Source: Lachnospiraceae bacterium
GTDB lineage: Bacteria; Bacillota; Clostridia; Lachnospirales; Lachnospiraceae
Assembly: GCA_017441265.1 (NCBI GenBank)
Contig: JAFRYE010000037.1
Coordinates: 1-64,000, forward strand
Reading direction: 5' to 3'
DNA length: 64,000 nt
In this document: piece after piece, positions 1-64,000 of the stretch
Numbering within the stretch: position 1 is the first letter of the stretch
Layout: each line of letters starts with the position of its first letter
Program-made: the position numbers and the translations under genes
Notes under the pieces: generated by a model
What the model was told of the DNA's origin: nothing
The model's input: the letters and a program-made list of their open reading frames with translations, nothing else
The model's database searches: none

Positions 1-137
1 CGTCAGGCCAAGGGTTTGCTTACAGCTTCCTTCAGATTCCACCTCGCGATGGACACCCTTGCTGTTCAGCTATGTACTTCGTCGTTGCCTACGCGTACTC
101 GGGACTTTCGCCCGTTAGAGCGCGCCCATGGCGCGCA
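1..137 (-). mobile_element. 5' end of a group II intron (domain I), rest outside window
   Basis: Read on the minus strand, this stretch carries words I recognise from domain I of bacterial group II introns. In order they are GCGCGCCATGGGCGCGC near the 5' end, GGGCGAAAGTCCC, GAAGTACATAGC, AAGGGTGTCCATCG, GGAATCTGAAGGAAGC and, at the window edge, GGCCTGACG. The intron runs off the left edge, so its reverse-transcriptase ORF and 3' end are not visible. It begins directly after the T-tract of the terminator at 143-170; insertion just behind intrinsic terminators is the known target habit of class C introns. The exact first base is uncertain: the expected GUGYG is not clean here and I read GTTTGCG. 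The family call rests on recognition of the sequence, not on a fold calculation. Confidence 0.72.
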
Positions 138-142
138 AACTG

Positions 143-170
143 AAAAACTGGGACGCATCGTCTGCGTCCC
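143..170 (-). terminator. Intrinsic terminator after the 189-1733 lipoprotein gene
   Basis: On the minus strand an 8-bp perfect stem GGGACGCA/TGCGTCCC with a 5-nt loop is followed by AG and five T. It lies 18 bases past the stop codon of the lipoprotein gene. The group II intron starts immediately downstream, so the terminator hairpin probably served as its landing site. Confidence 0.85.
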
Positions 171-188
171 CGAATAAAGCACTGTTAT

Positions 189-1733
189 TTACTTGCGTTC
201 ATAAGTGTATGTATACTCCGTAACAACCGGCGCACCGTCATCTCCTTCGCGATCCGTCGAACGAACCGGATCCCCGTTCTCGTCGTACTCGTACTCCGTC
301 ACGCTGAGTCGCCGCAGCGCTTCTCCTTCCGCTATGGCGGTCTCGATCCGGAGCACCAGCCCCGACTCGTTGTTCGTCGTTGTTTCAACCATCCACCGCT
401 CGACGCCGGAATCCGCGCCGGTGATCAAATCCCGGACTTCCACCGTGCGGCCGTTGTCGGAATAAGCGTATTTTCTGCACGAAACGATCGCTCCGGCGGC
501 ATTGTATTTCGTCTCGGAAACGATCTGCTTCCCGGTATCGTACCGGCACTCCAAAGAGATATATTTCTTCGTCGCCGCATTGCCGCGGCCTTCCGTTACG
601 TCCTTCGTCGTGATCGTGTAACTGCCGTTGCGGTCGGTTTCCTTTCTCTCCTCGGTCACACTGTGTTTCCGCCAGACGCGACCGTCAAACTCGGCCTCGC
701 ACAGGCTTTGTTCCTCCGCGCTGCCGTAATACAGGTTTGCCGCTCTCCCGTCCGACAGATCGTATTTGATCGCATAGAAGCCGTCTTCCGTCTTTTCGGA
801 ATTGTCTCCGGACCGGGTCACCGGATACCAATTGGTGCCGACGCAAAGATACATTGTCGCTTTTCCGTCGGACGATGCGGGAATACCGTTCACCGTTCCG
901 TCCCAGCCGAAAGCCTGCATCGCCAGCCGTTCCCAGCCGTCCGTCGGACTGTTCAGCGAACTCCACGGACTTTTTCTCTCCGTGACAACGGCTAATCCAA
1001 GCCGCCCGTCGTCAGCCGGCAGATAGCGACTGTCCGGGCGATACGTCTCGACAACACCACCCGCAGCGTCGGCCGTCAGCGTGTACAGCGGGATCGAGTA
1101 CTCCTCTCCCGCACGGCTCGCGGTCTTTGTCACAGCAACCGGCATTCCGCCGTCAAGTAGCACCGAAGCCTTCACCGTGAGCACCTTCTCGCCCTTCTCG
1201 TTGCAGCTCTTTCCCTCGCTGTCGATGCGGACTCTCTCGCCGTTCTCATAGTATTCGTACGTTACGCCGTCAGCCCACATTGATTCCTTCGAAAGCAGGA
1301 CGCCTTTTCCGTAATTCTCGGTGACCGTGACCGGTCGCGCTGCCGCATTCGTATCGTTCGCCGGGTCGACCGTGAAGATTTCCGTCAGGCGAACGAGCGT
1401 CCAATCTTCTTCGCTCTTCGAGGATTCCTTCCGCTGCTCCGTCTTGACGGACACCGGAAGCCCGCTTTCGGAAAACTTCGTCGTAACACGGGTTGTCACG
1501 CCGTCCGCAGTCGTGACGGCCACCTTGCCCGAGCGCCAAAGTGACGGATCAACTTCCGGCGTAGGCGACGGCGACGGTATTTCCGTCAGCGATGCGCTCG
1601 GAGAAACTTCCTCCGTCGCGTTTTTCTTCGTACGATTTCTGGTGCCACTGTCGCAGGACGACGCAAACAGGCACACGAAAAGAAGCAGCAGTAAAGCCGC
1701 GGGTTTGATAAAAGCTCTGTCAATCCGGCGCAT
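189..1733 (-). CDS. Large secreted lipoprotein of unknown function
   Basis: The protein has 514 residues. It starts with a basic n-region and a long Leu/Phe-rich core ending in a lipobox, FASSC, so it should be a membrane-anchored lipoprotein. A Ser/Thr/Pro linker (about residues 38-62) follows. The remainder is rich in short beta-type segments with YEYYENG, YDTGKQIVSETKYN and YEYDENGDPV motifs. These resemble the tyrosine-aspartate (YD/RHS-like) or MORN-like strand repeats of surface proteins, but I cannot assign a family. The start is supported by GGAAAGGAGC upstream. The gene lies 30 bases after the phosphomutase-type gene and is probably the last gene of that unit, ending at the 143-170 terminator. 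Confidence 0.8.
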   Translation of the reverse strand: MRRIDRAFIKPAALLLLLFVCLFASSCDSGTRNRTKKNATEEVSPSASLTEIPSPSPTPEVDPSLWRSGKVAVTTADGVTTRVTTKFSESGLPVSVKTEQRKESSKSEEDWTLVRLTEIFTVDPANDTNAAARPVTVTENYGKGVLLSKESMWADGVTYEYYENGERVRIDSEGKSCNEKGEKVLTVKASVLLDGGMPVAVTKTASRAGEEYSIPLYTLTADAAGGVVETYRPDSRYLPADDGRLGLAVVTERKSPWSSLNSPTDGWERLAMQAFGWDGTVNGIPASSDGKATMYLCVGTNWYPVTRSGDNSEKTEDGFYAIKYDLSDGRAANLYYGSAEEQSLCEAEFDGRVWRKHSVTEERKETDRNGSYTITTKDVTEGRGNAATKKYISLECRYDTGKQIVSETKYNAAGAIVSCRKYAYSDNGRTVEVRDLITGADSGVERWMVETTTNNESGLVLRIETAIAEGEALRRLSVTEYEYDENGDPVRSTDREGDDGAPVVTEYTYTYERK

Positions 1734-1763
1734 ATGCAGCTCCTTTCCGCATTGTTATGCCGC

Positions 1764-2966
1764 TCAGTCCTTCGTAAAATGCTCCATCAAACGGAAGCCT
1801 TCCGGATAGTTGTATCCGGTCTTCTCCGCGCTCTCTTCCGTGTAAACATCCGCACAATGCACCGTCTTGGTGCTGTCGTAGATCAGGTACGGGATCGGCT
1901 CGCTCGTATGTGTGCGCAGCGAAACCGGCGTCGGATGATCCGGCAGCAGCATCAGCCGGTACGGCTCGCCCGAGGCATCCATCGCCCTGCGGACAACGCC
2001 GATGATCTGCTCGTCGATAAACTCGATTGCCTGCACCTTGCGCTCCGCGCTTCCCTGGTGCCCCATCTCGTCCGGAGCCTCCACGTGGATATACGCGAAA
2101 TCCGCACCCTCGGAGAGAACCGCGTTGACCGCCGCCTCCGCCTTGCCGCGGTAGTTCGTATGAAGACTTCCGTCCGCGCCGGGCACGATAATGTTGCGCA
2201 TGCCGGCTCCCACCGCGATGCCTTTGAGAAGATCCACCGCAGAGATCATCACGCCGCGGAGACCGCATTTTTCGAAAAATGACGAGAGCATCGGTCGTGT
2301 GCCGGCTCCCCAGAACCACAGCGAGTTCGCCTTGTTGAGGCCTTTCGCCGCGCGCTCAACGTTGATCGGATGGTTGTTGAGGATCTCGTAGCTGCGCTTC
2401 TGCATTTCCCGAAGAACCGGATCCTCGGGCAGATACTCGCCGATCACGCGCGTCAGGATATCATGGGGCGGCGTCAGCGAAACGACTTTTCCGCGGTTCC
2501 AGATCAGCAGATGACGATAGCTGGTTCCCACGTAGAAGTGGTATCCCTCCCACTCCAGCTGTTTGCGCACTGCCTCGAGAAGGATTGCCGCATCTTCCGT
2601 CGAGATTTCCGACGAGCTGTGGTCGATGATGGTCTTCTGCTCGTACGGCAGATCGTCGTCCGAGACCGTCACGATATTGCAGCGGATGGCAACGTCCGTC
2701 GAAGCCATGTTCACGCCGATGGAGAGTGCTTCCAACGGCGACCGGCCGGTGTAATACTCTCTCGGATTGTATCCCATGACCGCCAGGTTGGCCGTGTCAC
2801 TGCCGGGCTTCATACCCTCGGGGATCGTGTGTGCCATGCCGATCTCGGAAAGCGGCGCCAGCGCGTCCGTCTCCGGCGTCTTTGCGTAGGCAAGCGGCGT
2901 CTTTCCGCCCAGAGCATCAATCGGCAGATCGGCCATGCCGTCCGCCAGAACTACTATATACTTCAT
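1764..2966 (-). CDS. Phosphoglycerate-mutase-type homoserine kinase
   Basis: The protein belongs to the archaeal-type cofactor-independent phosphoglycerate mutase family of the alkaline phosphatase superfamily. The N-terminal VLADGMAD holds the first metal-binding Asp, and DHSSSEIST, EAPDEMGHQG and the late DHPTPVSLRTHT carry the other metal-site residues. Its place directly downstream of homoserine dehydrogenase makes homoserine kinase the likely role, as proposed for such homologues in bacteria that lack classical ThrB; this is inference from context. I start at the ATG at 2966 because AGGTGA sits 5 bases upstream; a GTG three codons earlier (2975) would overlap that site. A true glycolytic mutase remains possible. 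Confidence 0.82.
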   Translation of the reverse strand: MKYIVVLADGMADLPIDALGGKTPLAYAKTPETDALAPLSEIGMAHTIPEGMKPGSDTANLAVMGYNPREYYTGRSPLEALSIGVNMASTDVAIRCNIVTVSDDDLPYEQKTIIDHSSSEISTEDAAILLEAVRKQLEWEGYHFYVGTSYRHLLIWNRGKVVSLTPPHDILTRVIGEYLPEDPVLREMQKRSYEILNNHPINVERAAKGLNKANSLWFWGAGTRPMLSSFFEKCGLRGVMISAVDLLKGIAVGAGMRNIIVPGADGSLHTNYRGKAEAAVNAVLSEGADFAYIHVEAPDEMGHQGSAERKVQAIEFIDEQIIGVVRRAMDASGEPYRLMLLPDHPTPVSLRTHTSEPIPYLIYDSTKTVHCADVYTEESAEKTGYNYPEGFRLMEHFTKD

Positions 2967-3022
2967 ATGTATCACCTAAAATCACGCAGGAAAAGACTTC
3001 TCCCTGCGTGACTCCTTTCTCA

Positions 3023-4222
3023 CTATTCGTATCGAATGAATCCGATCACCGGGAGCTTTGCCGCGCTGTCCGCGAACTCCTTCTCGGTCATGTTCTTCGT
3101 GACAAATGCAAACTCCTGCGGGTACTCCGGCAGTGAGACAACCTTGTGAATGTCGAAGATTGCCTTTGCTCTCTCGGCAGACTCCGCATCAACGCGAACG
3201 AAGAATCTTCCCTCCATGTCGTCCTTCTTGCCGAGGTCGAGTTTTTCCGTGCTCCAAAGGATCGGAATGTTCGTCGAACGATGCTTTGCAGCGTCGATCA
3301 CGTCCGAGACCACCGCGCTCGCCGTCGGGTATTTTCCGGCGCCCATGCCGTAGAACATAATGTCCCCGAGCATGTTCCCGCGCAGTTTGATCGCATTGAA
3401 CACACCGTTGACCGGGTAGAGCGGGTTCTTCTTGCGGACCATCATCGGCGATACCATCGCGTAGATCTTCCCGTCCTTCTGATAGCTGCGGGCGATGAGC
3501 TTGATCCCGTGCTTCATCGATTTCGCATATGCCACATCCGCCTCGGTAATCTTTGTGATCCCCTCGGTGTAAATATCCTGATAATCCACTTGCTGACCGT
3601 ACGCGAGCGAGGTCAGGATCGCGATCTTACGGCACGCGTCATAGCCTTCGATATCCGCTGCCGGGTTCCGCTCCGCAAAGCCGTTGGCCTGTGCATCCGC
3701 AAGCGCCTCGTCAAAGGAAATGCCGTCCTCACGCATGCGCGTCATCATATAGTTGGTCGTTCCGTTGAGGATGCCGCTGACCTCCTCCACCTCGTCCGCC
3801 GTCACCGAACGCATCAGCTGGCGGATGACCGGAATGCCGCCGCCCACGCTGGCTTCAAAGAGGAAGTTGATGTTCTTCTCCTTCGCAATGGCGATCAGCT
3901 CCGCGCCGTATGCCGCCACCAGTTCCTTGTTGGAGGTGCACACGCTGCGTCCGGAGAGAAGCGCCTCTTTGACAAAATCATACGCCGGCTTCAGACCGCC
4001 CATCACCTCGACGATGATCTCAACTTCCGGATCCTCGATGATCTTCCGGAAATCGTGAACCAGAAACGGCTCCACCGGATCCCCCGGGAACTCCCGAAGG
4101 TCCAAAACATACTTGACTTCGATCGGCCAGCCGACTCTCTTCTCGATGACGGCGGCGTTCTCGCGAATGACGCCGAACACGCCCGAGCCGACCGTACCAT
4201 ATCCCAAAATTGCTACTTTCAT
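3023..4222 (-). CDS. hom: Homoserine dehydrogenase
   Basis: This NAD(P)-dependent enzyme makes homoserine from aspartate semialdehyde for threonine and methionine synthesis. The N-terminal Rossmann motif GYGTVGSGV, the central GILNGTTNYMMTRM and the ADAQANGFAERNPAADIEGYDACRK region (given here only as a landmark around residues 175-200) are diagnostic. A shortened ACT-type tail occupies about the last 80 residues, so the 399-residue length is at the low end for enzymes with a regulatory tail. A strong AGGAGGAACG site precedes the ATG. It sits between an ACT-domain protein and the putative homoserine kinase, forming a compact threonine-branch operon. Confidence 0.95.
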   Translation of the reverse strand: MKVAILGYGTVGSGVFGVIRENAAVIEKRVGWPIEVKYVLDLREFPGDPVEPFLVHDFRKIIEDPEVEIIVEVMGGLKPAYDFVKEALLSGRSVCTSNKELVAAYGAELIAIAKEKNINFLFEASVGGGIPVIRQLMRSVTADEVEEVSGILNGTTNYMMTRMREDGISFDEALADAQANGFAERNPAADIEGYDACRKIAILTSLAYGQQVDYQDIYTEGITKITEADVAYAKSMKHGIKLIARSYQKDGKIYAMVSPMMVRKKNPLYPVNGVFNAIKLRGNMLGDIMFYGMGAGKYPTASAVVSDVIDAAKHRSTNIPILWSTEKLDLGKKDDMEGRFFVRVDAESAERAKAIFDIHKVVSLPEYPQEFAFVTKNMTEKEFADSAAKLPVIGFIRYE

Positions 4223-4269
4223 CTTCTATCGTTCCTCCTGTTGTCTCACTCTCCGTATGATCGGCGCGA

Positions 4270-4710
4270 TCAGCCGATGCCGAGCACCTGAATTCGCTGA
4301 ACGCCGTCCAGCGCCAAAATCCGCTCCTCGATATCCGAGAGCTCCGCGGTTTCCGGCGATATCTCAAAGCCGAGCGCTACCGCGGCGATACCGCCGATCG
4401 GAATGCTCTGCTGGATGGTCAGGACATTTGCATGGCACCCCGCTACCTCGGAGAGGATCGCGGACAGCACACCGGGCCGGTCGCTCACCTGCAGCAACAG
4501 GTTCACGGTCTTTCCCCGCGTCGTCTCACGGAACGGCGCCACGTCGTCTTTGTATTTGTAAAATGAGCTCCTGCTCAGGCCCACCGAATCCGCCGCCTCC
4601 TGCACGGTGAGGTCCGGATCCATGGCCAGCATGTGCTGCACTTCAACAACCTTCTGCAGCACCTGAGGCAGCGCTCGCTTGCTGACGATATACACTTCGT
4701 CCTTAGGCAT
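4270..4710 (-). CDS. ACT-domain protein, PheB/UPF0735 type
   Basis: The protein is 146 residues, the usual size for the UPF0735 (PheB-like) family. The N-terminal half contains a small helix-turn-helix-like stretch (LTVQEAADSVGLSRSSFYKYKD, about residues 29-50). The C-terminal half is an ACT domain, a small-molecule, usually amino-acid, sensing fold (NLLLQVSDRPGVLSAILSEV). I start at 4710 because AAGGAGAC lies 6 bases upstream; the frame stays open 34 codons further up. In other Firmicutes it is found beside hom or pheA, which fits a regulatory role in aspartate-family amino acid synthesis. Its ligand is not known to me. Confidence 0.88.
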   Translation of the reverse strand: MPKDEVYIVSKRALPQVLQKVVEVQHMLAMDPDLTVQEAADSVGLSRSSFYKYKDDVAPFRETTRGKTVNLLLQVSDRPGVLSAILSEVAGCHANVLTIQQSIPIGGIAAVALGFEISPETAELSDIEERILALDGVQRIQVLGIG

Positions 4711-4814
4711 GATTGTCTCCTTTCTCGAGAAATCGTACCGTTTTTGTTTGCCTACCGCAAACATTTGTCCGTAAACAATGGTAATTCTACCATATGACCC
4801 CGGAAAATGCAATT

Positions 4815-4855
4815 AAAAAATGTGACGATTTCCAACGGTTATCGCCACATTTTTT
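4815..4855 (-). terminator. Intrinsic terminator after the S41 peptidase gene
   Basis: AAAAAATGTG and CACATTTTTT pair, with an inner CGAT/ATCG extension, giving a long hairpin with T runs on both strands. It lies between the end of the S41 peptidase gene and the start of the ACT-domain gene, both read leftward, so it separates the division block from the threonine genes. Confidence 0.75.
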
Positions 4856-4879
4856 CATCATATTTACGGGACATCGGAA

Positions 4880-6199
4880 TTATTTTCCGATGCGCTCCTT
4901 AAGCGCCTCAACTGCTTTGGCAAGCTGGTTGTCCTCTTCCATCTTGACGGTTGATTTCTTCTTGAGTTCCGGATCGAGTTCCACTTCGATGTCCGGGGTC
5001 AGGCCGGTCAGATGGATACTACGGCCGTTCGGCGTGAAGTAGGACGCGATCGTCACCTTGATACCGGAACCGTCCGCAAGCGGGATCAGCGTCTGCACGA
5101 TACCCTTGCCGAAGCTCTGCGTACCCACAAGAATGGCCTTGCCGTAATCCTGCAGGCATCCGGCGAACACTTCCGAAGCACTCGCGCTGTAACCGTTCAT
5201 CAGGATCGCGATCGGCATGTCAATGCTGTCCGGGTTCGTGGACTTGTACGTGTCGCGGTTTCCGGCTTTGTCATCCATGTATACCAGAAGCTTATCTTCC
5301 GGCATCACGCGGTCGAGCATATTGACAACCGTGGTCAACAGTCCGCCCGGATTGCTGCGAAGATCAATGACAAGCCCCTTCATGCCCTGTGCCGTAAGTT
5401 CCTCGACAGCCTTTGAGAACTGCTTGTCCGTCACTTCGTCAAACTCCGAAACAATAATGTAGCCGAGTTCCGTGTCGGGGATCATTTTCCACTCAACCGT
5501 CGGAACTTCGATCTTTCCGCGAATGACCGTCATGTGCAGATAGTCCGGTTCTCCCTTGCGGTAAACCGTGACGTGCACTTCCGTTCCCTCTTCGCCGCGC
5601 ATTTTGGTAACGGCGATGTCGAGGGACAGATTGTGAATGTCCTCGCCCTCGATCTCGATGATATAATCACCCGGCAGCATACCCGCCTTATCTGCGGGGC
5701 CGTCGGCAAATACCTTGTTCAGCTCCGGATACCCGTTCTCTCCGACACTCACGGCCGCACCGATCCCCGCATAGACGCCGCTGGTGGATTCGGTAAAAGC
5801 ATTCATCTCATCCTCGCTGAAATACTGCGTATACGGATCGCCGATGCCGGAAACCATACCGTGGTACATGCCGTCAACGACATCGTTGAAATCGACATCC
5901 TGATAATAATACATCTTCAAAAGACGCGCGATGGCTGCCACTTTGGTCTCAAAGTCGGTGTCATCGAGATCGTCCGCCGGCGGCGTCAGCTTCGGTGTTG
6001 CCGTCGGCGTTCCCGTCACTGCGGGCGTGACGGTCGTATTGTCCGCGATCGTCGAGTTATTGTTGTCGACGCTTGTGTTTGACTGATTATCGGTTACATT
6101 CTTGCCTTTTCTGTTCTCCGCGCCGCATGCGACGGCGACAACGAGAATGATACAGGCAATCAGTCCGGTGATAAACCCCGGAATAAAACCCTTCTTCAT
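4880..6199 (-). CDS. S41 C-terminal processing protease, lipoprotein type
   Basis: The protein has 439 residues. A signal/anchor segment ends in AVAC (possible lipobox). Next come an Asn/Thr/Pro linker, an N-terminal helical segment (DFETKVAAIARLLKMYYY), a PDZ domain (GDYIIEIEGEDIHNLSL, about 180-215) and the S41 catalytic core. The catalytic Ser is in GYSASASEVF and the Lys in SFGKGIVQ, so it should be active. Such CtpA/CtpB-type enzymes cut secreted proteins at the membrane. It is 23 bases from the M23 peptidase gene, with which it is probably cotranscribed; control of cell-wall hydrolases by proteolysis is a plausible shared role. Confidence 0.93.
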   Translation of the reverse strand: MKKGFIPGFITGLIACIILVVAVACGAENRKGKNVTDNQSNTSVDNNNSTIADNTTVTPAVTGTPTATPKLTPPADDLDDTDFETKVAAIARLLKMYYYQDVDFNDVVDGMYHGMVSGIGDPYTQYFSEDEMNAFTESTSGVYAGIGAAVSVGENGYPELNKVFADGPADKAGMLPGDYIIEIEGEDIHNLSLDIAVTKMRGEEGTEVHVTVYRKGEPDYLHMTVIRGKIEVPTVEWKMIPDTELGYIIVSEFDEVTDKQFSKAVEELTAQGMKGLVIDLRSNPGGLLTTVVNMLDRVMPEDKLLVYMDDKAGNRDTYKSTNPDSIDMPIAILMNGYSASASEVFAGCLQDYGKAILVGTQSFGKGIVQTLIPLADGSGIKVTIASYFTPNGRSIHLTGLTPDIEVELDPELKKKSTVKMEEDNQLAKAVEALKERIGK

Positions 6200-6222
6200 G
6201 TCTTTCTTCCTCTCTCGGCGAA

Positions 6223-7638
6223 TCAGTAACGCACGTATAACAACGGATCCACATTCGTTCCGTCAATGAGTACACTGAAGTGCAGATGCGGTCCGGTGGA
6301 GATTCCCGTGGAACCGACCAGAGCGATCTTCTGTCCCTGCAGTACCTTATCGCCTGTGGAAACCAGAAGCTTACTGCAATGCAGATACCGTGTCATAAAA
6401 CCGTTGCCGTGATCGATCTCGACAAGGTATCCGCCGCCGCCGGAGGAGTACCCGGAGAACCGAACCGTGCCGGCCAGCGCCGCAACGATCGGAGCGCCCA
6501 TCTTTCCGCCGATATCCACGCCCTTGTGGAACGTGCTGGCGCCCTTGGTAGGCGCGCGTCTGGGACCGAAGCCGGAGCCCGTGTACGAGTCGCCCGGAAG
6601 CGGCCAGATCATCTTGGCCGGATCGGTCACATTTTTCAGCTGAATGGAATCTGCGCTCGAAACACCGGTGTGCGGCACGTTCGCATATTTCTTATCCCGC
6701 TCCGCCTGCGTCTGCTTCCTTCCGAGGGCCGCCAGTCGGGCCGCTTCCTCGGCGCGCTTCTTCGCCTCTTCCGCCGCTTTTTTTGCAGCCTCTCTGCGCT
6801 TGCGCTCTTCCTCTTCCTCGATCTTCTTCTTTGCGGCTGCCACATCGGCGTCCGCCTTCGCGAGCAGATCGCTGTAATCCTCGAGGACTTCCTCGTTGAC
6901 ACCGATCTGTCTCTCGTATTCTGCGAGCGCTTCCGTCTTCTTGGCGATCAGCGTCTCGACATATTCAAACTCTGCGTCATACAGCGCGCGGCTGTCCTCC
7001 AACATTCCGATCTGCATCTCGAGCTTCTCTTTGACGAGATTCACCTGATGCTTTGCCTCGTAGTACGACTGCGTCAACTGGTAATCATACGCGCGGATGT
7101 CCCCCGCAAACTCGTCGTAATTCAGGATGTCGGAAATGCTGCGGGATCCTAACAGGATCTCCAGTTCCGTCATATTTCCGTGCTCGTAGAGATACTGGAA
7201 CCTGCGTTTCATGTTCTCGTACTGCTTGTCGGCGCGGACGGTCGCCGCCTCAAGCTCGGCGTTCGTCACGGCAAGCTCCGAATTCAGGCGGGCGAGCTCG
7301 CTTTCGATCGCCTCGACCTCAAGCATCATCAGGCTTTGTTTCTCATCGATCTCCTGAAGATACTTGTCAATCTTATCAAAATTCGACTGGAGTTCCTTGG
7401 TCTCCTTCTCGACTTTCTTCTTCTGGGATGCCAACTCCTCGCGGCGACGCTTCGCCTCCTCGAGATCCTCCTGCAGATCGCTTTCGGAAATGATCGGCAC
7501 GCGGCCGACCTGCAGGCTCACCCAGTCAATCGAATCGTCAATCCGGCGCGTCGTGGTTTTGCCGTATGCGGAAAATGAACCACCGAGCAACGTCATCGCA
7601 AGCACGATGACCATCGATCTTCGAAACAATCTTCTCAT
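6223..7638 (-). CDS. Coiled-coil M23 peptidase, EnvC-like FtsEX partner
   Basis: The protein has 471 residues: a signal peptide, a long coiled coil (about 50-300, dense in E, K, R, A), a charged Ala/Arg/Glu linker and a C-terminal LytM/M23 domain. The metal ligands FHKGVDIG and HLHF are both present, so unlike E. coli EnvC the domain looks catalytically complete. The gene directly follows ftsX, and FtsEX is known to activate coiled-coil murein hydrolases or their activators (EnvC, PcsB, RipC). I infer that this is the extracellular hydrolase worked by the adjacent FtsEX. GGAAGAGA precedes the start. Confidence 0.92.
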   Translation of the reverse strand: MRRLFRRSMVIVLAMTLLGGSFSAYGKTTTRRIDDSIDWVSLQVGRVPIISESDLQEDLEEAKRRREELASQKKKVEKETKELQSNFDKIDKYLQEIDEKQSLMMLEVEAIESELARLNSELAVTNAELEAATVRADKQYENMKRRFQYLYEHGNMTELEILLGSRSISDILNYDEFAGDIRAYDYQLTQSYYEAKHQVNLVKEKLEMQIGMLEDSRALYDAEFEYVETLIAKKTEALAEYERQIGVNEEVLEDYSDLLAKADADVAAAKKKIEEEEERKRREAAKKAAEEAKKRAEEAARLAALGRKQTQAERDKKYANVPHTGVSSADSIQLKNVTDPAKMIWPLPGDSYTGSGFGPRRAPTKGASTFHKGVDIGGKMGAPIVAALAGTVRFSGYSSGGGGYLVEIDHGNGFMTRYLHCSKLLVSTGDKVLQGQKIALVGSTGISTGPHLHFSVLIDGTNVDPLLYVRY

Positions 7639-7682
7639 TCTCTTCCTTTCTCCCGCCCCACGCGGGTTTCAGGCTTCCGGAA

Positions 7683-8597
7683 TCACATCTTTCGGAATTT
7701 CCGAAGCTGTCTGCTCAGCGACAGGAAACTTCCGAAGAATCCGATGCCGACACCGATGCACAGCGAGACCGGTGCCAAAACGGAAAATACTTCTCTCGCG
7801 CCGACGAAGTTCAGCGAGCCGAAAGAACCGAAATGGTCGTCGATCAGCTTCACGAGCTTATAGTACAGCGCATACAAAAACGACAGCGGAATTGCCGCTC
7901 CGAGGAATCCGATCAGGATACCCTCGACCAGAAACGGTCCCCGGATGAAGAGGTCCGTCGCACCGATCAGGCTTTGGATCTGAATCTCCTTCGCGCGGAC
8001 CGCTACGCCCAGCGAGACGGCCGTGCTGATGAGGAACAACGCGATCGCCAGAAGCAGCACGATCAATACGATCATACCGATGCTCACGCCGCGGTTTAAG
8101 GAATTCAGCGACTGCACCAGATCATCCGCATTGTTGACGTACCGGATTCCCGGCAGGTTGCGGATCGTCTCGATGGCATCCGGCTGTTTTTGAATATCCG
8201 AAAAATAAATCTCGAATGACGAGCTGTTCTCCAGCGGATTGTCCTCGCCGAATGAAGCGAGCATCTCGCTGTCCGCATCGCTGAAATGAGCCTCTTTGAA
8301 GTTCTCCCACGCGTGCTCCGCGGAGATGAAATCGATCCGGCGAACGCCGTCGATCTTAAGGATCTCACGCTTCAGTTCAACGAGCTCTTCCTCGGTGATA
8401 TCCACCTTGAAAAATGCCGTGGCACCGACGCCGTTTTCCAGTTCCAGCAGGTTATAGCGCACGTTGACCATGACGAAATACATCACGCCGAAGAGGAAAA
8501 TGCAGACGGTCATCGTAGCTACGGACGCGATGGAGAACAGGCGGTTACGACTGATGTTCTTGATTCCCTGACGGAAACAGTAAAAGAAACTACTCAT
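7683..8597 (-). CDS. ftsX: Cell-division ABC protein FtsX
   Basis: The permease-like partner of FtsE has 304 residues. One N-terminal membrane segment (about 20-42) is followed by a large extracellular loop (about 45-170) and three more C-terminal membrane segments, the standard FtsX plan. NISRNRLFS at the N terminus and the [22 protein letters not shown] region (membrane-proximal, about 215-240) are typical. Its start overlaps the ftsE stop by 8 bases, indicating translational coupling, and the M23 peptidase gene follows after 44 bases. Confidence 0.95.
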
Positions 8598-9528
8598 TGC
8601 CGTATCCTCCCTTCTTGTCGTCTACAACAACGCCTTCACGAAGGGAAATAACGCGCTTCTGCATGGAATCCACGATCTCACGGTTGTGCGTGACCACAAC
8701 GACGGTCGTGCCCTGCGCATTGATGTCATTCAACAGGTTCATGATGCCGATGGTGTTGGCCGGATCGAGGTTACCGGTCGGCTCGTCTGCAAGCAGGATC
8801 AACGGCTTGTTGATCAACGCCCTGGCCAGTGCAACACGCTGCTGCTCGCCGCCGGAAAGCTTGTTCGGATAGCTCTTGTACTTGCCGGAAAGACCGACAA
8901 TTCCGAGCATACGGCTCACGTTGCGCGCGATCTTGTGGAACGGAGCACCGACAACTTTCTGGGCAAATGCGATATTCTCATACACCGTGCGATCCTCCAG
9001 CAAACGGAAGTCCTGGAACACGATGCCGATATTTCGACGATATTTGCATACATGGCGGTTGCGTAGTCTCGAGAGGTCCGTTCCGCCGATCAGGATCGTT
9101 CCCGACGTCGGGCGGATCTCGCGCATCAACAGGCGGATCAGCGTGGATTTGCCGGCGCCGCTGGGGCCGACGATAAATACGAACTCGCCCTGATTGATCT
9201 TGAACGAAACATCCTTGAGCGCCTGGTTGTCCTCGCTGCTCGGACCGTCGTCATATTCCTTTGTCACATGTTCAAACACGATAACCGGATTGTTCGAGGG
9301 TTCCGCCTGCAAAGGCGCCGAAGCGACTTCCCCGTCGTCATCCACGTCATCATACTCTGCCGATCCCTCCGAAGCGCCGACCGCATCCGGTTTCCCCGAA
9401 CGCACCGCGGTCGTCACCGCTTCCTCGTAGTCGTCATAATCGTCCCGGAAAGTCTCGGGCAATCCGGCTGCTTCCGCCACGGCACGAACATTTTCCGCGG
9501 CATCAGCGGTTAGATTCTTCTCATCCAT
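8590..9528 (-). CDS. ftsE: Cell-division ATPase FtsE with long acidic N-terminal extension
   Basis: The ABC ATPase core starts near residue 75 ([11 protein letters not shown]). It has Walker A GPSGAGKS, signature [15 protein letters not shown] and Walker [15 protein letters not shown], the last being the FtsE/LolD-type form. It powers FtsX at the septum. The first 70 or so residues are an Asp/Glu/Ala-rich, probably disordered tail ([20 protein letters not shown]) that ordinary FtsE of about 230 residues lacks. I choose ATG 9528, with AGGGG 7 bases upstream. An ABC-sized protein could start only much further in, where I see no better ribosome site, so the tail is probably real. Confidence 0.94.
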
Positions 9529-9598
9529 TCGATTTTCCCCTAAATGCGAAGGCCCGCACCGCAGCATTCCGGTTCGGACCTATCGCGTATTGTATTGA

Positions 9599-10687
9599 TC
9601 AGTATTCGGAATTTTCCATGTACTTCATGTACTTGACAACCATCAGAGCGATCTTGAACGTGATGGCGTCGTCGAATACACGGAGGTCAAGATTGGTGCT
9701 CTTCTCCAGCTTGTCCAGCCGGTAGACGAGCGTATTGCGGTGAATGTAAAGATCTTTGGAAGTCGCCGAAACGTTCAGGCTCTTCTCAAAGAATTTGTTG
9801 ATCGTCGTGAGCGTTTCCTCGCCGAAATCCTCAGGCGACTGACCGTCGAAGATCTCGCGGATGAACATCTTGCACAACGGCATCGGAAGCTGATAGATCA
9901 GGCGGCCGATACCCAGATTGTTGTATGCCACGACCTTGCGCTCGCTGTAGAAGATCTTGCCGACATCGAGGGCCATCTTCGCTTCCTTGTAGGAGCGGGA
10001 AATGTCCTTGATCTCGTTGACGATCGTGCCGTAGGAAACGTGAACCTTGCTCATGGCTTCGGTGTTGAGCATGTCAACGATCACCTTGGCGGTGTTCATG
10101 AGCGTCTCATACGTCTCATTGGCCTTCAATTCGCGAACGATAATGATATTCTTCTCATCGACAGCCGTGATGAAATCCTTCGGCTTGCCGGCGAACAGCG
10201 TGCGAACTGTCTCAAGGGCGTTGGTGTCCTTCTCGGTCTTCGTCTCGATGATATAAACGACACGGCGTGCTTCCACGTCGATGTGAAGCTTCTTCGCACG
10301 ATTGTAGATGTCCACGAGCAGCAGGTTGTCCAAAAGGAGGTTCTTGATGAAGTTATCCTTGTCGAAGCGCTCCTTGTATGCGACCAAAAGGCTCTGGATC
10401 TGGAAAGCGGCCATCTTTCCGACCATGTAGACATCGTCGGACTCCCCCTTCGCGATCAGAACATACTCCGGCTGATGATCGTCGTACACCTTGAAGAACT
10501 GGCAGCCCTGCATCTGCTGGCTCTCTGCCGGCGACTCAGCAAATTCCGCAGCTCTGGCCTCGTAGTTCTCCCCGCTGTTCATCGTGGTCGCAAGGGTCTT
10601 CCCCTCCGTGTCCATCACGCACAGATCTACACGGGTGATTCCCTTCATCCCGTCGATCGTATTCTGAAGAATCTGATTCGATATCAT
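9599..10687 (-). CDS. PucR/CdaR-type transcriptional regulator
   Basis: The protein has 362 residues. It carries a C-terminal PucR-type helix-turn-helix (SATSKDLYIHRNTLVYRLDK, about 300-325) and an N-terminal sensory half beginning MISNQILQNTIDG, a style seen in sugar-diacid and related regulators. Its effector is unknown. It lies 70 bases upstream of ftsE in the same direction and has its own promoter at 10805-10833, so the division genes may be read through from here. A link between this regulator and FtsEX is suggested only by position. Confidence 0.85.
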   Translation of the reverse strand: MISNQILQNTIDGMKGITRVDLCVMDTEGKTLATTMNSGENYEARAAEFAESPAESQQMQGCQFFKVYDDHQPEYVLIAKGESDDVYMVGKMAAFQIQSLLVAYKERFDKDNFIKNLLLDNLLLVDIYNRAKKLHIDVEARRVVYIIETKTEKDTNALETVRTLFAGKPKDFITAVDEKNIIIVRELKANETYETLMNTAKVIVDMLNTEAMSKVHVSYGTIVNEIKDISRSYKEAKMALDVGKIFYSERKVVAYNNLGIGRLIYQLPMPLCKMFIREIFDGQSPEDFGEETLTTINKFFEKSLNVSATSKDLYIHRNTLVYRLDKLEKSTNLDLRVFDDAITFKIALMVVKYMKYMENSEY

Positions 10688-10804
10688 CCGTTAGCCGTCC
10701 TTTCCGCCGGTTTCGGCCGACATCCGCAACGCATTTCGCGGCGGTGTCAACACTGCTCGGACGCCGCAGACTCCCTGCGATGACCGATACCCGCAATCAG
10801 TAGC

Positions 10805-10833
10805 ATTTTAGCACTTTTCGGCCCGTTTTTCAA
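10805..10833 (-). promoter_or_regulatory. Sigma-A-type promoter for the PucR-type gene
   Basis: On the minus strand TTGAAA and TAAAAT are separated by 17 bases, a near-consensus housekeeping promoter. The start of the regulator gene lies about 115 bases downstream. The -10 box runs into a TAAAATGC word, one copy of the recurrent AAAATG motif. Confidence 0.65.
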
Positions 10834-10890
10834 GTGAAAACCTTGTGAAGTGAATACGTTGTTGCAAGCCTATCCGACAAGTCAAACGAC

Positions 10891-10926
10891 AAAAAAAGAG
10901 CTCCGCACACGAGGTGCGAAGCTCTT
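10891..10926 (-). terminator. Intrinsic terminator after the sugar-importer ATPase gene
   Basis: AAGAGCT..CGCAC pairs with GTGCG..AGCTCTT around a short loop and is followed on the minus strand by seven T. It lies 18 bases past the stop codon of the 10945-12057 gene. Confidence 0.85.
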
Positions 10927-10944
10927 GAATTATCATATTCGCGA

Positions 10945-12057
10945 TCAGTGAGTGATAACCTGCTCGGTCTCCTTGTCGAATACATGCATCTTCGCAAGGT
11001 CCATAGCAATGGTAACCGTGTCACCCGGTCTAGCCGTCGTACGAGGATCAACGCGTGCGGTGATATCGTAATCATCCACAGCGAAGTACAGGAATACTTC
11101 GGCACCGAGAAGCTCGTATACACGAACGGTAGCTGCGAATGCCGATTCCGGATGCGCGGAAACGAATGCAGCATCGTCCTTGATATCCTCGGGACGGATA
11201 CCGAGAACAACTTCCTTGTCGGCATAGCCGCCCTCAATGAGCTTCTTTGCTCTTGCCTCGGGAACAAGGATCTTGTTGTTGCCGAACACCAGGTAAACGC
11301 TCGTGCCGCTTACGGTAACTACGGAATCGATGAAGTTCATCTGCGGCGAACCCATGAAACCTGCAACGAACAGGTTCTGCGGCTTGTCGTAGAGGTTCTG
11401 AGGGGTATCTACCTGCTGGATGACACCGTCCTTCATAACGACGATTCTGGTACCGAGCGTCATAGCCTCGGTCTGGTCATGGGTTACGTAGATAATGGTA
11501 GCTTCGAGTCTCTGATGAATCTTGGAGATCTCGATACGCATCTGCACACGGAGCTTAGCATCCAAGTTGGAAAGAGGCTCGTCCATGAGGAATACTTTAG
11601 GGTTACGAACGATTGCACGACCCATGGCAACACGCTGTCTCTGACCACCGGACAGAGCCTTCGGCTTACGGTCAAGCAACTGCTCGATACCGAGGATCTT
11701 AGCTGCCTCGTTTACGAGCTTCTCGATCTGATCCTTCGGAACTTTACGAAGCTTCAGACCGAATGCCATGTTATCATAAACAGACATATGCGGATACAGA
11801 GCGTAGTTCTGGAAAACCATCGCGATATCTCTGTCCTTCGGCTCAACGTCGTTCATCAGTTTGTCGCCGATGTACAACTCACCGCCGGTGATCTCCTCGA
11901 GACCTGCGATCATACGAAGAGTCGTGGACTTACCACATCCGGAAGGTCCTACGAAAATGATGAACTCCTTGTCCTTGATATCAAGGTTGAAGTCCTTAAC
12001 TGCGACGAATCCGTTCGGATATGTCTTGCTGATGTTAATAAGTTTCAAACCTGCCAT
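10945..12057 (-). CDS. Multi-sugar ABC transporter ATPase (MsmX/UgpC type)
   Basis: The protein has 370 residues. The ABC domain has Walker A GPSGCGKS, signature ALSGGQRQRVAMGRAI, Walker B VFLMDEPLSNLDAKL and switch His in VTHDQTEAMT. A C-terminal TOBE/OB region (about 240-370) follows, the layout of ATPases that serve several sugar importers. It stands alone, without permeases, as MsmX does in Bacillus, so it probably energises importers encoded elsewhere. It has a strong TAGGAGGC site. Codon choice leans to the GCT, GTA and CGT types compared with neighbours, suggesting high expression. Confidence 0.93.
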   Translation of the reverse strand: MAGLKLINISKTYPNGFVAVKDFNLDIKDKEFIIFVGPSGCGKSTTLRMIAGLEEITGGELYIGDKLMNDVEPKDRDIAMVFQNYALYPHMSVYDNMAFGLKLRKVPKDQIEKLVNEAAKILGIEQLLDRKPKALSGGQRQRVAMGRAIVRNPKVFLMDEPLSNLDAKLRVQMRIEISKIHQRLEATIIYVTHDQTEAMTLGTRIVVMKDGVIQQVDTPQNLYDKPQNLFVAGFMGSPQMNFIDSVVTVSGTSVYLVFGNNKILVPEARAKKLIEGGYADKEVVLGIRPEDIKDDAAFVSAHPESAFAATVRVYELLGAEVFLYFAVDDYDITARVDPRTTARPGDTVTIAMDLAKMHVFDKETEQVITH

Positions 12058-12433
12058 TACAAAATGCCTCCTATAATTTCTTGCAGACGCAATACAGCCG
12101 CTCTCGCAGCATCCATCGTATATGATACACTACGCGCCCCGAAAAAACTATGTTGCAAATGTACAAATTCAGTTTTCTACTTTTGTCTAATTTGCATAAC
12201 AATCGATTTTGCGCGTGCTGCCCTTGTCTTTTTTACTGAAAATGCACAGCAGAAACCGTGTAAAACCCCTTTGTTTTGCAAGATTTTTGTACATAATGCC
12301 GTATTTCCGAGGTTATGTATTTTTTGTGTCCGCGGAAAATGACTGTTCCCCCACCGCATGGAATTGCATTTTTCGGCAATTTTTGCTACACTTGCGGCAG
12401 AAAACGTGCCTTGTAAAGGAGGTTCATCATCCT
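12058..12433. other. Divergent intergenic region between ATPase and SDR genes
   Basis: These 376 bases separate two diverging genes and are AT-rich relative to the flanks. Both outer ends hold ribosome sites: TAGGAGGC for the ATPase and AAAGGAGG at 12415-12422 for the SDR gene. I found no promoter pair that I trust and no RNA gene. It contains several copies of the recurrent AAAATG word, including CGGAAAATG at 12333-12341. Confidence 0.5.
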
Positions 12434-13159
12434 ATGGAAACTATCATTGTTACAGGTGCCAGCGGCGATATCGGATCCGCTGTGGCACTGCAGTTGGCAA
12501 AGCGCGGCGTCAATCTCGCCCTCATCGGGCACACGAACGCCGAAGCTCTCGAGGAGACGGTCCGCGGTTGCCGCGAACTGGGTTCCTACTGCCGCTCTTA
12601 CGCCGGTGATCTCGGAAATGAGGCATTTGTCCGTGAAACTATGGAAAGCATTGCCGATACGTTCCATCGGATCGACGGGCTTGTCCACGTCGCCGGTCAC
12701 TCGTCCTGCGGACTTTTGACCGATCTCACCATCGAGGAGTGGAACGGTCTCGTGTCCTCCAACCTGACGTCGGCCTACTTATGTATAAAACACGTGACCC
12801 CCGCAATGCTCTCCGCGCGGGAGGGCCGCATTCTCATGATCTCCTCCGTCTGGGGAACGCGCGGGGCTTCTTTCGAAGCCGCCTACTCCGCGACCAAAGG
12901 CGGTCTTGATTCCCTGACGAAAGCCATGGCCAAAGAGCTGGCTCCGAGCAACATCTCGGTCAATGCCCTCGCTCCCGGCATGGTCGACACCAAGATGAAC
13001 TCTCACCTCTCCGAGGAGGATCTTGCCTCTCTGCGCGACGAGATTCCCGCCGGACGGATCGCCGCTCCCTCGGAAGTCGCCGAGATGGTCGACCTGCTGC
13101 TGCAGGCTCCCCGCTATCTCACCGGCGAGATCATCGGCTTCAACGGAGGATGGTTCTGA
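12434..13159 (+). CDS. SDR-family oxidoreductase (FabG-like)
   Basis: The protein has 241 residues. It has the nucleotide-binding TGASGDIGSA (7-16) and the catalytic set Ser137/138, Tyr151 and Lys155 (YSATK), with the C-terminal NALAPGMVDTKM typical of classical short-chain dehydrogenases. The usual NNAG is replaced by HVAG at 85-88. It could be a second 3-oxoacyl-ACP reductase or a sugar or alcohol dehydrogenase; no fatty-acid genes are nearby. I start at METII because AAAGGAGG lies 11 bases upstream; the frame is open much further up but without a ribosome site. Confidence 0.9.
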   Translation: METIIVTGASGDIGSAVALQLAKRGVNLALIGHTNAEALEETVRGCRELGSYCRSYAGDLGNEAFVRETMESIADTFHRIDGLVHVAGHSSCGLLTDLTIEEWNGLVSSNLTSAYLCIKHVTPAMLSAREGRILMISSVWGTRGASFEAAYSATKGGLDSLTKAMAKELAPSNISVNALAPGMVDTKMNSHLSEEDLASLRDEIPAGRIAAPSEVAEMVDLLLQAPRYLTGEIIGFNGGWF

Positions 13160-13180
13160 TCGGTCTCGGATCCCGGCCGG

Positions 13181-14092
13181 TCAGTTCTTCGAACCGCCGG
13201 TGTAATGCTTGGTCAAAAACTCCATGATACCTTTGCCCTCCGCCTCCGCCAGACGATCGAGCGCCTCCGCGCTGTTGATAAACTGTGCGTCGTAATCGTT
13301 GTCGATGAAACAACTCTCGACAATGACGGAGATCAGGTTGTTGCTGGCGCCGTGGCGGCAGATCGCATAGTAGTCCACCGGAACACCGTTGTCATCGAAG
13401 GTGTCCTGGCTGTCGCGCTTGAACGGTCCGCGGTTGTTCAGGCCGATGTTCGACAGCTGATTCAGGATACAGTTCGCAAGAAGCTTCGACTGCTCCGTGA
13501 TGTTATTCTGTTTTGAGATGATGACCATCGCGCCGTTCTGCTTATGATTGTCGGAGGCATCCAGGTGGAGGCTTACGACGATGTCCGCGTGGTTGGTAAC
13601 TCCGGTTTCGACACGGGCACGCAGATCGGCGCCCTTATCATTTTTCACAAGCTCCGTATCGTCTTCTCTGGTCAAAATGACCGTCACATTGTCGTACTTG
13701 TCCGTCAGGTACGCTTTCAAACGAAGAGCAAGCTCAAGATTCAGTTTCGCCTCGACACGACCGTCAAACGACGCGCCGGGATCCTTGCCGCCGTGTCCGG
13801 GATCGAGCACGATCGTGTAGCGTTTCGGTGCCGGTGTGGGCGTCGCCGTTCCCACGGGCTGCGACGGCTCCGTCGTGACGATATCTTCCGCTCCCGCAGT
13901 CGGCGGATTCTCGTCCGGCTCGGTATAGTTGCCGACCCGGTTGTATTTGCGGATATCATCATCGTCACCGCTGCTGCAAGCGATGATCACAATCATTACG
14001 ATCACCGTCAGTCCCAGAAAGCACAACAGTTTTCTGCGTCTTCCCAGCTTATTGTTTCTTGTCTTTTTGTGTCTTTGATTCATTGTTTTCAT
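13181..14092 (-). CDS. Membrane-anchored N-acetylmuramoyl-L-alanine amidase
   Basis: The protein has 303 residues: a basic N-tail, one hydrophobic anchor (about 22-40, ending IIACSSG, possibly a lipobox), a Pro/Thr linker and an Amidase_3 domain. The Zn ligands and catalytic residues are visible as LDPGHGG, a Glu in GRVEAKLN, VSLHLDA and VIVESCF. It cleaves the bond between N-acetylmuramic acid and the stem peptide outside the membrane. The start at 14092 has AGGGGG very close; the in-frame ATG at 14083 (MNQRHKK) has better spacing and may be the true one. It is convergent with the SDR gene. Confidence 0.92.
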   Translation of the reverse strand: MKTMNQRHKKTRNNKLGRRRKLLCFLGLTVIVMIVIIACSSGDDDDIRKYNRVGNYTEPDENPPTAGAEDIVTTEPSQPVGTATPTPAPKRYTIVLDPGHGGKDPGASFDGRVEAKLNLELALRLKAYLTDKYDNVTVILTREDDTELVKNDKGADLRARVETGVTNHADIVVSLHLDASDNHKQNGAMVIISKQNNITEQSKLLANCILNQLSNIGLNNRGPFKRDSQDTFDDNGVPVDYYAICRHGASNNLISVIVESCFIDNDYDAQFINSAEALDRLAEAEGKGIMEFLTKHYTGGSKN

Positions 14093-14125
14093 ATCCCCCT
14101 GATTCTGCGTACGGACCTCCGGCCG

Positions 14126-17100
14126 TTATTCCCGGTTTTCGCCCCCCTGAGCGCCGGTCACGTCGCAATCTAAGAAATTCATGGCTTCCTCTTCGAAGCC
14201 GAAAGCAATTCCCGCCGCCGAAGCTAAACGGAAATTGAACGTCGACATCTCGAACTGTCCGCGTCCCTTCTTCTCTCCGGAGCCGACGCCGATGGCCAAA
14301 GCGCCCTCGCACCGCATTCCGAGCTGGGAATGGATGAGACGGATTGTTGCGGAACCCGTGCGGCATCCGACGCCGATGCAGCGTTTTGCACGCATCTCGG
14401 TGCGGATCTCGCAGTCCGTCGCGCGGACATTGACCGTCTCGCTATGCAGACTTCCGATGCCGACCTGCGTGTCGCCGGAAACCACACACTCAAATCCGAC
14501 GTTCACCAGATCGACTCTCGCCTCCCCGTTGATGGACCCCACCGCCACGCCGCGGTCGGAATTGACGCGCGCCCGGATCCGGGTATTGCGAAGCGACAGC
14601 GCGGCAACGCTGCTGGAAGAGCCGATTCCGAGGGCAAGTTCGCCCGTCATAGTCAAATACAGGTTGCGGCACTGCTCGATGCGAATGCCGGTCTCCCGCA
14701 GATACCCGCCGCCGATGCCGATACACTCACGGCCGTCGCCGTGGATCGTCAGCTCGCCTTCCATGTTGACCGTGATCCGGCCGACGGACTGGTTGCAGTC
14801 GCCGCCGATGGCAAAGCTGCGGTCGGCGCTGACATTGATGCATAATTTTCCTTTGCCCTCCAGCGTCAGTGAGGAGCTTTCGGGCACACGGATACCGGAA
14901 TCCTGCATCGTGACATTGCCCTCGATGACCAGCGTCACGTCACTGCGGTTTCCGATCTCGATACAGGGGCGTCGCTGGAACGACTCCAGCTGAAGCCCGC
15001 GCAAATGAATCCGGCAAATGGTATTGTCCGGCACATGGATCACGATGTCGGTCTGATACTTCGGATTGCCGACGAGGACGCAGTCCGGTCTGGGCACGAC
15101 GACCTCGGTGTAGCCCTCCATCACCAGCGGCACGAGCTGCACTTCGTTCTCGCTGCCGACAATGTACGTCTTCTTCTGACGCGTATCGATATTGCGAAGG
15201 TTGATCCGAACGATCTCCTCGCTGATCTCCTTGGGAATCTCATCGACGATCTCCGTATCCGGCTTTCCGGTATAGTATCCCTGAATGAGATCGATCCCGA
15301 GACGGATCACGGTGTTGAGTTCGTCTCTGGTCTCCACGCCTTCGGCCAGCGCAAGGAACCCGTTCTCGTGAGCGAATTCCACGGTGTTTGACACGAAGAA
15401 CTGCTTCTTGTTGTCCTCACCGACACCGGCGATCAGGCTGCGGTCGATCTTGACATAGTTCGGCGAATAGGTGAGCAGGTTGGAAATGTTGGAGTACCCT
15501 GCGCCGTAATCGTCGACGGCAAGCTGCATGCCGTGGTCGTCACAGCGTTTTTTGATGATCTGTACCTGCTCCTGGCTTGCCTCCGTCTGCTCCGTGAACT
15601 CGATGACGATATTGGGTAGAATATCGGCATAGTTTGCGATCAGTTTCGCGTAGTCGCGGTCGTTGATGATAACCTTCGGAATACTGTTGATAAACAGCTT
15701 TCTGCCGCGGAACCGGTCGATATTGTCGCGGTACAGCGCGAGCGTGTTGAAAAATGTGTGTCGCTCGACGTCGTACAGGCGGTCCATCATCTCCGCGTGA
15801 TGCAGGATCGTTCCGGGAGAGAGCGTCCGCTCCGTCCCCGAACGCATCAATGCTTCGTAGGAGTAGATCTCTCCGGTCTTGGCGTTGATGATCGGCTGGA
15901 ACTCATATTTCATGAGGTTGTCGTCGAGGATCCGCGTCACTTCGCCGCGCTCCTCCTCATTGATGATCTCGGAGCCGTCGTCCTGACGTTTCTTCGCAAG
16001 TTTGATCGCCTTCTTCTCCGCGATGACGGCGGCGGTGATCTCCGCGATGCTCTCCTCGCTCACCACCTCCTCGCACACCTTCACATACATAATGTTCAGG
16101 CTGTAGGATTTGCGGTTGAACGTATTGTAGTTGCGGATGCGCGCCCCCAGATTGGAAAGCAGGCCCGTCGCATCGTTGTCGTTGTCGTAAAATCCTGCGA
16201 TGACGAACTCATCGTTGCCGAACCGCGCGCAGATGTCGCGGTCGTTCATCGTATTCTGGATCATCTTCGTGAGCGTCATAAGGACCTCGTTGCCCTCCTC
16301 GCGGCCGTACGCGTCGTTGATCGTGGAAAACCGCTCGATATCCAGGGCGATGACGCGCAGCAGTTTCGTCGGACGTCCGCCGAGATGGCGGTACATATCC
16401 TGCAGCGCTCCGATATAGCCCTTGTAGTTGAACAGACCGGTCATGGGATCGCGGACCTGATTCTGCATCGTCACGTCGTCATACATGTACCAGCGGCGCT
16501 GCGTCTCCAGGCAATGCGACAGTTTCCGCAGCCAGCCGCGCAGGTATCGCGCATACAGCTGCGGCGTGCTGCCATAGGAAAGGACCACATAGCCGAGCAC
16601 GCGGTCGATGAAATGTAACGGCGCAACGTAAAATATCCGCGGCTTCTCGCTCTCCCGATACAATGCCGGGATCATGAATTCGCGGGAGAATTTGCGCCCG
16701 TCGCCGAACGTGCTCGAATCCTTTTCATGGGAAATGGCGAGCTCGATCTTGTCGGTCAGGTGTTTCATCTCCTCGCGCTCATGCATGGCATTTTCGTTCA
16801 GGCACAGGTAAAAAGCCTCGTAATCACCGAGGTAGGAAGTGGACCGATCGACAACGCGGAGACATGTGGAGAAATCCGTGACATTGGTGATCTCCTCGCT
16901 CATGAAGTTGAATTCCGAAGGGAACTGTTCATTGGCGATCTTAAGATTCTCAAGCCACAGATTTGAGTAAGAGCCGCAGGAACTGCGGGCACAACCGCAG
17001 GAAGCGCCGGGAACCAGCCTGCAACAGCCGGTCCGGTGCGTCAGAAGAAACTGCTCTTTGCCCTCCATAAGAGCCAGAAGCATGTGAACTGCATTTTGCG

Positions 17101-17860
17101 TCATCTCGGCGGGATCGCGGTATACGGACAAATACTCGCCTGTCGAGCTGTCCTCCTCCGCGCCGTAGCCGGCGACGATCACATCCTCGGGAACGCGGAT
17201 TCCCCGGCGTTCCAGGGCGCTCACTAAAGCGGCCGCTCCCTCGTCCGAGACACAGATGACCGCATCCGGAAGCTGTCCCGATGCCTGCAGGGTGTCGGCA
17301 ATGCCGTCCGCCGTCAGGTACCAGAACCCGCCCTCGAAGAAATCTTCCGTTTTCGCGCTCAGGCCGTACTTTGCCATCGCCGCAAGGAAATCCTCCTGCA
17401 GCGCATGGTCGAACGGTACCGCATTTTCCCGTGCACCGGCTACCAGCCGGATATCCGCGGCGCCGTGGCGCGTGACAAGGTGTCCTACTAAGACATCCAT
17501 ACCGTTTTCGCGGCCGAACGGTACCGTCGGAAACCCGAACTCATTCTCATGTTCAAGGCACACTACGGGCTTGCCGAACTCCACCCGGATCTTTTCGAGG
17601 ATCTCTTTCTGACGGTCCATGTAAAATGTCGTCGGATACACGATCAACCCGTCCAGTTCCTTTAAGTTCATCACCTCGTAGACGGAGCATTCCGCATCCG
17701 CGTAGCTCTCGTGCGTGCCGGGTCGGCACAATGTCGTGAACGTGACAACGTCAATGTCGTTCTTCAACAACTCTTTCTGAATCTCGTACAGGCATTGACG
17801 GAAAAACTTATGGTATGCGTCGGAGAGCAAAACTCCGACAATCTTTCGTCTCTTTGCCAT
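14126..17860 (-). CDS. LacI-like sensor / GGDEF / EAL / beta-solenoid protein
   Basis: The protein has 1244 residues and no signal peptide or membrane segment. Residues 5-275 resemble a LacI/periplasmic-binding-type sensor without the DNA-binding helix. A Cys cluster follows at 279-295 (CC, CGC, C), then a GAF-like region (about 310-455). The GGDEF domain (about 465-625) has its signature degraded to GNDEF (548-552). The EAL domain (about 640-880) is intact: YEALMR, FINSIPK, EFTEQTE, DDYGAGYS, KIDRS and LAEGVE. From about 905 to 1235 there are eight repeats of 28-30 residues marked by IGIG-type cores (1016, 1046, 1076, 1104, 1132, 1161, 1189, 1217), read as a beta-solenoid. It probably hydrolyses c-di-GMP in response to a ligand. 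AGGGAGGA precedes the ATG. Confidence 0.9.
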   Translation of the reverse strand: MAKRRKIVGVLLSDAYHKFFRQCLYEIQKELLKNDIDVVTFTTLCRPGTHESYADAECSVYEVMNLKELDGLIVYPTTFYMDRQKEILEKIRVEFGKPVVCLEHENEFGFPTVPFGRENGMDVLVGHLVTRHGAADIRLVAGARENAVPFDHALQEDFLAAMAKYGLSAKTEDFFEGGFWYLTADGIADTLQASGQLPDAVICVSDEGAAALVSALERRGIRVPEDVIVAGYGAEEDSSTGEYLSVYRDPAEMTQNAVHMLLALMEGKEQFLLTHRTGCCRLVPGASCGCARSSCGSYSNLWLENLKIANEQFPSEFNFMSEEITNVTDFSTCLRVVDRSTSYLGDYEAFYLCLNENAMHEREEMKHLTDKIELAISHEKDSSTFGDGRKFSREFMIPALYRESEKPRIFYVAPLHFIDRVLGYVVLSYGSTPQLYARYLRGWLRKLSHCLETQRRWYMYDDVTMQNQVRDPMTGLFNYKGYIGALQDMYRHLGGRPTKLLRVIALDIERFSTINDAYGREEGNEVLMTLTKMIQNTMNDRDICARFGNDEFVIAGFYDNDNDATGLLSNLGARIRNYNTFNRKSYSLNIMYVKVCEEVVSEESIAEITAAVIAEKKAIKLAKKRQDDGSEIINEEERGEVTRILDDNLMKYEFQPIINAKTGEIYSYEALMRSGTERTLSPGTILHHAEMMDRLYDVERHTFFNTLALYRDNIDRFRGRKLFINSIPKVIINDRDYAKLIANYADILPNIVIEFTEQTEASQEQVQIIKKRCDDHGMQLAVDDYGAGYSNISNLLTYSPNYVKIDRSLIAGVGEDNKKQFFVSNTVEFAHENGFLALAEGVETRDELNTVIRLGIDLIQGYYTGKPDTEIVDEIPKEISEEIVRINLRNIDTRQKKTYIVGSENEVQLVPLVMEGYTEVVVPRPDCVLVGNPKYQTDIVIHVPDNTICRIHLRGLQLESFQRRPCIEIGNRSDVTLVIEGNVTMQDSGIRVPESSSLTLEGKGKLCINVSADRSFAIGGDCNQSVGRITVNMEGELTIHGDGRECIGIGGGYLRETGIRIEQCRNLYLTMTGELALGIGSSSSVAALSLRNTRIRARVNSDRGVAVGSINGEARVDLVNVGFECVVSGDTQVGIGSLHSETVNVRATDCEIRTEMRAKRCIGVGCRTGSATIRLIHSQLGMRCEGALAIGVGSGEKKGRGQFEMSTFNFRLASAAGIAFGFEEEAMNFLDCDVTGAQGGENRE

Positions 17861-17965
17861 CTGGGTTCCTCCCTGTCGCGCAACGCGCGCCGGGCGGCCG
17901 CGCTGCTGCCGGTGACCCGAATCCCCGGTGGATTCGGACGTGAGCCGTCTGTTCGGACGAGCCCG

Positions 17966-18940
17966 TTAGGGTCTCTTGGTATAGATCTTGCCGAGTTCCG
18001 CATCCTCCCCGATCAGCTCGGCCACGGTCACGAACTCGTACCCCTGCTGAGAAAGTTTGTCGATGATGATGCAGAACGCTTCATAGGAATTGTCGTAAAT
18101 CTCGTGCATGAGGATGATCTTTCCCCTGCTTGCGGCATTCATGACATTGTTCACGATCTGATTCACGTTTTTCTGCCGCTCTTCCTCAGTGCTTCGTCCT
18201 TTCAGTTTCCAGTCTTCCGAGTCGATCGACCAGTTGACGATATAGAGAGGACTCTTTTTGACTCTCTCCGTGGAGATCCGGCCTCCCGGCGGCCGCATCA
18301 TGATCGGCGCTATTCCGGTGGCCTCCATGATCTTATCGTAGGCCTTGTCAACCTCGCTGCGATAGACGTCGTCGCTGCATTTGTCAAAGTATTTGTCATG
18401 CGTCCACGCATGGATCTCGATGAGCATTCCCGCTTCCGCCGCCGCGCGCAGCTGCGGTCCGGTCGTTTCGTTGATACGGTTTCCGACCACGAACCAGGTT
18501 GCCTTACCGTTGTATTCCTTTAATTTTTCGACAAATAAAGGCGTCAGTTTGCTGTACGGTCCGTCGTCGAAGGTGAACGCGATCAGTTTCCGGCCGTCGT
18601 CAGGTGTCGGCGTCGGCGTCCCCGGAGGCGTCGTCGGCGTAGGCGTAAACGTCGGTGTCGGTGTGCTTGTCGGCGTCGGGCTTGCCGTGGGCGTCGGCGT
18701 GTATTTCGGTTTCGGCGTACTCGTCGGTTTCGGCGTCACCGTGGGTGTCGCCGAAGCGGTATTGTTCTTTTCGCCGTTCGAACCCAGAAAATGATGGATT
18801 CCCAGTATGATTCCCGCCACGATCAACAGGAATGCCGCAACTATGATTACGCGCCGCATGATACGAAGCCGACGGATCTTAGCCTTCTGTGCTTTTGTCA
18901 GCTTCCTCTTGGATCTTTTCTTCGGTTGTTCCTGTTCCAT
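17966..18940 (-). CDS. Membrane-anchored polysaccharide deacetylase (NodB domain)
   Basis: The protein has 324 residues: a very basic cytoplasmic N-tail, one membrane segment (about 28-50), a Thr-Pro-Thr linker (about 60-115) and a NodB domain. Motif 1 is TFDDGP, the metal His pair lies in HAWTHD, motif 3 is RPPGG, and a late Asp and His lie in DSEDW and ILMHE. It should act outside the cell on peptidoglycan or another N- or O-acetylated glycan. The linker DNA is a GTCGGCGTC-like low-complexity run that could vary in length. Together with the amidase gene at 13181 it adds to the cell-wall theme of this half of the window. Confidence 0.92.
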   Translation of the reverse strand: MEQEQPKKRSKRKLTKAQKAKIRRLRIMRRVIIVAAFLLIVAGIILGIHHFLGSNGEKNNTASATPTVTPKPTSTPKPKYTPTPTASPTPTSTPTPTFTPTPTTPPGTPTPTPDDGRKLIAFTFDDGPYSKLTPLFVEKLKEYNGKATWFVVGNRINETTGPQLRAAAEAGMLIEIHAWTHDKYFDKCSDDVYRSEVDKAYDKIMEATGIAPIMMRPPGGRISTERVKKSPLYIVNWSIDSEDWKLKGRSTEEERQKNVNQIVNNVMNAASRGKIILMHEIYDNSYEAFCIIIDKLSQQGYEFVTVAELIGEDAELGKIYTKRP

Positions 18941-19027
18941 ATCCGAACTCTCTCTCTCCGTACACTATACCATACCTTATAAAATGCTTGCATTTCTCGT
19001 TAAAATGCGTTATACTCGTACCAGCGT

Positions 19028-19098
19028 GCAGATATAGTACATCGGTAGTATATCAGCTTCCCAAGCTGAGGAGGCGGGTTCGATTCCCGTTATCTGCT
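19028..19098 (+). tRNA. tRNA-Gly (anticodon CCC)
   Basis: A cloverleaf can be drawn. The acceptor stem is GCAGATA (19028-19034) with TATCTGC (19091-19097), discriminator T. The anticodon stem is TCAGC/GCTGA around loop TTCCCAA with anticodon CCC at 19060-19062, and the T arm contains GGTTCGATTCC. It reads GGG codons. CCA is not encoded. A terminator follows at once, so it is a single-gene unit. Confidence 0.95.
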
Positions 19099-19105
19099 CT
19101 GGTAC

Positions 19106-19137
19106 ATGCCTTCCCGTCTCGGCGGGAAGGCATTTTC
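19106..19137 (+). terminator. Intrinsic terminator of tRNA-Gly
   Basis: A perfect 11-bp inner stem (GCCTTCCCG with CGGGAAGGC, extended by AT) with a 6-nt loop is followed by TTTT. It lies 8 bases after the tRNA. The T-tract side contains a CATTTTC copy of the recurrent word. Confidence 0.85.
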
Positions 19138-19196
19138 ACATACCTTGTTACTATACTCCAATTTGCTGTTCTTTGCAATATTTTTTCTTTTTTTGA

Positions 19197-19225
19197 TTTA
19201 CTTTTTTGTGCCTTGCCGTTATAAT
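19197..19225 (+). promoter_or_regulatory. Sigma-A-type promoter for the TPR protein gene
   Basis: TTTACT and TATAAT are 17 bases apart, in an AT-rich stretch about 50 bases upstream of the start codon of the TPR gene. Confidence 0.6.
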
Positions 19226-19273
19226 TGAAACGGCGTTCGATGCCAGTATTTCACGACATTTTCGGAGGTCACT

Positions 19274-20065
19274 ATGGGCGAATATTCCACGTCTACGGGT
19301 TCTGCCGCAGGGGAAAACGGAATCAAGCGAATCCCGATGAATTCCGTGTGGGCCGCAGTTGAAAACTGCATGACAAAAAAAGATTACGTCACGGCGAAGG
19401 CCGTGCTTGCCGAAGCCGGCAGAGAGGCTGTTTCCTACGGGGACCTCTCCGGTCAGCTTCAGGTTCTTCACGAGCGGATCGCGCTGTACCGCAGACTCGG
19501 TGAATTTACCGAGTGCGACGAGCTGTGCAACCGCGCCGTCGAGATCCTCGACCAGCTCAACATGCAGACGACGAAAGCCGCCGCTCTCCTCTTTGTCAAC
19601 ATCGCGGACACGCTGATCGCCGAGGAGCGCTATCGCGACGCGCTTCGCTATCTTGAGCCGGCTGCCTCGATCCTGGAGGCAGAGGACGAAAAGAGTGCCG
19701 CACTGGCGAGCGCTTACAACAGCGCCGGCATCGCTCTCACCGCCATCGGTGAGTATGAGAAGGCGTCCGAGAAGTTCGAGACGGCCCTCAGCATTCTTCT
19801 CGCCAACCCGGCCAATGTACTGGATACGGCGACAACACACATCAACATGGCACATCTGATCAACGTCTGGACGAACGACGACGAGACGGCCAACCAGCAT
19901 TTGATCACGGCGTTCCGTCTGCTCGACAGCAAGGATCTTGCGCACGACTACCGCTATGCGGACACGTGCCTGAGCTGTGCTGAGAGTTTTGAATACTTCG
20001 GATTTTTCCTCTATAAAAATCAGTTGCGCGAACGCGCCGCTTCCGTATTTGCCGGGAAGGCCTGA
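19274..20065 (+). CDS. Tetratricopeptide-repeat protein
   Basis: The protein has 263 residues and no signal peptide. From about residue 25 to 245 it is a run of paired helices with TPR character (KDYVTAKAVLAEAG, GEFTECDELCNRAVEI, ERYRDALRYLEPAASI, GEYEKASEKFETALSI). It should be a cytoplasmic scaffold or regulator; no enzymatic domain is visible and its partner is unknown. It has its own promoter and terminator (20079-20109), so it is monocistronic. It lies just ahead of the sugar ABC operon. GGAGGTCACT precedes the ATG. Confidence 0.85.
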   Translation: MGEYSTSTGSAAGENGIKRIPMNSVWAAVENCMTKKDYVTAKAVLAEAGREAVSYGDLSGQLQVLHERIALYRRLGEFTECDELCNRAVEILDQLNMQTTKAAALLFVNIADTLIAEERYRDALRYLEPAASILEAEDEKSAALASAYNSAGIALTAIGEYEKASEKFETALSILLANPANVLDTATTHINMAHLINVWTNDDETANQHLITAFRLLDSKDLAHDYRYADTCLSCAESFEYFGFFLYKNQLRERAASVFAGKA

Positions 20066-20078
20066 TTCGTATCAACCG

Positions 20079-20109
20079 GGCAGGTAGCGTTTGCGCTCCT
20101 GCCTTTTTT
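20079..20109 (+). terminator. Intrinsic terminator after the TPR gene
   Basis: GGCAGGTAGCG pairs with CGCTCCTGCC with one bulged T and a 4-nt loop, followed by six T. It separates the TPR gene from the ABC operon. Confidence 0.85.
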
Positions 20110-20155
20110 GTTATTTTCCGCCGGATGGCGACTATCACTCAAAGGAGACTCCCCC

Positions 20156-21319
20156 ATGAAAGTCACTCTCGACCACGTAACCAAGCGGTTCCCGAACCGA
20201 AACAAGAAGATCCGTGAGGACGTCATCGCCGTCAACGATTTCACCTTCGAGATCCCCGACGGCAAACTGATCGGACTTCTCGGTCCCTCCGGCTGCGGCA
20301 AGAGCACGACGCTCAACCTCATCAGCGGCCTCGAGATGCCCTCGGCCGGACGCATTTACTTCGGCGACACGGACGTCACCGACCTTCCCGCGGAAAACCG
20401 CGGCGTCGGCCTCGTTTTCCAGAATTACGCCCTCTACCCGCATTTGACGGTGGAGGACAACATCACCTTCCCTTTGGGAAATCTGCGCGGCGCCGAGAAG
20501 CTCACCAAAGCACAGATGCACGAAAAGGCGGTGGAGGTTGCCGGCCTTGTGCAGATCGGCGAGTTGATGGAGCGCCGTCCTTCGGAACTCTCCGGCGGTC
20601 AGCAGCAGCGTGTCGCCATCGCGCGTGCTCTGGTGAAAATGCCCAGCGTCCTTCTGCTTGACGAGCCCCTCTCCAACCTCGACGCCAGACTCCGTCTGCA
20701 GACGCGCGAGGAGCTGGCGCGCATCCAGCGCGAGACCGGCATCACAACGGTCTTCGTCACACACGACCAGGAAGAGGCCATGAGCATCAGCGATCTCATC
20801 GTCGTCATGAAGGACGGTCTGTTCCAGCAGATGGGCAAGCCGCAGGACGTCTACGATCACCCGGACAACCTCTTTGTCGCGCGCTTCCTCGGAACCCCTC
20901 CGATCAACGTCTTCCGCGGACAGATCAAGGACGGCAGTGTCGTAATCGGCGGCGAGACGGTTCTCGCAGCTGACGTTTCCGACGATATTTCGGGGGATGT
21001 CTATGTGGGAATCCGCCCCGAGGGCTTCCTTCCCTCCGCCGACGGAAAATTCGGTCTGACGCTTTCCAAGATCGAGGTCATGGGGCGCGACACGACGGTG
21101 GTTGCCACACATCCCGACTTAGACGGCGCTGCGGTGATCCGTGCGATCATCCGCTCCGATGAAGTCTCCGAAGTTCTCTCGGGATCGTCCTCCGACGACT
21201 CTGACGCCGGCCGGATCGTCCGCTTCGACATCCGCCCGGAAAAAGTTCATCTGTTTGACATCGCGACCGGTCATCGCATCGACGCGAAGCTGTCGGCCGC
21301 AGCTCGGAGGCGCTCATGA
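20156..21319 (+). CDS. Sugar ABC transporter ATPase of the 20-25 kb operon
   Basis: The protein has 387 residues. It has Walker A GPSGCGKS, signature ELSGGQQQRVAIARAL, Walker B VLLLDEPLSNLDARL and the switch His in VTHDQEEAMS, with a C-terminal TOBE region from about 245. It is the MalK/UgpC type, but unlike the lone ATPase at 10945 it heads a complete importer operon. I start at MKVTLDH (20156), where AAAGGAGA is 8 bases upstream. Its stop overlaps the start of the first permease (ATGA). The substrate is not evident from sequence. Confidence 0.93.
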   Translation: MKVTLDHVTKRFPNRNKKIREDVIAVNDFTFEIPDGKLIGLLGPSGCGKSTTLNLISGLEMPSAGRIYFGDTDVTDLPAENRGVGLVFQNYALYPHLTVEDNITFPLGNLRGAEKLTKAQMHEKAVEVAGLVQIGELMERRPSELSGGQQQRVAIARALVKMPSVLLLDEPLSNLDARLRLQTREELARIQRETGITTVFVTHDQEEAMSISDLIVVMKDGLFQQMGKPQDVYDHPDNLFVARFLGTPPINVFRGQIKDGSVVIGGETVLAADVSDDISGDVYVGIRPEGFLPSADGKFGLTLSKIEVMGRDTTVVATHPDLDGAAVIRAIIRSDEVSEVLSGSSSDDSDAGRIVRFDIRPEKVHLFDIATGHRIDAKLSAAARRRS

Positions 21320-22212
21320 AACGATACTTTGAACGATACAAGGCCTGGCTCTATCTTCTGCCGGCCATTCTGTTCCTCGGCGCTTTCATGGTCTACCCGC
21401 TCATCGACGTTATCATCTACTCCTTCGAGGAAGGCTATAACTTCGTGACGCAGACCTCCCGCGGAACCGGCTTTTACAATTACGGATATGTCCTTCGGGA
21501 TCCGTATTTCGTACAGGCGCTGAAAAACACATTCCTCATCGTGATCATCACCGTACCGCTCTCCACGGGATTCGCTCTTCTGATCTCGCTGGCGCTGACG
21601 GCGATCAAACCTCTGCGAAACCTCTTCCAGACGGTGTACTTCCTTCCGTACGTGACGAACACGCTCGCGGTCGGTCTGGTGTTCATGGTCCTCTTCAAGA
21701 AGACCGAATACTCGGAGGGAATGGTGAACCTCCTGATCAAGGCGTTCGGCGGCTCCGGCGTCGACTTCATCGACGGTCCGTACTGGGCGAAGCTCTTCGT
21801 CATGTGCCTCTACACCATCTGGGTCGTGCTTCCGTTCAAGATCCTGATCCTGACGAGCGCGCTTGCGTCGGTCAACCCGATCTACTACAAGGCCGCCCGC
21901 GTCGACGGAACCCGCCCGTCCCGGATTTTCTTCCGGATCACTCTGCCGATGATCTCGCCGATGGTGTTCTACCTCGTGATCACCGGTTTCATCGGTGCGT
22001 TCAAAGCCTACAGCGATGAGGTCGCCCTGTTCGGCACCGACCTTAACGCCGCCGGCATGAACACGATGGTCGGCTACGTTTACGACATGCTCTACGGCGC
22101 TTCCGGCGGCTACCCGTCCTACGCGTCCGCAGCGGCGCTGATCCTGTTCCTGATCGTTCTCACCATCACGTGCATCAACCTCATGGTGAGCCGGCGCAAC
22201 GTGCATTATTGA
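21316..22212 (+). CDS. Sugar ABC transporter permease 1 (UgpA/MalF type)
   Basis: The protein has 298 residues with six predicted membrane segments and the EAA loop of importers of this class (YYKAARVDGTRPSRIFFRIT, about 193-212). It forms the channel with the second permease. Its start overlaps the ATPase gene by 4 bases and the next permease starts 16 bases after its stop, so this is a tightly coupled operon. Confidence 0.92.
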   Translation: MKRYFERYKAWLYLLPAILFLGAFMVYPLIDVIIYSFEEGYNFVTQTSRGTGFYNYGYVLRDPYFVQALKNTFLIVIITVPLSTGFALLISLALTAIKPLRNLFQTVYFLPYVTNTLAVGLVFMVLFKKTEYSEGMVNLLIKAFGGSGVDFIDGPYWAKLFVMCLYTIWVVLPFKILILTSALASVNPIYYKAARVDGTRPSRIFFRITLPMISPMVFYLVITGFIGAFKAYSDEVALFGTDLNAAGMNTMVGYVYDMLYGASGGYPSYASAAALILFLIVLTITCINLMVSRRNVHY

Positions 22213-22228
22213 GAAAGGAGACGAAACC

Positions 22229-23122
22229 ATGGCAACCGAACAAGCGACATTTTCCGGAACCGCGGTCTCGGACTTCTCCGACTCCGCCAAGAAGCGGCGC
22301 ATCGTGCGTCAGGCATTTCTCTATCTGTTCCTGGTCTTCTGGGCCCTGGCCGTGCTCTTCCCGTTCTACTGGATGCTGCTGACGTCCCTCAAATCGCAGA
22401 GCGCGTACAACAGCGAAGTCCAGCCGAAGTTCTACGTTGACGAGCCGACGTTTGACAACTACAAAGAGGCATTTTCCGCGGTACCGCTCGCGCGGTATTT
22501 CGCCAACACCCTCATCTTCACGCTGGTCACGACGGGCCTTATGATGGTCGTCATCATCCTCGCGGCATTTGCCTTTGCGCGGCTTTCCTTCCGCGGCAGG
22601 AACCTGTTGTTCACGCTCTTTCTGAGTCTCATGATGATCCCGAACGAGCTCGTGATCATCACCAACTACGTGACCATCACCAACCTGAACCTGCGGAACT
22701 CCTTCACCGGTCTGATCCTGCCGTCGATCACGTCGGTCTTCTACATCTATCTGCTGAAGGAAAATTTCGAGCAGATTCCCGAAGAGCTCTACAAGGCCGC
22801 CAAAGTCGACGGCACTTCGGACTTCAAATACCTGCGCCGCGTCATGATCCCGATCGCGCGGCCGACGCTGGTGACCATCGCCATTCTCAAGGTCATCGAG
22901 TGCTGGAACCTCTACGTCTGGCCCCGGTTGATCACCGACGACAAGTCCTACTATCTCGTCTCCAACGGAATCCAAGAGATCCGTGAACACGGCTTCGGCC
23001 GCGACAACATCCCCGCGATGATGGCCGCCGTCGTAGCAATCTCCGTTCCGCTCGTCATCCTGTTCCTCATTTTCCGCAACAAGATCATGGCGGGCGTCTC
23101 GAGAGGAGGGATCAAGGCATGA
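22229..23122 (+). CDS. Sugar ABC transporter permease 2 (UgpE/MalG type)
   Basis: The protein has 297 residues with six membrane segments. The EAA loop reads ELYKAAKVDGTSDFKYLRRV (about 189-208) and the FPFYWMLLTSLK segment near residue 48 is typical of MalG-type permeases. GAAAGGAG precedes the ATG. Its last codons overlap the substrate-binding protein gene by 4 bases. The unusual gene order, ATPase first and binding protein last, is the reverse of most sugar importer operons. Confidence 0.92.
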   Translation: MATEQATFSGTAVSDFSDSAKKRRIVRQAFLYLFLVFWALAVLFPFYWMLLTSLKSQSAYNSEVQPKFYVDEPTFDNYKEAFSAVPLARYFANTLIFTLVTTGLMMVVIILAAFAFARLSFRGRNLLFTLFLSLMMIPNELVIITNYVTITNLNLRNSFTGLILPSITSVFYIYLLKENFEQIPEELYKAAKVDGTSDFKYLRRVMIPIARPTLVTIAILKVIECWNLYVWPRLITDDKSYYLVSNGIQEIREHGFGRDNIPAMMAAVVAISVPLVILFLIFRNKIMAGVSRGGIKA

Positions 23123-24774
23123 AGCATCGGTTCCACGGCATTTTCCGACGCGCCGGCGCGCTTGCTCTCACGGCGTCGATCGCGGCGACTCTTCTGACCG
23201 GCTGCCACGGCGGCTCGAAGCGGCTGGCATTTTCCGGACAGGCCAAGCTCGATCTCAGCGGCGAGTACAACATCTCGTTCTGGGCGAAAAATGACACCAA
23301 CCGCCGTCAGGCGGAAATCTACAAACAGGCGATCGAGGACTTCGAGAAACTCTATCCGAACATCCACGTCACGATGAAGACCTACATGGACTACCCGTCC
23401 ATCTACCAGGACGTCATCACAAACATCGCGACGGACACGACGCCCAACGTGTGCATCTCCTATCCCGACCACATCGCCACGTACCTGCAGGGCGATAACG
23501 TTGTCGTCCCTCTGGACGAACTCATTCGAAACCCCTACTACGGTCTCGGCGGCAGCGAGCTCCGCTTCGACGGGCCGGACGACGGGGAAGTCGTCGAAAA
23601 ATTCCTCGAGGAAGGCCGGATCAACGGCGTCCAGTACGCGATGCCGTTCATGCGTTCCACCGAGGCGCTCTACATTAACAAGACCGTTCTCGAAGCGACC
23701 GGCTACACGCTTCCGGAGCACGTCACCTGGGATTACATCTGGGAAGTCTCCGAAGCGGCTCTTGCGAAAAATGCCGACGGCACATACAAAGCCAACGGCC
23801 AGACGACGCTCATCCCGTTCGTCTACAAGTCCACGGACAACATGATGATCTCGATGCTGCGCCAAAAAGGCCTTCCGTACTCCGACGAGTACGGGAACGT
23901 GCTGCTCTTCACCGACGGCACGGCAGACCTGCTCAAGGAGATCTATGAGCACGGCCGCACACGGGCATTCTCGACCTTCGCCATCTCGAGTTACCCCGGC
24001 AACTTCCTGAACATCAACCAGTGCATCTTCGCCGTGGATTCCACCGCCGGCGCCACCTGGCTCGGCTCCCACGCGCCGAACCTCGACGTCAGCCGTGAGG
24101 ATATCAAGGACTTTGAACTTGTCGTCACCGAGATCCCGCAGTTCGATCCCGAGCACCCGTACATGATCTCCCAGGGTCCTTCGCTCTGCCTCTTCAACAA
24201 GAGCGACGAGGGCGAGGTCATGGCTTCCTGGCTTTTCCTGCAGTTCCTTCTCACGAACGACGTGCAGATCGCCTACTCCCAGACGGAAGGCTACATTCCC
24301 GTCACCACGAAGGCGCACGCCTCCGATGAATATCAGGAATACCTGGCTGCCGAGGGCACGGACTATGACCTCCACTACTCCGTGAAGATCCAGGCCGCAA
24401 AACTCCTGCTCAAGAACATCGACAACTCCTTCGTGACGCCGGTATTTGCCGGTTCCGCCTCCGTCCGCGAGGCCGCCGGGGAGCTGATCGAAAATGTGAC
24501 CAAGTCCGCCAGACGCAAGATCGCCGTGGACGACGCCTACATCAAAAAGCTGTACGGAGAGGTCACATCGCTCAAACATCTCGACCAGATCCGGCCGATA
24601 GCCGCCCCTGCAAGCGACTCGGAAAATGCCGCTGCCGATGTCTCCGACGAACTCGGGCCGCTGCCCGGAGCGAGCGTTGCGCTGCTGGTGATCCTGCCTC
24701 TCACCTGGCTTGCATTACTCATTTATCTCTGCGTCAACCGCAAAAAGCGACAAAAAGCGAACGGAAATGCATAG
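23119..24774 (+). CDS. Sugar-binding lipoprotein with a C-terminal membrane helix
   Basis: The protein has 551 residues, larger than the usual 420-450. A lipoprotein signal ends LLTGC. The body is an extracellular solute-binding protein of the sugar type (YNISFWAKNDTNRRQAEIYK at the start of the fold, EGYIPVTTKA near 395). After residue about 515 comes a Pro/Gly stretch, then a strongly hydrophobic segment (SVALLVILPLTWLALLIYL) and a basic tail (NRKKRQK), which looks like a second, C-terminal membrane anchor. It therefore seems held at both ends next to its permeases. There is no LPxTG motif. The substrate is unknown. Confidence 0.9.
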   Translation: MKHRFHGIFRRAGALALTASIAATLLTGCHGGSKRLAFSGQAKLDLSGEYNISFWAKNDTNRRQAEIYKQAIEDFEKLYPNIHVTMKTYMDYPSIYQDVITNIATDTTPNVCISYPDHIATYLQGDNVVVPLDELIRNPYYGLGGSELRFDGPDDGEVVEKFLEEGRINGVQYAMPFMRSTEALYINKTVLEATGYTLPEHVTWDYIWEVSEAALAKNADGTYKANGQTTLIPFVYKSTDNMMISMLRQKGLPYSDEYGNVLLFTDGTADLLKEIYEHGRTRAFSTFAISSYPGNFLNINQCIFAVDSTAGATWLGSHAPNLDVSREDIKDFELVVTEIPQFDPEHPYMISQGPSLCLFNKSDEGEVMASWLFLQFLLTNDVQIAYSQTEGYIPVTTKAHASDEYQEYLAAEGTDYDLHYSVKIQAAKLLLKNIDNSFVTPVFAGSASVREAAGELIENVTKSARRKIAVDDAYIKKLYGEVTSLKHLDQIRPIAAPASDSENAAADVSDELGPLPGASVALLVILPLTWLALLIYLCVNRKKRQKANGNA

Positions 24775-24794
24775 TATTTTCCATGTTTTTCCCA

Positions 24795-24822
24795 TTGCAG
24801 TTTTCCGTCATATCGCTATAAT
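24795..24822 (+). promoter_or_regulatory. Sigma-A-type promoter for the OB-fold-like lipoprotein
   Basis: TTGCAG and a perfect TATAAT are separated by 16 bases, about 80 bases upstream of the start codon of the 24901 gene. It implies separate, strong expression from the ABC operon. Confidence 0.7.
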
Positions 24823-24900
24823 TTATGTGGATACCGAATCTGCCGCAGCGGCTGATCCGGTACCGGATCATTACGTGTTAGTTTCACAAAGGAGACAATC

Positions 24901-25818
24901 ATGAAAAAGATTATTATGACGGTTGTGGTCCTCGCGATGCTCGTTATGATGCTCACCGCCTGCGGTGACAAGAATAACACTTCGACGTCCACCACTCCCA
25001 CGACTGCACCTACTGCAGAACCTACCAAGGAGCCCACGGCTGAGCCTACCGCTACGCCTACTGCTGAGCCTACTGTTGAGCCCACTGTTGAGCCCACGGC
25101 TGAGCCCACTCCCGAACCTACCGCTGAGCCCACTCCCGAACCTACCGCTGAGCCCACTGCGGAAGTTACCCCTTCGGTAGCTCCGAGCGGTGTTATGACT
25201 CATGCCGAGTACGATGCTGCCGAGCTTGAGACTCCGGTTGTGATTGAGGCTTATGTCATGGATACCCAGAGCTGGTACAACGGCAAGATCACGGTTTACG
25301 CAGCTGACAAGGACGGTGCTTACTACATCTACAACATGACCTGCTCGGAGGATGACGCTGCTCGTCTGAATCCCCGCACCAAGATTCATGTTGAAGGTTA
25401 CAAGGCTGCTTGGTCCGGTGAAGTTGAGATCATCGACGCTACGTTCACGTTCATTGAGGGTGCTGACGAGTTCATGCCCGAACCGTTCGACGTAACCGCT
25501 TTGATCGGCACGGACGACTTCGTTGCTCACCAGAATGAGCGCGTTGTATTCAAGGGTCTCAAGATTGAGGCTCAGGAGGACGGCTCCGCATTCAGCTACA
25601 AGAACGCTGAGGAGAAGACGGACGACCTGTACTTCACCGCTTCCATCGACGGCAAGACCGTAAGCTTCTGCGTAGAGTTCTATCTTCGCGGAAAGGACAC
25701 CGATGTTTACAAGGCTGTTGAGGCTCTCAAGGTCGGCGATGTCGTTGACATCGAGGGTTACCTCTACTGGTACAACGGCGCTAACCCGCACGTTATCGGT
25801 GTAACGGTTCAGCAGTAA
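24901..25818 (+). CDS. Highly expressed OB-fold-like lipoprotein with PT-x-E repeat linker
   Basis: The protein has 305 residues. The signal peptide ends in the lipobox LTAC. Residues about 30-95 are a PT-x-E tetrapeptide repeat stalk. The rest reads as two related beta-rich units (VIEAYVMDTQSWYNGKIT... and VVDIEGYLYWYNGANPH) with the strand spacing of OB-fold domains; I infer the fold and do not know a ligand. Codon use is marked by GCT, GTT, CGT and CCC-ACT, unlike the GCC/GTC-rich neighbours, which I read as high expression or recent acquisition. AAAGGAGAC precedes the ATG. It sits between its own promoter and a terminator. Confidence 0.85.
   Translation: MKKIIMTVVVLAMLVMMLTACGDKNNTSTSTTPTTAPTAEPTKEPTAEPTATPTAEPTVEPTVEPTAEPTPEPTAEPTPEPTAEPTAEVTPSVAPSGVMTHAEYDAAELETPVVIEAYVMDTQSWYNGKITVYAADKDGAYYIYNMTCSEDDAARLNPRTKIHVEGYKAAWSGEVEIIDATFTFIEGADEFMPEPFDVTALIGTDDFVAHQNERVVFKGLKIEAQEDGSAFSYKNAEEKTDDLYFTASIDGKTVSFCVEFYLRGKDTDVYKAVEALKVGDVVDIEGYLYWYNGANPHVIGVTVQQ
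25009..25164 (+). repeat. 12-base in-frame tandem repeat encoding PT-x-E
   Basis: About thirteen imperfect 12-base units of the form CC(T/C)AC(N)GC(T)GA(G/A) encode Pro-Thr-x-Glu. Unit copies vary mainly at the third residue (Ala, Val, Lys, Pro). It forms the stalk between lipid anchor and domains, and length changes by slippage would stay in frame. Confidence 0.85.
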
Positions 25819-25879
25819 TCACAGATTCATCCTCTGTCGTATTATGATTTTCCCCTGCGGAATTTCCGCAGGCTACAAC

Positions 25880-25914
25880 AAAGGCTGTCGCTTTGCCGCG
25901 GCAGCCTTTTGTTC
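25880..25914 (+). terminator. Intrinsic terminator after the OB-fold-like lipoprotein
   Basis: AAAGGCTGTCG pairs with CGGCAGCCTTT (one G-T pair) and is followed by TTTTGTT. A second small hairpin, CCTGCGGAA/TTCCGCAGG, lies just upstream at about 25854-25872. Confidence 0.8.
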
Positions 25915-25945
25915 CATTTTCCACCGCACAGAAACGGAGGCAAGT

Positions 25946-26701
25946 ATGATCAGCATAGACATCAGTACCGTTGACGAACTCCTGCACTTTGTGAAGGCCC
26001 TCGCAGACCGTCACGGCCGCGATACGCAGCTTTGGTACCGCGGCGAGGACAATTCCGCCCTCACTCTCGTTCCGTCCATCCAGCGCAGTGAGAAGCGTCT
26101 GCGGATGGAACGATTCCTCTCGAACGATTTCTACGTTCGCGCCATGCAGATCTCCGACAACCCTCCGGAAAAACACAATTACGCGCACTGGGTAGCACTG
26201 ATGCAGCATTACGGTCTGCCGACGCGGATCCTCGACTGGTCGCGCTCTCCGCTGGTCGCCGTATTTTTCGCCACGGAAACGTACCGCACGTCGCCCGACA
26301 CGGACGCCTGCGTCTGGGTTCTCGTCCCCGACAGTTTCAACGAGATGGAAGGCTTCGGCCGATGCATTTACCCCATCGACGCGGACACCGCGCAGGAAAT
26401 GCTCCTGCCGGCGTTCAAGCATCTTCATCACAATCCCGCTCTCGAGGACAAGATCCTGGCTTGCGCTTCCACGGACCAGAACCTTCGGATGTACTCGCAG
26501 CAGTCCTGCTTCACAGTGCACAACTCGCTCCGCAAGCTCGAGGACATCTGCAACGAGCAGATGCTCTACAAGATCATCATTCCCCGCGACCGCAAGCAAT
26601 ACTTCATCGAAAGCCTCGGTGTGCTGGGAATCACGGAGGGATTCATCTACCCGGATCTGGAGCACATCTGCCGCGATCTGCGGAAGTTTTATGATATCTG
26701 A
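25946..26701 (+). CDS. FRG-domain protein
   Basis: The protein has 251 residues. The FRG signature is clear: LWYRGEDNS near residue 30 and the core QHYGLPTRILDWSRSPLVAV at about 88-107. FRG proteins are widespread in bacteria, sometimes in phage-defence or toxin-like contexts; their biochemical activity is not settled as far as I know. No defence partner is next to it: upstream is a lipoprotein with its own terminator and downstream a convergent gene. I start at 25946 with CGGAGG 5 bases upstream. Function cannot be assigned beyond the domain. Confidence 0.88.
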   Translation: MISIDISTVDELLHFVKALADRHGRDTQLWYRGEDNSALTLVPSIQRSEKRLRMERFLSNDFYVRAMQISDNPPEKHNYAHWVALMQHYGLPTRILDWSRSPLVAVFFATETYRTSPDTDACVWVLVPDSFNEMEGFGRCIYPIDADTAQEMLLPAFKHLHHNPALEDKILACASTDQNLRMYSQQSCFTVHNSLRKLEDICNEQMLYKIIIPRDRKQYFIESLGVLGITEGFIYPDLEHICRDLRKFYDI

Positions 26702-26707
26702 TTCCGG

Positions 26708-26755
26708 CAATCAAAAGACGGCGTCCACACAAAGTGCGACGCCGTCTTTTGATTG
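26708..26755. terminator. Bidirectional terminator between convergent genes
   Basis: An 18-bp perfect inverted repeat, CAATCAAAAGACGGCGTC and its complement, has a 12-nt loop and carries T-rich and A-rich arms on both sides. It serves the FRG gene (plus) and the 26762-27346 gene (minus). Confidence 0.9.
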
Positions 26756-26761
26756 TAAAGC

Positions 26762-27346
26762 TCAATTCTTCTCAAGGAGGTTCAGCACTTCATCGATCTC
26801 ATCGGCGCTTGTCGCCACTGCAACGATGCCGAACACACCGTTGTCGTGAACTGCACGGAACGCCGCACACATGTAGGTCTCCTGCGAGCTGAACTCAAAG
26901 CAGAGGTAATCCTCGCCTGCGATCGTGCGGTGCGTCTGATCGATGGACATCTGCTGGACGGTTTTGCCCATGGGGACGCTGATCGATCCGCCGCTGCCGC
27001 CGAATTCCTGCAGGAACTCTTCCTCGATCTTGTACATATCGGTCTCGCCCTCGCGGGTTACGACGATACCTGCAGCTACCGGCGAGTTTCTGAAAAATGC
27101 GAAGGGCGTCTCAAATCCGTTCGACATTCCGCCCACCTGCTGAATCTGGTAGGAATCCGGAACATCAATCTTGACATCCGCCCACTTGTTCACGTAACTC
27201 GTGCCGTCCACAACGCCTGGGCTGTACTTGTGCGCGATCTTGATAACCAAGATGACAACGATGACTGCGATCGTGATGAACGCTACGATGATGGAAGCGA
27301 TGACCAGCGCTTCGCCGCGGTTTTTCTTTTGATCCATTTGATTCAT
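26762..27346 (-). CDS. Single-pass membrane protein of unknown function
   Basis: The protein has 194 residues. A short basic N-tail (MNQMDQKKNRG) is followed by a long hydrophobic helix (about 13-37) and an extracellular domain of about 150 residues with several beta-type segments (WADVKIDVPDSYQIQ, AGIVVTREGE, EDYLCFEF). I do not recognise a family. I place the start at 27346, where AAGGAG lies about 11 bases upstream; the frame is open 22 codons further but would cross into the GH130 gene end region. It probably follows the GH130 gene in one transcript (52 bases apart). Confidence 0.75.
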   Translation of the reverse strand: MNQMDQKKNRGEALVIASIIVAFITIAVIVVILVIKIAHKYSPGVVDGTSYVNKWADVKIDVPDSYQIQQVGGMSNGFETPFAFFRNSPVAAGIVVTREGETDMYKIEEEFLQEFGGSGGSISVPMGKTVQQMSIDQTHRTIAGEDYLCFEFSSQETYMCAAFRAVHDNGVFGIVAVATSADEIDEVLNLLEKN

Positions 27347-27398
27347 TTTTTCTTTTCTCTCCTTTGATGCGCTATATGATATTCGGTCTGAACCTGCC

Positions 27399-28382
27399 TT
27401 ATTGAATTGCATTCCTGCGGATGTAATCCGTCAGCTCATCGACCTGCGCAAACGCGAGGGCCACAACCGTGTCCGCCGCGCCGTAGTAGATGGCGATCCT
27501 GCCGGTCGCCGCATCCGTGAGGGTCGCACAAGGGAAGCAGACATTCGGAACGTCGCCGACACACTCGTAGGTGGTTTCCGGATGAAGCAAAAACGGTTTG
27601 CAGCGAGCGATGATCTTCCACGGCTCGTCCTTGTCGAGAAGCGCTCCTCCGATGGAGTAGATCATGCCGTTGCATGTAGTTCCGACTCCGTGGAAAATGA
27701 GCAGCCATCCCTCGTCGGTCTCGATCGGGATCGGACCGGCGCCGACTTTCGTCCATGCCCAGCCTCCCGGGCTCATCACATGGTGATGACATCCCCAGTG
27801 GATCATGTCCGGGCTCTCCGACAAAAACATCTCGCCGAACGGCGTGTGGCCGTTGTCGGAAGGGCGCGAGAACATCATGTATTTGCCGTTCACTTTGCGA
27901 GGGAACAGCACGCCGTTGCGGTTGTACGGAAGATACGCATCCGGCAACCGGTAAAACGTCTTGAAATCATAGGAGTACGCAACGCCGATCGTCGGGCCGT
28001 AACTGCCCTCAAACGGACTGCACCAGGTTACGTAGTAGCGGTCCTCAATAAAACAAACCCGGGGATCATAGCCGTTCGCAAGTCCGACGCATTCGCCGGT
28101 CTTCTCACAGTAGAGCCGAAGCACTTCGTGCTCTATCTCCCAGTGGATCGCATCCTTGCTTCTGCCGAGGAACAATTGCTGTTCCATCGCCTTGTTATCG
28201 CTTCGGAACACACCGACAAACTCTCCGTCCTTCGCGATCACGGCACTGTTGAAAATGCTGTTTGCCGACGGAATATCATGGCGTCCGACGATGGGATTGG
28301 CGCTGTATCGCCAAATAGGATCGGTACAACCGACCGGCCGTTCCTCCCAGGGAATATTCGGGAGATTGGTTCCGATGATCAT
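27399..28382 (-). CDS. GH130-family beta-mannoside phosphorylase/hydrolase
   Basis: The protein has 327 residues in a five-bladed propeller-type sequence. It has the family marks NPIVGRHDIPSANSIFNSAV near the N terminus, DPRVCFIED, VLFPRKVNGKYMMFSRPSD and TDEGWLLIFHGV. GH130 enzymes split beta-1,4- or beta-1,2-mannosides, many by phosphorolysis. Whether this one is a phosphorylase depends on phosphate-binding residues that I did not resolve. It is cytoplasmic and would process imported mannooligosaccharides, consistent with the esterases at 33.4, 37.1 and 48.5 kb. AGGAGGCTGCC precedes the ATG. Confidence 0.9.
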   Translation of the reverse strand: MIIGTNLPNIPWEERPVGCTDPIWRYSANPIVGRHDIPSANSIFNSAVIAKDGEFVGVFRSDNKAMEQQLFLGRSKDAIHWEIEHEVLRLYCEKTGECVGLANGYDPRVCFIEDRYYVTWCSPFEGSYGPTIGVAYSYDFKTFYRLPDAYLPYNRNGVLFPRKVNGKYMMFSRPSDNGHTPFGEMFLSESPDMIHWGCHHHVMSPGGWAWTKVGAGPIPIETDEGWLLIFHGVGTTCNGMIYSIGGALLDKDEPWKIIARCKPFLLHPETTYECVGDVPNVCFPCATLTDAATGRIAIYYGAADTVVALAFAQVDELTDYIRRNAIQ

Positions 28383-28446
28383 GGCAGCCTCCTGTCCGCC
28401 CCTGACGGGGCATCCTGTATTGAATTGTCGTTTATAGTCTGATCGC

Positions 28447-29565
28447 TTACTGCTTTACGGCGTTGTCGCGAAGGAACGCGAGCACCTTATCGTTCAGCGC
28501 GCAGTACATGAGATAATCCTTGCCGTACTCGGCCTCGAAATCCGCCTTGACCGTGACGCCTGCCTTGCTCATGAAGCCTGCGACCGCCTCGTCATACTCC
28601 TCGGTCGTGAGCGTCATATTTTCCGCCTTGGCGATCTCCTGCAGTACCATGAATTCCTTCACGGTTCTCTCCGATGCCGCACGATTGTCCGCAAGGAACT
28701 CCGAATACGATTTTCCGGTCGCGCTGTAAAGCGTTTTGTACATCGTCTCTTCATCCGTTTTGTAATATGCGGCATACTGGCGAAGTTTCGCCAGATTCTG
28801 ATCATAGTAGTAATCAATATCCTTCTGATCGATCGAAGCGAATACCGCGTTCTGAATCACCTGATCCAGGATCTGATCCCACATGGAGTCATCGGCATCC
28901 TGCTCCGCTTCCTGCTTCAATTCCTTGAGGAGCAGCTCGCGAAGTTCCGCCGCCGACGTTGCCACGTTGGAAAGGTACCGCTTGACATACGCATCATCGA
29001 TATCCTCAACAGCTGTTCCGACATAGTTGATGGTGACCGTAAAAATGGTAGCCACTCCGGCGAGGTTCGGATTGTTCGGATACGAGTCGGGGAACGTGAC
29101 GTTGATGTCCACCGTCTCTCCGACTGTCTTTCCGATCAGCGAAGACTCAAAACCGGGGATGAACTTGTTGGAACCGATGACCAGAAACGCATCCTTGGCC
29201 GTGCCGCCGTCAAATGCCACATTGCTGCTCGCGAGTCTTCCCGAGTAATCGATGTTGAGCGCATCGCCTTCCTTGACAAGCGTGCCGGTTCTTAACTCAT
29301 CCTTCTTATAGTTGGGATACTGCCGCAATACGGCGGCAATTTCCTTGTTGACATCCTCCTCCGTGACTTCCTTAACCTCGCGCGTGTATGTCATTCCCTT
29401 GTACGCGCCGAGTTTCACGGAACCGCCGCAGGGATGATACTTTCCTTCCGTTGCGGTCCCCGTCGGAGTCGTTGTGTTCGTTGTGTTGTTCTTATCGCCG
29501 CAGGCGGTGAGCATAGCAAGCGCCAGCGATGCGAAAAATGCCAATACCAATACTTTCTTTCTCAT
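28447..29565 (-). CDS. FKBP-type peptidyl-prolyl isomerase lipoprotein, trigger-factor-like
   Basis: The protein has 372 residues. A lipobox LTAC is followed by an Asn/Thr linker and a segment like a trigger-factor or SurA N-region (TREVKEVTEEDVNKEIAAVL). An FKBP domain spans about 105-190 (GDALNIDYSGRL, FIPGFESSLIGKTVGETVDI). The helical C-terminal part (about 195-370) resembles the trigger-factor C-domain. It therefore looks like a secreted, membrane-anchored folding factor, doing outside the membrane what trigger factor does at the ribosome. In Gram-positive bacteria this niche is usually filled by parvulin-type PrsA. CGGAGGTTAGA precedes the ATG. Confidence 0.88.
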   Translation of the reverse strand: MRKKVLVLAFFASLALAMLTACGDKNNTTNTTTPTGTATEGKYHPCGGSVKLGAYKGMTYTREVKEVTEEDVNKEIAAVLRQYPNYKKDELRTGTLVKEGDALNIDYSGRLASSNVAFDGGTAKDAFLVIGSNKFIPGFESSLIGKTVGETVDINVTFPDSYPNNPNLAGVATIFTVTINYVGTAVEDIDDAYVKRYLSNVATSAAELRELLLKELKQEAEQDADDSMWDQILDQVIQNAVFASIDQKDIDYYYDQNLAKLRQYAAYYKTDEETMYKTLYSATGKSYSEFLADNRAASERTVKEFMVLQEIAKAENMTLTTEEYDEAVAGFMSKAGVTVKADFEAEYGKDYLMYCALNDKVLAFLRDNAVKQ

Positions 29566-29650
29566 TCTAACCTCCGTGCTGAAAATTCAGCCACTTCATT
29601 CTATCAAACCCGATGGTAAAAGTAAAGCAAATTAACAAAGAGAACACACA

Positions 29651-29691
29651 AAAAGAGCCCTCGTTGCCGCCATACAGGCAACGGGGGCTCA
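29651..29691 (-). terminator. Intrinsic terminator after the DUF308 gene
   Basis: A 14-bp stem (GAGCCCTCGTTGCC with GGCAACGGGGGCTC, one G-T pair) around an 8-nt loop is followed on the minus strand by TTTTT. It lies 20 bases past the stop codon of the 29711 gene. Confidence 0.88.
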
Positions 29692-29710
29692 GCAATTCAT
29701 AATCCAAAGA

Positions 29711-30322
29711 TCAGGTGTTCTCTTCCGCCGGTTCCTCGTCCCGCTCTTCGCCGAGGTTTGACATGTTGACCTCGCCCTGCTTGCGGCCGATCACCTTGCG
29801 GATGCGAGCCAGCACGAACGCGGATACCAGATCGGTGAAACCGCTGTAGATCAACCCGACGCCGATCCACGTGTCCATATTGCTCTTGATCACTCCGATC
29901 ATCAGGATAAAACCGTACACGATACCAATCAGCGCGATGATCGCGTGAACGATCCAGGTCCCGTGCTTTAAACGCTTCATATCCCAGCTGTTCTGGAATT
30001 TCGCGGTTCCGCTGAAGAGGATCAGGAAGGACAATACCACCGGCAGATGAGCCATGATCTCGTCATGCTTGACGAACATGGAAACGCCGATCAGCACCGC
30101 CGTCATCGCAATCGCCAGCACATAGCGCTGCGTATCGGCCATCGCTTCCTTGCGGATGTAATCAACGACAAAACACAGTCCCGCAGCAACCGCTACAGCC
30201 GCCAGCACATAGCAGATCGTCGACTGCGTCTTATCCGGCCAGAGGAGCATGACAACCCCGAGACCCACGAGAACCGCAGAGACAAAAATGATGTCCAGTT
30301 TCATTTTCCGAATAAAATTCAT
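29711..30322 (-). CDS. DUF308/HdeD-like membrane protein
   Basis: The protein has 203 residues with about six membrane helices in three hairpins, the DUF308 layout (VLVGLGVVMLLWPDKTQ, VLSFLILFSGTAKFQNSW, IALIGIVYGFILMIG). A charged cytoplasmic C-tail ends with EERDEEPAEENT. The molecular role of this family in Firmicutes is not established to my knowledge. It is 42 bases downstream of the diguanylate cyclase gene and probably shares its transcript. Confidence 0.82.
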   Translation of the reverse strand: MNFIRKMKLDIIFVSAVLVGLGVVMLLWPDKTQSTICYVLAAVAVAAGLCFVVDYIRKEAMADTQRYVLAIAMTAVLIGVSMFVKHDEIMAHLPVVLSFLILFSGTAKFQNSWDMKRLKHGTWIVHAIIALIGIVYGFILMIGVIKSNMDTWIGVGLIYSGFTDLVSAFVLARIRKVIGRKQGEVNMSNLGEERDEEPAEENT

Positions 30323-30364
30323 ACCGCACCCCCGTTACTTTCCCTTTGTATTCAAAACACGACA

Positions 30365-31444
30365 CTAACCGCTGACGCACTGGTTCTTGCCATTGTGTTT
30401 TGCTGTGTAAAGCATCTTGTCAGCCACTCGGAAGAACTCCGAGGCCGTCATCGTGTAGGAGCTCAGCTGGAAAATACCGCAGCTGAACGTAATCCGGCCG
30501 TCCAGCCATTCGTATTCCGTGTTGCGGAATTCCTCCAGTGCCCGGTTCATCATGTTCGTCGCTTCCTTCACCTTGACGTTGGGGAAGATCACGCCGAACT
30601 CCTCACCGCCGTACCGGCATACGAAGTTGCTGTCGCCGCACCACTTCTGCAGCACGCGGGCAAGATTCAGGATGACCTCGTCGCCGTTGTTATGGCCGTA
30701 GGTATCGTTGACCTTCTTGAAATTGTCGATGTCGACCACTGCGAGCGTCAACGGATCCTCGCCGCGGTTCTTCACGAAGGTATCCAGATATTCGTAAAAT
30801 GCCGTATGGTTGTACAGGCCGGTCATCGGTTCTCTCTGCAGACGCATCTCAAGCCGCGAGTTGTCGCTCATATGGCTCTCGATCACGCCGTTATTTTCCA
30901 AAACGTACTCCATCAGGATCTCGTTGCAGAAACAACACAGAACCAAAAGGATCAGCGCCGTGAACACGTCGACTACAATGGTTTCCTTGCACGTCGGGAA
31001 CAGCGGTCCGGTCCCCACATACTGCACGACGGTGATCAGACACAGGCCCTCGGTAGCACGGCACATCCAGCGCCGCCCGTAGACCGTCGACAGCGAGATC
31101 GGGATTGTGAACGAGCCGAACAAAACGGCGTTCTCGGCGCCCACGAAACATCCCACGGTGCACAGCACCCAAAGGTACAGGATCGTCGCCAGATCCTTCC
31201 ACTGCAGATCGATATTCGGCGAGTCGAGCATCTGCCACATCACGATATAGGCCGCCGTGAAGATTCCTCCCGGGATGAACACATAGACCTTCATGTAGTA
31301 CTCGCGCGTGATGTTCGCATAGCGCGCGTCGATTTGTATCAGCATGTAGTACTGCAACACCAGCAACACGAGGATGAGTGCCGTCACGACCAGCATGATG
31401 ATCAGGAAATTCTTATGCAATTTTCTGTTGCTGTACTCCTGCAC
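30365..31444 (-). CDS. Membrane diguanylate cyclase (GGDEF)
   Basis: The protein has 359 residues: six or seven membrane helices in the first about 180 residues, then a GGDEF domain with the intact signature RYGGEEFGV, the substrate-binding DIDNFKKVNDTYGHNNGD and the metal Asp. It should make c-di-GMP at the inner face of the membrane. An upstream inhibitory I-site (RxxD) is not obvious at the usual place. The start is a GTG (31442-31444) with GGAGG 8 bases upstream. It lies just downstream of mgtE (27 bases), so magnesium transport and c-di-GMP synthesis may share a transcript. Confidence 0.92.
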   Translation of the reverse strand: MQEYSNRKLHKNFLIIMLVVTALILVLLVLQYYMLIQIDARYANITREYYMKVYVFIPGGIFTAAYIVMWQMLDSPNIDLQWKDLATILYLWVLCTVGCFVGAENAVLFGSFTIPISLSTVYGRRWMCRATEGLCLITVVQYVGTGPLFPTCKETIVVDVFTALILLVLCCFCNEILMEYVLENNGVIESHMSDNSRLEMRLQREPMTGLYNHTAFYEYLDTFVKNRGEDPLTLAVVDIDNFKKVNDTYGHNNGDEVILNLARVLQKWCGDSNFVCRYGGEEFGVIFPNVKVKEATNMMNRALEEFRNTEYEWLDGRITFSCGIFQLSSYTMTASEFFRVADKMLYTAKHNGKNQCVSG

Positions 31445-31471
31445 GATACCCTCCTCCGTTGAAATCTGCCG

Positions 31472-33052
31472 CTACAGATGCAAGATCGTAGTGGCCAATG
31501 CAAAAAATACAAAAAGCGAAACCGCATCGACGATCGTCGTGATGAACGGACTTGCCATGACCGCCGGGTCAAACCCGAGTTTGCTGACGATAAGCGGCAA
31601 CGTACACCCCAGAAACTCCGCCGCGACCACCGTCGCCATCAGCGTGAGGCACACAACCAGCGCCACGGGAACCGTGATCGGTTGATGCATCAATAATTTG
31701 TCGACTAAAAAGATCTTTCCGAACGAGACCACCGCAAGGCTTCCGCCGCACAAAAGCGCGACGCGGACTTCCTTCCAGATGATCCGCAAAATGTCGGAGA
31801 ATTCGACTTCTCCGAGGGACAGCGCACGGATCACCGTAACGCTTGCCTGACTGCCGGAGTTACCGCCGGTGTCCATCAGCATCGGGATGAACAGCGTGAG
31901 CACCGCCTGCGCTCGAAGCGACTCCTCAAACGAACCGATGATCATGCCGGTGAACGTCGCCGAGACCATCAACAACAAAAGCCAGATGATGCGGGAGCGA
32001 TACAGTTCCAGGGGGCTCGTACGAAGATACGGCTTCTCCGTCGGGAGCATAGCGTTCATCTTCGCGAAGTCCTCTTCCGTCTCGTCCTGCAGGACATCGA
32101 TAGCGTCGTCGACGGTGACGATACCGACCAGTCGGTTTTCGGCATCCACAACAGGAAGCGCGAGGGCGTCGTACTTACTGATCGTGGTTGCCACATCCTC
32201 TTTATCCTCGAGGGTGTTCACGCTGATGACATGGTCTTCCATGATGTCCGCAATCTTCGTGTTGCGGTCCGCCACCAGCATATCCTTGACCGTGACAACG
32301 CCGATCAGATGGCTGTTCCGATCCGTCACGTAACAGGTATAAATAGTCTCTTTGTCGATCGCGACCTTGCGGATCAATGCGAATGCCTCATCGACCGTCA
32401 TGTCCGGCTTCAGCCGCACAAACTCGGTGGTCATGATGCTTCCCGCACTGTCCTCGGGGTACTTCAGCAGTTCGTTGACGATCTTCCGCGCCTCGGGCGT
32501 CACGTTCTGCAGGATACGTTTTACGACGTTGGCCGGCATCTCATCGACGATGTCGGCGGTATCGTCCATGTACATCTCTTCCAGGACGTTCCGCAACTCC
32601 AGATCACTGAAGGACTCGATCAGGATCTGCTGCATGTCGCTGTCGAGCTCGACGAACACTTCGGCCGCCAGCTCTTTCGGCAGGATCCGGAACACGACCG
32701 CGTATTGCTGTTTCGGAAGTTCGTCGAAAAATTCGGCGATATCCACCGGTTCCGCGTCGCGGAGCATCTGCCGCAGCATCGCGTACCGTTTTTCCTCCAC
32801 CAGCTCCAAAGCCGCATCCACATCCAGTCCCCGCTCCTCATGCTCGGGTTCCTCTGCCGGCTTCTCCGGTTCCGCTACCGCGGAATCCGCGTCTTTCGCG
32901 GTTTCGGAAACTCCCCCTGCAATCTCTTCCCCCGCATTGTCTGCGGCCTGCGCCGCCTCAAGGATCACGTCGGTGTTCGCCGCGCGATCCGAAGTCCCGG
33001 GTACGGTTACATCCGTCTCGGGCGTCATCTCCATCATGTCTTTCGTTTCCAT
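31472..33052 (-). CDS. mgtE: Magnesium transporter MgtE
   Basis: The protein has 526 residues: an acidic Ala/Glu-rich N-tail (about 1-65), the MgtE N domain (LPKQQYAVVFRILPKELAAE and following), two CBS domains (about 200-325) and five C-terminal membrane helices with the conserved MLMDTGGNSGSQASVTVIRAL pore region. It is the Mg2+-gated channel of the MgtE class; the acidic N and CBS domains sense cytoplasmic Mg2+. I choose the ATG at 33052 because GGAGGG is 7 bases upstream; earlier in-frame starts (33076, 33100) have poor spacing. The acidic tail is longer than in the best-studied homologues. Confidence 0.95.
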   Translation of the reverse strand: METKDMMEMTPETDVTVPGTSDRAANTDVILEAAQAADNAGEEIAGGVSETAKDADSAVAEPEKPAEEPEHEERGLDVDAALELVEEKRYAMLRQMLRDAEPVDIAEFFDELPKQQYAVVFRILPKELAAEVFVELDSDMQQILIESFSDLELRNVLEEMYMDDTADIVDEMPANVVKRILQNVTPEARKIVNELLKYPEDSAGSIMTTEFVRLKPDMTVDEAFALIRKVAIDKETIYTCYVTDRNSHLIGVVTVKDMLVADRNTKIADIMEDHVISVNTLEDKEDVATTISKYDALALPVVDAENRLVGIVTVDDAIDVLQDETEEDFAKMNAMLPTEKPYLRTSPLELYRSRIIWLLLLMVSATFTGMIIGSFEESLRAQAVLTLFIPMLMDTGGNSGSQASVTVIRALSLGEVEFSDILRIIWKEVRVALLCGGSLAVVSFGKIFLVDKLLMHQPITVPVALVVCLTLMATVVAAEFLGCTLPLIVSKLGFDPAVMASPFITTIVDAVSLFVFFALATTILHL

Positions 33053-33431
33053 GAATAGACCCTCCGCTTCACACATTTCCCCCTCCCGGGGTACGATCAC
33101 TTCCTCTTCGAAGTGCTCACGCGCTGAACACGGAACCTATCCGGGTACTCTGCCACTGCCGTCCGCAGCTCCCGGGAAACGAAACGGTTTCGGGACCGTC
33201 GACTCTCCGGTTACTGCACAACCTTTGAAGTGTGAATTAAGCGGCACGAGTGATACCCTGTTGAGTTCGTGCCACTGCCACTGTCACTGTCCACAAGAAA
33301 CCTCCTTATCATCCAAAATGCTTTACGGAAAATGGGAAAATCAAACACTTCAGTACTTTATCACATTACCATCCTAATTATAGCACCGCCGCCGGGGAAA
33401 GTACACGCGCCCGGCCAAGGTTTCAAGGATT
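33053..33431 (-). other. Leader region of mgtE and intergenic space to the SGNH gene
   Basis: This is the 379-base gap between mgtE and the end of the SGNH gene. On the minus strand it holds AAGGAGG at about 33300, a GGCACGA/TCGTGCC stem (33243-33249 with 33267-33273) and further GC-rich inverted repeats before the mgtE ribosome site. This suggests a structured 5' leader. I compared it mentally with the M-box magnesium riboswitch and did not see its conserved core, so no riboswitch is called. The part nearer 33431 contains two AAAATG words (33315-33335). Confidence 0.35.
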
Positions 33432-35138
33432 TTATTCCCGTACCAAAGACAGTGCCAAAATGGTAAATTTCTTTGCATTATGACCGTCTTTCATCGCAAT
33501 TTCGATAACGTGGTCTGCATTGACCGACTCATTTACGCAAAGATAGGTATTGCAATGGTTCCATCCGATTGCTCTCGAATCGATCTCCTTAAACGGTTGT
33601 CCGTCCACCGTCACCGTCACCGTGCCGAAGTCTCCGTCTCCGGAATCCTTGTACGTCAGGAAGAAACTACGGCAGTTCGCGCGGATCACAAACGGCCGGT
33701 CGCCGTCCTCGTGCATCCAGTTTTCGGGGAACTGCGGCGTTCCGAACGCATCGAGATCCTTCTCCGCATACTGAAGCGCGGTATCCGTCTTCGTAAAATC
33801 ACCCTCGTCCACGGTGATGACGTCCGCAAACTCTCCGACGGTATCCCTCGTCACCGTAAAACAATGCTCATACGGCCGCCCCAGATAGCCGTCCTTCGGC
33901 CACTCCGGCTCCACCTCGACATGCGCCAAGGACTGCTCGAGCAGATGATCGATACAATCCGCCATCACGCGGTGACCTTCGTTGGTCGGATGATAGCAAT
34001 CATAGAAATACTGCCGCTTCGAGATCACATGGCCCTCGCCACGCGGGAACTGCGGCGAAACCGCATCCTTGACGCTCACCATCGGCAGCGAGTAATGCAG
34101 ACCGATCGGTGCAAGGCGATCCTGCAGGTTCCAGTCGTTCATAAACACCGCGAACACCAGCAGCACGGCCGGCATGGACGGCTGGTTGAACGCCTTTGCC
34201 ACAAGACTCTCAAAGCAGACGCCCTCCGTCTCATCGCCCGCGTCATTGACCGCGAACTCGATAAATACGATATCGGGCGAAACCGTGCCGTTACGCAGCA
34301 CGTCGCGCTCATAGCGCACCAGACCGAACTCCGAAGGCGTTCCGCCGACACCGGCCTTGATCAGGTGAACCTTCTCGGGATCGGTGGCGTAGGTCTTTCG
34401 GAAATGATCGAACACCCGGTAGACATAGCTCTCGGACTCGATCGGCTTCGCGCCGGCGCCCTGGGTGATCGAACCGCCGATGAACGCAAGCGTCACATCC
34501 TCGCCGCGCTCCGCCTTCTCCATCGCGGCGCGAAGGCGATGCGTATTGCCCATCGACAGCATGGACCGCGCGATCATCTCGCGATAGCCGTCCGACTCGA
34601 AATCCACCGGCTCATCCAATTGCGGTTCCGGCACATCATAGCCGTCCTGCAGGTAGAAGATCACGGTCAGCTTCACCTTGAGGTCGGGCTTTTGCGAAAA
34701 CAGGAAAAATGTTCCCAGAATATCATCATTGTCGCGGAACGCAAATTCCGTCATCGGGAATACGCGTTCGGCACCGTCACAACAGACGTCCATCACCATG
34801 CGCGTGCCGTCCTTGAAGCGGTCCGTCGTCGCATAATGATGCAATTCGCACGTCACCTCGGTCTCTCTCTCCGCCGGGTCGTCGCACTCGGCGATAATGC
34901 CGATACTGTGTACGATCTCTTTGAAATCCGCGCTCTTCTGCAGGCGGGCTCCCAGCTCCTCCGGAAGTTCCGGGCAGATCAACTGCAGATTCTGCGCAAC
35001 GCGGTTTTCCAGAAAGATCATCTCCGCATAGCGCTCTCCGCCCGGTTCCTTGTGGGAAGCATAACAAAGATCCTCCAGCATAAAATATATCTTGGCCCGC
35101 CTTTTGGTCGGGTCCATCGGCGCAACAGGTCCCTTCAT
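33432..35138 (-). CDS. Cytoplasmic SGNH esterase with N-terminal and C-terminal beta domains
   Basis: The protein has 568 residues and no signal peptide. About 190 N-terminal residues read as a beta-sandwich. Then comes an SGNH hydrolase core, with catalytic Ser in FIGGSITQGAG, the Gly/Asn blocks, and the Asp-His pair in DCYHPTNEGH. A C-terminal beta domain of about 160 residues follows (NCRSFFLTYKDSGDGDFGTV). The core and C-terminal domain are clearly paralogous to the secreted esterase at 37069-38409. Such enzymes remove acetyl groups from plant glycans; a CE17-like mannan or xylan oligosaccharide esterase is possible but not proven. It has its own promoter at 35219-35248. Confidence 0.87.
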   Translation of the reverse strand: MKGPVAPMDPTKRRAKIYFMLEDLCYASHKEPGGERYAEMIFLENRVAQNLQLICPELPEELGARLQKSADFKEIVHSIGIIAECDDPAERETEVTCELHHYATTDRFKDGTRMVMDVCCDGAERVFPMTEFAFRDNDDILGTFFLFSQKPDLKVKLTVIFYLQDGYDVPEPQLDEPVDFESDGYREMIARSMLSMGNTHRLRAAMEKAERGEDVTLAFIGGSITQGAGAKPIESESYVYRVFDHFRKTYATDPEKVHLIKAGVGGTPSEFGLVRYERDVLRNGTVSPDIVFIEFAVNDAGDETEGVCFESLVAKAFNQPSMPAVLLVFAVFMNDWNLQDRLAPIGLHYSLPMVSVKDAVSPQFPRGEGHVISKRQYFYDCYHPTNEGHRVMADCIDHLLEQSLAHVEVEPEWPKDGYLGRPYEHCFTVTRDTVGEFADVITVDEGDFTKTDTALQYAEKDLDAFGTPQFPENWMHEDGDRPFVIRANCRSFFLTYKDSGDGDFGTVTVTVDGQPFKEIDSRAIGWNHCNTYLCVNESVNADHVIEIAMKDGHNAKKFTILALSLVRE

Positions 35139-35218
35139 CGTTTGGATTGTCTCCTCCTTGTGCGACCGCCGGAATCATCGGATATGCGGCGGATGCATAT
35201 TAAGCCATTATAGGAAAT

Positions 35219-35248
35219 ATTATACCACACAAAACATTGCAAAAACAA
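35219..35248 (-). promoter_or_regulatory. Sigma-A-type promoter for the SGNH esterase
   Basis: On the minus strand TTGTTT and a perfect TATAAT are 18 bases apart, about 80 bases upstream of the start codon at 35138. Confidence 0.65.
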
Positions 35249-35249
35249 G

Positions 35250-35265
35250 CATTTTACGTAAAATG
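35250..35265. promoter_or_regulatory. Perfect 16-bp palindrome abutting the SGNH promoter
   Basis: CATTTTACGTAAAATG is a perfect palindrome ending one base from the -35 box of the leftward promoter, between the diverging SGNH and GH30 genes. It could be an operator for a dimeric regulator of these glycan genes. It is also two copies of the recurrent AAAATG word placed head to head, so its role is open. Confidence 0.5.
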
Positions 35266-35335
35266 AGCCCGTCGTTTTTCGCATTACACCGCCCTCTTCC
35301 CGTTCGGGATCGTCCTCGTTTCGGGAAGTCTTTCC

Positions 35336-35364
35336 TTGACTTGCGGTCCCGTCCGCGGTAAACT
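35336..35364 (+). promoter_or_regulatory. Sigma-A-type promoter for the GH30 gene
   Basis: TTGACT and TAAACT are separated by 17 bases. The about 110-base leader downstream contains small hairpins (GGGCGA...TCGCCC at about 35387-35414, CCCCGCCACGGGG) before the AGAAAGGAAA ribosome site of the gene at 35476. Confidence 0.6.
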
Positions 35365-35475
35365 GTCCGCAGAGTCACCGACTCCCGGGGGCGATGTCAT
35401 TTTCCGTCGCCCCATGCGCGAATATCGAAGCCCCGCCACGGGGAATCTGCCCTTCCCGGCAGAGAAAGGAAATTC

Positions 35476-36996
35476 ATGAAACGATTGCTGCTGCTTCTTT
35501 GTCTGATCTTTGTTTTTGCGTGCGGTTGCACCGAGGATCAGACGAATAATTCGACTCCGGCGACCAAGGCTCCCACCGAGACGCCGGCCACGCCGACGCC
35601 CACCGAGGCTCCCACGCCGATGACCGATCCCGACGCCAAGCAGGTGACGCTGGATTTTGAACAGCGCTACCAGACGATCGACGGTTTCGGAGCGGGCTTC
35701 ACGTGGTACGCCGAGAAACTCTTCTTCGTCCCGAATCCGACGGAAGCGTTCGACCTTCTGTTCCGCGACGCCGGCTTCACCATTCTCCGCTTCAAAAACG
35801 AGTACGGCTACGGCGAGGAAAATACGTTCAACACGGTTGCGGGGCGCAATCTCCGCTACTACACCGAGGCCAAGACCCGCGCCGACGAGCGCAACGAGAA
35901 AGTCACCGTGCTCTACTCCAGCTGGTCGCCTCCGGCCAGTCTAAAGAGCAACAACGATATCAACGGCGGCGGCACGCTCAAAAAGGACGCCGACGGCAAC
36001 TACGTCTACGAGGACTTCGCCAAATGGTGGTCCGACTCCGTGGCGGCCTACCGCGCCAAGGGCATTCCGGTGGACTTCGTGAGCATCCAGAACGAGGCGG
36101 ACTATCAGGCCGGCTATGACGGTTGCGAGTTCACCTCCGACGAATCCGGCGGACTGGCGTCCTACGCGAAAGCATTTCTCGCGACCTACCGTCGCTTCGG
36201 CACGGATTTCAGTGAAGATGCTCCGAAGATGATCGCTCCCGAGACGATGACGTGCGATCCCACGACGCTTCGCTCCTACATCCGCGAGATCGTCGCCGAG
36301 GAACCCACAAGCATCTACGCTCTCGCACATCACCTTTACAAGGGCGGCACGTCCACGGACGACCCCAACGAATGCGCGCCGGACTCGTTCCTTCTGAACT
36401 TCCGCAACGACAACCAGCTGGCCAAGGATTACGGTCTCAAGAAATGGCAGACCGAATTCTACCGCGGCACGGCCCTGCAGACAGCCAACGTCATCAACAG
36501 CACGCTCGTCCACGAGAACGCCAATGCCTACATCTTCTGGGGAGGCGTCTGGATCGGCGCAAGCAACGACGACATGGACAACGGAAGTCTGATCATCGTA
36601 AATTCGCGCTTCCGCTACGGCGAGGAGCCGAAGGGCTATCTGGCGACCGGAAACTACTATGCGATGCGTCATTTTTCGCAGTTCATCCGTCCAGGCTACG
36701 AGCGAATCGACGTGACTCCGAGCATCTCGAAGGACCTCCGCGTCAGCGCGTATGCAAGCCCCGACAACACGACCGTCGTTCTGGTCATGATGAACAACGG
36801 CACGGAGCCTCTGAAGGTTCAGCTTCCGCTTGACAATTACAATGCCGCTTCGTCGCAGTGCTATCAGTCCGTATTCACGCTCGGCTACACCGCCGACATG
36901 ATGTACAAGGATCTCGGCGCTCTCGGCGACAGCCGCGTTCTCTCGCTTCCCGGTGAGAGCGTCACGACCATCGTCATCAACGGCGCAACCAAATAA
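35476..36996 (+). CDS. Secreted GH30 glucuronoxylanase, lipoprotein
   Basis: The protein has 506 residues. A signal peptide ends in VFACGC (lipobox), with a Thr/Pro linker to about residue 52. The GH30 barrel has YQTIDGFGAGFTWYAEKL, YSSWSPPASLK, the acid/base Glu in SIQNEADYQ and the nucleophile Glu in WQTEFYRG. A side beta domain at the C terminus (about 405-505) completes the usual GH30 subfamily-8-like layout. It should cut glucuronic-acid-substituted xylan at the cell surface. The specificity-determining arginine of glucuronoxylanases was not located. It lies between two SGNH esterases on the other strand. Confidence 0.9.
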   Translation: MKRLLLLLCLIFVFACGCTEDQTNNSTPATKAPTETPATPTPTEAPTPMTDPDAKQVTLDFEQRYQTIDGFGAGFTWYAEKLFFVPNPTEAFDLLFRDAGFTILRFKNEYGYGEENTFNTVAGRNLRYYTEAKTRADERNEKVTVLYSSWSPPASLKSNNDINGGGTLKKDADGNYVYEDFAKWWSDSVAAYRAKGIPVDFVSIQNEADYQAGYDGCEFTSDESGGLASYAKAFLATYRRFGTDFSEDAPKMIAPETMTCDPTTLRSYIREIVAEEPTSIYALAHHLYKGGTSTDDPNECAPDSFLLNFRNDNQLAKDYGLKKWQTEFYRGTALQTANVINSTLVHENANAYIFWGGVWIGASNDDMDNGSLIIVNSRFRYGEEPKGYLATGNYYAMRHFSQFIRPGYERIDVTPSISKDLRVSAYASPDNTTVVLVMMNNGTEPLKVQLPLDNYNAASSQCYQSVFTLGYTADMMYKDLGALGDSRVLSLPGESVTTIVINGATK

Positions 36997-37006
36997 GATA
37001 CGTACG

Positions 37007-37052
37007 AAAAACGGGCAACCGCGGAGAAATTTCTCCCGGCTGCCCGTTTTTT
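37007..37052. terminator. Bidirectional terminator between GH30 and SGNH genes
   Basis: ACGGGCA/TGCCCGT with an inner GGAGAAATTTCTCC stem is flanked by five A on the left and six T on the right, so it can stop transcription from both convergent genes. Confidence 0.88.
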
Positions 37053-37068
37053 ATGCTTCGTTAAAGAA

Positions 37069-38409
37069 TTACTGCCCGAGTCCCACCGCCAATACGGTGA
37101 ACTCCTTGTCCTCGCTGCCTTCCGCCATGCGCACCTGCAGCGTATGCTCGCCGACTTCCGCCTCGCGGAGGACCACAAGGGTGTACGGATTGTTCCAGCC
37201 GCCCGCCTCGTTGCCGTTGACCGTCTTGACGACTTTGCCGTCGACTACGATCTCGGCCGTTCCGAAGTTCGCGGACGAGGACTTCTTGTAAGCCACCAGA
37301 ATGGAGCGGCAGTTTGCCGTGATCGTGAGCGGCTCGTCAGAAGCTCCGGCGACATGTTTCCAGTTGTCCGGGAAGCATGTTACCGACTCGAATTTCGTGG
37401 AAAATACAGCCGTGTCTCTGGCCGAGAAACCGCCGGCATCGATCGTCACGCCGGGAGTGTCCGCCTCCACCATCAGCACGTTGTCGAACTCGCTTCCGAG
37501 GAGCGGCTGCGTGGCAAAGGGAACATCCTGCTCCGCCTCCTGCGCATCCACGGTCTCGCAGAGATACATCAGGCATGCGCTCATGATCTTGTGACCGAAT
37601 CCCGTCGGATGATACTCATCCGCAAAATACAACTGGTCCGAGAACTTTTTGCCGAGTCTCGGAACAACGGCATCCTTGATGCTGACCATCGGAAGGCTGT
37701 AGTACGTTCCGATCGGTTTCAGGCGATCCTGAAGGTTCCAGCGGGATTTGAACACGCTGAACAGTAAAATGACGGCAGGCTCATTTTCCGCCTGCAGAGC
37801 GCGGCGCACAAGACCCTCGTAGGTAGCGCCGTTCGTCGGGTCGTCGGCATCGTTGACGGCAAACTCGATCACCAGAAGATCCGGAAGATGACCGTCATTT
37901 TTCGTGATCACATCGCGCTGGTAGCGAATGACTCCGAGCGTCGAAGGCGTTCCGGAAAGGCCGGCGTTGATGAAGTGAACGTTGGCTCCGCCGTCCTTGC
38001 CGAAGGTCGAGGCAAACGTCGACGCGAACAATGCCGCATAGCAGTTCTCATATACGGATGTTCCGGCGCCCTCGGTGATGGAACCGCCGATGGTGGCGAT
38101 ATAGACATCCTCACCGCTTCTGGCCTTGTCGATCACCTTCTTCAGGCGTGCGTTACAGCCGTCATCCATCAGGGATTCCGAGACCATTTTGGCATACCAG
38201 TCATCCGGTGTGGGCGTCGGTTCCTCCGTCGGTGTAGGTGTCTCGGTCGGCGCCTGCGTAGGCGTCTGTGTCGCACTCTCCGTCGGCGCTGCCGTGACGG
38301 TCGTCGATGTATTGCTCTTGTTGTCGTTCGATTCGCAGCCGGCAAGAACTGCCGCGATCACGATCATGCACAGCAAAAGCAGTACCGTGTTTCGAATTTG
38401 TTTGTTCAT
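37069..38409 (-). CDS. Secreted SGNH esterase lipoprotein
   Basis: The protein has 446 residues: a lipobox LAGC and a Thr/Pro linker (about 25-75), then an SGNH core with Ser in TIGGSITEGAG, a FAVNDADD block and DEYHPTGFGH carrying the catalytic Asp-His. A C-terminal beta domain follows (NCRSILVAYKKSSSANFGTA). It is the extracellular paralogue of the 33432 protein, which adds an N-terminal domain but lacks a signal. Its likely role is deacetylating xylan or mannan at the surface next to GH30. I start at 38409 (AAGGAGTTTTAAC upstream). It is 29 bases behind azlD, an odd operon partner. Confidence 0.88.
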   Translation of the reverse strand: MNKQIRNTVLLLLCMIVIAAVLAGCESNDNKSNTSTTVTAAPTESATQTPTQAPTETPTPTEEPTPTPDDWYAKMVSESLMDDGCNARLKKVIDKARSGEDVYIATIGGSITEGAGTSVYENCYAALFASTFASTFGKDGGANVHFINAGLSGTPSTLGVIRYQRDVITKNDGHLPDLLVIEFAVNDADDPTNGATYEGLVRRALQAENEPAVILLFSVFKSRWNLQDRLKPIGTYYSLPMVSIKDAVVPRLGKKFSDQLYFADEYHPTGFGHKIMSACLMYLCETVDAQEAEQDVPFATQPLLGSEFDNVLMVEADTPGVTIDAGGFSARDTAVFSTKFESVTCFPDNWKHVAGASDEPLTITANCRSILVAYKKSSSANFGTAEIVVDGKVVKTVNGNEAGGWNNPYTLVVLREAEVGEHTLQVRMAEGSEDKEFTVLAVGLGQ

Positions 38410-38438
38410 GTTAAAACTCCTTTCGTATATCAAACGCG

Positions 38439-38753
38439 CTATCCGATCAGCGACGTTATTCCCCAAGCCGCAAATGCCGCCGCACAGGCAGACAGCGACA
38501 CGATCACCAGTCCCCGTCCGCGGTACGCCAGAATTCCCGCCGTCAGCAGTCCGCATCCGGCGATGACCGGCGATTCCGTCGCGAACAATGCCGCAGGAAC
38601 CGTCATTGCCGTGAGCACCGCATACGGAACGTAATACAAAAACGACCGGAAGAAACGGTTCCTCACTTTGCGCCGGAACGCCACAAACGGCACCGCACGC
38701 ACCAGGTAGGTCACGCCTGCCATGACCAGCAGGCACAGTACGAATCTATTCAT
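38439..38753 (-). CDS. azlD: Branched-chain amino acid exporter small subunit AzlD
   Basis: The protein has 104 residues with four hydrophobic segments and the family N terminus (TYLVRAVPFVAFRRKV). It pairs with AzlC to export branched-chain amino acids or analogues. ATG 38753 has GGAGG 8 bases upstream; a GTG three codons earlier is a weaker choice. It overlaps azlC by 8 bases. Confidence 0.9.
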   Translation of the reverse strand: MNRFVLCLLVMAGVTYLVRAVPFVAFRRKVRNRFFRSFLYYVPYAVLTAMTVPAALFATESPVIAGCGLLTAGILAYRGRGLVIVSLSACAAAFAAWGITSLIG

Positions 38754-39468
38754 CGGCGTCACCTCCGCCCGTTACCGGGAACAGCCATGCTCCCGCCGCA
38801 GCAGCAATGACCGCGCACACGATCACGGAAAAACCCTTCGGGATCTTCGACAAGACCGGCGCGCTGTAGCACAGCACGCTGATCGCCGCCGCAAGGAGCG
38901 CAACCGCAAGCACTTTGCGGTCCGTCTTTGCCTTCGGAACGACGATCGCGATAAACATACCGTAGATCGCCAGCGTCATGATCGATGTGACCGTCTCCGA
39001 GACGAAACTTCCGAAGAGCGCGCCGAACAGCGTTCCGGCCGCCCAGCCGAAGTACGGCAGCGTCATCAATCCGAGGTAATACCGCGTGCTCACCGGCGTT
39101 GTGCGGTTGGCCGCGACGCCGTAAATCTCATCGGTAAGGCCGAAGGCAAGGATCGCGCGCTTACCGCCGGTAAAGTCTTCGTCCGTATTTTGCGAGAGTG
39201 AGATTCCCATCAGAGAATACCGCAGATTGATGACGATCTGCGAAACCGCAAGCTCGATGAGCGTTCCGCCTTCCGCGATGATCCCGACGCCGGACACCTG
39301 CCCCGCGCTCGTCAGATTCGTCATGGATACAAGCACGCACTCCCACCAGCGGAAGCCGAGCGAAACGCCGTAGATGCCGAACGTAAAGGACACGAAAAAA
39401 TAGCCGCACGCAATCGGGATTCCGTGCCGCAAGCCCTCTCTCCATTCACTCCTGCGATGTTCCAACAA
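38746..39468 (-). CDS. azlC: Branched-chain amino acid exporter large subunit AzlC
   Basis: The protein has 240 residues with the AzlC marks GIPIACGYFFVSFTFG, SAGQVSG and LRYSLMGISLSQ, and about seven membrane segments. The reading frame begins with TTG (39466-39468) behind GGAGGCAGG; no ATG gives a complete N terminus, so a TTG start is likely. It forms a two-component exporter with AzlD, with which it overlaps. Confidence 0.91.
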   Translation of the reverse strand: MLEHRRSEWREGLRHGIPIACGYFFVSFTFGIYGVSLGFRWWECVLVSMTNLTSAGQVSGVGIIAEGGTLIELAVSQIVINLRYSLMGISLSQNTDEDFTGGKRAILAFGLTDEIYGVAANRTTPVSTRYYLGLMTLPYFGWAAGTLFGALFGSFVSETVTSIMTLAIYGMFIAIVVPKAKTDRKVLAVALLAAAISVLCYSAPVLSKIPKGFSVIVCAVIAAAAGAWLFPVTGGGDADE

Positions 39469-39552
39469 CCTGCCTCCGAAGAAAACGGGCTGCCTCCGGC
39501 GTATAGCGCTATCAACCGCGCTGTACTGGGCGGCAACCCGATACGTATTAAT

Positions 39553-40563
39553 TTACAGCAATGCAACTCCGCGGGATGCGGCGTAATCCACAACCTCCTG
39601 CGGCCAGATGGACACTTGCACCTCACCGATGTGCGCCTTGCGAAGGAAGAACATGCAGATTCGCGACTGCCCGATTCCTCCGCCTACCGTGTACGGAAGC
39701 TCCTTTGCAAGAAGAGCCTTCTGGAACGCGAGTTCCGCACGCTCCGGGCAACCTGCCTTGTCCAGCTGGCTGCGAAGCGAATCCTCGTCCACGCGAATTC
39801 CCATGGAGGACAGCTCCAGAGCAATGTCGGTGACAGGGTAATACACCAGAATGTCGCCGTTGAGCTGCCAATCGTCATAGTCCGGCGCACGCCCGTCGTG
39901 ACGCTCGCCGTTGCTCAACAGATCTCCGATCTGCATGATAAATACCGCGCCGTACTCCTTGACCGCGAGATACTCACGCTCCTTCACGGTCTTGTCCGGA
40001 TAGCGGTCCAGCAATTCCTGCGAGGTGATGAACGTGATCTCCTCGGGAAGGATGCATTTTACGTAGTCGTACTGGTTCGCGATGTACTTCTCCGTCACGC
40101 GAAGCGCCTCATACACTTCCTTTACGGTTCTGCGAAGCGTAGCCTCCGTGCGATCCTGTTTCGTGATGACTTTCTCCCAGTCCCACTGGTCCACGAAAAT
40201 GGAGTGGATATTGTCCGTATCCTCGTCTCTGCGGATCGCGTTCATATCCGTGTAAAGGCCTTCTCCGACACTGAAGCCGTATTTTCCGAGAGCCATGCGC
40301 TTCCATTTTGCGAGGGAATGCACGATCTCCGCCTGACGCTCTCCGCTCTCGCGGATCCCGAACGTAACCGGCCGTTCAACGCCGTTTAAGTTGTCATTCA
40401 GGCCCGATTCCGGCGTCACAAACAGGGGCGCCGTCACGCGGTGCAGATTCAACTGCGTTGCAAGCTCTCTCTGAAAATAATCCTTGACTTTCTTGATCGC
40501 GATCTGCGTCTCTCTGTTGTTCAAAGGGGCGCGATACCCTTCCGGGATATAGCATTTGTCCAT
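39553..40563 (-). CDS. asnA: Aspartate-ammonia ligase (asparagine synthetase A)
   Basis: The protein has 336 residues. It makes asparagine from aspartate, ammonia and ATP using a class II tRNA-synthetase-like fold. Typical blocks are RVTAPLFVTPESGLNDNLNG, KRMALGKYGFSVGEGLYTDM, FVDQWDWEKVI and, near the end, TVGGGIGQSRICMFFLRKAH. Its length matches the family. AGGAAAGGCGGA lies upstream of the ATG. Confidence 0.96.
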   Translation of the reverse strand: MDKCYIPEGYRAPLNNRETQIAIKKVKDYFQRELATQLNLHRVTAPLFVTPESGLNDNLNGVERPVTFGIRESGERQAEIVHSLAKWKRMALGKYGFSVGEGLYTDMNAIRRDEDTDNIHSIFVDQWDWEKVITKQDRTEATLRRTVKEVYEALRVTEKYIANQYDYVKCILPEEITFITSQELLDRYPDKTVKEREYLAVKEYGAVFIMQIGDLLSNGERHDGRAPDYDDWQLNGDILVYYPVTDIALELSSMGIRVDEDSLRSQLDKAGCPERAELAFQKALLAKELPYTVGGGIGQSRICMFFLRKAHIGEVQVSIWPQEVVDYAASRGVALL

Positions 40564-40623
40564 CGGCTTTGTCCGCCTTTCCTAATATCGATTACCGGCC
40601 GGCTGACGCCGGACGAATCACGT

Positions 40624-42108
40624 TCAATGATACAGTTTCTTCGTCTCGTACACCGGCTCGCTCGTCAGATGCATTCCGAGTTTCCGGAAGACTCCCTCGT
40701 CCACCGCGGAGAGGATAACCGTGCTGTGAACCTCGCAGTCGCGAAGATTCTCCAGCTGCTGCATCGCAAGCTCCGCCTTCTCATCCTGCGTCGCGCAGAC
40801 AGACAGGGCGATCAACACTTCGTCCGTGTGGAGTCTGGGATTGTGATTGCCCAGGTGGTTGATCTTGAGGTCCTGGATCGGCTCGATCAGCGAAGGCGAC
40901 AGCAGATCGACGGAATCATCGATGTTCGCAAGCGTCTTCAGCGCGTTCAGAAGCACCGCAGAGGATGCTCCCAACAGCGAGGACGTCTTTCCGGTGATCA
41001 CGCGTCTGTCATTCAGCTCGATCGCTACCGCCGGAGCTCCGCCGGTCTCCTCGGACTTGCGAAGAGCGGCACCGACCACCGGGCGATCCGCCGGGCTGAT
41101 GCCGGCCTTCTCCATCAGCAGCTCGATCTTGCCTTCTGCTGCCGCGGTTGCGCGGGCTTTTCTGCGATCGCACATCGTCGCGTAGTACCGGCGAATGATC
41201 TCATCTCTGGCTGCCTCTTTCGTGGCTTCATCATTGATAATGCAATTGCCCGCCATGTTCACGCCCATATCGGTGGGGGACTTGTACGGGGATTTGCCGT
41301 AGATTCTCTCAAACATCGCGTTCAGCACCGGGAAGATCTCGACATCACGGTTGTAATTGACCGTCGTGACGCCGTAGGCATCCAGGTGGAACGGATCGAT
41401 CATATTCACGTCATTGAGGTCGGCCGTCGCCGCCTCGTATGCGAGGTTGACGGGGTGCGTCAGCGGGAGGTTCCAGATCGGGAACGTCTCAAACTTCGCG
41501 TAACCGGCGCGAACGCCCCTCTTGTGCTCATGGTACAGCTGCGACAGGCAGGTGGCCATCTTGCCGCTGCCCGGCCCCGGCGCCGTCACAACGACCAGCG
41601 GACGGGACGTCTCGATATATTCGTTGCGACCGAGGCCCTCCTCGCTCACGATCTTCGAAACGTTGGTCGGATATCCTTCGATCCGGTAATGACGGTATAC
41701 CTTGAGTCCGAGCTCCTCCAGTTTCTTCTGGTATGTCAAAACAACGCTCTGCTCCACGAACTGCGTGAGCACGACGCTTCCGACGTACATTCCGTAACCG
41801 CGGAACGCGTCGATCAGGCGCAGCACGTCAAGATCGTACGTGATACTCAGATCCGCGCGCACCTTGTTGTTTACGATATCATTTGCATTGATGGCGATAA
41901 CGATCTCCGCATCGTCCTTAATCTGGGCGAGCATGCGGATCTTACTGTCGGGGTGAAATCCCGGGAGGACTCTGGACGCGTGGAAATCGTCGAACAGTTT
42001 GCCGCCGAACTCCAGATACAGTTTGCCGCCGAATTGACCGATGCGCTCTTTGATGTGCGCTGACTGCATCTCCAGATACTTGTCATTGTCAAATCCCAAT
42101 CGTTTCAT
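40624..42108 (-). CDS. UPF0371 (DUF1846) family protein
   Basis: The protein has 494 residues, the usual length. Recognisable blocks are [19 protein letters not shown] at the N terminus, [34 protein letters not shown] (a P-loop-like stretch) and [29 protein letters not shown]. The family is common in Firmicutes; structures are known but I know no confirmed activity. I start at 42108 (MKRLGFD), where GAGG lies about 10 bases upstream; a longer frame exists but lacks a ribosome site. It lies 38 bases after the HD-GYP gene. Confidence 0.92.
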
Positions 42109-42146
42109 ATCTCTGTCCTCGCTTGCCGGTCGCCCTCGGGCAACCA

Positions 42147-43400
42147 TCATTTTTCGCGGCGCTCGCGCTCCGCCTTTTCTTCCCGGTAATTCTCTTCCGC
42201 CAGAAATTCTTCGATCTCCGGACGAAGCCGGATCACGGTATCCACGATACACGGCTCGAAATGCTTTCCGCGCTCTTTCGCAAGCTCGTGCAGCACTTCG
42301 TCAAGATCCATACTCTTCTTGTAAACACGCTCCGACAGCATGGCGTCGAGCGTGTCCGCGATCGCCATAATACGGGCCGACAGCGGGATCTGCGTACCGC
42401 GCAGCCCCTCCGGATAACCGGTACCGTCCCAGCGCTCATGATGGCTCAGCGTGATCTCCTGAACGCACTTAAGGAGCCGCTTGTCCGTCAACTCCGAAAG
42501 GTTTTCCGTGACCAGCCGGTAACCCTCACGGGTATGGTTCTTGATCTTCTCATACTCCTCATCCGTGAGGCCGCTCTCCTTCAACAGGATCGCGTCCGGG
42601 ATGGCGATCTTTCCGACGTCGTGCAACGGCGCCGCCGTCTCCATCAACGCGATCGTTCTCGCCGAGAGCTCGGATTGGTAATACCCCTGATTGTACATGC
42701 CCATGGCGATCATCTTCACATAGGCCTGCGTACGACGCACATGATGTCCGGTGCTCTCATCCCGGAATTCCAGGAAATTTGCAAAACCCGAGATCAGCTG
42801 CGTCTGCATATCCTTCATCTGCTTGTTGTTCTTGTGCAGAAGATCGATGCTCGATTCGGTCTTGTCAACCAACGTGATCAAAACGATCGTCAGTAAAATG
42901 TATTCCCATGTCAAACTGAAGCCGAACACGCTGTACCACTCTTCCTTCGAGAGGGAGTAGTACACGCTCTCCACCTCGCTGCCCGCGCGGAGCATCAGCG
43001 TCAGCATCATGATGATGTAGCTGAACCCCGTGATATGGAGCGTGAACCGCTTGCGGTAATACAGGCAGGAAAGCGCCGGCATCAAGGCATAACTGATATA
43101 GATCAGGATTCCGGCTTTGGTCGCCATATAGCAGACGCCGGAATGCATTCCGAGAATGATCAGATACTTGATCAATCCCTGAAGCCGCATCGTTCGCTGA
43201 AGGTATTTGCAAATCCCGTACAGCAGCAACACGGCAACGGAAAAGAAGAAACATTCCCGGTAATTGAACTCTCCGTTAATCCCGATCACGCGAAGGATCG
43301 CCAGCAGCGGCCCGACAAACAAAAGAACCAGCGAACACCGCAGCAGGATCGCATTAACTTCGATCTCATTGCTCAGATAGTACGTATCGTCTTTTTTCAA
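42147..43400 (-). CDS. Membrane HD-GYP phosphodiesterase
   Basis: The protein has 417 residues: five or six membrane helices in the first about 180 residues, a short coiled linker, then an HD-GYP domain. The metal-binding HD is in [11 protein letters not shown], and downstream are [25 protein letters not shown] and [14 protein letters not shown]. It should linearise c-di-GMP (or a related cyclic dinucleotide) at the membrane. The start codon is TTG (43398-43400) with GGAGG 7 bases upstream. It is the third cyclic-dinucleotide protein in the window, with those at 14126 and 30365. Confidence 0.92.
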
Positions 43401-43459
43401 AGCGCACCTCCGTCACCGAACAACGGAATCAGGCAGCCTACGCCTGTTCCCACTCTTTG

Positions 43460-44560
<1,101 letters not shown>

Positions 44561-44642
44561 TTATCCTCCTGTATTCCGAAACCGCATGCTTCCGCATCGC
44601 GAGTCTGATTTCGCTCTCAAGCGCTATGTACATAACTATGTA

Positions 44643-44671
44643 ATGATACCAATATCACGCGCGAAAGTCAA
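44643..44671 (-). promoter_or_regulatory. Sigma-A-type promoter for trpS
   Basis: On the minus strand TTGACT and TATCAT lie 17 bases apart, about 85 bases upstream of the trpS start. Confidence 0.7.
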
Positions 44672-44748
44672 TCATCGGAGCCATCGGATTTCCGAATTTT
44701 TTGAGTTTTTTGTCGCCCCCGAACATCAGACTCCAAAAATCTCAACAT

Positions 44749-44789
44749 AAAAAAAAGAACACTGTCAGAAAACTACCACGACAGTGTTC
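44749..44789 (-). terminator. Intrinsic terminator after the first paralogous lipoprotein
   Basis: GAACACTGTC and GACAGTGTTC form a perfect 10-bp stem with a 13-nt loop, followed on the minus strand by eight T. It lies about 55 bases past the stop codon of the 44843 gene. Confidence 0.88.
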
Positions 44790-44842
44790 TCATTATCTCC
44801 ATCATCTCCATCTATCCTACTATGCCTACTATACTTGCAAGA

Positions 44843-45520
44843 TTATCGGCTTCCGTCCGATGTCCAAAGGTATAAGAATTCAGTCGTGTTATTCACCACA
44901 TCAACATAGGCTACAATCGTTGCCGAAGGTACATCTATGAATGCCGTACACTCATCATCCACCCAGTATTGAATCACATTCATACCGCTGCCGCCGTAGA
45001 TGTCGGGAGCATACGCTACCTCGCTAAACCGCTCACATAGTTCTGAAACATCCATGATGTTACTCATATGCGAAACTCTATCGGAATAGCCATCAGCATT
45101 CATCTCACTAATGATACGTTGAGCTTCTTCCCTTGTGAGTCTCGGGGCGTCCTCCGGCATAAGCCCCATAATCGTCTTGATTTTCCGGATATACTCCTCC
45201 GGCAAGCCCCTCCCCTTCTGATTCTCTGGCAATTGCAAATCCATCAGTTGCTGTTTCTGTTTTTCATTCGCAATCTTCATACACTTATCGTACAAATCCT
45301 CCGGTGGTACTTGCAGCAACACCTCCGAAAAATCTTCATTTATCAAAATCTCATTTGCAGCAGGAGTCAATTGCTCTTCCACTGTTGATATTCCTTCCGT
45401 TTCTTTCTTCACATGGCCGTTATTATCTGCAGACTGTGTTTTTCGATCGCCGCAAGCACTAAGGATTGTCATTCCCATTACAATGATCAATCCGCACACA
45501 ATTCTCTTTTTCATATTCAC
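44843..45520 (-). CDS. Small lipoprotein, paralogue of the 45712 gene
   Basis: The protein has up to 225 residues. A signal peptide ends in the lipobox LSAC, followed by GDRK and a polar linker. The domain contains LYDKCMKIANEKQKQQ, EEYIRKIKTIMGLMPEDAPR, ADGYSDRVSH and GGSGMNVIQYWVDDECTAFI. The same blocks in the same order occur in the neighbouring lipoprotein at 45712, so the two are tandem duplicates that have diverged. No family is known to me. The start is uncertain: GTG 45520 or ATG 45514, neither with a clear ribosome site. The region is AT-rich compared with the rest of the window. Confidence 0.75.
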   Translation of the reverse strand: MNMKKRIVCGLIIVMGMTILSACGDRKTQSADNNGHVKKETEGISTVEEQLTPAANEILINEDFSEVLLQVPPEDLYDKCMKIANEKQKQQLMDLQLPENQKGRGLPEEYIRKIKTIMGLMPEDAPRLTREEAQRIISEMNADGYSDRVSHMSNIMDVSELCERFSEVAYAPDIYGGSGMNVIQYWVDDECTAFIDVPSATIVAYVDVVNNTTEFLYLWTSDGSR

Positions 45521-45711
45521 ACGTATAATCCAATCATCAGGGATGATGCTTGGATTATTTCCCTTTCTACCGGTTCTCCGGTGTCTTCAACTCATTCTCT
45601 GATATAATCTATTCGGCGCTGTGGATCTGTTTCTATATTTCGACAGCTTTGACTGGTATGAGGTGACTCACCTCTTTTACATGCGCAATTCAAAAAACAC
45701 GATTGATCCTA

Positions 45712-46392
45712 CTATTCAGTTTCACCTAAATGGTAAATATACTCCCATTCCCATTTTCCGTTAACCATGTGCGAATAGATGACTCCTGTCGCTCCGCACA
45801 CTTCTACATACTCGGTTCTCGCATCGTCGAACCAATACTCGACTCTCGAAAGGCCACTGCCACCATCAAAATCCGGAGCAAACGCAATTTCATTGAATCG
45901 CGCCTTAAATGCACTGCTGTCATCCGCATTCGTTATTTGTTCCGAATAACCATCTGCTACCATTTCCTGTATGATTCGTTTGGCGTCGGCGAGAGTAAGT
46001 CTCGCGACATTCTGCGGAAGTAATCCCATTATGCCAATAATTTCCCTGATGTATTCATCTCCCGCGCCGAAAGCCAGTCGTGCCCCCTCGACTTTCAGGT
46101 TTTCCAACTGCTGTCTCTGCGTTGTATCAGCAACAGCCAAGCATTTTTCGTACAGGGAATCCGGTGAAGCATTCAACAGTTCTTCTTTCATCTTCGCCGA
46201 CAATCCCGTTTTTTCCGAAGCGTCACCTACAGGTGTCAAACTCTCTCCTGGCGACAGCGAAATCGTTGAATTGTCTGATACCGTCCCCGATTTAGGAGAA
46301 TCCGTTTCCAACGCTTCGCTCTTTCGGTCTCCGCAAGCACACATCAGAATCACTATTCCCAATATTATACATACCAGTGCTTCTCTTTTCAT
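45712..46392 (-). CDS. Small lipoprotein, paralogue of the 44843 gene
   Basis: The protein has 226 residues. The lipobox is CACG-type (LMCAC), then GDRKSEA and a Ser/Thr linker. The domain has LYEKCLAVADTTQRQQ, DEYIREIIGIMGLLPQNVAR, ADGYSEQITN and GGSGLSRVEYWFDDARTEYV, matching the neighbour. It starts at 46392 with AGAGGAG 6 bases upstream. The frame remains open for 19 codons upstream and reads as plausible protein (DEIVELLKANGNEW), possibly a fragment of a lost gene. It has low GC and AT-rich codons, suggesting acquisition with its neighbour. Confidence 0.78.
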   Translation of the reverse strand: MKREALVCIILGIVILMCACGDRKSEALETDSPKSGTVSDNSTISLSPGESLTPVGDASEKTGLSAKMKEELLNASPDSLYEKCLAVADTTQRQQLENLKVEGARLAFGAGDEYIREIIGIMGLLPQNVARLTLADAKRIIQEMVADGYSEQITNADDSSAFKARFNEIAFAPDFDGGSGLSRVEYWFDDARTEYVEVCGATGVIYSHMVNGKWEWEYIYHLGETE

Positions 46393-46967
46393 GTGAAACT
46401 CCTCTCTTGTTAATTCCTTTTCTAACCATTCATTCCCATTCGCTTTCAATAGTTCGACGATTTCATCGATCTCACTCTACGAAAGCTTGCGATTCTACAC
46501 GAACCCGGAAATAAACAGTGGAAACAATCCACCATACAAAGCATCTTTGATCCGTCCGCTTTGATATGCGTTGAAACTCTCCTTAGAGATTACTTATGGA
46601 AACTATGCCATCCTCACTTCGCTGAAACACTCCCTTTCTCCGTCAAAAGGCGAATCGCCGTGTGAGTTGTCGTACGCGCCTACGAAATCAGTCCGCAGCG
46701 AATATCACCAATCACGAACCGGAACCGGTTCAACCTCCCAGAATCAAATCCGCAAATAGCCTTTCGAGTTCTGAGCACAATTTTGATCCATTCAAACCAC
46801 CTCCAAAACAAACGTTACTGCATCATGCATCTACGTTCTGTCACCTATAGACTACACCATGTGGGCGCTATTTGTCAAGAGGCACGCCAAAAAACCCCCC
46901 CGCACACAACATTACTGATCAATGCTGCATTCGGGAGGCTTGGATCATTCGAAAAAAGCCGTCTTGT
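46393..46967 (-). pseudogene. Intergenic region with protein-coding debris and a promoter
   Basis: No intact gene is visible in these 575 bases. On the minus strand two short frames look like remnants: 46603 to about 46681 reads VGAYDNSHGDSPFDG.. ending FSEVRMA, and 46495-46593 reads SFNAYQSGRIKDALYGG.. ending in FISGFV. Both end in stops and lack starts. I have the impression that these phrases recur in clostridial genomes, but I cannot name the parent gene. A promoter-like pair TTGACA/TAGTCT with 18-base spacing lies at 46849-46878, followed by GGAGGTGG and a 15-codon frame starting MDQNCAQN. All of this is weak evidence. Confidence 0.35.
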
Positions 46968-47717
46968 CTATCTCCTATCCATCTTCACCGCAACCGAGAG
47001 AGCCAGCCGCATCATCTCCGTAAACGATGTCTGGCGCGCTTCCGCCGGAAGGTTCTCGCCGGTGACGAGATGATCCGAAATCGTACAAATGGCAAGCGCA
47101 CGTTTTCCCGCGCGGGCCGCATTCATAAACAGGCCGGCCGCTTCCATCTCGACAGCCAACACGCCCATTTTGCCCCAGGCCGCAAGCGGCTGCTCCGCAT
47201 CCGTGAAACTCTCCGGGTCACCGTAGAAGCGATCGCTGGAAACAATGTTGCCGACGTGATAATTCAAATCCAGTTCTTTTGCGGATTCCACCGCAGTGGA
47301 AAGCAGCGTGTAATCGCTGATGGCCGAAAATGTTCCCGGCAGATTGTACTGCTTTACGAAATTGCTGTCGTAGCACGCTCCCTGCGCGATGACGATGTCG
47401 CGCACCTTCACTTTCGGGCTGTACGCCCCGGCGGAGCCGATGCGGATAATGTTCTCCACATCGAAGAAATTGTACAGCTCATGGCTGTAAATGCCGACGG
47501 ACGGAATGCCCATACCGCTCGCCATAACGCTCACTCTCACGCCTTCATACGTGCCGGTGTAGCCCTGAATCCCGCGAACGTTATTCACCAGCACGGCGTC
47601 CTTCAAAAACGTCTCGGCGATAAATTTCGCGCGAAGCGGATCGCCGGGCATAAGGACGGTCTTCGCAAAATCCTCCGGAGTGCATGCAATGTGCGGTGTC
47701 GGATAGTTCTTTCCCAT
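46968..47717 (-). CDS. deoD: Purine-nucleoside phosphorylase, hexameric type
   Basis: The protein has 249 residues, the trimeric-dimer/hexameric PNP of the DeoD family, with PTPHIACTPEDFAKTVLMPGDP split across the N terminus, GIPSVGIYSHELYNFF, IRIGSAGAY and the late EMEAAGLF and CTISDHLVTGE. It splits purine (deoxy)ribonucleosides with phosphate to base and sugar 1-phosphate in the cytoplasm. ATG 47717 has AAGGGG about 9 bases upstream. It is directly downstream of deoC, so the two form a deoxynucleoside salvage unit; no phosphopentomutase is present here. Confidence 0.95.
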   Translation of the reverse strand: MGKNYPTPHIACTPEDFAKTVLMPGDPLRAKFIAETFLKDAVLVNNVRGIQGYTGTYEGVRVSVMASGMGIPSVGIYSHELYNFFDVENIIRIGSAGAYSPKVKVRDIVIAQGACYDSNFVKQYNLPGTFSAISDYTLLSTAVESAKELDLNYHVGNIVSSDRFYGDPESFTDAEQPLAAWGKMGVLAVEMEAAGLFMNAARAGKRALAICTISDHLVTGENLPAEARQTSFTEMMRLALSVAVKMDRR

Positions 47718-47757
47718 AGTTGTAAACCCCTTTCCGTGACCTGACGTCACCCGTATT

Positions 47758-48444
47758 TTACGAAAAATAACTCAAATCCGTGTGGTTGCTCTCACTGAGC
47801 ATGGATTTCACTTCACTCACGATCTTGCTCGTTCCGAGCCGGCTCGCGCCGAGTTTGATAAACTCCTCCGCATCCTCGATGGAACGAATCCCGCCGGCAG
47901 CCTTGACCTTCTTGCCCTTGCAGTGGAGCGCCATCAGCTCAACGTCATGGAACGTAGCGCCGCCTCCGCCGAAGCCCGTAGATGTCTTGATGTAATCCGC
48001 ATCCGACCGGGATACGACGTCGCACAGGGCCAGTTTCTCCACCTCCGTGAGTTTGCAGGTCTCAATGATGACTTTGAGGAGGCGTCCCTCGCAGGACTTC
48101 TTTACGGCATTGATCTCCGCCAGAACGTCCTCGTAGCGACCTTCTTTGACCGTTCCTACGTTGATCACCATATCGATCTCCGCAGCGCCGTTGGCAACCG
48201 CATCCGAAGCCTCGGCACACTTGGCGGCAGTCGTCTGGTAACCGTTCGGGAATCCGATCACGGTACAGATCGGCACCTTTCCTCCCGCATACTCCGCCGC
48301 CCGCTTCACATAGCACGGCGGAATGCAGACGCTTGCGGTATGAAACCGCACTCCGTCATCCACAATTCCACGAATGTCCTCCCAGGTCGCCGTCACCGAC
48401 AGCAACGTGTGATCCACACAGTTCAACAGCTGTTGAATCTCCAT
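47758..48444 (-). CDS. deoC: Deoxyribose-phosphate aldolase
   Basis: The protein has 228 residues, a class I aldolase with the proton-relay Lys in IIETCKLT and the Schiff-base Lys in [10 protein letters not shown]. It converts deoxyribose 5-phosphate to glyceraldehyde 3-phosphate and acetaldehyde. It is 40 bases upstream of deoD in the same direction, and AGGAAGG precedes the ATG. Confidence 0.96.
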
Positions 48445-48479
48445 TTTCCGTTTCCTTCCTTTCCGCTCTTTTTTTTATC

Positions 48480-49535
48480 TCAATTCCATCCCGGCATCCC
48501 GGTGATCTTTTCCGCTAACACTCTCGCGTCCCGCTCGTGCGTTTTCGCGCTCGGATGCCAGTCCACGGCAAGCCCGTCTCGCGCCTCATCCTGCGGTTCG
48601 AAGAACATCGTATCGATCGTTGTTCCTGCGTGCGTCTCGCGAAACAGCGTCACGGCCTTCCTTACGCTCTCACACAGCCGCCCGTCCATCGTCCCGAGGA
48701 CGCACAGGATCGACGCTCCCGGGTTGCACGCGGCGATCGTACCGAGGAACTCCGCATACGCATTTGCGAAAACCGCCCTGCGATCGGCGTCGTCCCCGCA
48801 GTAACTGGCGTCATTGGTGCCGAGGTTGACCACGACGAGATCCGGCCGAAACTTCGTAAAATCCCACGCGATATCGACCGGCTTGGCCTGCCCCGCGAAG
48901 GCTCCGTAGGAATCTCCCATGGTCCCGTAGATTGGCGGGACGGTGCACTCCGACCGTATGGTTCCGGTCTCCGTGTAGCCCGAGATGATCCCGTATCCGC
49001 TGAACGAAACCAGGCTGTAATCGGCCCTCAGGAGTTTCGCCGTGCGGTAGGCGTACGCCTTTGTGGCATCCTCGTTGGCTGTCTTATACAATTCTCCGAG
49101 CCTTCCGTCCACCCCGTATCCGCAGGTGATGGAGTCCCCGACAAATTCGATCCGGTGCTTTCCCTCCGGCGTCGGACGCAGCTCTCCGTCCGCGTCCACC
49201 GCGGAAATCCCGAGGGTCGAGTCCGCGCTCTCCGACAGTTTCACCACGCGCACCACATGCGTGCGCACATCCGGAGTGTGAACTACGTTATGGCTCGCGC
49301 GCCCCGTCTCGTCCGGCGTCGCATCCACGACGCGCACGTCATCCACCTCGATCGCGTACCGCGGGCTGTGAACCATATCCCCGCTCAGGGCGTCCCCCGT
49401 CAGTTTCACCGTGCATGTTGTTCCGGTGAAGGTCATCTCCGCTCCGGAGGCGGAATAACTCATCCAAAGGGTTCCGTCCGATTCCCACGTCCGGCCCAGC
49501 AGTTTTGCGCAGGCCGCCGTTATTGTCTGTTCCAT
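48480..49535 (-). CDS. CE2-type acetyl esterase (SGNH, N-terminal jelly roll)
   Basis: The protein has 351 residues and no signal peptide. An N-terminal beta-sandwich (about 1-125; TLWMSYSASGAEMTFTG) is joined to an SGNH domain with Ser in FVGDSITCGYGVDG, VVNLGTND and the late VDWHPSAKTH, the layout of carbohydrate esterase family 2. It should deacetylate xylo- or manno-oligosaccharides inside the cell. It overlaps the preceding decarboxylase-family gene by 16 bases, an unexpected functional pairing. It starts at MEQTITAA (49535), with CAGGAGAG 6 bases upstream. Confidence 0.9.
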   Translation of the reverse strand: MEQTITAACAKLLGRTWESDGTLWMSYSASGAEMTFTGTTCTVKLTGDALSGDMVHSPRYAIEVDDVRVVDATPDETGRASHNVVHTPDVRTHVVRVVKLSESADSTLGISAVDADGELRPTPEGKHRIEFVGDSITCGYGVDGRLGELYKTANEDATKAYAYRTAKLLRADYSLVSFSGYGIISGYTETGTIRSECTVPPIYGTMGDSYGAFAGQAKPVDIAWDFTKFRPDLVVVNLGTNDASYCGDDADRRAVFANAYAEFLGTIAACNPGASILCVLGTMDGRLCESVRKAVTLFRETHAGTTIDTMFFEPQDEARDGLAVDWHPSAKTHERDARVLAEKITGMPGWN

Positions 49536-50935
49536 ATCGCGCTCTCCTGTGATTTCCAAACCGGTTCCTTCGCCACACGGACACGACCTCGCACGTACTG
49601 CGGAGCATCCGCGCCCAGCACTTCACCGCTCATATAGACCGGCACGCAGGGCGGCATGCTGACCGCCGGCTCCGTCAACACTCTGCCGGCGCAATGCGCG
49701 GCATCGACATATTCGCTCTCCGCAAGAACGGCTTCGGCGGGGCTTAAGACCCGAACCGGCGCCGGAATACGCCCGCTGCGGGGCTCCGCTTCACTCTTCA
49801 CTCCGGTCTCCGTCTTCGGTAAGGGCTTTGCCTCTGCGGCGATTGCCAGCAGCGCCTTTCCCACCGCCTGCAGATCACTCTGCGGCGCCGTCACGCCGAA
49901 CATCAGCACGACGAAATCCCGGTCGCAGTACTCCGCCTCGATCCCGCGTTCCCGAAGGGCTTCTCCGAGCGCCAATCCGTCGGAAAATACCGTTCCTGCC
50001 GCGAGGGTAATCTTCAGCCGTTCGTCGCCGTACAGCACATATCCCGCAGTTTGCAGGCTGCTTTTCAGAGCGTCCACGGCTCGCGCCGCCCGCTCGACGG
50101 CATTGCCGTTGTCCGCCAGATACGCATTGCACAGATCCAGTGACTGCAGGATCAGATAGGACGGGCTTGTGGTGGCAAAGATCGACAGCGCTGCACGGGC
50201 ATTTTCCGCCAGAAAATGATCGGTGAGCGCGGAAACCTGCAAATACGCTCCTCCCGTCAGAACCGGCAGGGTTTTGTGCGCGGAATCGCAGCAGATGTCC
50301 GCTCCGAGATCCATCGGATGCGCGCTCTGCGCAAGAAATTTCAGATAGGCGCCGTGAGCGTTGTCCACGGCAAGAAGACATCCCGGGGTGTGGCAGACTT
50401 CCGCCAGCCCCGCGATATCGGCTGTCTTTCCTAGATAATCCGGACTTGTGACGTACACCGCCGTCGGCATCTCTCCTCTCGCCCGGCAGTCGTCCATCCG
50501 CTCCGCCAGCTCCTCCGGCGTGACGGTGCAGCTCACGAACGATTCCGTAACATGCGGCATGATCCACTCGACGTCAACGCCAGTGAGGGAGACGGCGTCC
50601 AGAAAGGACCGGTGCACATTGCGCGCCGCCAGGATCCTCGGCTTTCTGCCCAGATGCAGCGCGAACTTCTTCAACAAAAACACCATGGCGCGCACGCACA
50701 GTGAGGAGCCCTCCGTCGAGTAAAATGTCCGGCATCCGAACAAAACTCCGGCGTTGGCCTCGCTCTCCGCGATGATGCCGCAGGGCTGCGAGAGCACGTC
50801 GGCTCCGGCAATCTCCGTGATATCCGAGAGTTCCGCTCCGAGCGGCCCGGGAACACCTTTGTGTCCGGGCATATGCATGCGGACGGTTCCGCTTTCGCGG
50901 TATTCCTGTACAAAATCAAAGATCGGTGTGTTCAT
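49520..50935 (-). CDS. Orn/Lys/Arg decarboxylase family PLP enzyme
   Basis: The protein has 471 residues. It is a fold-type I PLP enzyme with MHMPGHKG, STEGSSLCVRAMV and the PLP lysine in CCDSAHKTLPVLTGGAYL. The family includes arginine and lysine decarboxylases; the short C-terminal domain suits the Bacillus SpeA/YaaO branch. The substrate is unassigned. I give the ATG at 50935 (MNTPIFDF), although its AAGAGG site is very close; an ATG at 50974 behind AGGAGGAG is an alternative. It follows the SCIFF maturase gene by 54 bases. Confidence 0.88.
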   Translation of the reverse strand: MNTPIFDFVQEYRESGTVRMHMPGHKGVPGPLGAELSDITEIAGADVLSQPCGIIAESEANAGVLFGCRTFYSTEGSSLCVRAMVFLLKKFALHLGRKPRILAARNVHRSFLDAVSLTGVDVEWIMPHVTESFVSCTVTPEELAERMDDCRARGEMPTAVYVTSPDYLGKTADIAGLAEVCHTPGCLLAVDNAHGAYLKFLAQSAHPMDLGADICCDSAHKTLPVLTGGAYLQVSALTDHFLAENARAALSIFATTSPSYLILQSLDLCNAYLADNGNAVERAARAVDALKSSLQTAGYVLYGDERLKITLAAGTVFSDGLALGEALRERGIEAEYCDRDFVVLMFGVTAPQSDLQAVGKALLAIAAEAKPLPKTETGVKSEAEPRSGRIPAPVRVLSPAEAVLAESEYVDAAHCAGRVLTEPAVSMPPCVPVYMSGEVLGADAPQYVRGRVRVAKEPVWKSQESAIWNRQ

Positions 50936-50989
50936 TTTCCTCTTTGTCCCCGGCGACATGGTTGTCGCCGTCATTCTCCTCCTGACGGT

Positions 50990-52375
50990 TCACTGCTCCC
51001 CGTCATCCTCCTCCGACCGTTCCGCCACCTTGAGAGCGATCGCGCACTCCAGTCTCTTGCGGAACAGATCGCAGCCGTACGCGTACACGCCGCGCACCGA
51101 ACCGGTCGCATGGTAGGCGTTGGCCGCACATCCGCCGGCGCAGTACAACCTCGCCCAGCAATCGCGGCACTCCTCGCGGGCATAGACATTGCAGCTCGCG
51201 AAATCCTCCTGCACCGAAATGTTGGAAACTCCGTTCCAAATGTCGCCGAGTTTAAACGGTTCCTCACCGACAAACTGGTGGCAGGGATACAGATCGCCCC
51301 ACGGCGTCACCGCCATGTACTCCGTGCCCGATCCGCAGCCGCTGATCCGCTTGTAAATGCAGGGACCGTCCTCGAGATCGATCATGTAGTGATAGAACGT
51401 AAAAGGCCGTCCTTTCTTTCTCCTCTGTTCCATCAACTCCGCGAGTTTCTCGTACTGCTCGCAGACGATCGCCTTATCCTCCTCCGTGAGCGCCATCGGA
51501 TCACCGGGTGCGCACACCACAGGCTCCATGCTCAGCTCCGTGAAACCGAGATCGAGCATCACTTTGATGTCCTCGAGGAAGTCCGGGTTGGCATGGGTAA
51601 ATGTCCCGCGAATGTAGTAATTCTTACCGCCTCTCGCCTCGACAAAGCGCTGAAATTTCGGGACGATCACATCCCAGCTGCCTCGCCCCGCATAATCCTT
51701 GCGGAACCGGTCATGCACCTCCTTGCGCCCGTCCAGACTCAGCACGACATTGTGCATCTCCCGGTTGGCGTACTCGATCACCTCATCGTCCACAAGCATT
51801 CCGTTTGTGGTGAGTGTGAAACGGAAATTCTTGCCGTGCTCCTGCTCGATGCTTCTCGCGTACTCGACGATCTCTTTCACCACACCCCAGTTCATGAGCG
51901 GCTCTCCGCCGAAGAAGTCGACCTCGAGATTGTGCCGTTTTCCGGAGTTTTCGATCAGGAAATCGATCGCCCGTTTTCCGGTCTCCGCGCTCATCAGCGC
52001 CCGCTCACCGTGAAACCGTCCCTGGCTCGCGAAGCAGTAGGAACAGTTCAGGTTGCAGGTGTGCGCCACATGAAGGCACAACGCCTTCACGACGCCGCTT
52101 GTCCGGGCCTTCAGCTCGCCGGCCATCGGCGCGAACGTGTCCTTCGCAAACAGCTGCCCGCCTGCGGCAAGTTCCGCGATCTCGTCGTAGATCTCCGCAA
52201 GTTCCGCGTCGTCCACATCGTCATACCGGCCGTGCAGGGCTGCGATCGCCCCGTCCCGGTCAACGGACTCAAAGAGGCCGATCATATCGTAGGTCGCGTC
52301 GTCCACCTCGTGGATCGAGCCCGATGCGATATCCATGACGATGTTGCGGCCGCCCAGTTTATATTGATGTATCAC
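50990..52375 (-). CDS. SCIFF ranthipeptide radical-SAM maturase
   Basis: The protein has 461 residues. An N-terminal peptide-recognition region (about 1-90) precedes the radical-SAM core with CxxxCxxC as TCNLNCSYC, then ELMEQRRKKG and a C-terminal SPASM-type Cys-rich part (CSGTEY-type CGSGTEYMAV, CHQF, CNVYAREECRDCWAR, CAGGCAANAY). This class installs Cys thioether cross-links in the small SCIFF peptide. It lies directly behind the precursor gene. It starts at a GTG (52373-52375) with TAGGAGG 6 bases upstream. A hairpin with a T-tract sits between precursor and maturase genes. Confidence 0.95.
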   Translation of the reverse strand: MIHQYKLGGRNIVMDIASGSIHEVDDATYDMIGLFESVDRDGAIAALHGRYDDVDDAELAEIYDEIAELAAGGQLFAKDTFAPMAGELKARTSGVVKALCLHVAHTCNLNCSYCFASQGRFHGERALMSAETGKRAIDFLIENSGKRHNLEVDFFGGEPLMNWGVVKEIVEYARSIEQEHGKNFRFTLTTNGMLVDDEVIEYANREMHNVVLSLDGRKEVHDRFRKDYAGRGSWDVIVPKFQRFVEARGGKNYYIRGTFTHANPDFLEDIKVMLDLGFTELSMEPVVCAPGDPMALTEEDKAIVCEQYEKLAELMEQRRKKGRPFTFYHYMIDLEDGPCIYKRISGCGSGTEYMAVTPWGDLYPCHQFVGEEPFKLGDIWNGVSNISVQEDFASCNVYAREECRDCWARLYCAGGCAANAYHATGSVRGVYAYGCDLFRKRLECAIALKVAERSEEDDGEQ

Positions 52376-52387
52376 CGTAATCCTCCT

Positions 52388-52412
52388 AAAAAAATATCGC
52401 CCGTCAGGGCGA
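52388..52412 (-). terminator. Attenuator-like hairpin between SCIFF precursor and maturase
   Basis: On the minus strand TCGCCC-(4 nt)-GGGCGA is followed by TA and seven T, a short intrinsic terminator. The maturase ribosome site starts right after the T-tract. It would let the precursor be made in excess over the enzyme. Confidence 0.75.
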
Positions 52413-52428
52413 CATTTTTATTCTTCAA

Positions 52429-52584
52429 TTACTTGCTGCTCTTCTCGCATTTCTGATTTGCGATTCCGCAGCTCGTCTTGCATGCCGACTGGCAGGATGT
52501 CTGGCACTCGCCGCAGCCGCCCTTCTTTGCGCTCTCGCAGAGATTGCGAGTCGGCATCGTATTGATGTGCTTCTTTGCTTTCAT
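52429..52584 (-). CDS. SCIFF (six cysteines in forty-five) precursor peptide
   Basis: The protein has 51 residues. The leader MKAKKHINTMPTRNL is followed by the Cys-rich core with CGECQTSCQSACKTSCG and a last CEKSSK, the hallmark SCIFF spacing. It is made in the cytoplasm, cross-linked by the neighbouring radical-SAM enzyme and thought to be cleaved; the biological role of SCIFF products in Clostridia is still debated, with quorum-type roles proposed. The N terminus is a few residues longer than I recall for most SCIFF peptides. AGGAGG lies 5 bases upstream of the ATG. Confidence 0.95.
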   Translation of the reverse strand: MKAKKHINTMPTRNLCESAKKGGCGECQTSCQSACKTSCGIANQKCEKSSK

Positions 52585-52665
52585 AAAAACCTCCTGTAGC
52601 GCTTGTTGCGCTGTTCGAACATCTGCGTTCAGTTTAACGGATTCCGCGCAAAATGTCAATAGCGA

Positions 52666-52920
52666 TCATTCGCCGCGCAGATATGCCTCGATATCCTTCA
52701 TCGCAGCTTCCTCATCCGCGCCGTTCACCGTCACCGTCACATTGGATCCGGTCGGCAGCGCGAGGCTCATCATACCCATGATGCTCTTCGCATTGACTTT
52801 CTTGTTCTCACACTGTACGTAGACACTGCTGTCGTACCTGCTTGCCACCTGTACCAACAGGGCTATCGGTCTTCCGCCGAGACCGTTTGGAATGTTTACC
52901 GTCATTTCCTTAGAAATCAT
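52666..52920 (-). CDS. HPr-like protein lacking the catalytic His15 (Crh-type)
   Basis: The protein has 84 residues in the HPr fold. Aligning PNGLGGRPIALL to the HPr active loop puts Gly at position 15 in place of the PEP-phosphorylated His, and Gly at 16, while Arg17 and Pro18 stay. Ser46 is kept in AKSIMGMM. It therefore cannot relay sugar-import phosphate but can be phosphorylated by HprK (55865-56818), like B. subtilis Crh. It lies 4 bases after whiA, the same neighbourhood that Crh has in Bacillus. Its likely role is catabolite regulation; the DNA-binding partner is not in the window. Confidence 0.9.
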   Translation of the reverse strand: MISKEMTVNIPNGLGGRPIALLVQVASRYDSSVYVQCENKKVNAKSIMGMMSLALPTGSNVTVTVNGADEEAAMKDIEAYLRGE

Positions 52921-52924
52921 TGAC

Positions 52925-53887
52925 TCAACCTCCTTCTTTCAACCGTAACCCCTCAGCTATCTCACATAGTTTCTGCAGCCGGTGATTGACCCCTGACCTT
53001 CCCAGAGGCGGCACCGTATACTTCCCCAGTTCCGTAAGCGACGCTTCCGGATACCGAATCCGAAGCTCCGCCATCTCCCGAAGCTCCTCGGGCAATCCCT
53101 GCAGACCGGTTGTCTGCGAGATCCGCTCGATCGCTTCTATCTGTCGATTGGCAGCGCGCATCGTCTTGCCGATGTTGAACACTTCACAGTTCACTTTTCG
53201 CTGAACTTCCGCACGCTTACTCCGCACCACACGAATATCCTCGAACCGGACTCTCGCCGCCGTTGAATCGATGATCGTCAGCGCGTCGGCCACCTGATCC
53301 GCGTCCTTCAGATATACCGCGTATGACCCTCGCCGCTCCCATAACTTCGGCTCGCAGCCAAACCGCTCGAACACCCCGATAAGAATCTCTCCGAAGGATG
53401 CCGTCGGTGCGGAAATCTCAAAATGATACGATTTTTCGGGATTGTTGATCGCTCCTCCCATCAAAAAGCAGCCCCGCGCAAAACTCCGTGCACAGCAATC
53501 CGCTTTCGGCTGGTGAAACGGCCAATCCGCCAAGGGTTCCGCCGTCCCGAGCGCTGTCCGCGCAGGAACCTCAAACCCCATCTCCTCTATGCAGTTTCGC
53601 ACCTCGCGACCGCCCTCCGCACGCACGTAAAATGCCGTACCTGCGCGGTTTGCAGACGGTGTTACCCCTGCAACAATGTTCATATTATAGGACTTTCTGA
53701 GAAAAGTAAAGCACTTTTTCGCAATATTTTCTTTTTCTGTAGAAAAAATGAGGATGCACGATCCGTCGTCCCGGAGTTCCGCCGTCCCGCCGTAATACAT
53801 GAACGCGGAGAGCTCCGCGATGCAGCAATGCCGCTTCGCCGGAATCTTTCCGGCCAGTTCCTCTTTCAGGTCTGTGGAAAATGACAT
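52925..53887 (-). CDS. whiA: Sporulation/division regulator WhiA
   Basis: The protein has 320 residues. An N-terminal homing-endonuclease-like domain (ELSAFMYYGGTAEL, SFARGCFLMGGAINNPEKSYH) is followed by a C-terminal helix-turn-helix (about 225-315; YPEASLTELGKYTVPPLGRS). WhiA is a conserved Gram-positive DNA-binding protein linked to cell division and chromosome organisation. It starts at 53887 with GGGGAGGAC upstream; the first codons contain a GGAAAATG copy. It is followed almost directly by the HPr-like gene. Confidence 0.96.
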   Translation of the reverse strand: MSFSTDLKEELAGKIPAKRHCCIAELSAFMYYGGTAELRDDGSCILIFSTEKENIAKKCFTFLRKSYNMNIVAGVTPSANRAGTAFYVRAEGGREVRNCIEEMGFEVPARTALGTAEPLADWPFHQPKADCCARSFARGCFLMGGAINNPEKSYHFEISAPTASFGEILIGVFERFGCEPKLWERRGSYAVYLKDADQVADALTIIDSTAARVRFEDIRVVRSKRAEVQRKVNCEVFNIGKTMRAANRQIEAIERISQTTGLQGLPEELREMAELRIRYPEASLTELGKYTVPPLGRSGVNHRLQKLCEIAEGLRLKEGG

Positions 53888-53929
53888 GCGTCCTCCCCTC
53901 TGCCCGCGAACCCGTCGCGAACGTTTTCC

Positions 53930-54874
53930 TCAGGACAGGAATTTGACTTCCGGCTCAAGCATGACTCCGGACTGCTCAAACACGATCCGGCGCACATCTT
54001 CGATCAATGTCCGAACATCCGCCGCCGTCGCGCCGCCGCGGTTGATCACGAAACCGCAATGTTTCTCGGAAACCTGCGCTCCGCCCACCGTGTAGCCGCG
54101 AAGCCCCGCATCCTGGATTAATTTTCCGGCGAAATACCCTGTCGGGCGCTTGAAGGTGCTGCCTGCGCTGGGGTACTCCAGAGGCTGCTTTTCCCTGCGC
54201 TTTGCGGAGAGTTCCAGCACTTTGGCCCGGATCTCCTCCCGGTCGCCGCCGCGGAGCGCGAAAGTCGCTCCGACCACGAGATACCCCCGCTCCGGGATGT
54301 TGCTGTGCCGGTAGGAAAGATCGAGTTCCGCCGCGGGAAGGATCATTTTCCGACCGTCGCGGTCAAGAACGGTCACCTCCGTCAGCGAGTCGCAGATTTC
54401 CCCGCCGTACGCGCCGGCGTTCATCACGATCCCGCCGCCGACGGTTCCGGGAATGCCCGTTGCATACTCCAGTCCCGCCAAACCGCGATCGCAGGCGTCT
54501 CTGGCAAATCCCGAGAAGGACGTCCCGGCCGTGACCGACGCGAAGACGGTATCCCCGTCCGTCCGGTAATCCGGCTTACTGCGCTTGTCTTCCATGTGGA
54601 GGATGACTCCTTCGATCCCCTCGTCCGCCGCAAGGACATTGCTGCCGTTGCCCAGAATCTGCATGCGGATGCCCTCCGCGCGCAGGAAGCGCACGGTCTC
54701 CGCCGCAAGGTCCGCGATCCCCGTCACTCCGTCCTCACTGCCGGGCACAAGGTACACCTTGGCCGGTCCGCCGATCCGGAATGTCGTATGCGCCGCCATC
54801 GGCTCGCCGAAGCGGCAGATCCCGCGCCCCTCGTACATCGATGATAATTTCTTTTTGCAATCCTCAGTAATCAT
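53930..54874 (-). CDS. murB: UDP-N-acetylenolpyruvoylglucosamine reductase
   Basis: The protein has 314 residues, the FAD enzyme that makes UDP-N-acetylmuramic acid. The FAD-binding blocks are HTTFRIGGPA, ILGNGSNVL and GIPGTVGGGIVMNAGAYGGE, and the late YPSAGSTFKRP carries the catalytic Ser. The length and YPSAGSTF form fit the type IIb class of Firmicutes. I start at 54874 with CGGAGACGC upstream. It lies between the ROK kinase and whiA genes. Confidence 0.96.
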   Translation of the reverse strand: MITEDCKKKLSSMYEGRGICRFGEPMAAHTTFRIGGPAKVYLVPGSEDGVTGIADLAAETVRFLRAEGIRMQILGNGSNVLAADEGIEGVILHMEDKRSKPDYRTDGDTVFASVTAGTSFSGFARDACDRGLAGLEYATGIPGTVGGGIVMNAGAYGGEICDSLTEVTVLDRDGRKMILPAAELDLSYRHSNIPERGYLVVGATFALRGGDREEIRAKVLELSAKRREKQPLEYPSAGSTFKRPTGYFAGKLIQDAGLRGYTVGGAQVSEKHCGFVINRGGATAADVRTLIEDVRRIVFEQSGVMLEPEVKFLS

Positions 54875-54918
54875 GCGTCTCCGTTTATCCGTGATATTGT
54901 CCGGCACCGGCCGTCGCT

Positions 54919-55860
54919 TCAGCGATTCTCAAGCGTCATGCGGGCCGCGCCGTAAATTCCCGCGTCATTGCCGAGTTCCGCAAGGCGGAACACTTTGCCG
55001 CGAAGCGCGGGAAGAATGTTTTCGTTGTAGTGCTTCTCGATCGCGTCGAGAAGGATCTGTCCGGCCTTGCTCACACCGCCGCCGATAACAAATGCCACCG
55101 GATCCGCCACGGCCGCCACATGCGAAAGGGCAAGCGCCAGATACGATCCGAGCGTATCCACCAGCGAGCAGGCAACTTCGTCGCCCTTCTTGGCCTCGTC
55201 GAAGATGTCCTTCGCGCTCAGATTGGAAAATGCGTGCAGACTCGTCGAAACCGCCTCCGACGCGAGGCGCTTCTTCGCCATGCGAACGATTCCCGTCGCA
55301 GAAGCATACTGCTCGAGATGTCCCCGGCAGCCGCAGCCGCAGAAGTCCGCCTCCGCGGGATTCACGACGATATGGCCGATCTCCGCCGCAGCCCCGTTGG
55401 AGCCGCAGACGATCTTTCCGCCCAGAATGAGCCCGCCGCCGACGCCGGTTCCCAGCGTCACCATGAGCATGTCGGCATAGCCGCGTCCGCCGCCCTTCCA
55501 CTGCTCTCCGAGGGCCGCCACATTGGCGTCATTGCCGACGCGCACCGGCACGCCGAGCATCTGCTCCATCATCGTGCGTACATTGATGTTGTTCCATCCG
55601 AGATTCGGGCACAGCAAAACCGTTCCGTCCGCCAAAACCGGGCCGGGAACGCCCATTCCGACACCGATCACCTGATCCTTCGTCAAACCTTCCTCGCCCA
55701 TCACTTCCGAGACGGACGTGGCCAGCTCGCCGGGAATCTTAACGCCGCCGGCTTCGCGGTTTGTGGGGATCTCCCATTTGCGGACGACCTCGCCGTCCTG
55801 TGTAAAGAGGCCGCATTTGATGGTCGTGCCTCCGATATCGATTCCGAAACAATAGCGCAT
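54919..55860 (-). CDS. ROK-family glucokinase
   Basis: The protein has 313 residues. It has the ATP-binding GIDIGGTTIKCGLF, the sugar site GNDANVAALGEQW, LGTGVGGGLI and the Zn-binding CGCGCRGHLEQYAS. It most likely phosphorylates glucose released from imported glycans; N-acetylmannosamine kinase activity is not excluded. It lies between hprK and murB, with AGGAGG 8 bases before the ATG at 55860. Confidence 0.92.
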   Translation of the reverse strand: MRYCFGIDIGGTTIKCGLFTQDGEVVRKWEIPTNREAGGVKIPGELATSVSEVMGEEGLTKDQVIGVGMGVPGPVLADGTVLLCPNLGWNNINVRTMMEQMLGVPVRVGNDANVAALGEQWKGGGRGYADMLMVTLGTGVGGGLILGGKIVCGSNGAAAEIGHIVVNPAEADFCGCGCRGHLEQYASATGIVRMAKKRLASEAVSTSLHAFSNLSAKDIFDEAKKGDEVACSLVDTLGSYLALALSHVAAVADPVAFVIGGGVSKAGQILLDAIEKHYNENILPALRGKVFRLAELGNDAGIYGAARMTLENR

Positions 55861-55864
55861 TGTA

Positions 55865-56818
55865 TCAATCCTCCTCGCCGCTCGCATGCTTCATCAGATT
55901 TTCGGTCACGCGCTTCTGAAGCTCGAGAGCCGCATTGTATCCCATCTTCTTCTGGCGGTAATTGATCGCCGCCGCCTCACAGATGATGGCAAGGTTCCGA
56001 CCGGGCCGGATGGGGATGTTGTTGCACACCACGCGGTTGCCGAGGAACTCCGTGTACTTCTCCTCGAGACCGAGACGGTCGTACTCCTTCTCGCGGTCCC
56101 ACTCCTCAAGCTGGATCACCAGGTCGATGGTCTGGGTCTCCTTGACGCTCTGAACGCCGTACAGCGTCTTGACGTCGATGATCCCGATGCCTCGCAGCTC
56201 GATCAGATGCTTCGTCACGTCGGGCGCCGATCCGAACAGCGTATCGTCGCTGACTTTCTTGATCTCGACGACATCGTCCGACACAAGACGGTGTCCTCTC
56301 TTGATGAGCTCAAGAGCCGCCTCGCTCTTACCGATCCCGCTCTCGCCCATGATCAGCAGACCTTCGCCGAAGACGTCGACCAAAACGCCGTGGATGGAGA
56401 TGCGCGGAGCGAGCTGAACCTTCAGCCAGCGCACCAGCTCGGCCACCAGAGCCGTCGTCTCCATGCTGCTCTGGAACACCGGAACACCCTTATCCAGCGC
56501 GAGTTTGCGCATTCCGTCGCTCACGTGCAGGTTTCTGCAGAAGATGATGCACGGCACGCCGTACCCCATCAGTCTCGAGAAGCAGATGTGACGGTCCTCC
56601 GACGTCATCTCGTTTTTATACATGTATGCGTACTCCACGTTACCGATCAACTGTACGCGATCCTTGTCGAAATCACTGAAAAATCCGGCCAGCTGAAGAG
56701 CCGGTCGGTTGATCTCCGGTTTTGTTATTTTCCGCTTGCTGATATCAATCTCCGGCGTCAGATTCACCAGATTCATCTTCTCCGCCATCTTTACGAGGGA
56801 AACCTCATATGTACTCAT
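55865..56818 (-). CDS. hprK: HPr kinase/phosphorylase
   Basis: The protein has 317 residues. An N-terminal DRTGG-like domain (about 1-130) precedes the kinase core with Walker A GESGIGKSE, followed by LVSDDVVEI and the signature LIELRGIGIIDV. It adds phosphate to Ser46 of HPr-type proteins and removes it, and is the central sensor of carbon catabolite control in Firmicutes. Its substrate in this window is the HPr-like protein at 52666. It starts at 56818 behind GGAGGTAGGT, and is followed after 4 bases by the ROK kinase. Confidence 0.96.
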   Translation of the reverse strand: MSTYEVSLVKMAEKMNLVNLTPEIDISKRKITKPEINRPALQLAGFFSDFDKDRVQLIGNVEYAYMYKNEMTSEDRHICFSRLMGYGVPCIIFCRNLHVSDGMRKLALDKGVPVFQSSMETTALVAELVRWLKVQLAPRISIHGVLVDVFGEGLLIMGESGIGKSEAALELIKRGHRLVSDDVVEIKKVSDDTLFGSAPDVTKHLIELRGIGIIDVKTLYGVQSVKETQTIDLVIQLEEWDREKEYDRLGLEEKYTEFLGNRVVCNNIPIRPGRNLAIICEAAAINYRQKKMGYNAALELQKRVTENLMKHASGEED

Positions 56819-56900
56819 ACCTACCTCCGGTTGGCATAATTCGCCCGCGCCCGGCGCGGACTCTCCGCCTTTTATTATACGGCACGCGGCCGATAAACGC

Positions 56901-56926
56901 AAAGGGAAAATGCGGCGCATTTTCCC
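56901..56926 (-). terminator. Inverted repeat made of two GGGAAAATGC words after uvrC
   Basis: GGGAAAATGC (56904-56913) and GCATTTTCCC (56917-56926) pair perfectly around a 3-nt loop, 3 bases past the uvrC stop, with only TTT after it on the minus strand. It would act as a weak terminator before hprK. It is built from two inverted copies of the window-wide word. Confidence 0.6.
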
Positions 56927-56928
56927 TC

Positions 56929-58803
56929 TCAGTGTTCCTCATGCAAAAAATCATATACGGATGACGCCGCAGCCTTATTCATGCCGGGCACTTTCGCGAT
57001 CTCTTCCGCCGTCGCGTTCCGAAGCTCCGCCATGCTCTTGTAATAGGTCATCAGCGCGCGGCGTCTTGTCGGTCCGATGCCCGGAATGTCGTCAAGCACC
57101 GACTTCGTCTGCTGTTTCGAGCGCAGATTCCGGTGAAACTCGATAGCAAATCGGTGCGTTTCGTCCTGAATCCGCGTCACCAGAGCAGCCACCTCCGCGT
57201 TGGCTCCGGCCGCCCCGTGGCTCGCCCCCGAGAGCGCGATCTCCTCGCCCCGGAAATACAGCCCCCTCGTGCGGTGACGATCGTCCTTGACCATGCCGCA
57301 CACCGGTACGGAGAGATGAAGTTCCGCCAGCACTTCCTCCGCGACTTCGATCTGCCCTTTGCCGCCGTCCATCAGAATGATGTCGGGGAAAATGCCGAAG
57401 CTTCCGGTCGTCCCGCTCTCCCGGTCCTGCAGCCCGTGGGTGAACCGCCTCGTCAGAACCTCGCGCATGGACGCGTAATCGTCCGGTCCGTCAACGCTCT
57501 GAATGCGGAATTTGCGGTAGTCCGACTTGCGGGCGCGGCCGTCCGTGAAGACGACCATCGAACCAACACTGTGAAACCCGCTGATGTTGGAGATATCGAA
57601 GGACTCCACGCGGTGAAGATCCGAAAGTCCGAGCATCTCCGCCAGATCGCGCATCGCTCCGACGGAGCGCGCCTCCTCGCGGGTGATCTTCTCGAGATCC
57701 TTTGCGATGACCATGCGGGCGTTGTCCTTCGCCAGTCGGATCAGCCGCTCCTTGCCGCCGATCTTCGGCACCCGGATGTGCACCGGCAGCCCGCGCTTCA
57801 TCGAAAGCCACTCCTCCAGAAGTTCCGCTTCCTCCGGCTCTGTCTCCGTCATCACCTCCCGTGGCAGATACGGAGTTCCCTCGTAAAACTGCCGCAAAAA
57901 CGCCGAGAGCACTTCCGCATCCGTCCTCTCGTCCGTCTCCTGCATATGAAAATGCTCCCGGCCGATCAGCTTGCCGTTTCTCTCGAAAAATACCTGCACG
58001 ACGCAGTGCTCGCCGTCCCTCGCAAGGGCAATGATGTCGCGCTCGTCCAGCTTCGTGTCATTGGCGTGCTGCACCTGGGAAAGCGCCTTCACGCGCCCGA
58101 TCAGGTCGCGGAATTCCGCAGCCCGCTCAAACTCCAGTTCCGCGCTCGCCTCCTCCATGCGCCTCGTGAGATACGCGATCCCGTCGGTGTGATCGCCGCC
58201 AAGGAATCGAAGCACCTTCGCCACCATCTCCCCGTAAGCCTCCGATGTGACAAGACCGACGCAGGGCGCGTCGCACTGCCCGATCTGGTGATACAGGCAC
58301 GGCCGCAGGTTTGCGTCCGTCGACGGGAGGGTGTGATTGCACGTGCGGATATGATAGATCTTCCGGAGCAGTTCGATGGTATCGTTGACCGAGACACCGT
58401 TGGTGAACGGCCCGAAATAGCGTGATCTGTCTTTCTCCTGCCGTCGGGTGAGAAGCACCCGCGGGAACGGCTCTTCGACGGTCACCTTGATGAAGGGATA
58501 GGTCTTGTCATCCTTTAGCAGCGTGTTGTACGGAGGACGGTTTTCCTTGATGAGGTTATTTTCCAGCACCAAAGACTCGAGTTCCGAAGCGACCACGATA
58601 TACTCAAACCAGTTGACCTGCGACACCATACGGCGGATTTTCGGTGAAAGCTTGCTGCCCTCGCGGAAATACTGGCTCACACGGCGCTTTAAGATCTTCG
58701 CTTTTCCGACATACAAAATGCGGTCGCGCGCGTCGTGCATGATGTACACGCCGGGACACGACGGCAGTTTCGCCAGTTCCGCATGGATGTCAAAGTCTCT
58801 CAT
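56929..58803 (-). CDS. uvrC: Excinuclease ABC subunit C
   Basis: The protein has 624 residues. The GIY-YIG nuclease domain is at the N terminus (GVYIMHDARDRILYVGKAK). A UVR motif follows (about 200-235; ARRM-type YLTRRMEEASAELEFERA), then the RNase H-like domain (ESFDISNISGFHSVGSMVVF, FIPDIILMDGGKGQ) and tandem HhH (LDDIPGIGPTRRRALM, IAKVPGMNKAAA). It makes both incisions in nucleotide excision repair. ACGGAGGAGCT precedes the ATG. Confidence 0.97.
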   Translation of the reverse strand: MRDFDIHAELAKLPSCPGVYIMHDARDRILYVGKAKILKRRVSQYFREGSKLSPKIRRMVSQVNWFEYIVVASELESLVLENNLIKENRPPYNTLLKDDKTYPFIKVTVEEPFPRVLLTRRQEKDRSRYFGPFTNGVSVNDTIELLRKIYHIRTCNHTLPSTDANLRPCLYHQIGQCDAPCVGLVTSEAYGEMVAKVLRFLGGDHTDGIAYLTRRMEEASAELEFERAAEFRDLIGRVKALSQVQHANDTKLDERDIIALARDGEHCVVQVFFERNGKLIGREHFHMQETDERTDAEVLSAFLRQFYEGTPYLPREVMTETEPEEAELLEEWLSMKRGLPVHIRVPKIGGKERLIRLAKDNARMVIAKDLEKITREEARSVGAMRDLAEMLGLSDLHRVESFDISNISGFHSVGSMVVFTDGRARKSDYRKFRIQSVDGPDDYASMREVLTRRFTHGLQDRESGTTGSFGIFPDIILMDGGKGQIEVAEEVLAELHLSVPVCGMVKDDRHRTRGLYFRGEEIALSGASHGAAGANAEVAALVTRIQDETHRFAIEFHRNLRSKQQTKSVLDDIPGIGPTRRRALMTYYKSMAELRNATAEEIAKVPGMNKAAASSVYDFLHEEH

Positions 58804-58859
58804 AGCTCCTCCGTTATGGAAGGAAAGGCCGGGGACGAACCCCGACCTCTCGTTGTTTC

Positions 58860-60926
58860 CTATTCGACGGTTCCGGTGATCTCGCCGGACTCGTCAGCCG
58901 TCGTCTCCCCGCTCTGCGCGGCGGTTTCTTCGACCGGTGCGGCATCTAAGTCAATCTCCTCAACCGCTGCCGGTTCATCGGGCTCCTCGCCGCGAACGCG
59001 ACGGAAGATCTCCATGAACTGCTTGCCGGTGATCGTCTCTTTCGTGATGAGGAACTCGGCTGCCTCGTCCAGGATCGCACGGTTCTCGCGGAGCATCGCC
59101 TCGGCGTCTTCATAGCAGCCGCCGATGGTCCTGCGAACCTCGAGGTCGATCTTGGTCGCCGTCTCGTCGCTGCACATCGTGACCGCACGGCCGTCGAGGT
59201 AACGGCTTTCCACGGTCTCGAGAGCAACCATGCCGAACTCATCCGACATACCGTACATCGTGATCATCTGGCGCGCTAACGATGTCGCGCGCTCGATGTC
59301 GTTGCTTGCCCCGGTCGTGATGGAATCAAACACCACAGCCTCCGCGGCACGTCCGCCGCACAAGGTGCGGATCTGTCGCAAAATGTCCTCCTTGGAGCTT
59401 AAGTACTTCTCCTCCTCGGGAACCTGCATCGTATATCCCAAAGCGCCCATGGTACGGGGCACGATGGTGATCTTCTGCACCGGCTCCGCGCCCTTTTGAA
59501 GCGCCGCAACCAGCGCGTGACCGACTTCGTGGTACGCGACGATCTTCTTTTCCTCCGGTCCGAGGATGCGGTCTTTCTTCTCCTTGCCGGCAAAGACGAC
59601 TTCCACGGACTCCATCAGATCGGACTGCTGCACCACCGTACGGCCTTCCTTAACCGCGAGGATGGCAGCCTCGTTGATGATGTTGGCAAGGTCCGATCCC
59701 ACCGCGCCGCTCGTCGCCAGCGCGATTTCTTCGAGGTTGACCGAATCGTGCATCAACACATTTTTCGCATGAACCTTCAGGGTCGCCAGACGGCCCTTGA
59801 GGTCGGGCTTGTCGACGATGATCCGACGGTCGAAACGCCCCGGTCGGAGTAGCGCCTTGTCGAGGATCTCCGGGCGGTTCGTTGCCGCCAGGATCACGAT
59901 ACCCTTCGACGTGTCGAAGCCGTCCATCTCCGCGAGCAGCTGGTTGAGAGTCTGTTCGCGCTCGTCGTTGCCGCCGCCGTAACGGCTGTCACGGCTCTTG
60001 CCGATGGCATCGATCTCATCGATAAATACGATACACGGCGCCATCTGCTGCGCCTGCCGGAACAGATCGCGAACGCGGGATGCGCCGACACCGACATACA
60101 TCTCCACGAAATCCGAACCGGACAGAGAGAAGAACGGCACCTTCGCCTCGCCGGCCACGGCTTTCGCAAGAAGCGTTTTGCCGGTTCCGGGAGGTCCGAC
60201 CAAAAGCGCTCCTTTGGGAAGCTTCGCGCCGATTCTCGTATATTTGGAGGGGTCATGCAGGAAATCGACGAGCTCCAGAACGGACTCTTTCGCTTCCTCC
60301 TGTCCCGCGACATCCTTAAAGGTAACTCCGGTCTCCTTCTCCACATACATCTTTGCGGTGGATTTGCCGGCGCCGAAACCGCCGATACCGCCGTTTTTGG
60401 AGAGCATTCGGTATGCGCCCCACAGCATCAGATAAATAAACGCGAACGGCAGCACATACGCGAAGAGCAGATCGATGATGGTCGTGCTCTTGTCGACGAT
60501 CAACCGCTTGTACTCCAAAACGCCGTCCTTCTGGTCCTCTTTTCCTTCCTGCTTCAGTTTCTCCTTCTGCCGCTCCCGCGCCTCTTCCAGTCGCTCCGTC
60601 AGTTTCGAGTCGCTCTCGATGATACCCGTGTAATAGGTCTCCACACGGACATCCTCCTTCGCGCTGTCCTTCGGATAGATCACGATCTTGTCGTAATCCT
60701 CCTGGATCTCGATCTTGACAATATCGTCCTTGTCGAGCAGCTCCAGGAACTCGCCGTATGTGATCTCGCGGTTCCGGATCTTGTTGATCTCGGACGAGAT
60801 GAACATATAGCAGAAGATGAAAATGAGAAACAGGATGACGGTCAGGATGATCCGCGGGACAAATCCCGTCTTGCGGTTGTCACCCTTGTTGCCCCCGTTC
60901 TTATTGTCTTGATTCGGTGTGCTCAA
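58860..60926 (-). CDS. ftsH: ATP-dependent zinc metalloprotease FtsH (TTG start)
   Basis: The protein has 688 residues: two membrane helices around an extracellular segment, an AAA domain with Walker A GPPGTGKT, Walker [13 protein letters not shown] and SRH, and the protease with Zn motif YHEVGHAL. It degrades membrane and some cytoplasmic proteins. I choose the TTG at 60926 because GGGGAGG ends 5 bases upstream and the next residues STPNQDNKN fit a cytosolic tail; the ATG eight codons earlier (60950) lies upstream of that site. The C-terminal tail is acidic and unusually long. Confidence 0.96.
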
Positions 60927-61021
60927 AGTAACCTCCCCGATGCGCCGCAAAAAGCGCGGCTGTATTGTTCGTAGTTTTCGTCCGGCGGCGTTTCCTCATC
61001 GCCGCCGCTTCTCTTCGGCCG

Positions 61022-61768
61022 CTATGCCTCGCCGCAGAGCGCGTCCGTCACTTCCTTCATGACCGATGCGATATCCTCATGCAGTACGAGCGACGCCTCC
61101 GAATCCGCCGAAGTCACGCTCTTGTTGATCAGGATCAGATCCCGGCCGCGGTAATAGTGGATCAGGCCTGCCGCCGGATAGACGATCAGCGACGTCCCGC
61201 CGACGATCAGCGTGTCGGCAGTCGCGATCGCGCGCACCGCTCCGTTGATCACGTTGTCGTCAAGGCTCTCCTCGTAGAGCACGACGTCGGGCTTGATCAC
61301 GCCGCCGCACTCGCAGCGCGGGACTCCGTCCGTCTCGAGGATCGCGTCCACACCGTAGAACTTGTGGCACCGCGTGCAGAAGTTCCGAAGAACCGAGCCG
61401 TGCAGTTCGTACACGGTCTTGGAGCCGGCCTTCTGGTGCAGTCCGTCGATGTTCTGCGTGACAACCGCCTTCAGTTTGCCCATCTGCTCAAGCTTCGCCA
61501 GCGCCTTGTGGCAATCGTTCGGCTGCGCCTGCGGATAGACCAGGTGTTGGCGGTAGAAATCAAAGAAATCTTCCGGGTATCTCTCGTAAAATGTGCGCGA
61601 CACCATCTCCTCCGGCGACAATGTCCGGTGCAGTTTCTGGTGGAACAATCCGTTCGCGCTCCGGAAATCGGGGATGTTACTTGCCGTCGATACGCCCGCT
61701 CCCCCGAAAAATACGATATTGCTGCTCCGCCGCAGCACTTCTGTCAAACGCTCTCTCAATTCCTCCAT
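61022..61768 (-). CDS. NAD-dependent protein deacylase (sirtuin)
   Basis: The protein has 248 residues with the sirtuin NAD motif FFGGAGVSTASNIPDFRS, catalytic TQNIDGLHQKAG (His) and two Zn Cys pairs (CTRCHKF and CECGG). It removes acyl groups from protein lysines. It lacks the Tyr-Arg pair check I would need to separate deacetylase from desuccinylase. AAAGGAGAAGG precedes the ATG. It lies 24 bases behind the AraC regulator gene. Confidence 0.94.
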   Translation of the reverse strand: MEELRERLTEVLRRSSNIVFFGGAGVSTASNIPDFRSANGLFHQKLHRTLSPEEMVSRTFYERYPEDFFDFYRQHLVYPQAQPNDCHKALAKLEQMGKLKAVVTQNIDGLHQKAGSKTVYELHGSVLRNFCTRCHKFYGVDAILETDGVPRCECGGVIKPDVVLYEESLDDNVINGAVRAIATADTLIVGGTSLIVYPAAGLIHYYRGRDLILINKSVTSADSEASLVLHEDIASVMKEVTDALCGEA

Positions 61769-61792
61769 GGCCTTCTCCTTTACGCCTGCGGA

Positions 61793-62650
61793 TCACTCCG
61801 AATCGATGACCGATTTGCGGTAGTACAACGGCGAGACGCCGTAATACTTCTTAAACAGTTTGCTGAAATGATACACGTCGTCATATCCGACCTGCGCGGC
61901 GATGGTCCGGATGCTGCCCCGGTTTTCCTCGAGCATCTCCTTCGCCTTTCCGAGTCGGATCTGGATCAGATAGTTGATCGGCGAATCCCCGGTCTTCTCC
62001 TTGAAGATCTTTGAGATGTACACCGGACTTAAGTACATGTTCTGTGCGATCCCGTCGAGGGAAATGTGCTGCGAATAATTGGCTTTGAGGTACTGGATGA
62101 TGCGCTGCACGACGTAGCTCTTCGAGTAGCTCTCGAACGGAACGCCGACCACTTCCTCCTTCGGTTTCTCCACGATGGAGCGGTAGATCAGGATGAGGAT
62201 CTTGATCATCTGCGCCTGCACCAGGAAGTACCGGCCGGGCTGCGGAGCCATGTTCTCGTCGATGATCTCGTAACAACAACGGCTGATCTCGCGCTTGATC
62301 TCATTGGAGAGAGAAAGCACCGGGCAGCCGTCCGGCAGAAGGATCGAGTTCGGTTCCATATTCAGAAAATGAAGGTCCGAGATGCCGGCCACGAACTCGA
62401 GCGTCGGATCTGCCGGGTTCGTGATGATGCTCTGATGCATCACGCCGGGATTGCAGATCAAAAGATCTCCCTGCTTGACGTCGTACGTCACTCCGTCGAT
62501 CAGATATTGACCTTTGCCGGAGAGAATGTACGCGATCTCCAGAATGGAATGCGAATGATAGTAGGTCAGCCGCGCGTCGCGCACACGGCTGCAGTACAGA
62601 ACCGTGGGATGAAACGTTTCATACGAAATATCCGATTGAAACCCCGCCAT
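61793..62650 (-). CDS. AraC-family regulator with cupin sensor
   Basis: The protein has 285 residues. An N-terminal cupin-type sensory domain (SHSILEIAYILSGKGQYLIDG) is followed by a C-terminal AraC double helix-turn-helix (ISLDGIAQNMYLSPVYISKIF and RTIAAQVGYDDVYHFSKLFK). Proteins of this kind commonly respond to sugars and control glycoside-use genes; the target here is unknown and no sugar operon is directly attached. GAGGAGG lies upstream of the ATG. Confidence 0.92.
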   Translation of the reverse strand: MAGFQSDISYETFHPTVLYCSRVRDARLTYYHSHSILEIAYILSGKGQYLIDGVTYDVKQGDLLICNPGVMHQSIITNPADPTLEFVAGISDLHFLNMEPNSILLPDGCPVLSLSNEIKREISRCCYEIIDENMAPQPGRYFLVQAQMIKILILIYRSIVEKPKEEVVGVPFESYSKSYVVQRIIQYLKANYSQHISLDGIAQNMYLSPVYISKIFKEKTGDSPINYLIQIRLGKAKEMLEENRGSIRTIAAQVGYDDVYHFSKLFKKYYGVSPLYYRKSVIDSE

Positions 62651-62684
62651 ACAAAAAGACCTCCTCTTCCCTCTCGTAATCGAC

Positions 62685-63359
62685 TCAGATATTCTCGATC
62701 TGCCAGTCGATCGGTGTAACCCCGTTAGCCTTCAAAAACTCGTTGGCCCTGCTGAAATGCCGGCACCCGAAGAACCCCCTGCTGGCCGACAGCGGACTCG
62801 GATGCGGCGCCGTCAGAATCAAATGGTTCGGATTCGTCAGCATCGGCATCTTGCTCTGCGCAGGCCGTCCCCACAGCAGATAGACGATCGGCCGGTCCTC
62901 GCGGTTGATCTCCGAGATCACCGCGTCGGTAAAAGTCTCCCAGCCGTGTCCGTGGTGGGAATTCGCCTGATGGGCGCGAACCGTCAGCACCGTGTTCAAA
63001 AGCAGGACACCCTGCTTGGCCCATTTGACGAGATAGCCGTTGTTCGGAATGTAGCACCCGAGATCCGAGTGCAGTTCCTTGTAGATATTCACAAGCGAAG
63101 GAGGAACTTCCGTGCCCGGACATACGGAAAAACACAGTCCGTGCGCCTGGTTGACTTCGTGGTAGGGATCCTGCCCCAGGATCACCACCTTGACGTCTGC
63201 CTTCGTCGTGTAGCGAAACGCCTCGAACACCCGCTCTTTCGGCGGATAGACGGTTCCGCGCGCATATTCCTCCCGCAGGAAATCGCTCAAGCCACGGTAG
63301 TACGGCTTGGCGAATTCACTCTTCACCAATCCGGCCCAGTCCTCGGCGATCACTGCCAT
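62685..63359 (-). CDS. ung: Uracil-DNA glycosylase
   Basis: The protein has 224 residues, family 1 UDG with the water-activating motif GQDPYH and the late [11 protein letters not shown] loop. It removes uracil from DNA. ATG 63359 has GGAGG 7 bases upstream and overlaps the hisF stop by 10 bases, an odd coupling of repair with histidine synthesis. Confidence 0.96.
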
Positions 63360-64000
63360 TTTGCCACCTCCCGAACGCTCACTCCGCGCTCGCGGAGATA
63401 TTTCTTCACCTCCGAGATTTCCAGTTCCTTGTAGTGGAACAGAGATGCCGCCAGCGCCGCGTCCGCGCCGCCCTCGGTCAAAGCCTCGTAAAAGTGTTCG
63501 CAGTTGCCCGCGCCGCCCGAGGCGATCACCGGAATGGAAACCCGGTCGGCAACGGCTCTCGTGAGTTCGATGTCGTAACCGTTCTTCGTTCCGTCGCAAT
63601 CCATGCTCGTGAGCAGGATCTCTCCCGCTCCGAGGTCCTGCGCCCGTCCGGCCCACTCCACGGCGTCGATGCCCATATCGATACGCCCGCCGTTCTTGTA
63701 AATATGCCATGTGCCGTCCGGCATGCGCTTCGCGTCGATCGCCACGACCACGCACTGGCTGCCGAACCGGTCAGCCGCCTCCCGGATCAGCGACGGATTC
63801 ATGATCGCCGCCGAGTTGACGGCAACCTTGTCCGCGCCCTCGCGCAGGATCATATAGAAATCCTCCACCGAGCGGATCCCTCCGCCGACGGTAAAAGGGA
63901 TAAAGACCTGTTCCGCCACGCGCCGCACCATCTCCTTCTTGATGGTCCGCGCGTCGGACGACGCCGTGATATCCAGAAACACCAGTTCATCGGCGCCGGC
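63350..64000 (-). CDS. hisF: Imidazole glycerol phosphate synthase subunit HisF, N terminus cut by window edge
   Basis: These are the last 216 residues of HisF; the frame is open to the right edge ([13 protein letters not shown] in frame), so about 35-40 N-terminal residues lie outside. It shows the (beta-alpha)8 phosphate-binding loops [21 protein letters not shown] and the catalytic Asp in [14 protein letters not shown]. It forms imidazole glycerol phosphate and AICAR with HisH. It is followed by ung. Confidence 0.95.

Follow-up and report, generated by a model that had tools for sequence, protein, structure and literature searches.

Sites of the word in the 64-kb window

The window, by which we mean the whole stretch of 64,000 nucleotides that was analysed (GC content 56.2%), carries 42 copies of the pattern CGNAAAATG in a scripted count of both strands. 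They span positions 1773-61593 and lie on both strands, within as well as outside called genes; at 2266/2273 and at 35250/35257 two copies overlap as an inverted pair (Table 1). The pattern comprises CGGAAAATG with 19 copies as against 2.1 expected from an order-3 Markov model, CGAAAAATG with 11 (1.3), CGTAAAATG with 7 (0.6) and CGCAAAATG with 5 (1.0). CG[GAT]AAAATG occurs 37 times, and AAAATG 101 times (59 on the plus and 42 on the minus strand) against a Markov expectation of 40.6. Under the same model CGGAAAATG is the highest-scoring 9-mer of the window by z value, and GGAAAATG is its highest-scoring 8-mer. An earlier note on this DNA had put AAAATG at about 90 copies and CGGAAAATG at 17; the scripted counts confirm that both are over-represented, and the mapped sites bear out its description of copies on both strands, in coding and non-coding DNA and as inverted pairs.

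Table 1. Copies of CGNAAAATG in the window
Sequence	Positions	Strand	Context
CGTAAAATG	1773..1781	+	
CGAAAAATG	2266..2274	−	inverted pair CATTTTTCGAAAAATG (2266-2281, overlapping), left member
CGAAAAATG	2273..2281	+	inverted pair CATTTTTCGAAAAATG (2266-2281, overlapping), right member
CGGAAAATG	4801..4809	+	
CGGAAAATG	7569..7577	+	
CGGAAAATG	9489..9497	−	
CGGAAAATG	12333..12341	+	first member of +- pair 34 bases apart (with 12367..12375)
CGAAAAATG	12367..12375	−	second member of +- pair with 12333..12341
CGCAAAATG	17092..17100	−	
CGGAAAATG	22248..22256	−	
CGGAAAATG	22470..22478	−	
CGGAAAATG	23068..23076	−	
CGGAAAATG	23139..23147	−	
CGGAAAATG	23228..23236	−	
CGAAAAATG	23285..23293	+	
CGAAAAATG	23765..23773	+	
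CGGAAAATG	24620..24628	+	
CGAAAAATG	29532..29540	+	
CGGAAAATG	30302..30310	−	
CGTAAAATG	30793..30801	+	
CGCAAAATG	31785..31793	+	
CGGAAAATG	33326..33334	+	outside called genes
CGTAAAATG	35250..35258	−	inverted pair CATTTTACGTAAAATG (35250-35265, overlapping), left member; outside called genes
CGTAAAATG	35257..35265	+	inverted pair CATTTTACGTAAAATG (35250-35265, overlapping), right member
CGGAAAATG	35398..35406	−	outside called genes
CGAAAAATG	36670..36678	−	
CGGAAAATG	37782..37790	−	
CGAAAAATG	37896..37904	−	
CGTAAAATG	40055..40063	−	
CGCAAAATG	40304..40312	−	
CGAAAAATG	42148..42156	−	
CGGAAAATG	43778..43786	+	
CGGAAAATG	45752..45760	−	outside called genes; covered by uncalled open frame 45712-46449
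CGAAAAATG	46142..46150	−	outside called genes; within uncalled open frame 45712-46449
CGGAAAATG	48442..48450	−	gene edge
CGGAAAATG	50200..50208	−	
CGCAAAATG	52647..52655	+	outside called genes
CGTAAAATG	53626..53634	+	
CGGAAAATG	54344..54352	−	
CGCAAAATG	59377..59385	+	
CGAAAAATG	59759..59767	−	
CGTAAAATG	61585..61593	+	

Excess, orientation and codon independence across the genome

The enrichment extends over the whole genome (2.585 Mb), in which CGNAAAATG occurs 1,801 times as against 170 for the reversed pattern, with 1,042 vs 9 for CGGAAAATG; an effect confined to the window is thereby ruled out. In 304 kb on five contigs of the source genome the spacing of the word is random and near-exponential with a mean of 1.47 kb, and its copies are split evenly between the leading and the lagging strand (97 vs 101, p=0.83; strands assigned from the mean GC skew per stretch). 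Such scatter in two orientations is expected of a DNA uptake sequence. Gaps of up to 10 bp between copies number 5 as against 1.3 expected, few copies overlap to form a palindromic double site (four pairs at 7 bp out of 193 gaps) and, unlike in Neisseria, inspection by eye found no clear terminator-like structure at close pairs. Called genes leave out 13% of the sequence, which holds 45 of the 198 copies (p=3e-4); the gene caller was home-made and overlooks some genes.

The even strand split bears directly on the proposal that the word marks a chromosome-organising or repair site, be it an AddAB Chi site, a translocase guide of the KOPS kind or a binding site of Noc or another nucleoid protein. 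Chi and KOPS sites are oriented, and the leading-strand bias of an oriented site is absent here, so that a Chi-like function, one of those considered in the earlier note, is disfavoured even though the word, like Chi, is abundant, short, asymmetric and present in coding DNA. The abundance and host-typical occurrence of the word would suit the proposal in general, as would the palindromes formed by some copies (CATTTTnCGnAAAATG), which recall the palindromic CG core with A/T flanks of Noc sites. However, about 1,800 copies far exceed the number of Noc-type sites, and the shifts of dialect within and between genera described below would not normally be seen with repair and segregation proteins, which are ancient. 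Altogether we consider such a role unlikely.

The mismatch profile of the word is graded: positions 1 and 3 are loose, position 4 is graded A>C and position 9 G>A, and positions 2 and 5-8 are strict. CGGAAAATG is flanked by weakly T-rich bases on the 5' side and by A/C on the 3' side, and flanks further than about 5 bases out are nearly uninformative. This profile speaks against a HIP1-like mutational or epigenetic by-product, in which a methyltransferase or a repair process would convert near-matches into the word and uptake would play no part. Restriction to some lineages and the dialects could track a changing methyltransferase, and cyanobacterial HIP1 (GCGATCGC), whose role is unsettled, is likewise highly iterated, lineage-typical and found in coding DNA. 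HIP1 is palindromic, however, whereas CGGAAAATG is not, contains an internal loose base and is jointly constrained at at least five positions; very-short-patch-type repair alters a single base. We therefore regard this origin as quite improbable.

Coding copies of the word number 154 as against 20.5 ± 3.5 after shuffling of synonymous codons (100 shuffles, 233 called genes), an excess of about 7.5-fold, although the reversed-pattern control also lies above its own codon shuffle (18 vs 5.5). The counts, in the hundreds to thousands, thus lie far above the expectation from composition and codon usage, as is characteristic of uptake sequences. All six coding frames hold copies, in agreement with the earlier note, whose remark that the word keeps TTT in genes otherwise using TTC fits the commonest of them: on the strand of the gene, 49 of the 153 coding copies read xCA TTT TNC Gxx. 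A repeat of the REP/MITE type, mobile or structural, or an amino-acid or codon effect is hardly credible: inverted pairs among the copies and the higher frequency of gaps in homologs at word sites (0.19, vs 0.07 for control words) would fit a repeat, but the uninformative flanks rule out long repeats and the codon shuffle and frame usage rule out the latter.

Dialects, foreign DNA and transformation genes

In genus g1 of the Lachnospiraceae, to which the source genome belongs, the word reaches at least 3 times its control in 19 of 22 members, and the variant CGGCAAATG is present in 20 of the 22, whereas 39 genomes from elsewhere in the order all stay at or below 1.8 times control. Two congeners, G006 and G018, lack the word and a third, G016, has little of it; conjugative relaxases were found mostly in these three. 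Another Lachnospiraceae genus, g98, carries the sister word GGNCAATGY in all six species (1,121–1,589 copies, 11-15 times control; the highest among 55 others is 4.1). Words of the GGNMAATG type are also present in g68 (GGMAAATG), g179 (GGGCAATG, 23 vs 1.2) and g114 (GGAAAATG, 39 vs 8.3). Related taxa thus share the word or its dialects, as do bearers of known uptake sequences. Twelve outlier genera were sampled in all; a clear GGNMAATG word was absent from the 40-120 kb each of G339, G278, G301, G194, G337, G264 and G233, and the 11 kb of G253 were too little for judgement. Some hints were seen, for example in G278 (GGCAAATG, 18 vs 5.0), G337 (GGTCAATG, 16 vs 3.1) and G301 (GGCAAATGT, 6 vs 0.4).

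The word is scarce in newly acquired DNA, as uptake sequences are, in two phage regions of a single species, the g1 congener G005. The first 24 kb of its contig C9, with terminase, portal, head, tape-measure and integrase genes, contain 1 copy, followed by 11 over the next 16 kb, and the 40 kb around a second portal gene, where the prophage borders are not fixed, contain 4; this scarcity would be expected of any host-specific signature. Conservation of word positions, which the earlier note had proposed as a check, is weak. A pairwise value of 47% vs 22% was set aside, since one site enters it repeatedly through different genome pairs. We claim weak conservation alone because re-tests at the level of sites gave 0.182 vs 0.163 over 27 positions and 0.156 ± 0.031 vs 0.082 ± 0.008 over 93 and 715 ortholog clusters, the value of 0.156 falling inside the scatter of individual control patterns. 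Word sites also show more gaps and more strongly diverged homologs in the latter comparison.

The machinery for transformation is present in genus g1: ComEA in 22 of 22 members (21 above the cut-off) and ComEC in 20 of 22. All 15 members read whole also have a type IV pilus locus that includes minor pilins, and g98 has a pilus locus syntenic with that of g1. The machinery does not predict the word, because ComEC, ComEA and T2SSE/PilB-type ATPases are near-universal, also in relatives without it, so that a correlation of word and machinery failed; G006 and G018 possess ComEC, ComEA and the pilus locus. One pilin of the locus, a minor pilin of about 150-175 amino acids, differs from all the others in never being net acidic (0 to +7 in the 15 g1 members where it was seen). 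It too occurs in G006 and G018, and no receptor gene was found whose distribution follows that of the word.

A candidate uptake sequence of Gram-positive bacteria

Density, random spacing, strand symmetry, mismatch profile, dialects, scarcity in phage DNA and the com and pilus genes favour an uptake sequence among the functions considered in the earlier note. We put at roughly 0.7 the probability that the word family represents dialects of a Gram-positive DNA uptake sequence, uptake and its receptor being what we infer from these patterns. CGGAAAATG, with a strict G at position 2 and AAAT at positions 5-8 as its core and loose positions 1 and 3, would then mark self-DNA for uptake in a rumen-type genus of Lachnospiraceae capable of natural transformation, and would be one dialect in a GGNMAATG-type set of several genera of the family. 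A type IV pilus receptor, most likely one of the minor pilins from the pilB-T-C-A-A-D-M-O locus, may bind the word in double-stranded DNA outside the cell; after retraction of the pilus via PilT, ComEA and ComEC would bring in one strand, which would recombine. Because word-bearing alleles would enter more often, words would build up by molecular drive wherever proteins tolerate them. The wider proposal, that Firmicutes evolved sequence-specific uptake of self-DNA and that the Lachnospiraceae dialects derive from one ancestral GGNMAATG-type word, with a fast-evolving minor pilin receptor and Neisseria-like barriers to gene exchange among gut and rumen bacteria, seems to us somewhat favoured.

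The matches listed in our literature search include no earlier report of such a word, in line with the earlier note, to which none was known in Clostridia. Among similar systems, the USS of Haemophilus influenzae and the Pasteurellaceae (AAGTGCGGT) is unrelated in sequence, but has a core with weak flanks, lies on both strands and occurs about once per 1.2-1.5 kb as well (1,471 copies in 1.83 Mb as reported for H. influenzae in PMC1852404, vs 1,801 in 2.585 Mb here). It is described in PMC7811141 as under-represented in newly acquired DNA. Different from the USS, the word is in a Firmicutes rather than a Proteobacteria host, makes no clear use of terminators and has a candidate role in uptake only. 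The DUS of the Neisseriaceae (GCCGTCTGAA and variants), also unrelated in sequence, has species and genus dialects around an invariant core, given as CTG in PMC3630211 and corresponding to GG..AATG here, and some genomes of the family likewise lack any dialect. Its receptor, ComP, is a type IV minor pilin, whereas in the Lachnospiraceae hosts a minor pilin is a candidate only and hairpin pairs are few.

One account describes strong uptake bias only in Pasteurellaceae and Neisseriaceae (PMC7811141), and in another nearly all other competent species are said to take up DNA independently of sequence (PMC12040237). If confirmed by experiments, the word would be the first uptake-tag system in Gram-positive bacteria. 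A third origin of uptake bias, in Gram-positive bacteria and with several dialects, would mean that such bias arises repeatedly, and would offer an independent system for finding what creates and changes uptake specificity. It would further predict naturally transformable Lachnospiraceae in gut and rumen together with their partners in gene exchange, and the right word on DNA might ease the transformation of commensals that are hard to engineer.

Abundance and form of the word

An earlier note had described a short word containing AAAATG as over-represented across the window, comparing it with uptake sequences, HIP1 and Chi, and the script count agrees: the 64 kb (56.2% GC) hold 101 copies of AAAATG, 42 of the degenerate candidate uptake word CGNAAAATG and 19 of its commonest spelling CGGAAAATG, the first-ranked 9-mer of the window when scored by an order-3 Markov model, which expects 2.1. 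The corresponding 8-mer ranking is headed by GGAAAATG, CGGAAAAT, GTAAAATG and CGAAAAAT. Both strands carry the word, as had been stated, and the enrichment is genome-wide: in the whole assembly (G000; 79 contigs, 2,585,061 bases, the window being contig C4) CGNAAAATG occurs 912 and 889 times on the two strands versus 95 and 75 for the backwards pattern, and CGGAAAATG has 9 reversed copies.

The excess goes beyond codon use. When synonymous codons were permuted inside each gene (100 rounds; 233 genes found by a home-made caller in 304 kb, comprising the window and 240 kb of stretches from the same assembly), 154 genic copies of CGNAAAATG stood against a shuffle mean of 20.5 (sd 3.5, maximum 29) and 87 of CGGAAAATG against 8.8. 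Two control words showed no excess (GAAAATCGG, 1 versus 3.2; CGGTAAAAG, 3 versus 2.1); the third, the reversed pattern GTAAAANGC, lay somewhat above its shuffle (18 versus 5.5, maximum 12), so that a threefold excess is by itself not decisive. Coding copies use 6/6 reading frames, again as the earlier note had it, and lie against the gene in 90 cases and along it in 63 (p=0.035). DNA outside called genes, some of it with uncalled open frames, makes up 13% of the sequence and has 45 of 198 copies (p=3e-4).

Base tolerance, judged from observed and expected counts of one-mismatch variants, is graded. Every alternative base is still enriched at position 1 (20, 20 and 24 versus 3-5 expected) and position 3 (40, 20 and 27 versus 3-6), C is tolerated at position 4 (21 versus 6.7) and A or C at position 9 (33 versus 6.6 and 23 versus 9.5), and substitutions at positions 2 and 5 to 8 drop to or near background. 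Distances between copies are approximately exponential (mean 1.47 kb) except for gaps of ≤10 bp (5 versus 1.3 expected), all five of which are inverted pairs of the form CATTTTn..nAAAATG, four sharing CG as overlap.

Other words are in excess too. The palindrome CCTGCAGG occurs 16 times in the window (2.8 expected) and 36 times (10.5 expected) in 264 kb made up of the window and loci L013-L022, where the 12-mer GCCGGTAGAACA with its neighbours, possibly a small repeat family, occurs 6 times (expected under 0.1). CCTGCAG-type words recur in genomes G011, G002 and G004. In 100 kb read from G006 (contig C5; L149-L151, L023), GTGAATTCG and TTCGTAGGT appear 32-38 times, from a repeat family, perhaps a repetitive protein gene, which masked k-mer discovery there; overlapping words of G337 (L226-L229) such as CCGAGTGAGG and GGAGCCGACA, seen 9-14 times, could come from an array of tandem or CRISPR-like type.

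Distribution, dialects and conservation among relatives

Of genome records matching the UvrC of the window, the top 80 are Lachnospiraceae or Clostridia named less precisely; the four nearest are uncultured MAGs (80-87% identity in the best segment), one sourced from water-buffalo rumen and two being RUG bins, likewise from rumen. Among 61 genomes (G000, 21 members of its genus g1, 15 other genera of the family and 24 other families of the order), the word stands at ≥3 times control in 19 of the 22 g1 members and at 1.2-1.5 times in G006, G016 and G018, and none of the 39 genomes outside g1 exceeds 1.8 times. The variant CGGCAAATG is ≥2.8-fold enriched in 20 of the 22, including G016 but neither G006 nor G018. 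In an unrooted PilB-PilT-PilC tree of 16 g1 members these three cluster (support 1.0) beside the word-bearing G012 (0.73), and loss of the word in their clade is likely, though the tree has no outgroup. Counted over 56 named loci longer than 15 kb, the word reaches 50-78 copies per 100 kb in the four closest relatives and at most 27 in the remaining 52. When 67 named loci, each ≥12 kb, were scanned blindly for 8-mers, a GG..AATG word stood in the top six only in three of the four closest relatives; since the fourth was missed, 22 kb barely suffices to reveal such a word.

A broader survey, covering 397 Lachnospiraceae genomes and with its count table read by eye, shows that the excess extends beyond g1 within the family: CGGAAAATG occurs 1,042 times in G000 and 763 in its congener G002, and 401 and 354 times in two species of genus g98, 340 in G253 and 337 in G134 (reversed 5-20 in each), most remaining genera holding roughly 20-200. 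Spelling varies. The lower-GC g1 members G001, G004, G008 and G017 have GG[AC]AAATG, then C or T instead of A or C. From each of 12 outlier genera, picked by eye by CGGAAAATG and GGNMAATGY counts in the 397 genomes, 11-180 kb was read; eight gave hints or nothing in that sequence, and four a clear word, namely GGNCAATG in g98 (118 versus about 14 expected in 144 kb; all four bases occur at N), GGGCAATG in g179 (23 versus 1.2, 60 kb), GGCAAATG and GGAAAATG in g68 (40 versus 6.7 and 39 versus 12.4, 180 kb) and GGAAAATG in g114 (39 versus 8.3, 76 kb). The g98 word is enriched genome-wide in 6/6 g98 species (1,121-1,589 versus 98-111), the highest of the other 55 genomes having 334 versus 82. In G199, of g179 (L257-L259), GGGCAATG is accompanied by an excess of the near-palindromic GGCAATGCC and CGGCATTG, and this dialect may therefore be partly palindromic.

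Earlier pairwise counts of position conservation were inflated, the same sites being re-counted, and were set aside. Per ortholog cluster, conservation is 0.156 ± 0.031 for the word (93 clusters) and 0.082 ± 0.008 for shuffled-letter controls (715), the former value lying within what individual control patterns span (38 of them, with sd 0.082 and a maximum of 0.333). Gaps at homologous sites (0.19 versus 0.07) and homologs with ≥4 mismatches (0.30 versus 0.17) are more frequent for the word, which therefore sits in faster-changing DNA; third-codon identity (27 word positions) is 0.641 inside words and 0.570 in their flanks, and 0.573 and 0.617 for controls. We read these data as fast turnover with slight excess retention at most; such weak conservation neither proves nor refutes drive.

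Transformation machinery and pilus locus

ComEC (PF03772) is found in 58 of the 61 genomes and in 20 of the 22 g1 members, both missing ones being 79-82% complete, and ComEA (TIGR00426) in all 22, above the family cut-off in 21 and under it in G017. In two members comEC is apparently split or has stops (see table), possibly by assembly error; one of them, G016, has little excess of CGNAAAATG, the other, G017, a clear one.

Coordinates of the features discussed
Feature	Sequence	Position
Word sites, both strands	window	1773-61593
UvrC	window	56929-58803
comEC, apparently split or with stops	G016, C63	24535-25331
comEC, apparently split or with stops	G017, C57	53707-54488
Terminase, portal, head, tape-measure and integrase genes	G005, C9	2.4-22.9 kb

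The type IV pilus locus was examined in 16 g1 members, in one of them truncated by the contig end. Its ATPases match PF00437 and its PilM PF11104 (the latter in G000 only), two pilins and three minor pilins carry the N-methylation motif (G000 only), and the labels PilC, PilD and PilO follow from gene order and sequence. Identity to G000 is 92-99% for PilT and mostly 19-58% for the last four minor pilins. Only one pilin of the locus, a minor pilin of about 150-175 aa, has no net negative charge in any of the 15 members in which it was observed (0 to +7, as K+R minus D+E beyond residue 25); in Streptococcus pneumoniae, as a passage of PMC12040237 has it, DNA is bound by basic residues of FimT and PilW (ComGD and ComGF). 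The syntenic stretch of G118 (g98) holds pilins, PilD (57%), PilM (34%) and minor pilins, one of 163 aa with charge +2; PilB, PilT and PilC are absent from the sequence read there. Because pilus ATPases occur also in genera without the word, the pilus is at most necessary for it.

Probable reading as an uptake sequence

From this signature we infer a function: the word is probably, at odds of roughly seven in ten, a DNA uptake sequence. The word is dense, symmetric between strands, randomly spaced, independent of codon use and graded in its tolerance of mismatches; it comes in dialects that share GG..AATG, is missing from some congeners and is scarce in phage DNA. All of this matches what excerpts of PMC7811141 and PMC3630211 describe for such sequences. 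A Chi- or KOPS-like site fits less well, as it should be oriented: relative to GC skew 97 copies are leading and 101 lagging (p=0.83), individual contigs being uneven (C44, 51 to 34; C2, 21 to 31). A HIP1-like word also fits less well, palindromic nature belonging to words of that kind, and so does a repeat family, whose copies should have flanks in common, whereas those of the word are weak (1-5 upstream bases T-rich, the base just downstream A or C in 78%) with little beyond 5 bases. No earlier report of an uptake sequence in Clostridia, Firmicutes, Gram-positives or Lachnospiraceae appeared among the papers listed by a search whose scope left out most subscription journals and all of bioRxiv, and literature on the word itself was, among the matches listed, only incidental by title.

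Acquired DNA also bears on uptake. Within g1, Phage_portal (PF04860) occurs in G005 only, in two copies. The first 24 kb of its contig C9 (GC about 0.48) hold 1 word and the adjoining 16 kb (GC about 0.58) 11; on C8, where GC is about 0.49, the 40 kb that surround the other portal gene hold 4. These 40 kb include phage-type methyltransferase and exonuclease genes and may reach beyond the prophage; the genome average is 48 per 100 kb. This scarcity supports uptake yet is not specific to it, because any host-specific signature would behave alike. Relaxase (PF03432) was seen in 4 of the 22 g1 members, namely the three with least word (G006, C7; G018, C54 and C41; G016, C54, a weak partial match) and, among the other 19, only G008 (C4 and C24; Fisher p=0.0026, post hoc, the three being a single clade). 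Transforming lineages may hold fewer conjugative elements.
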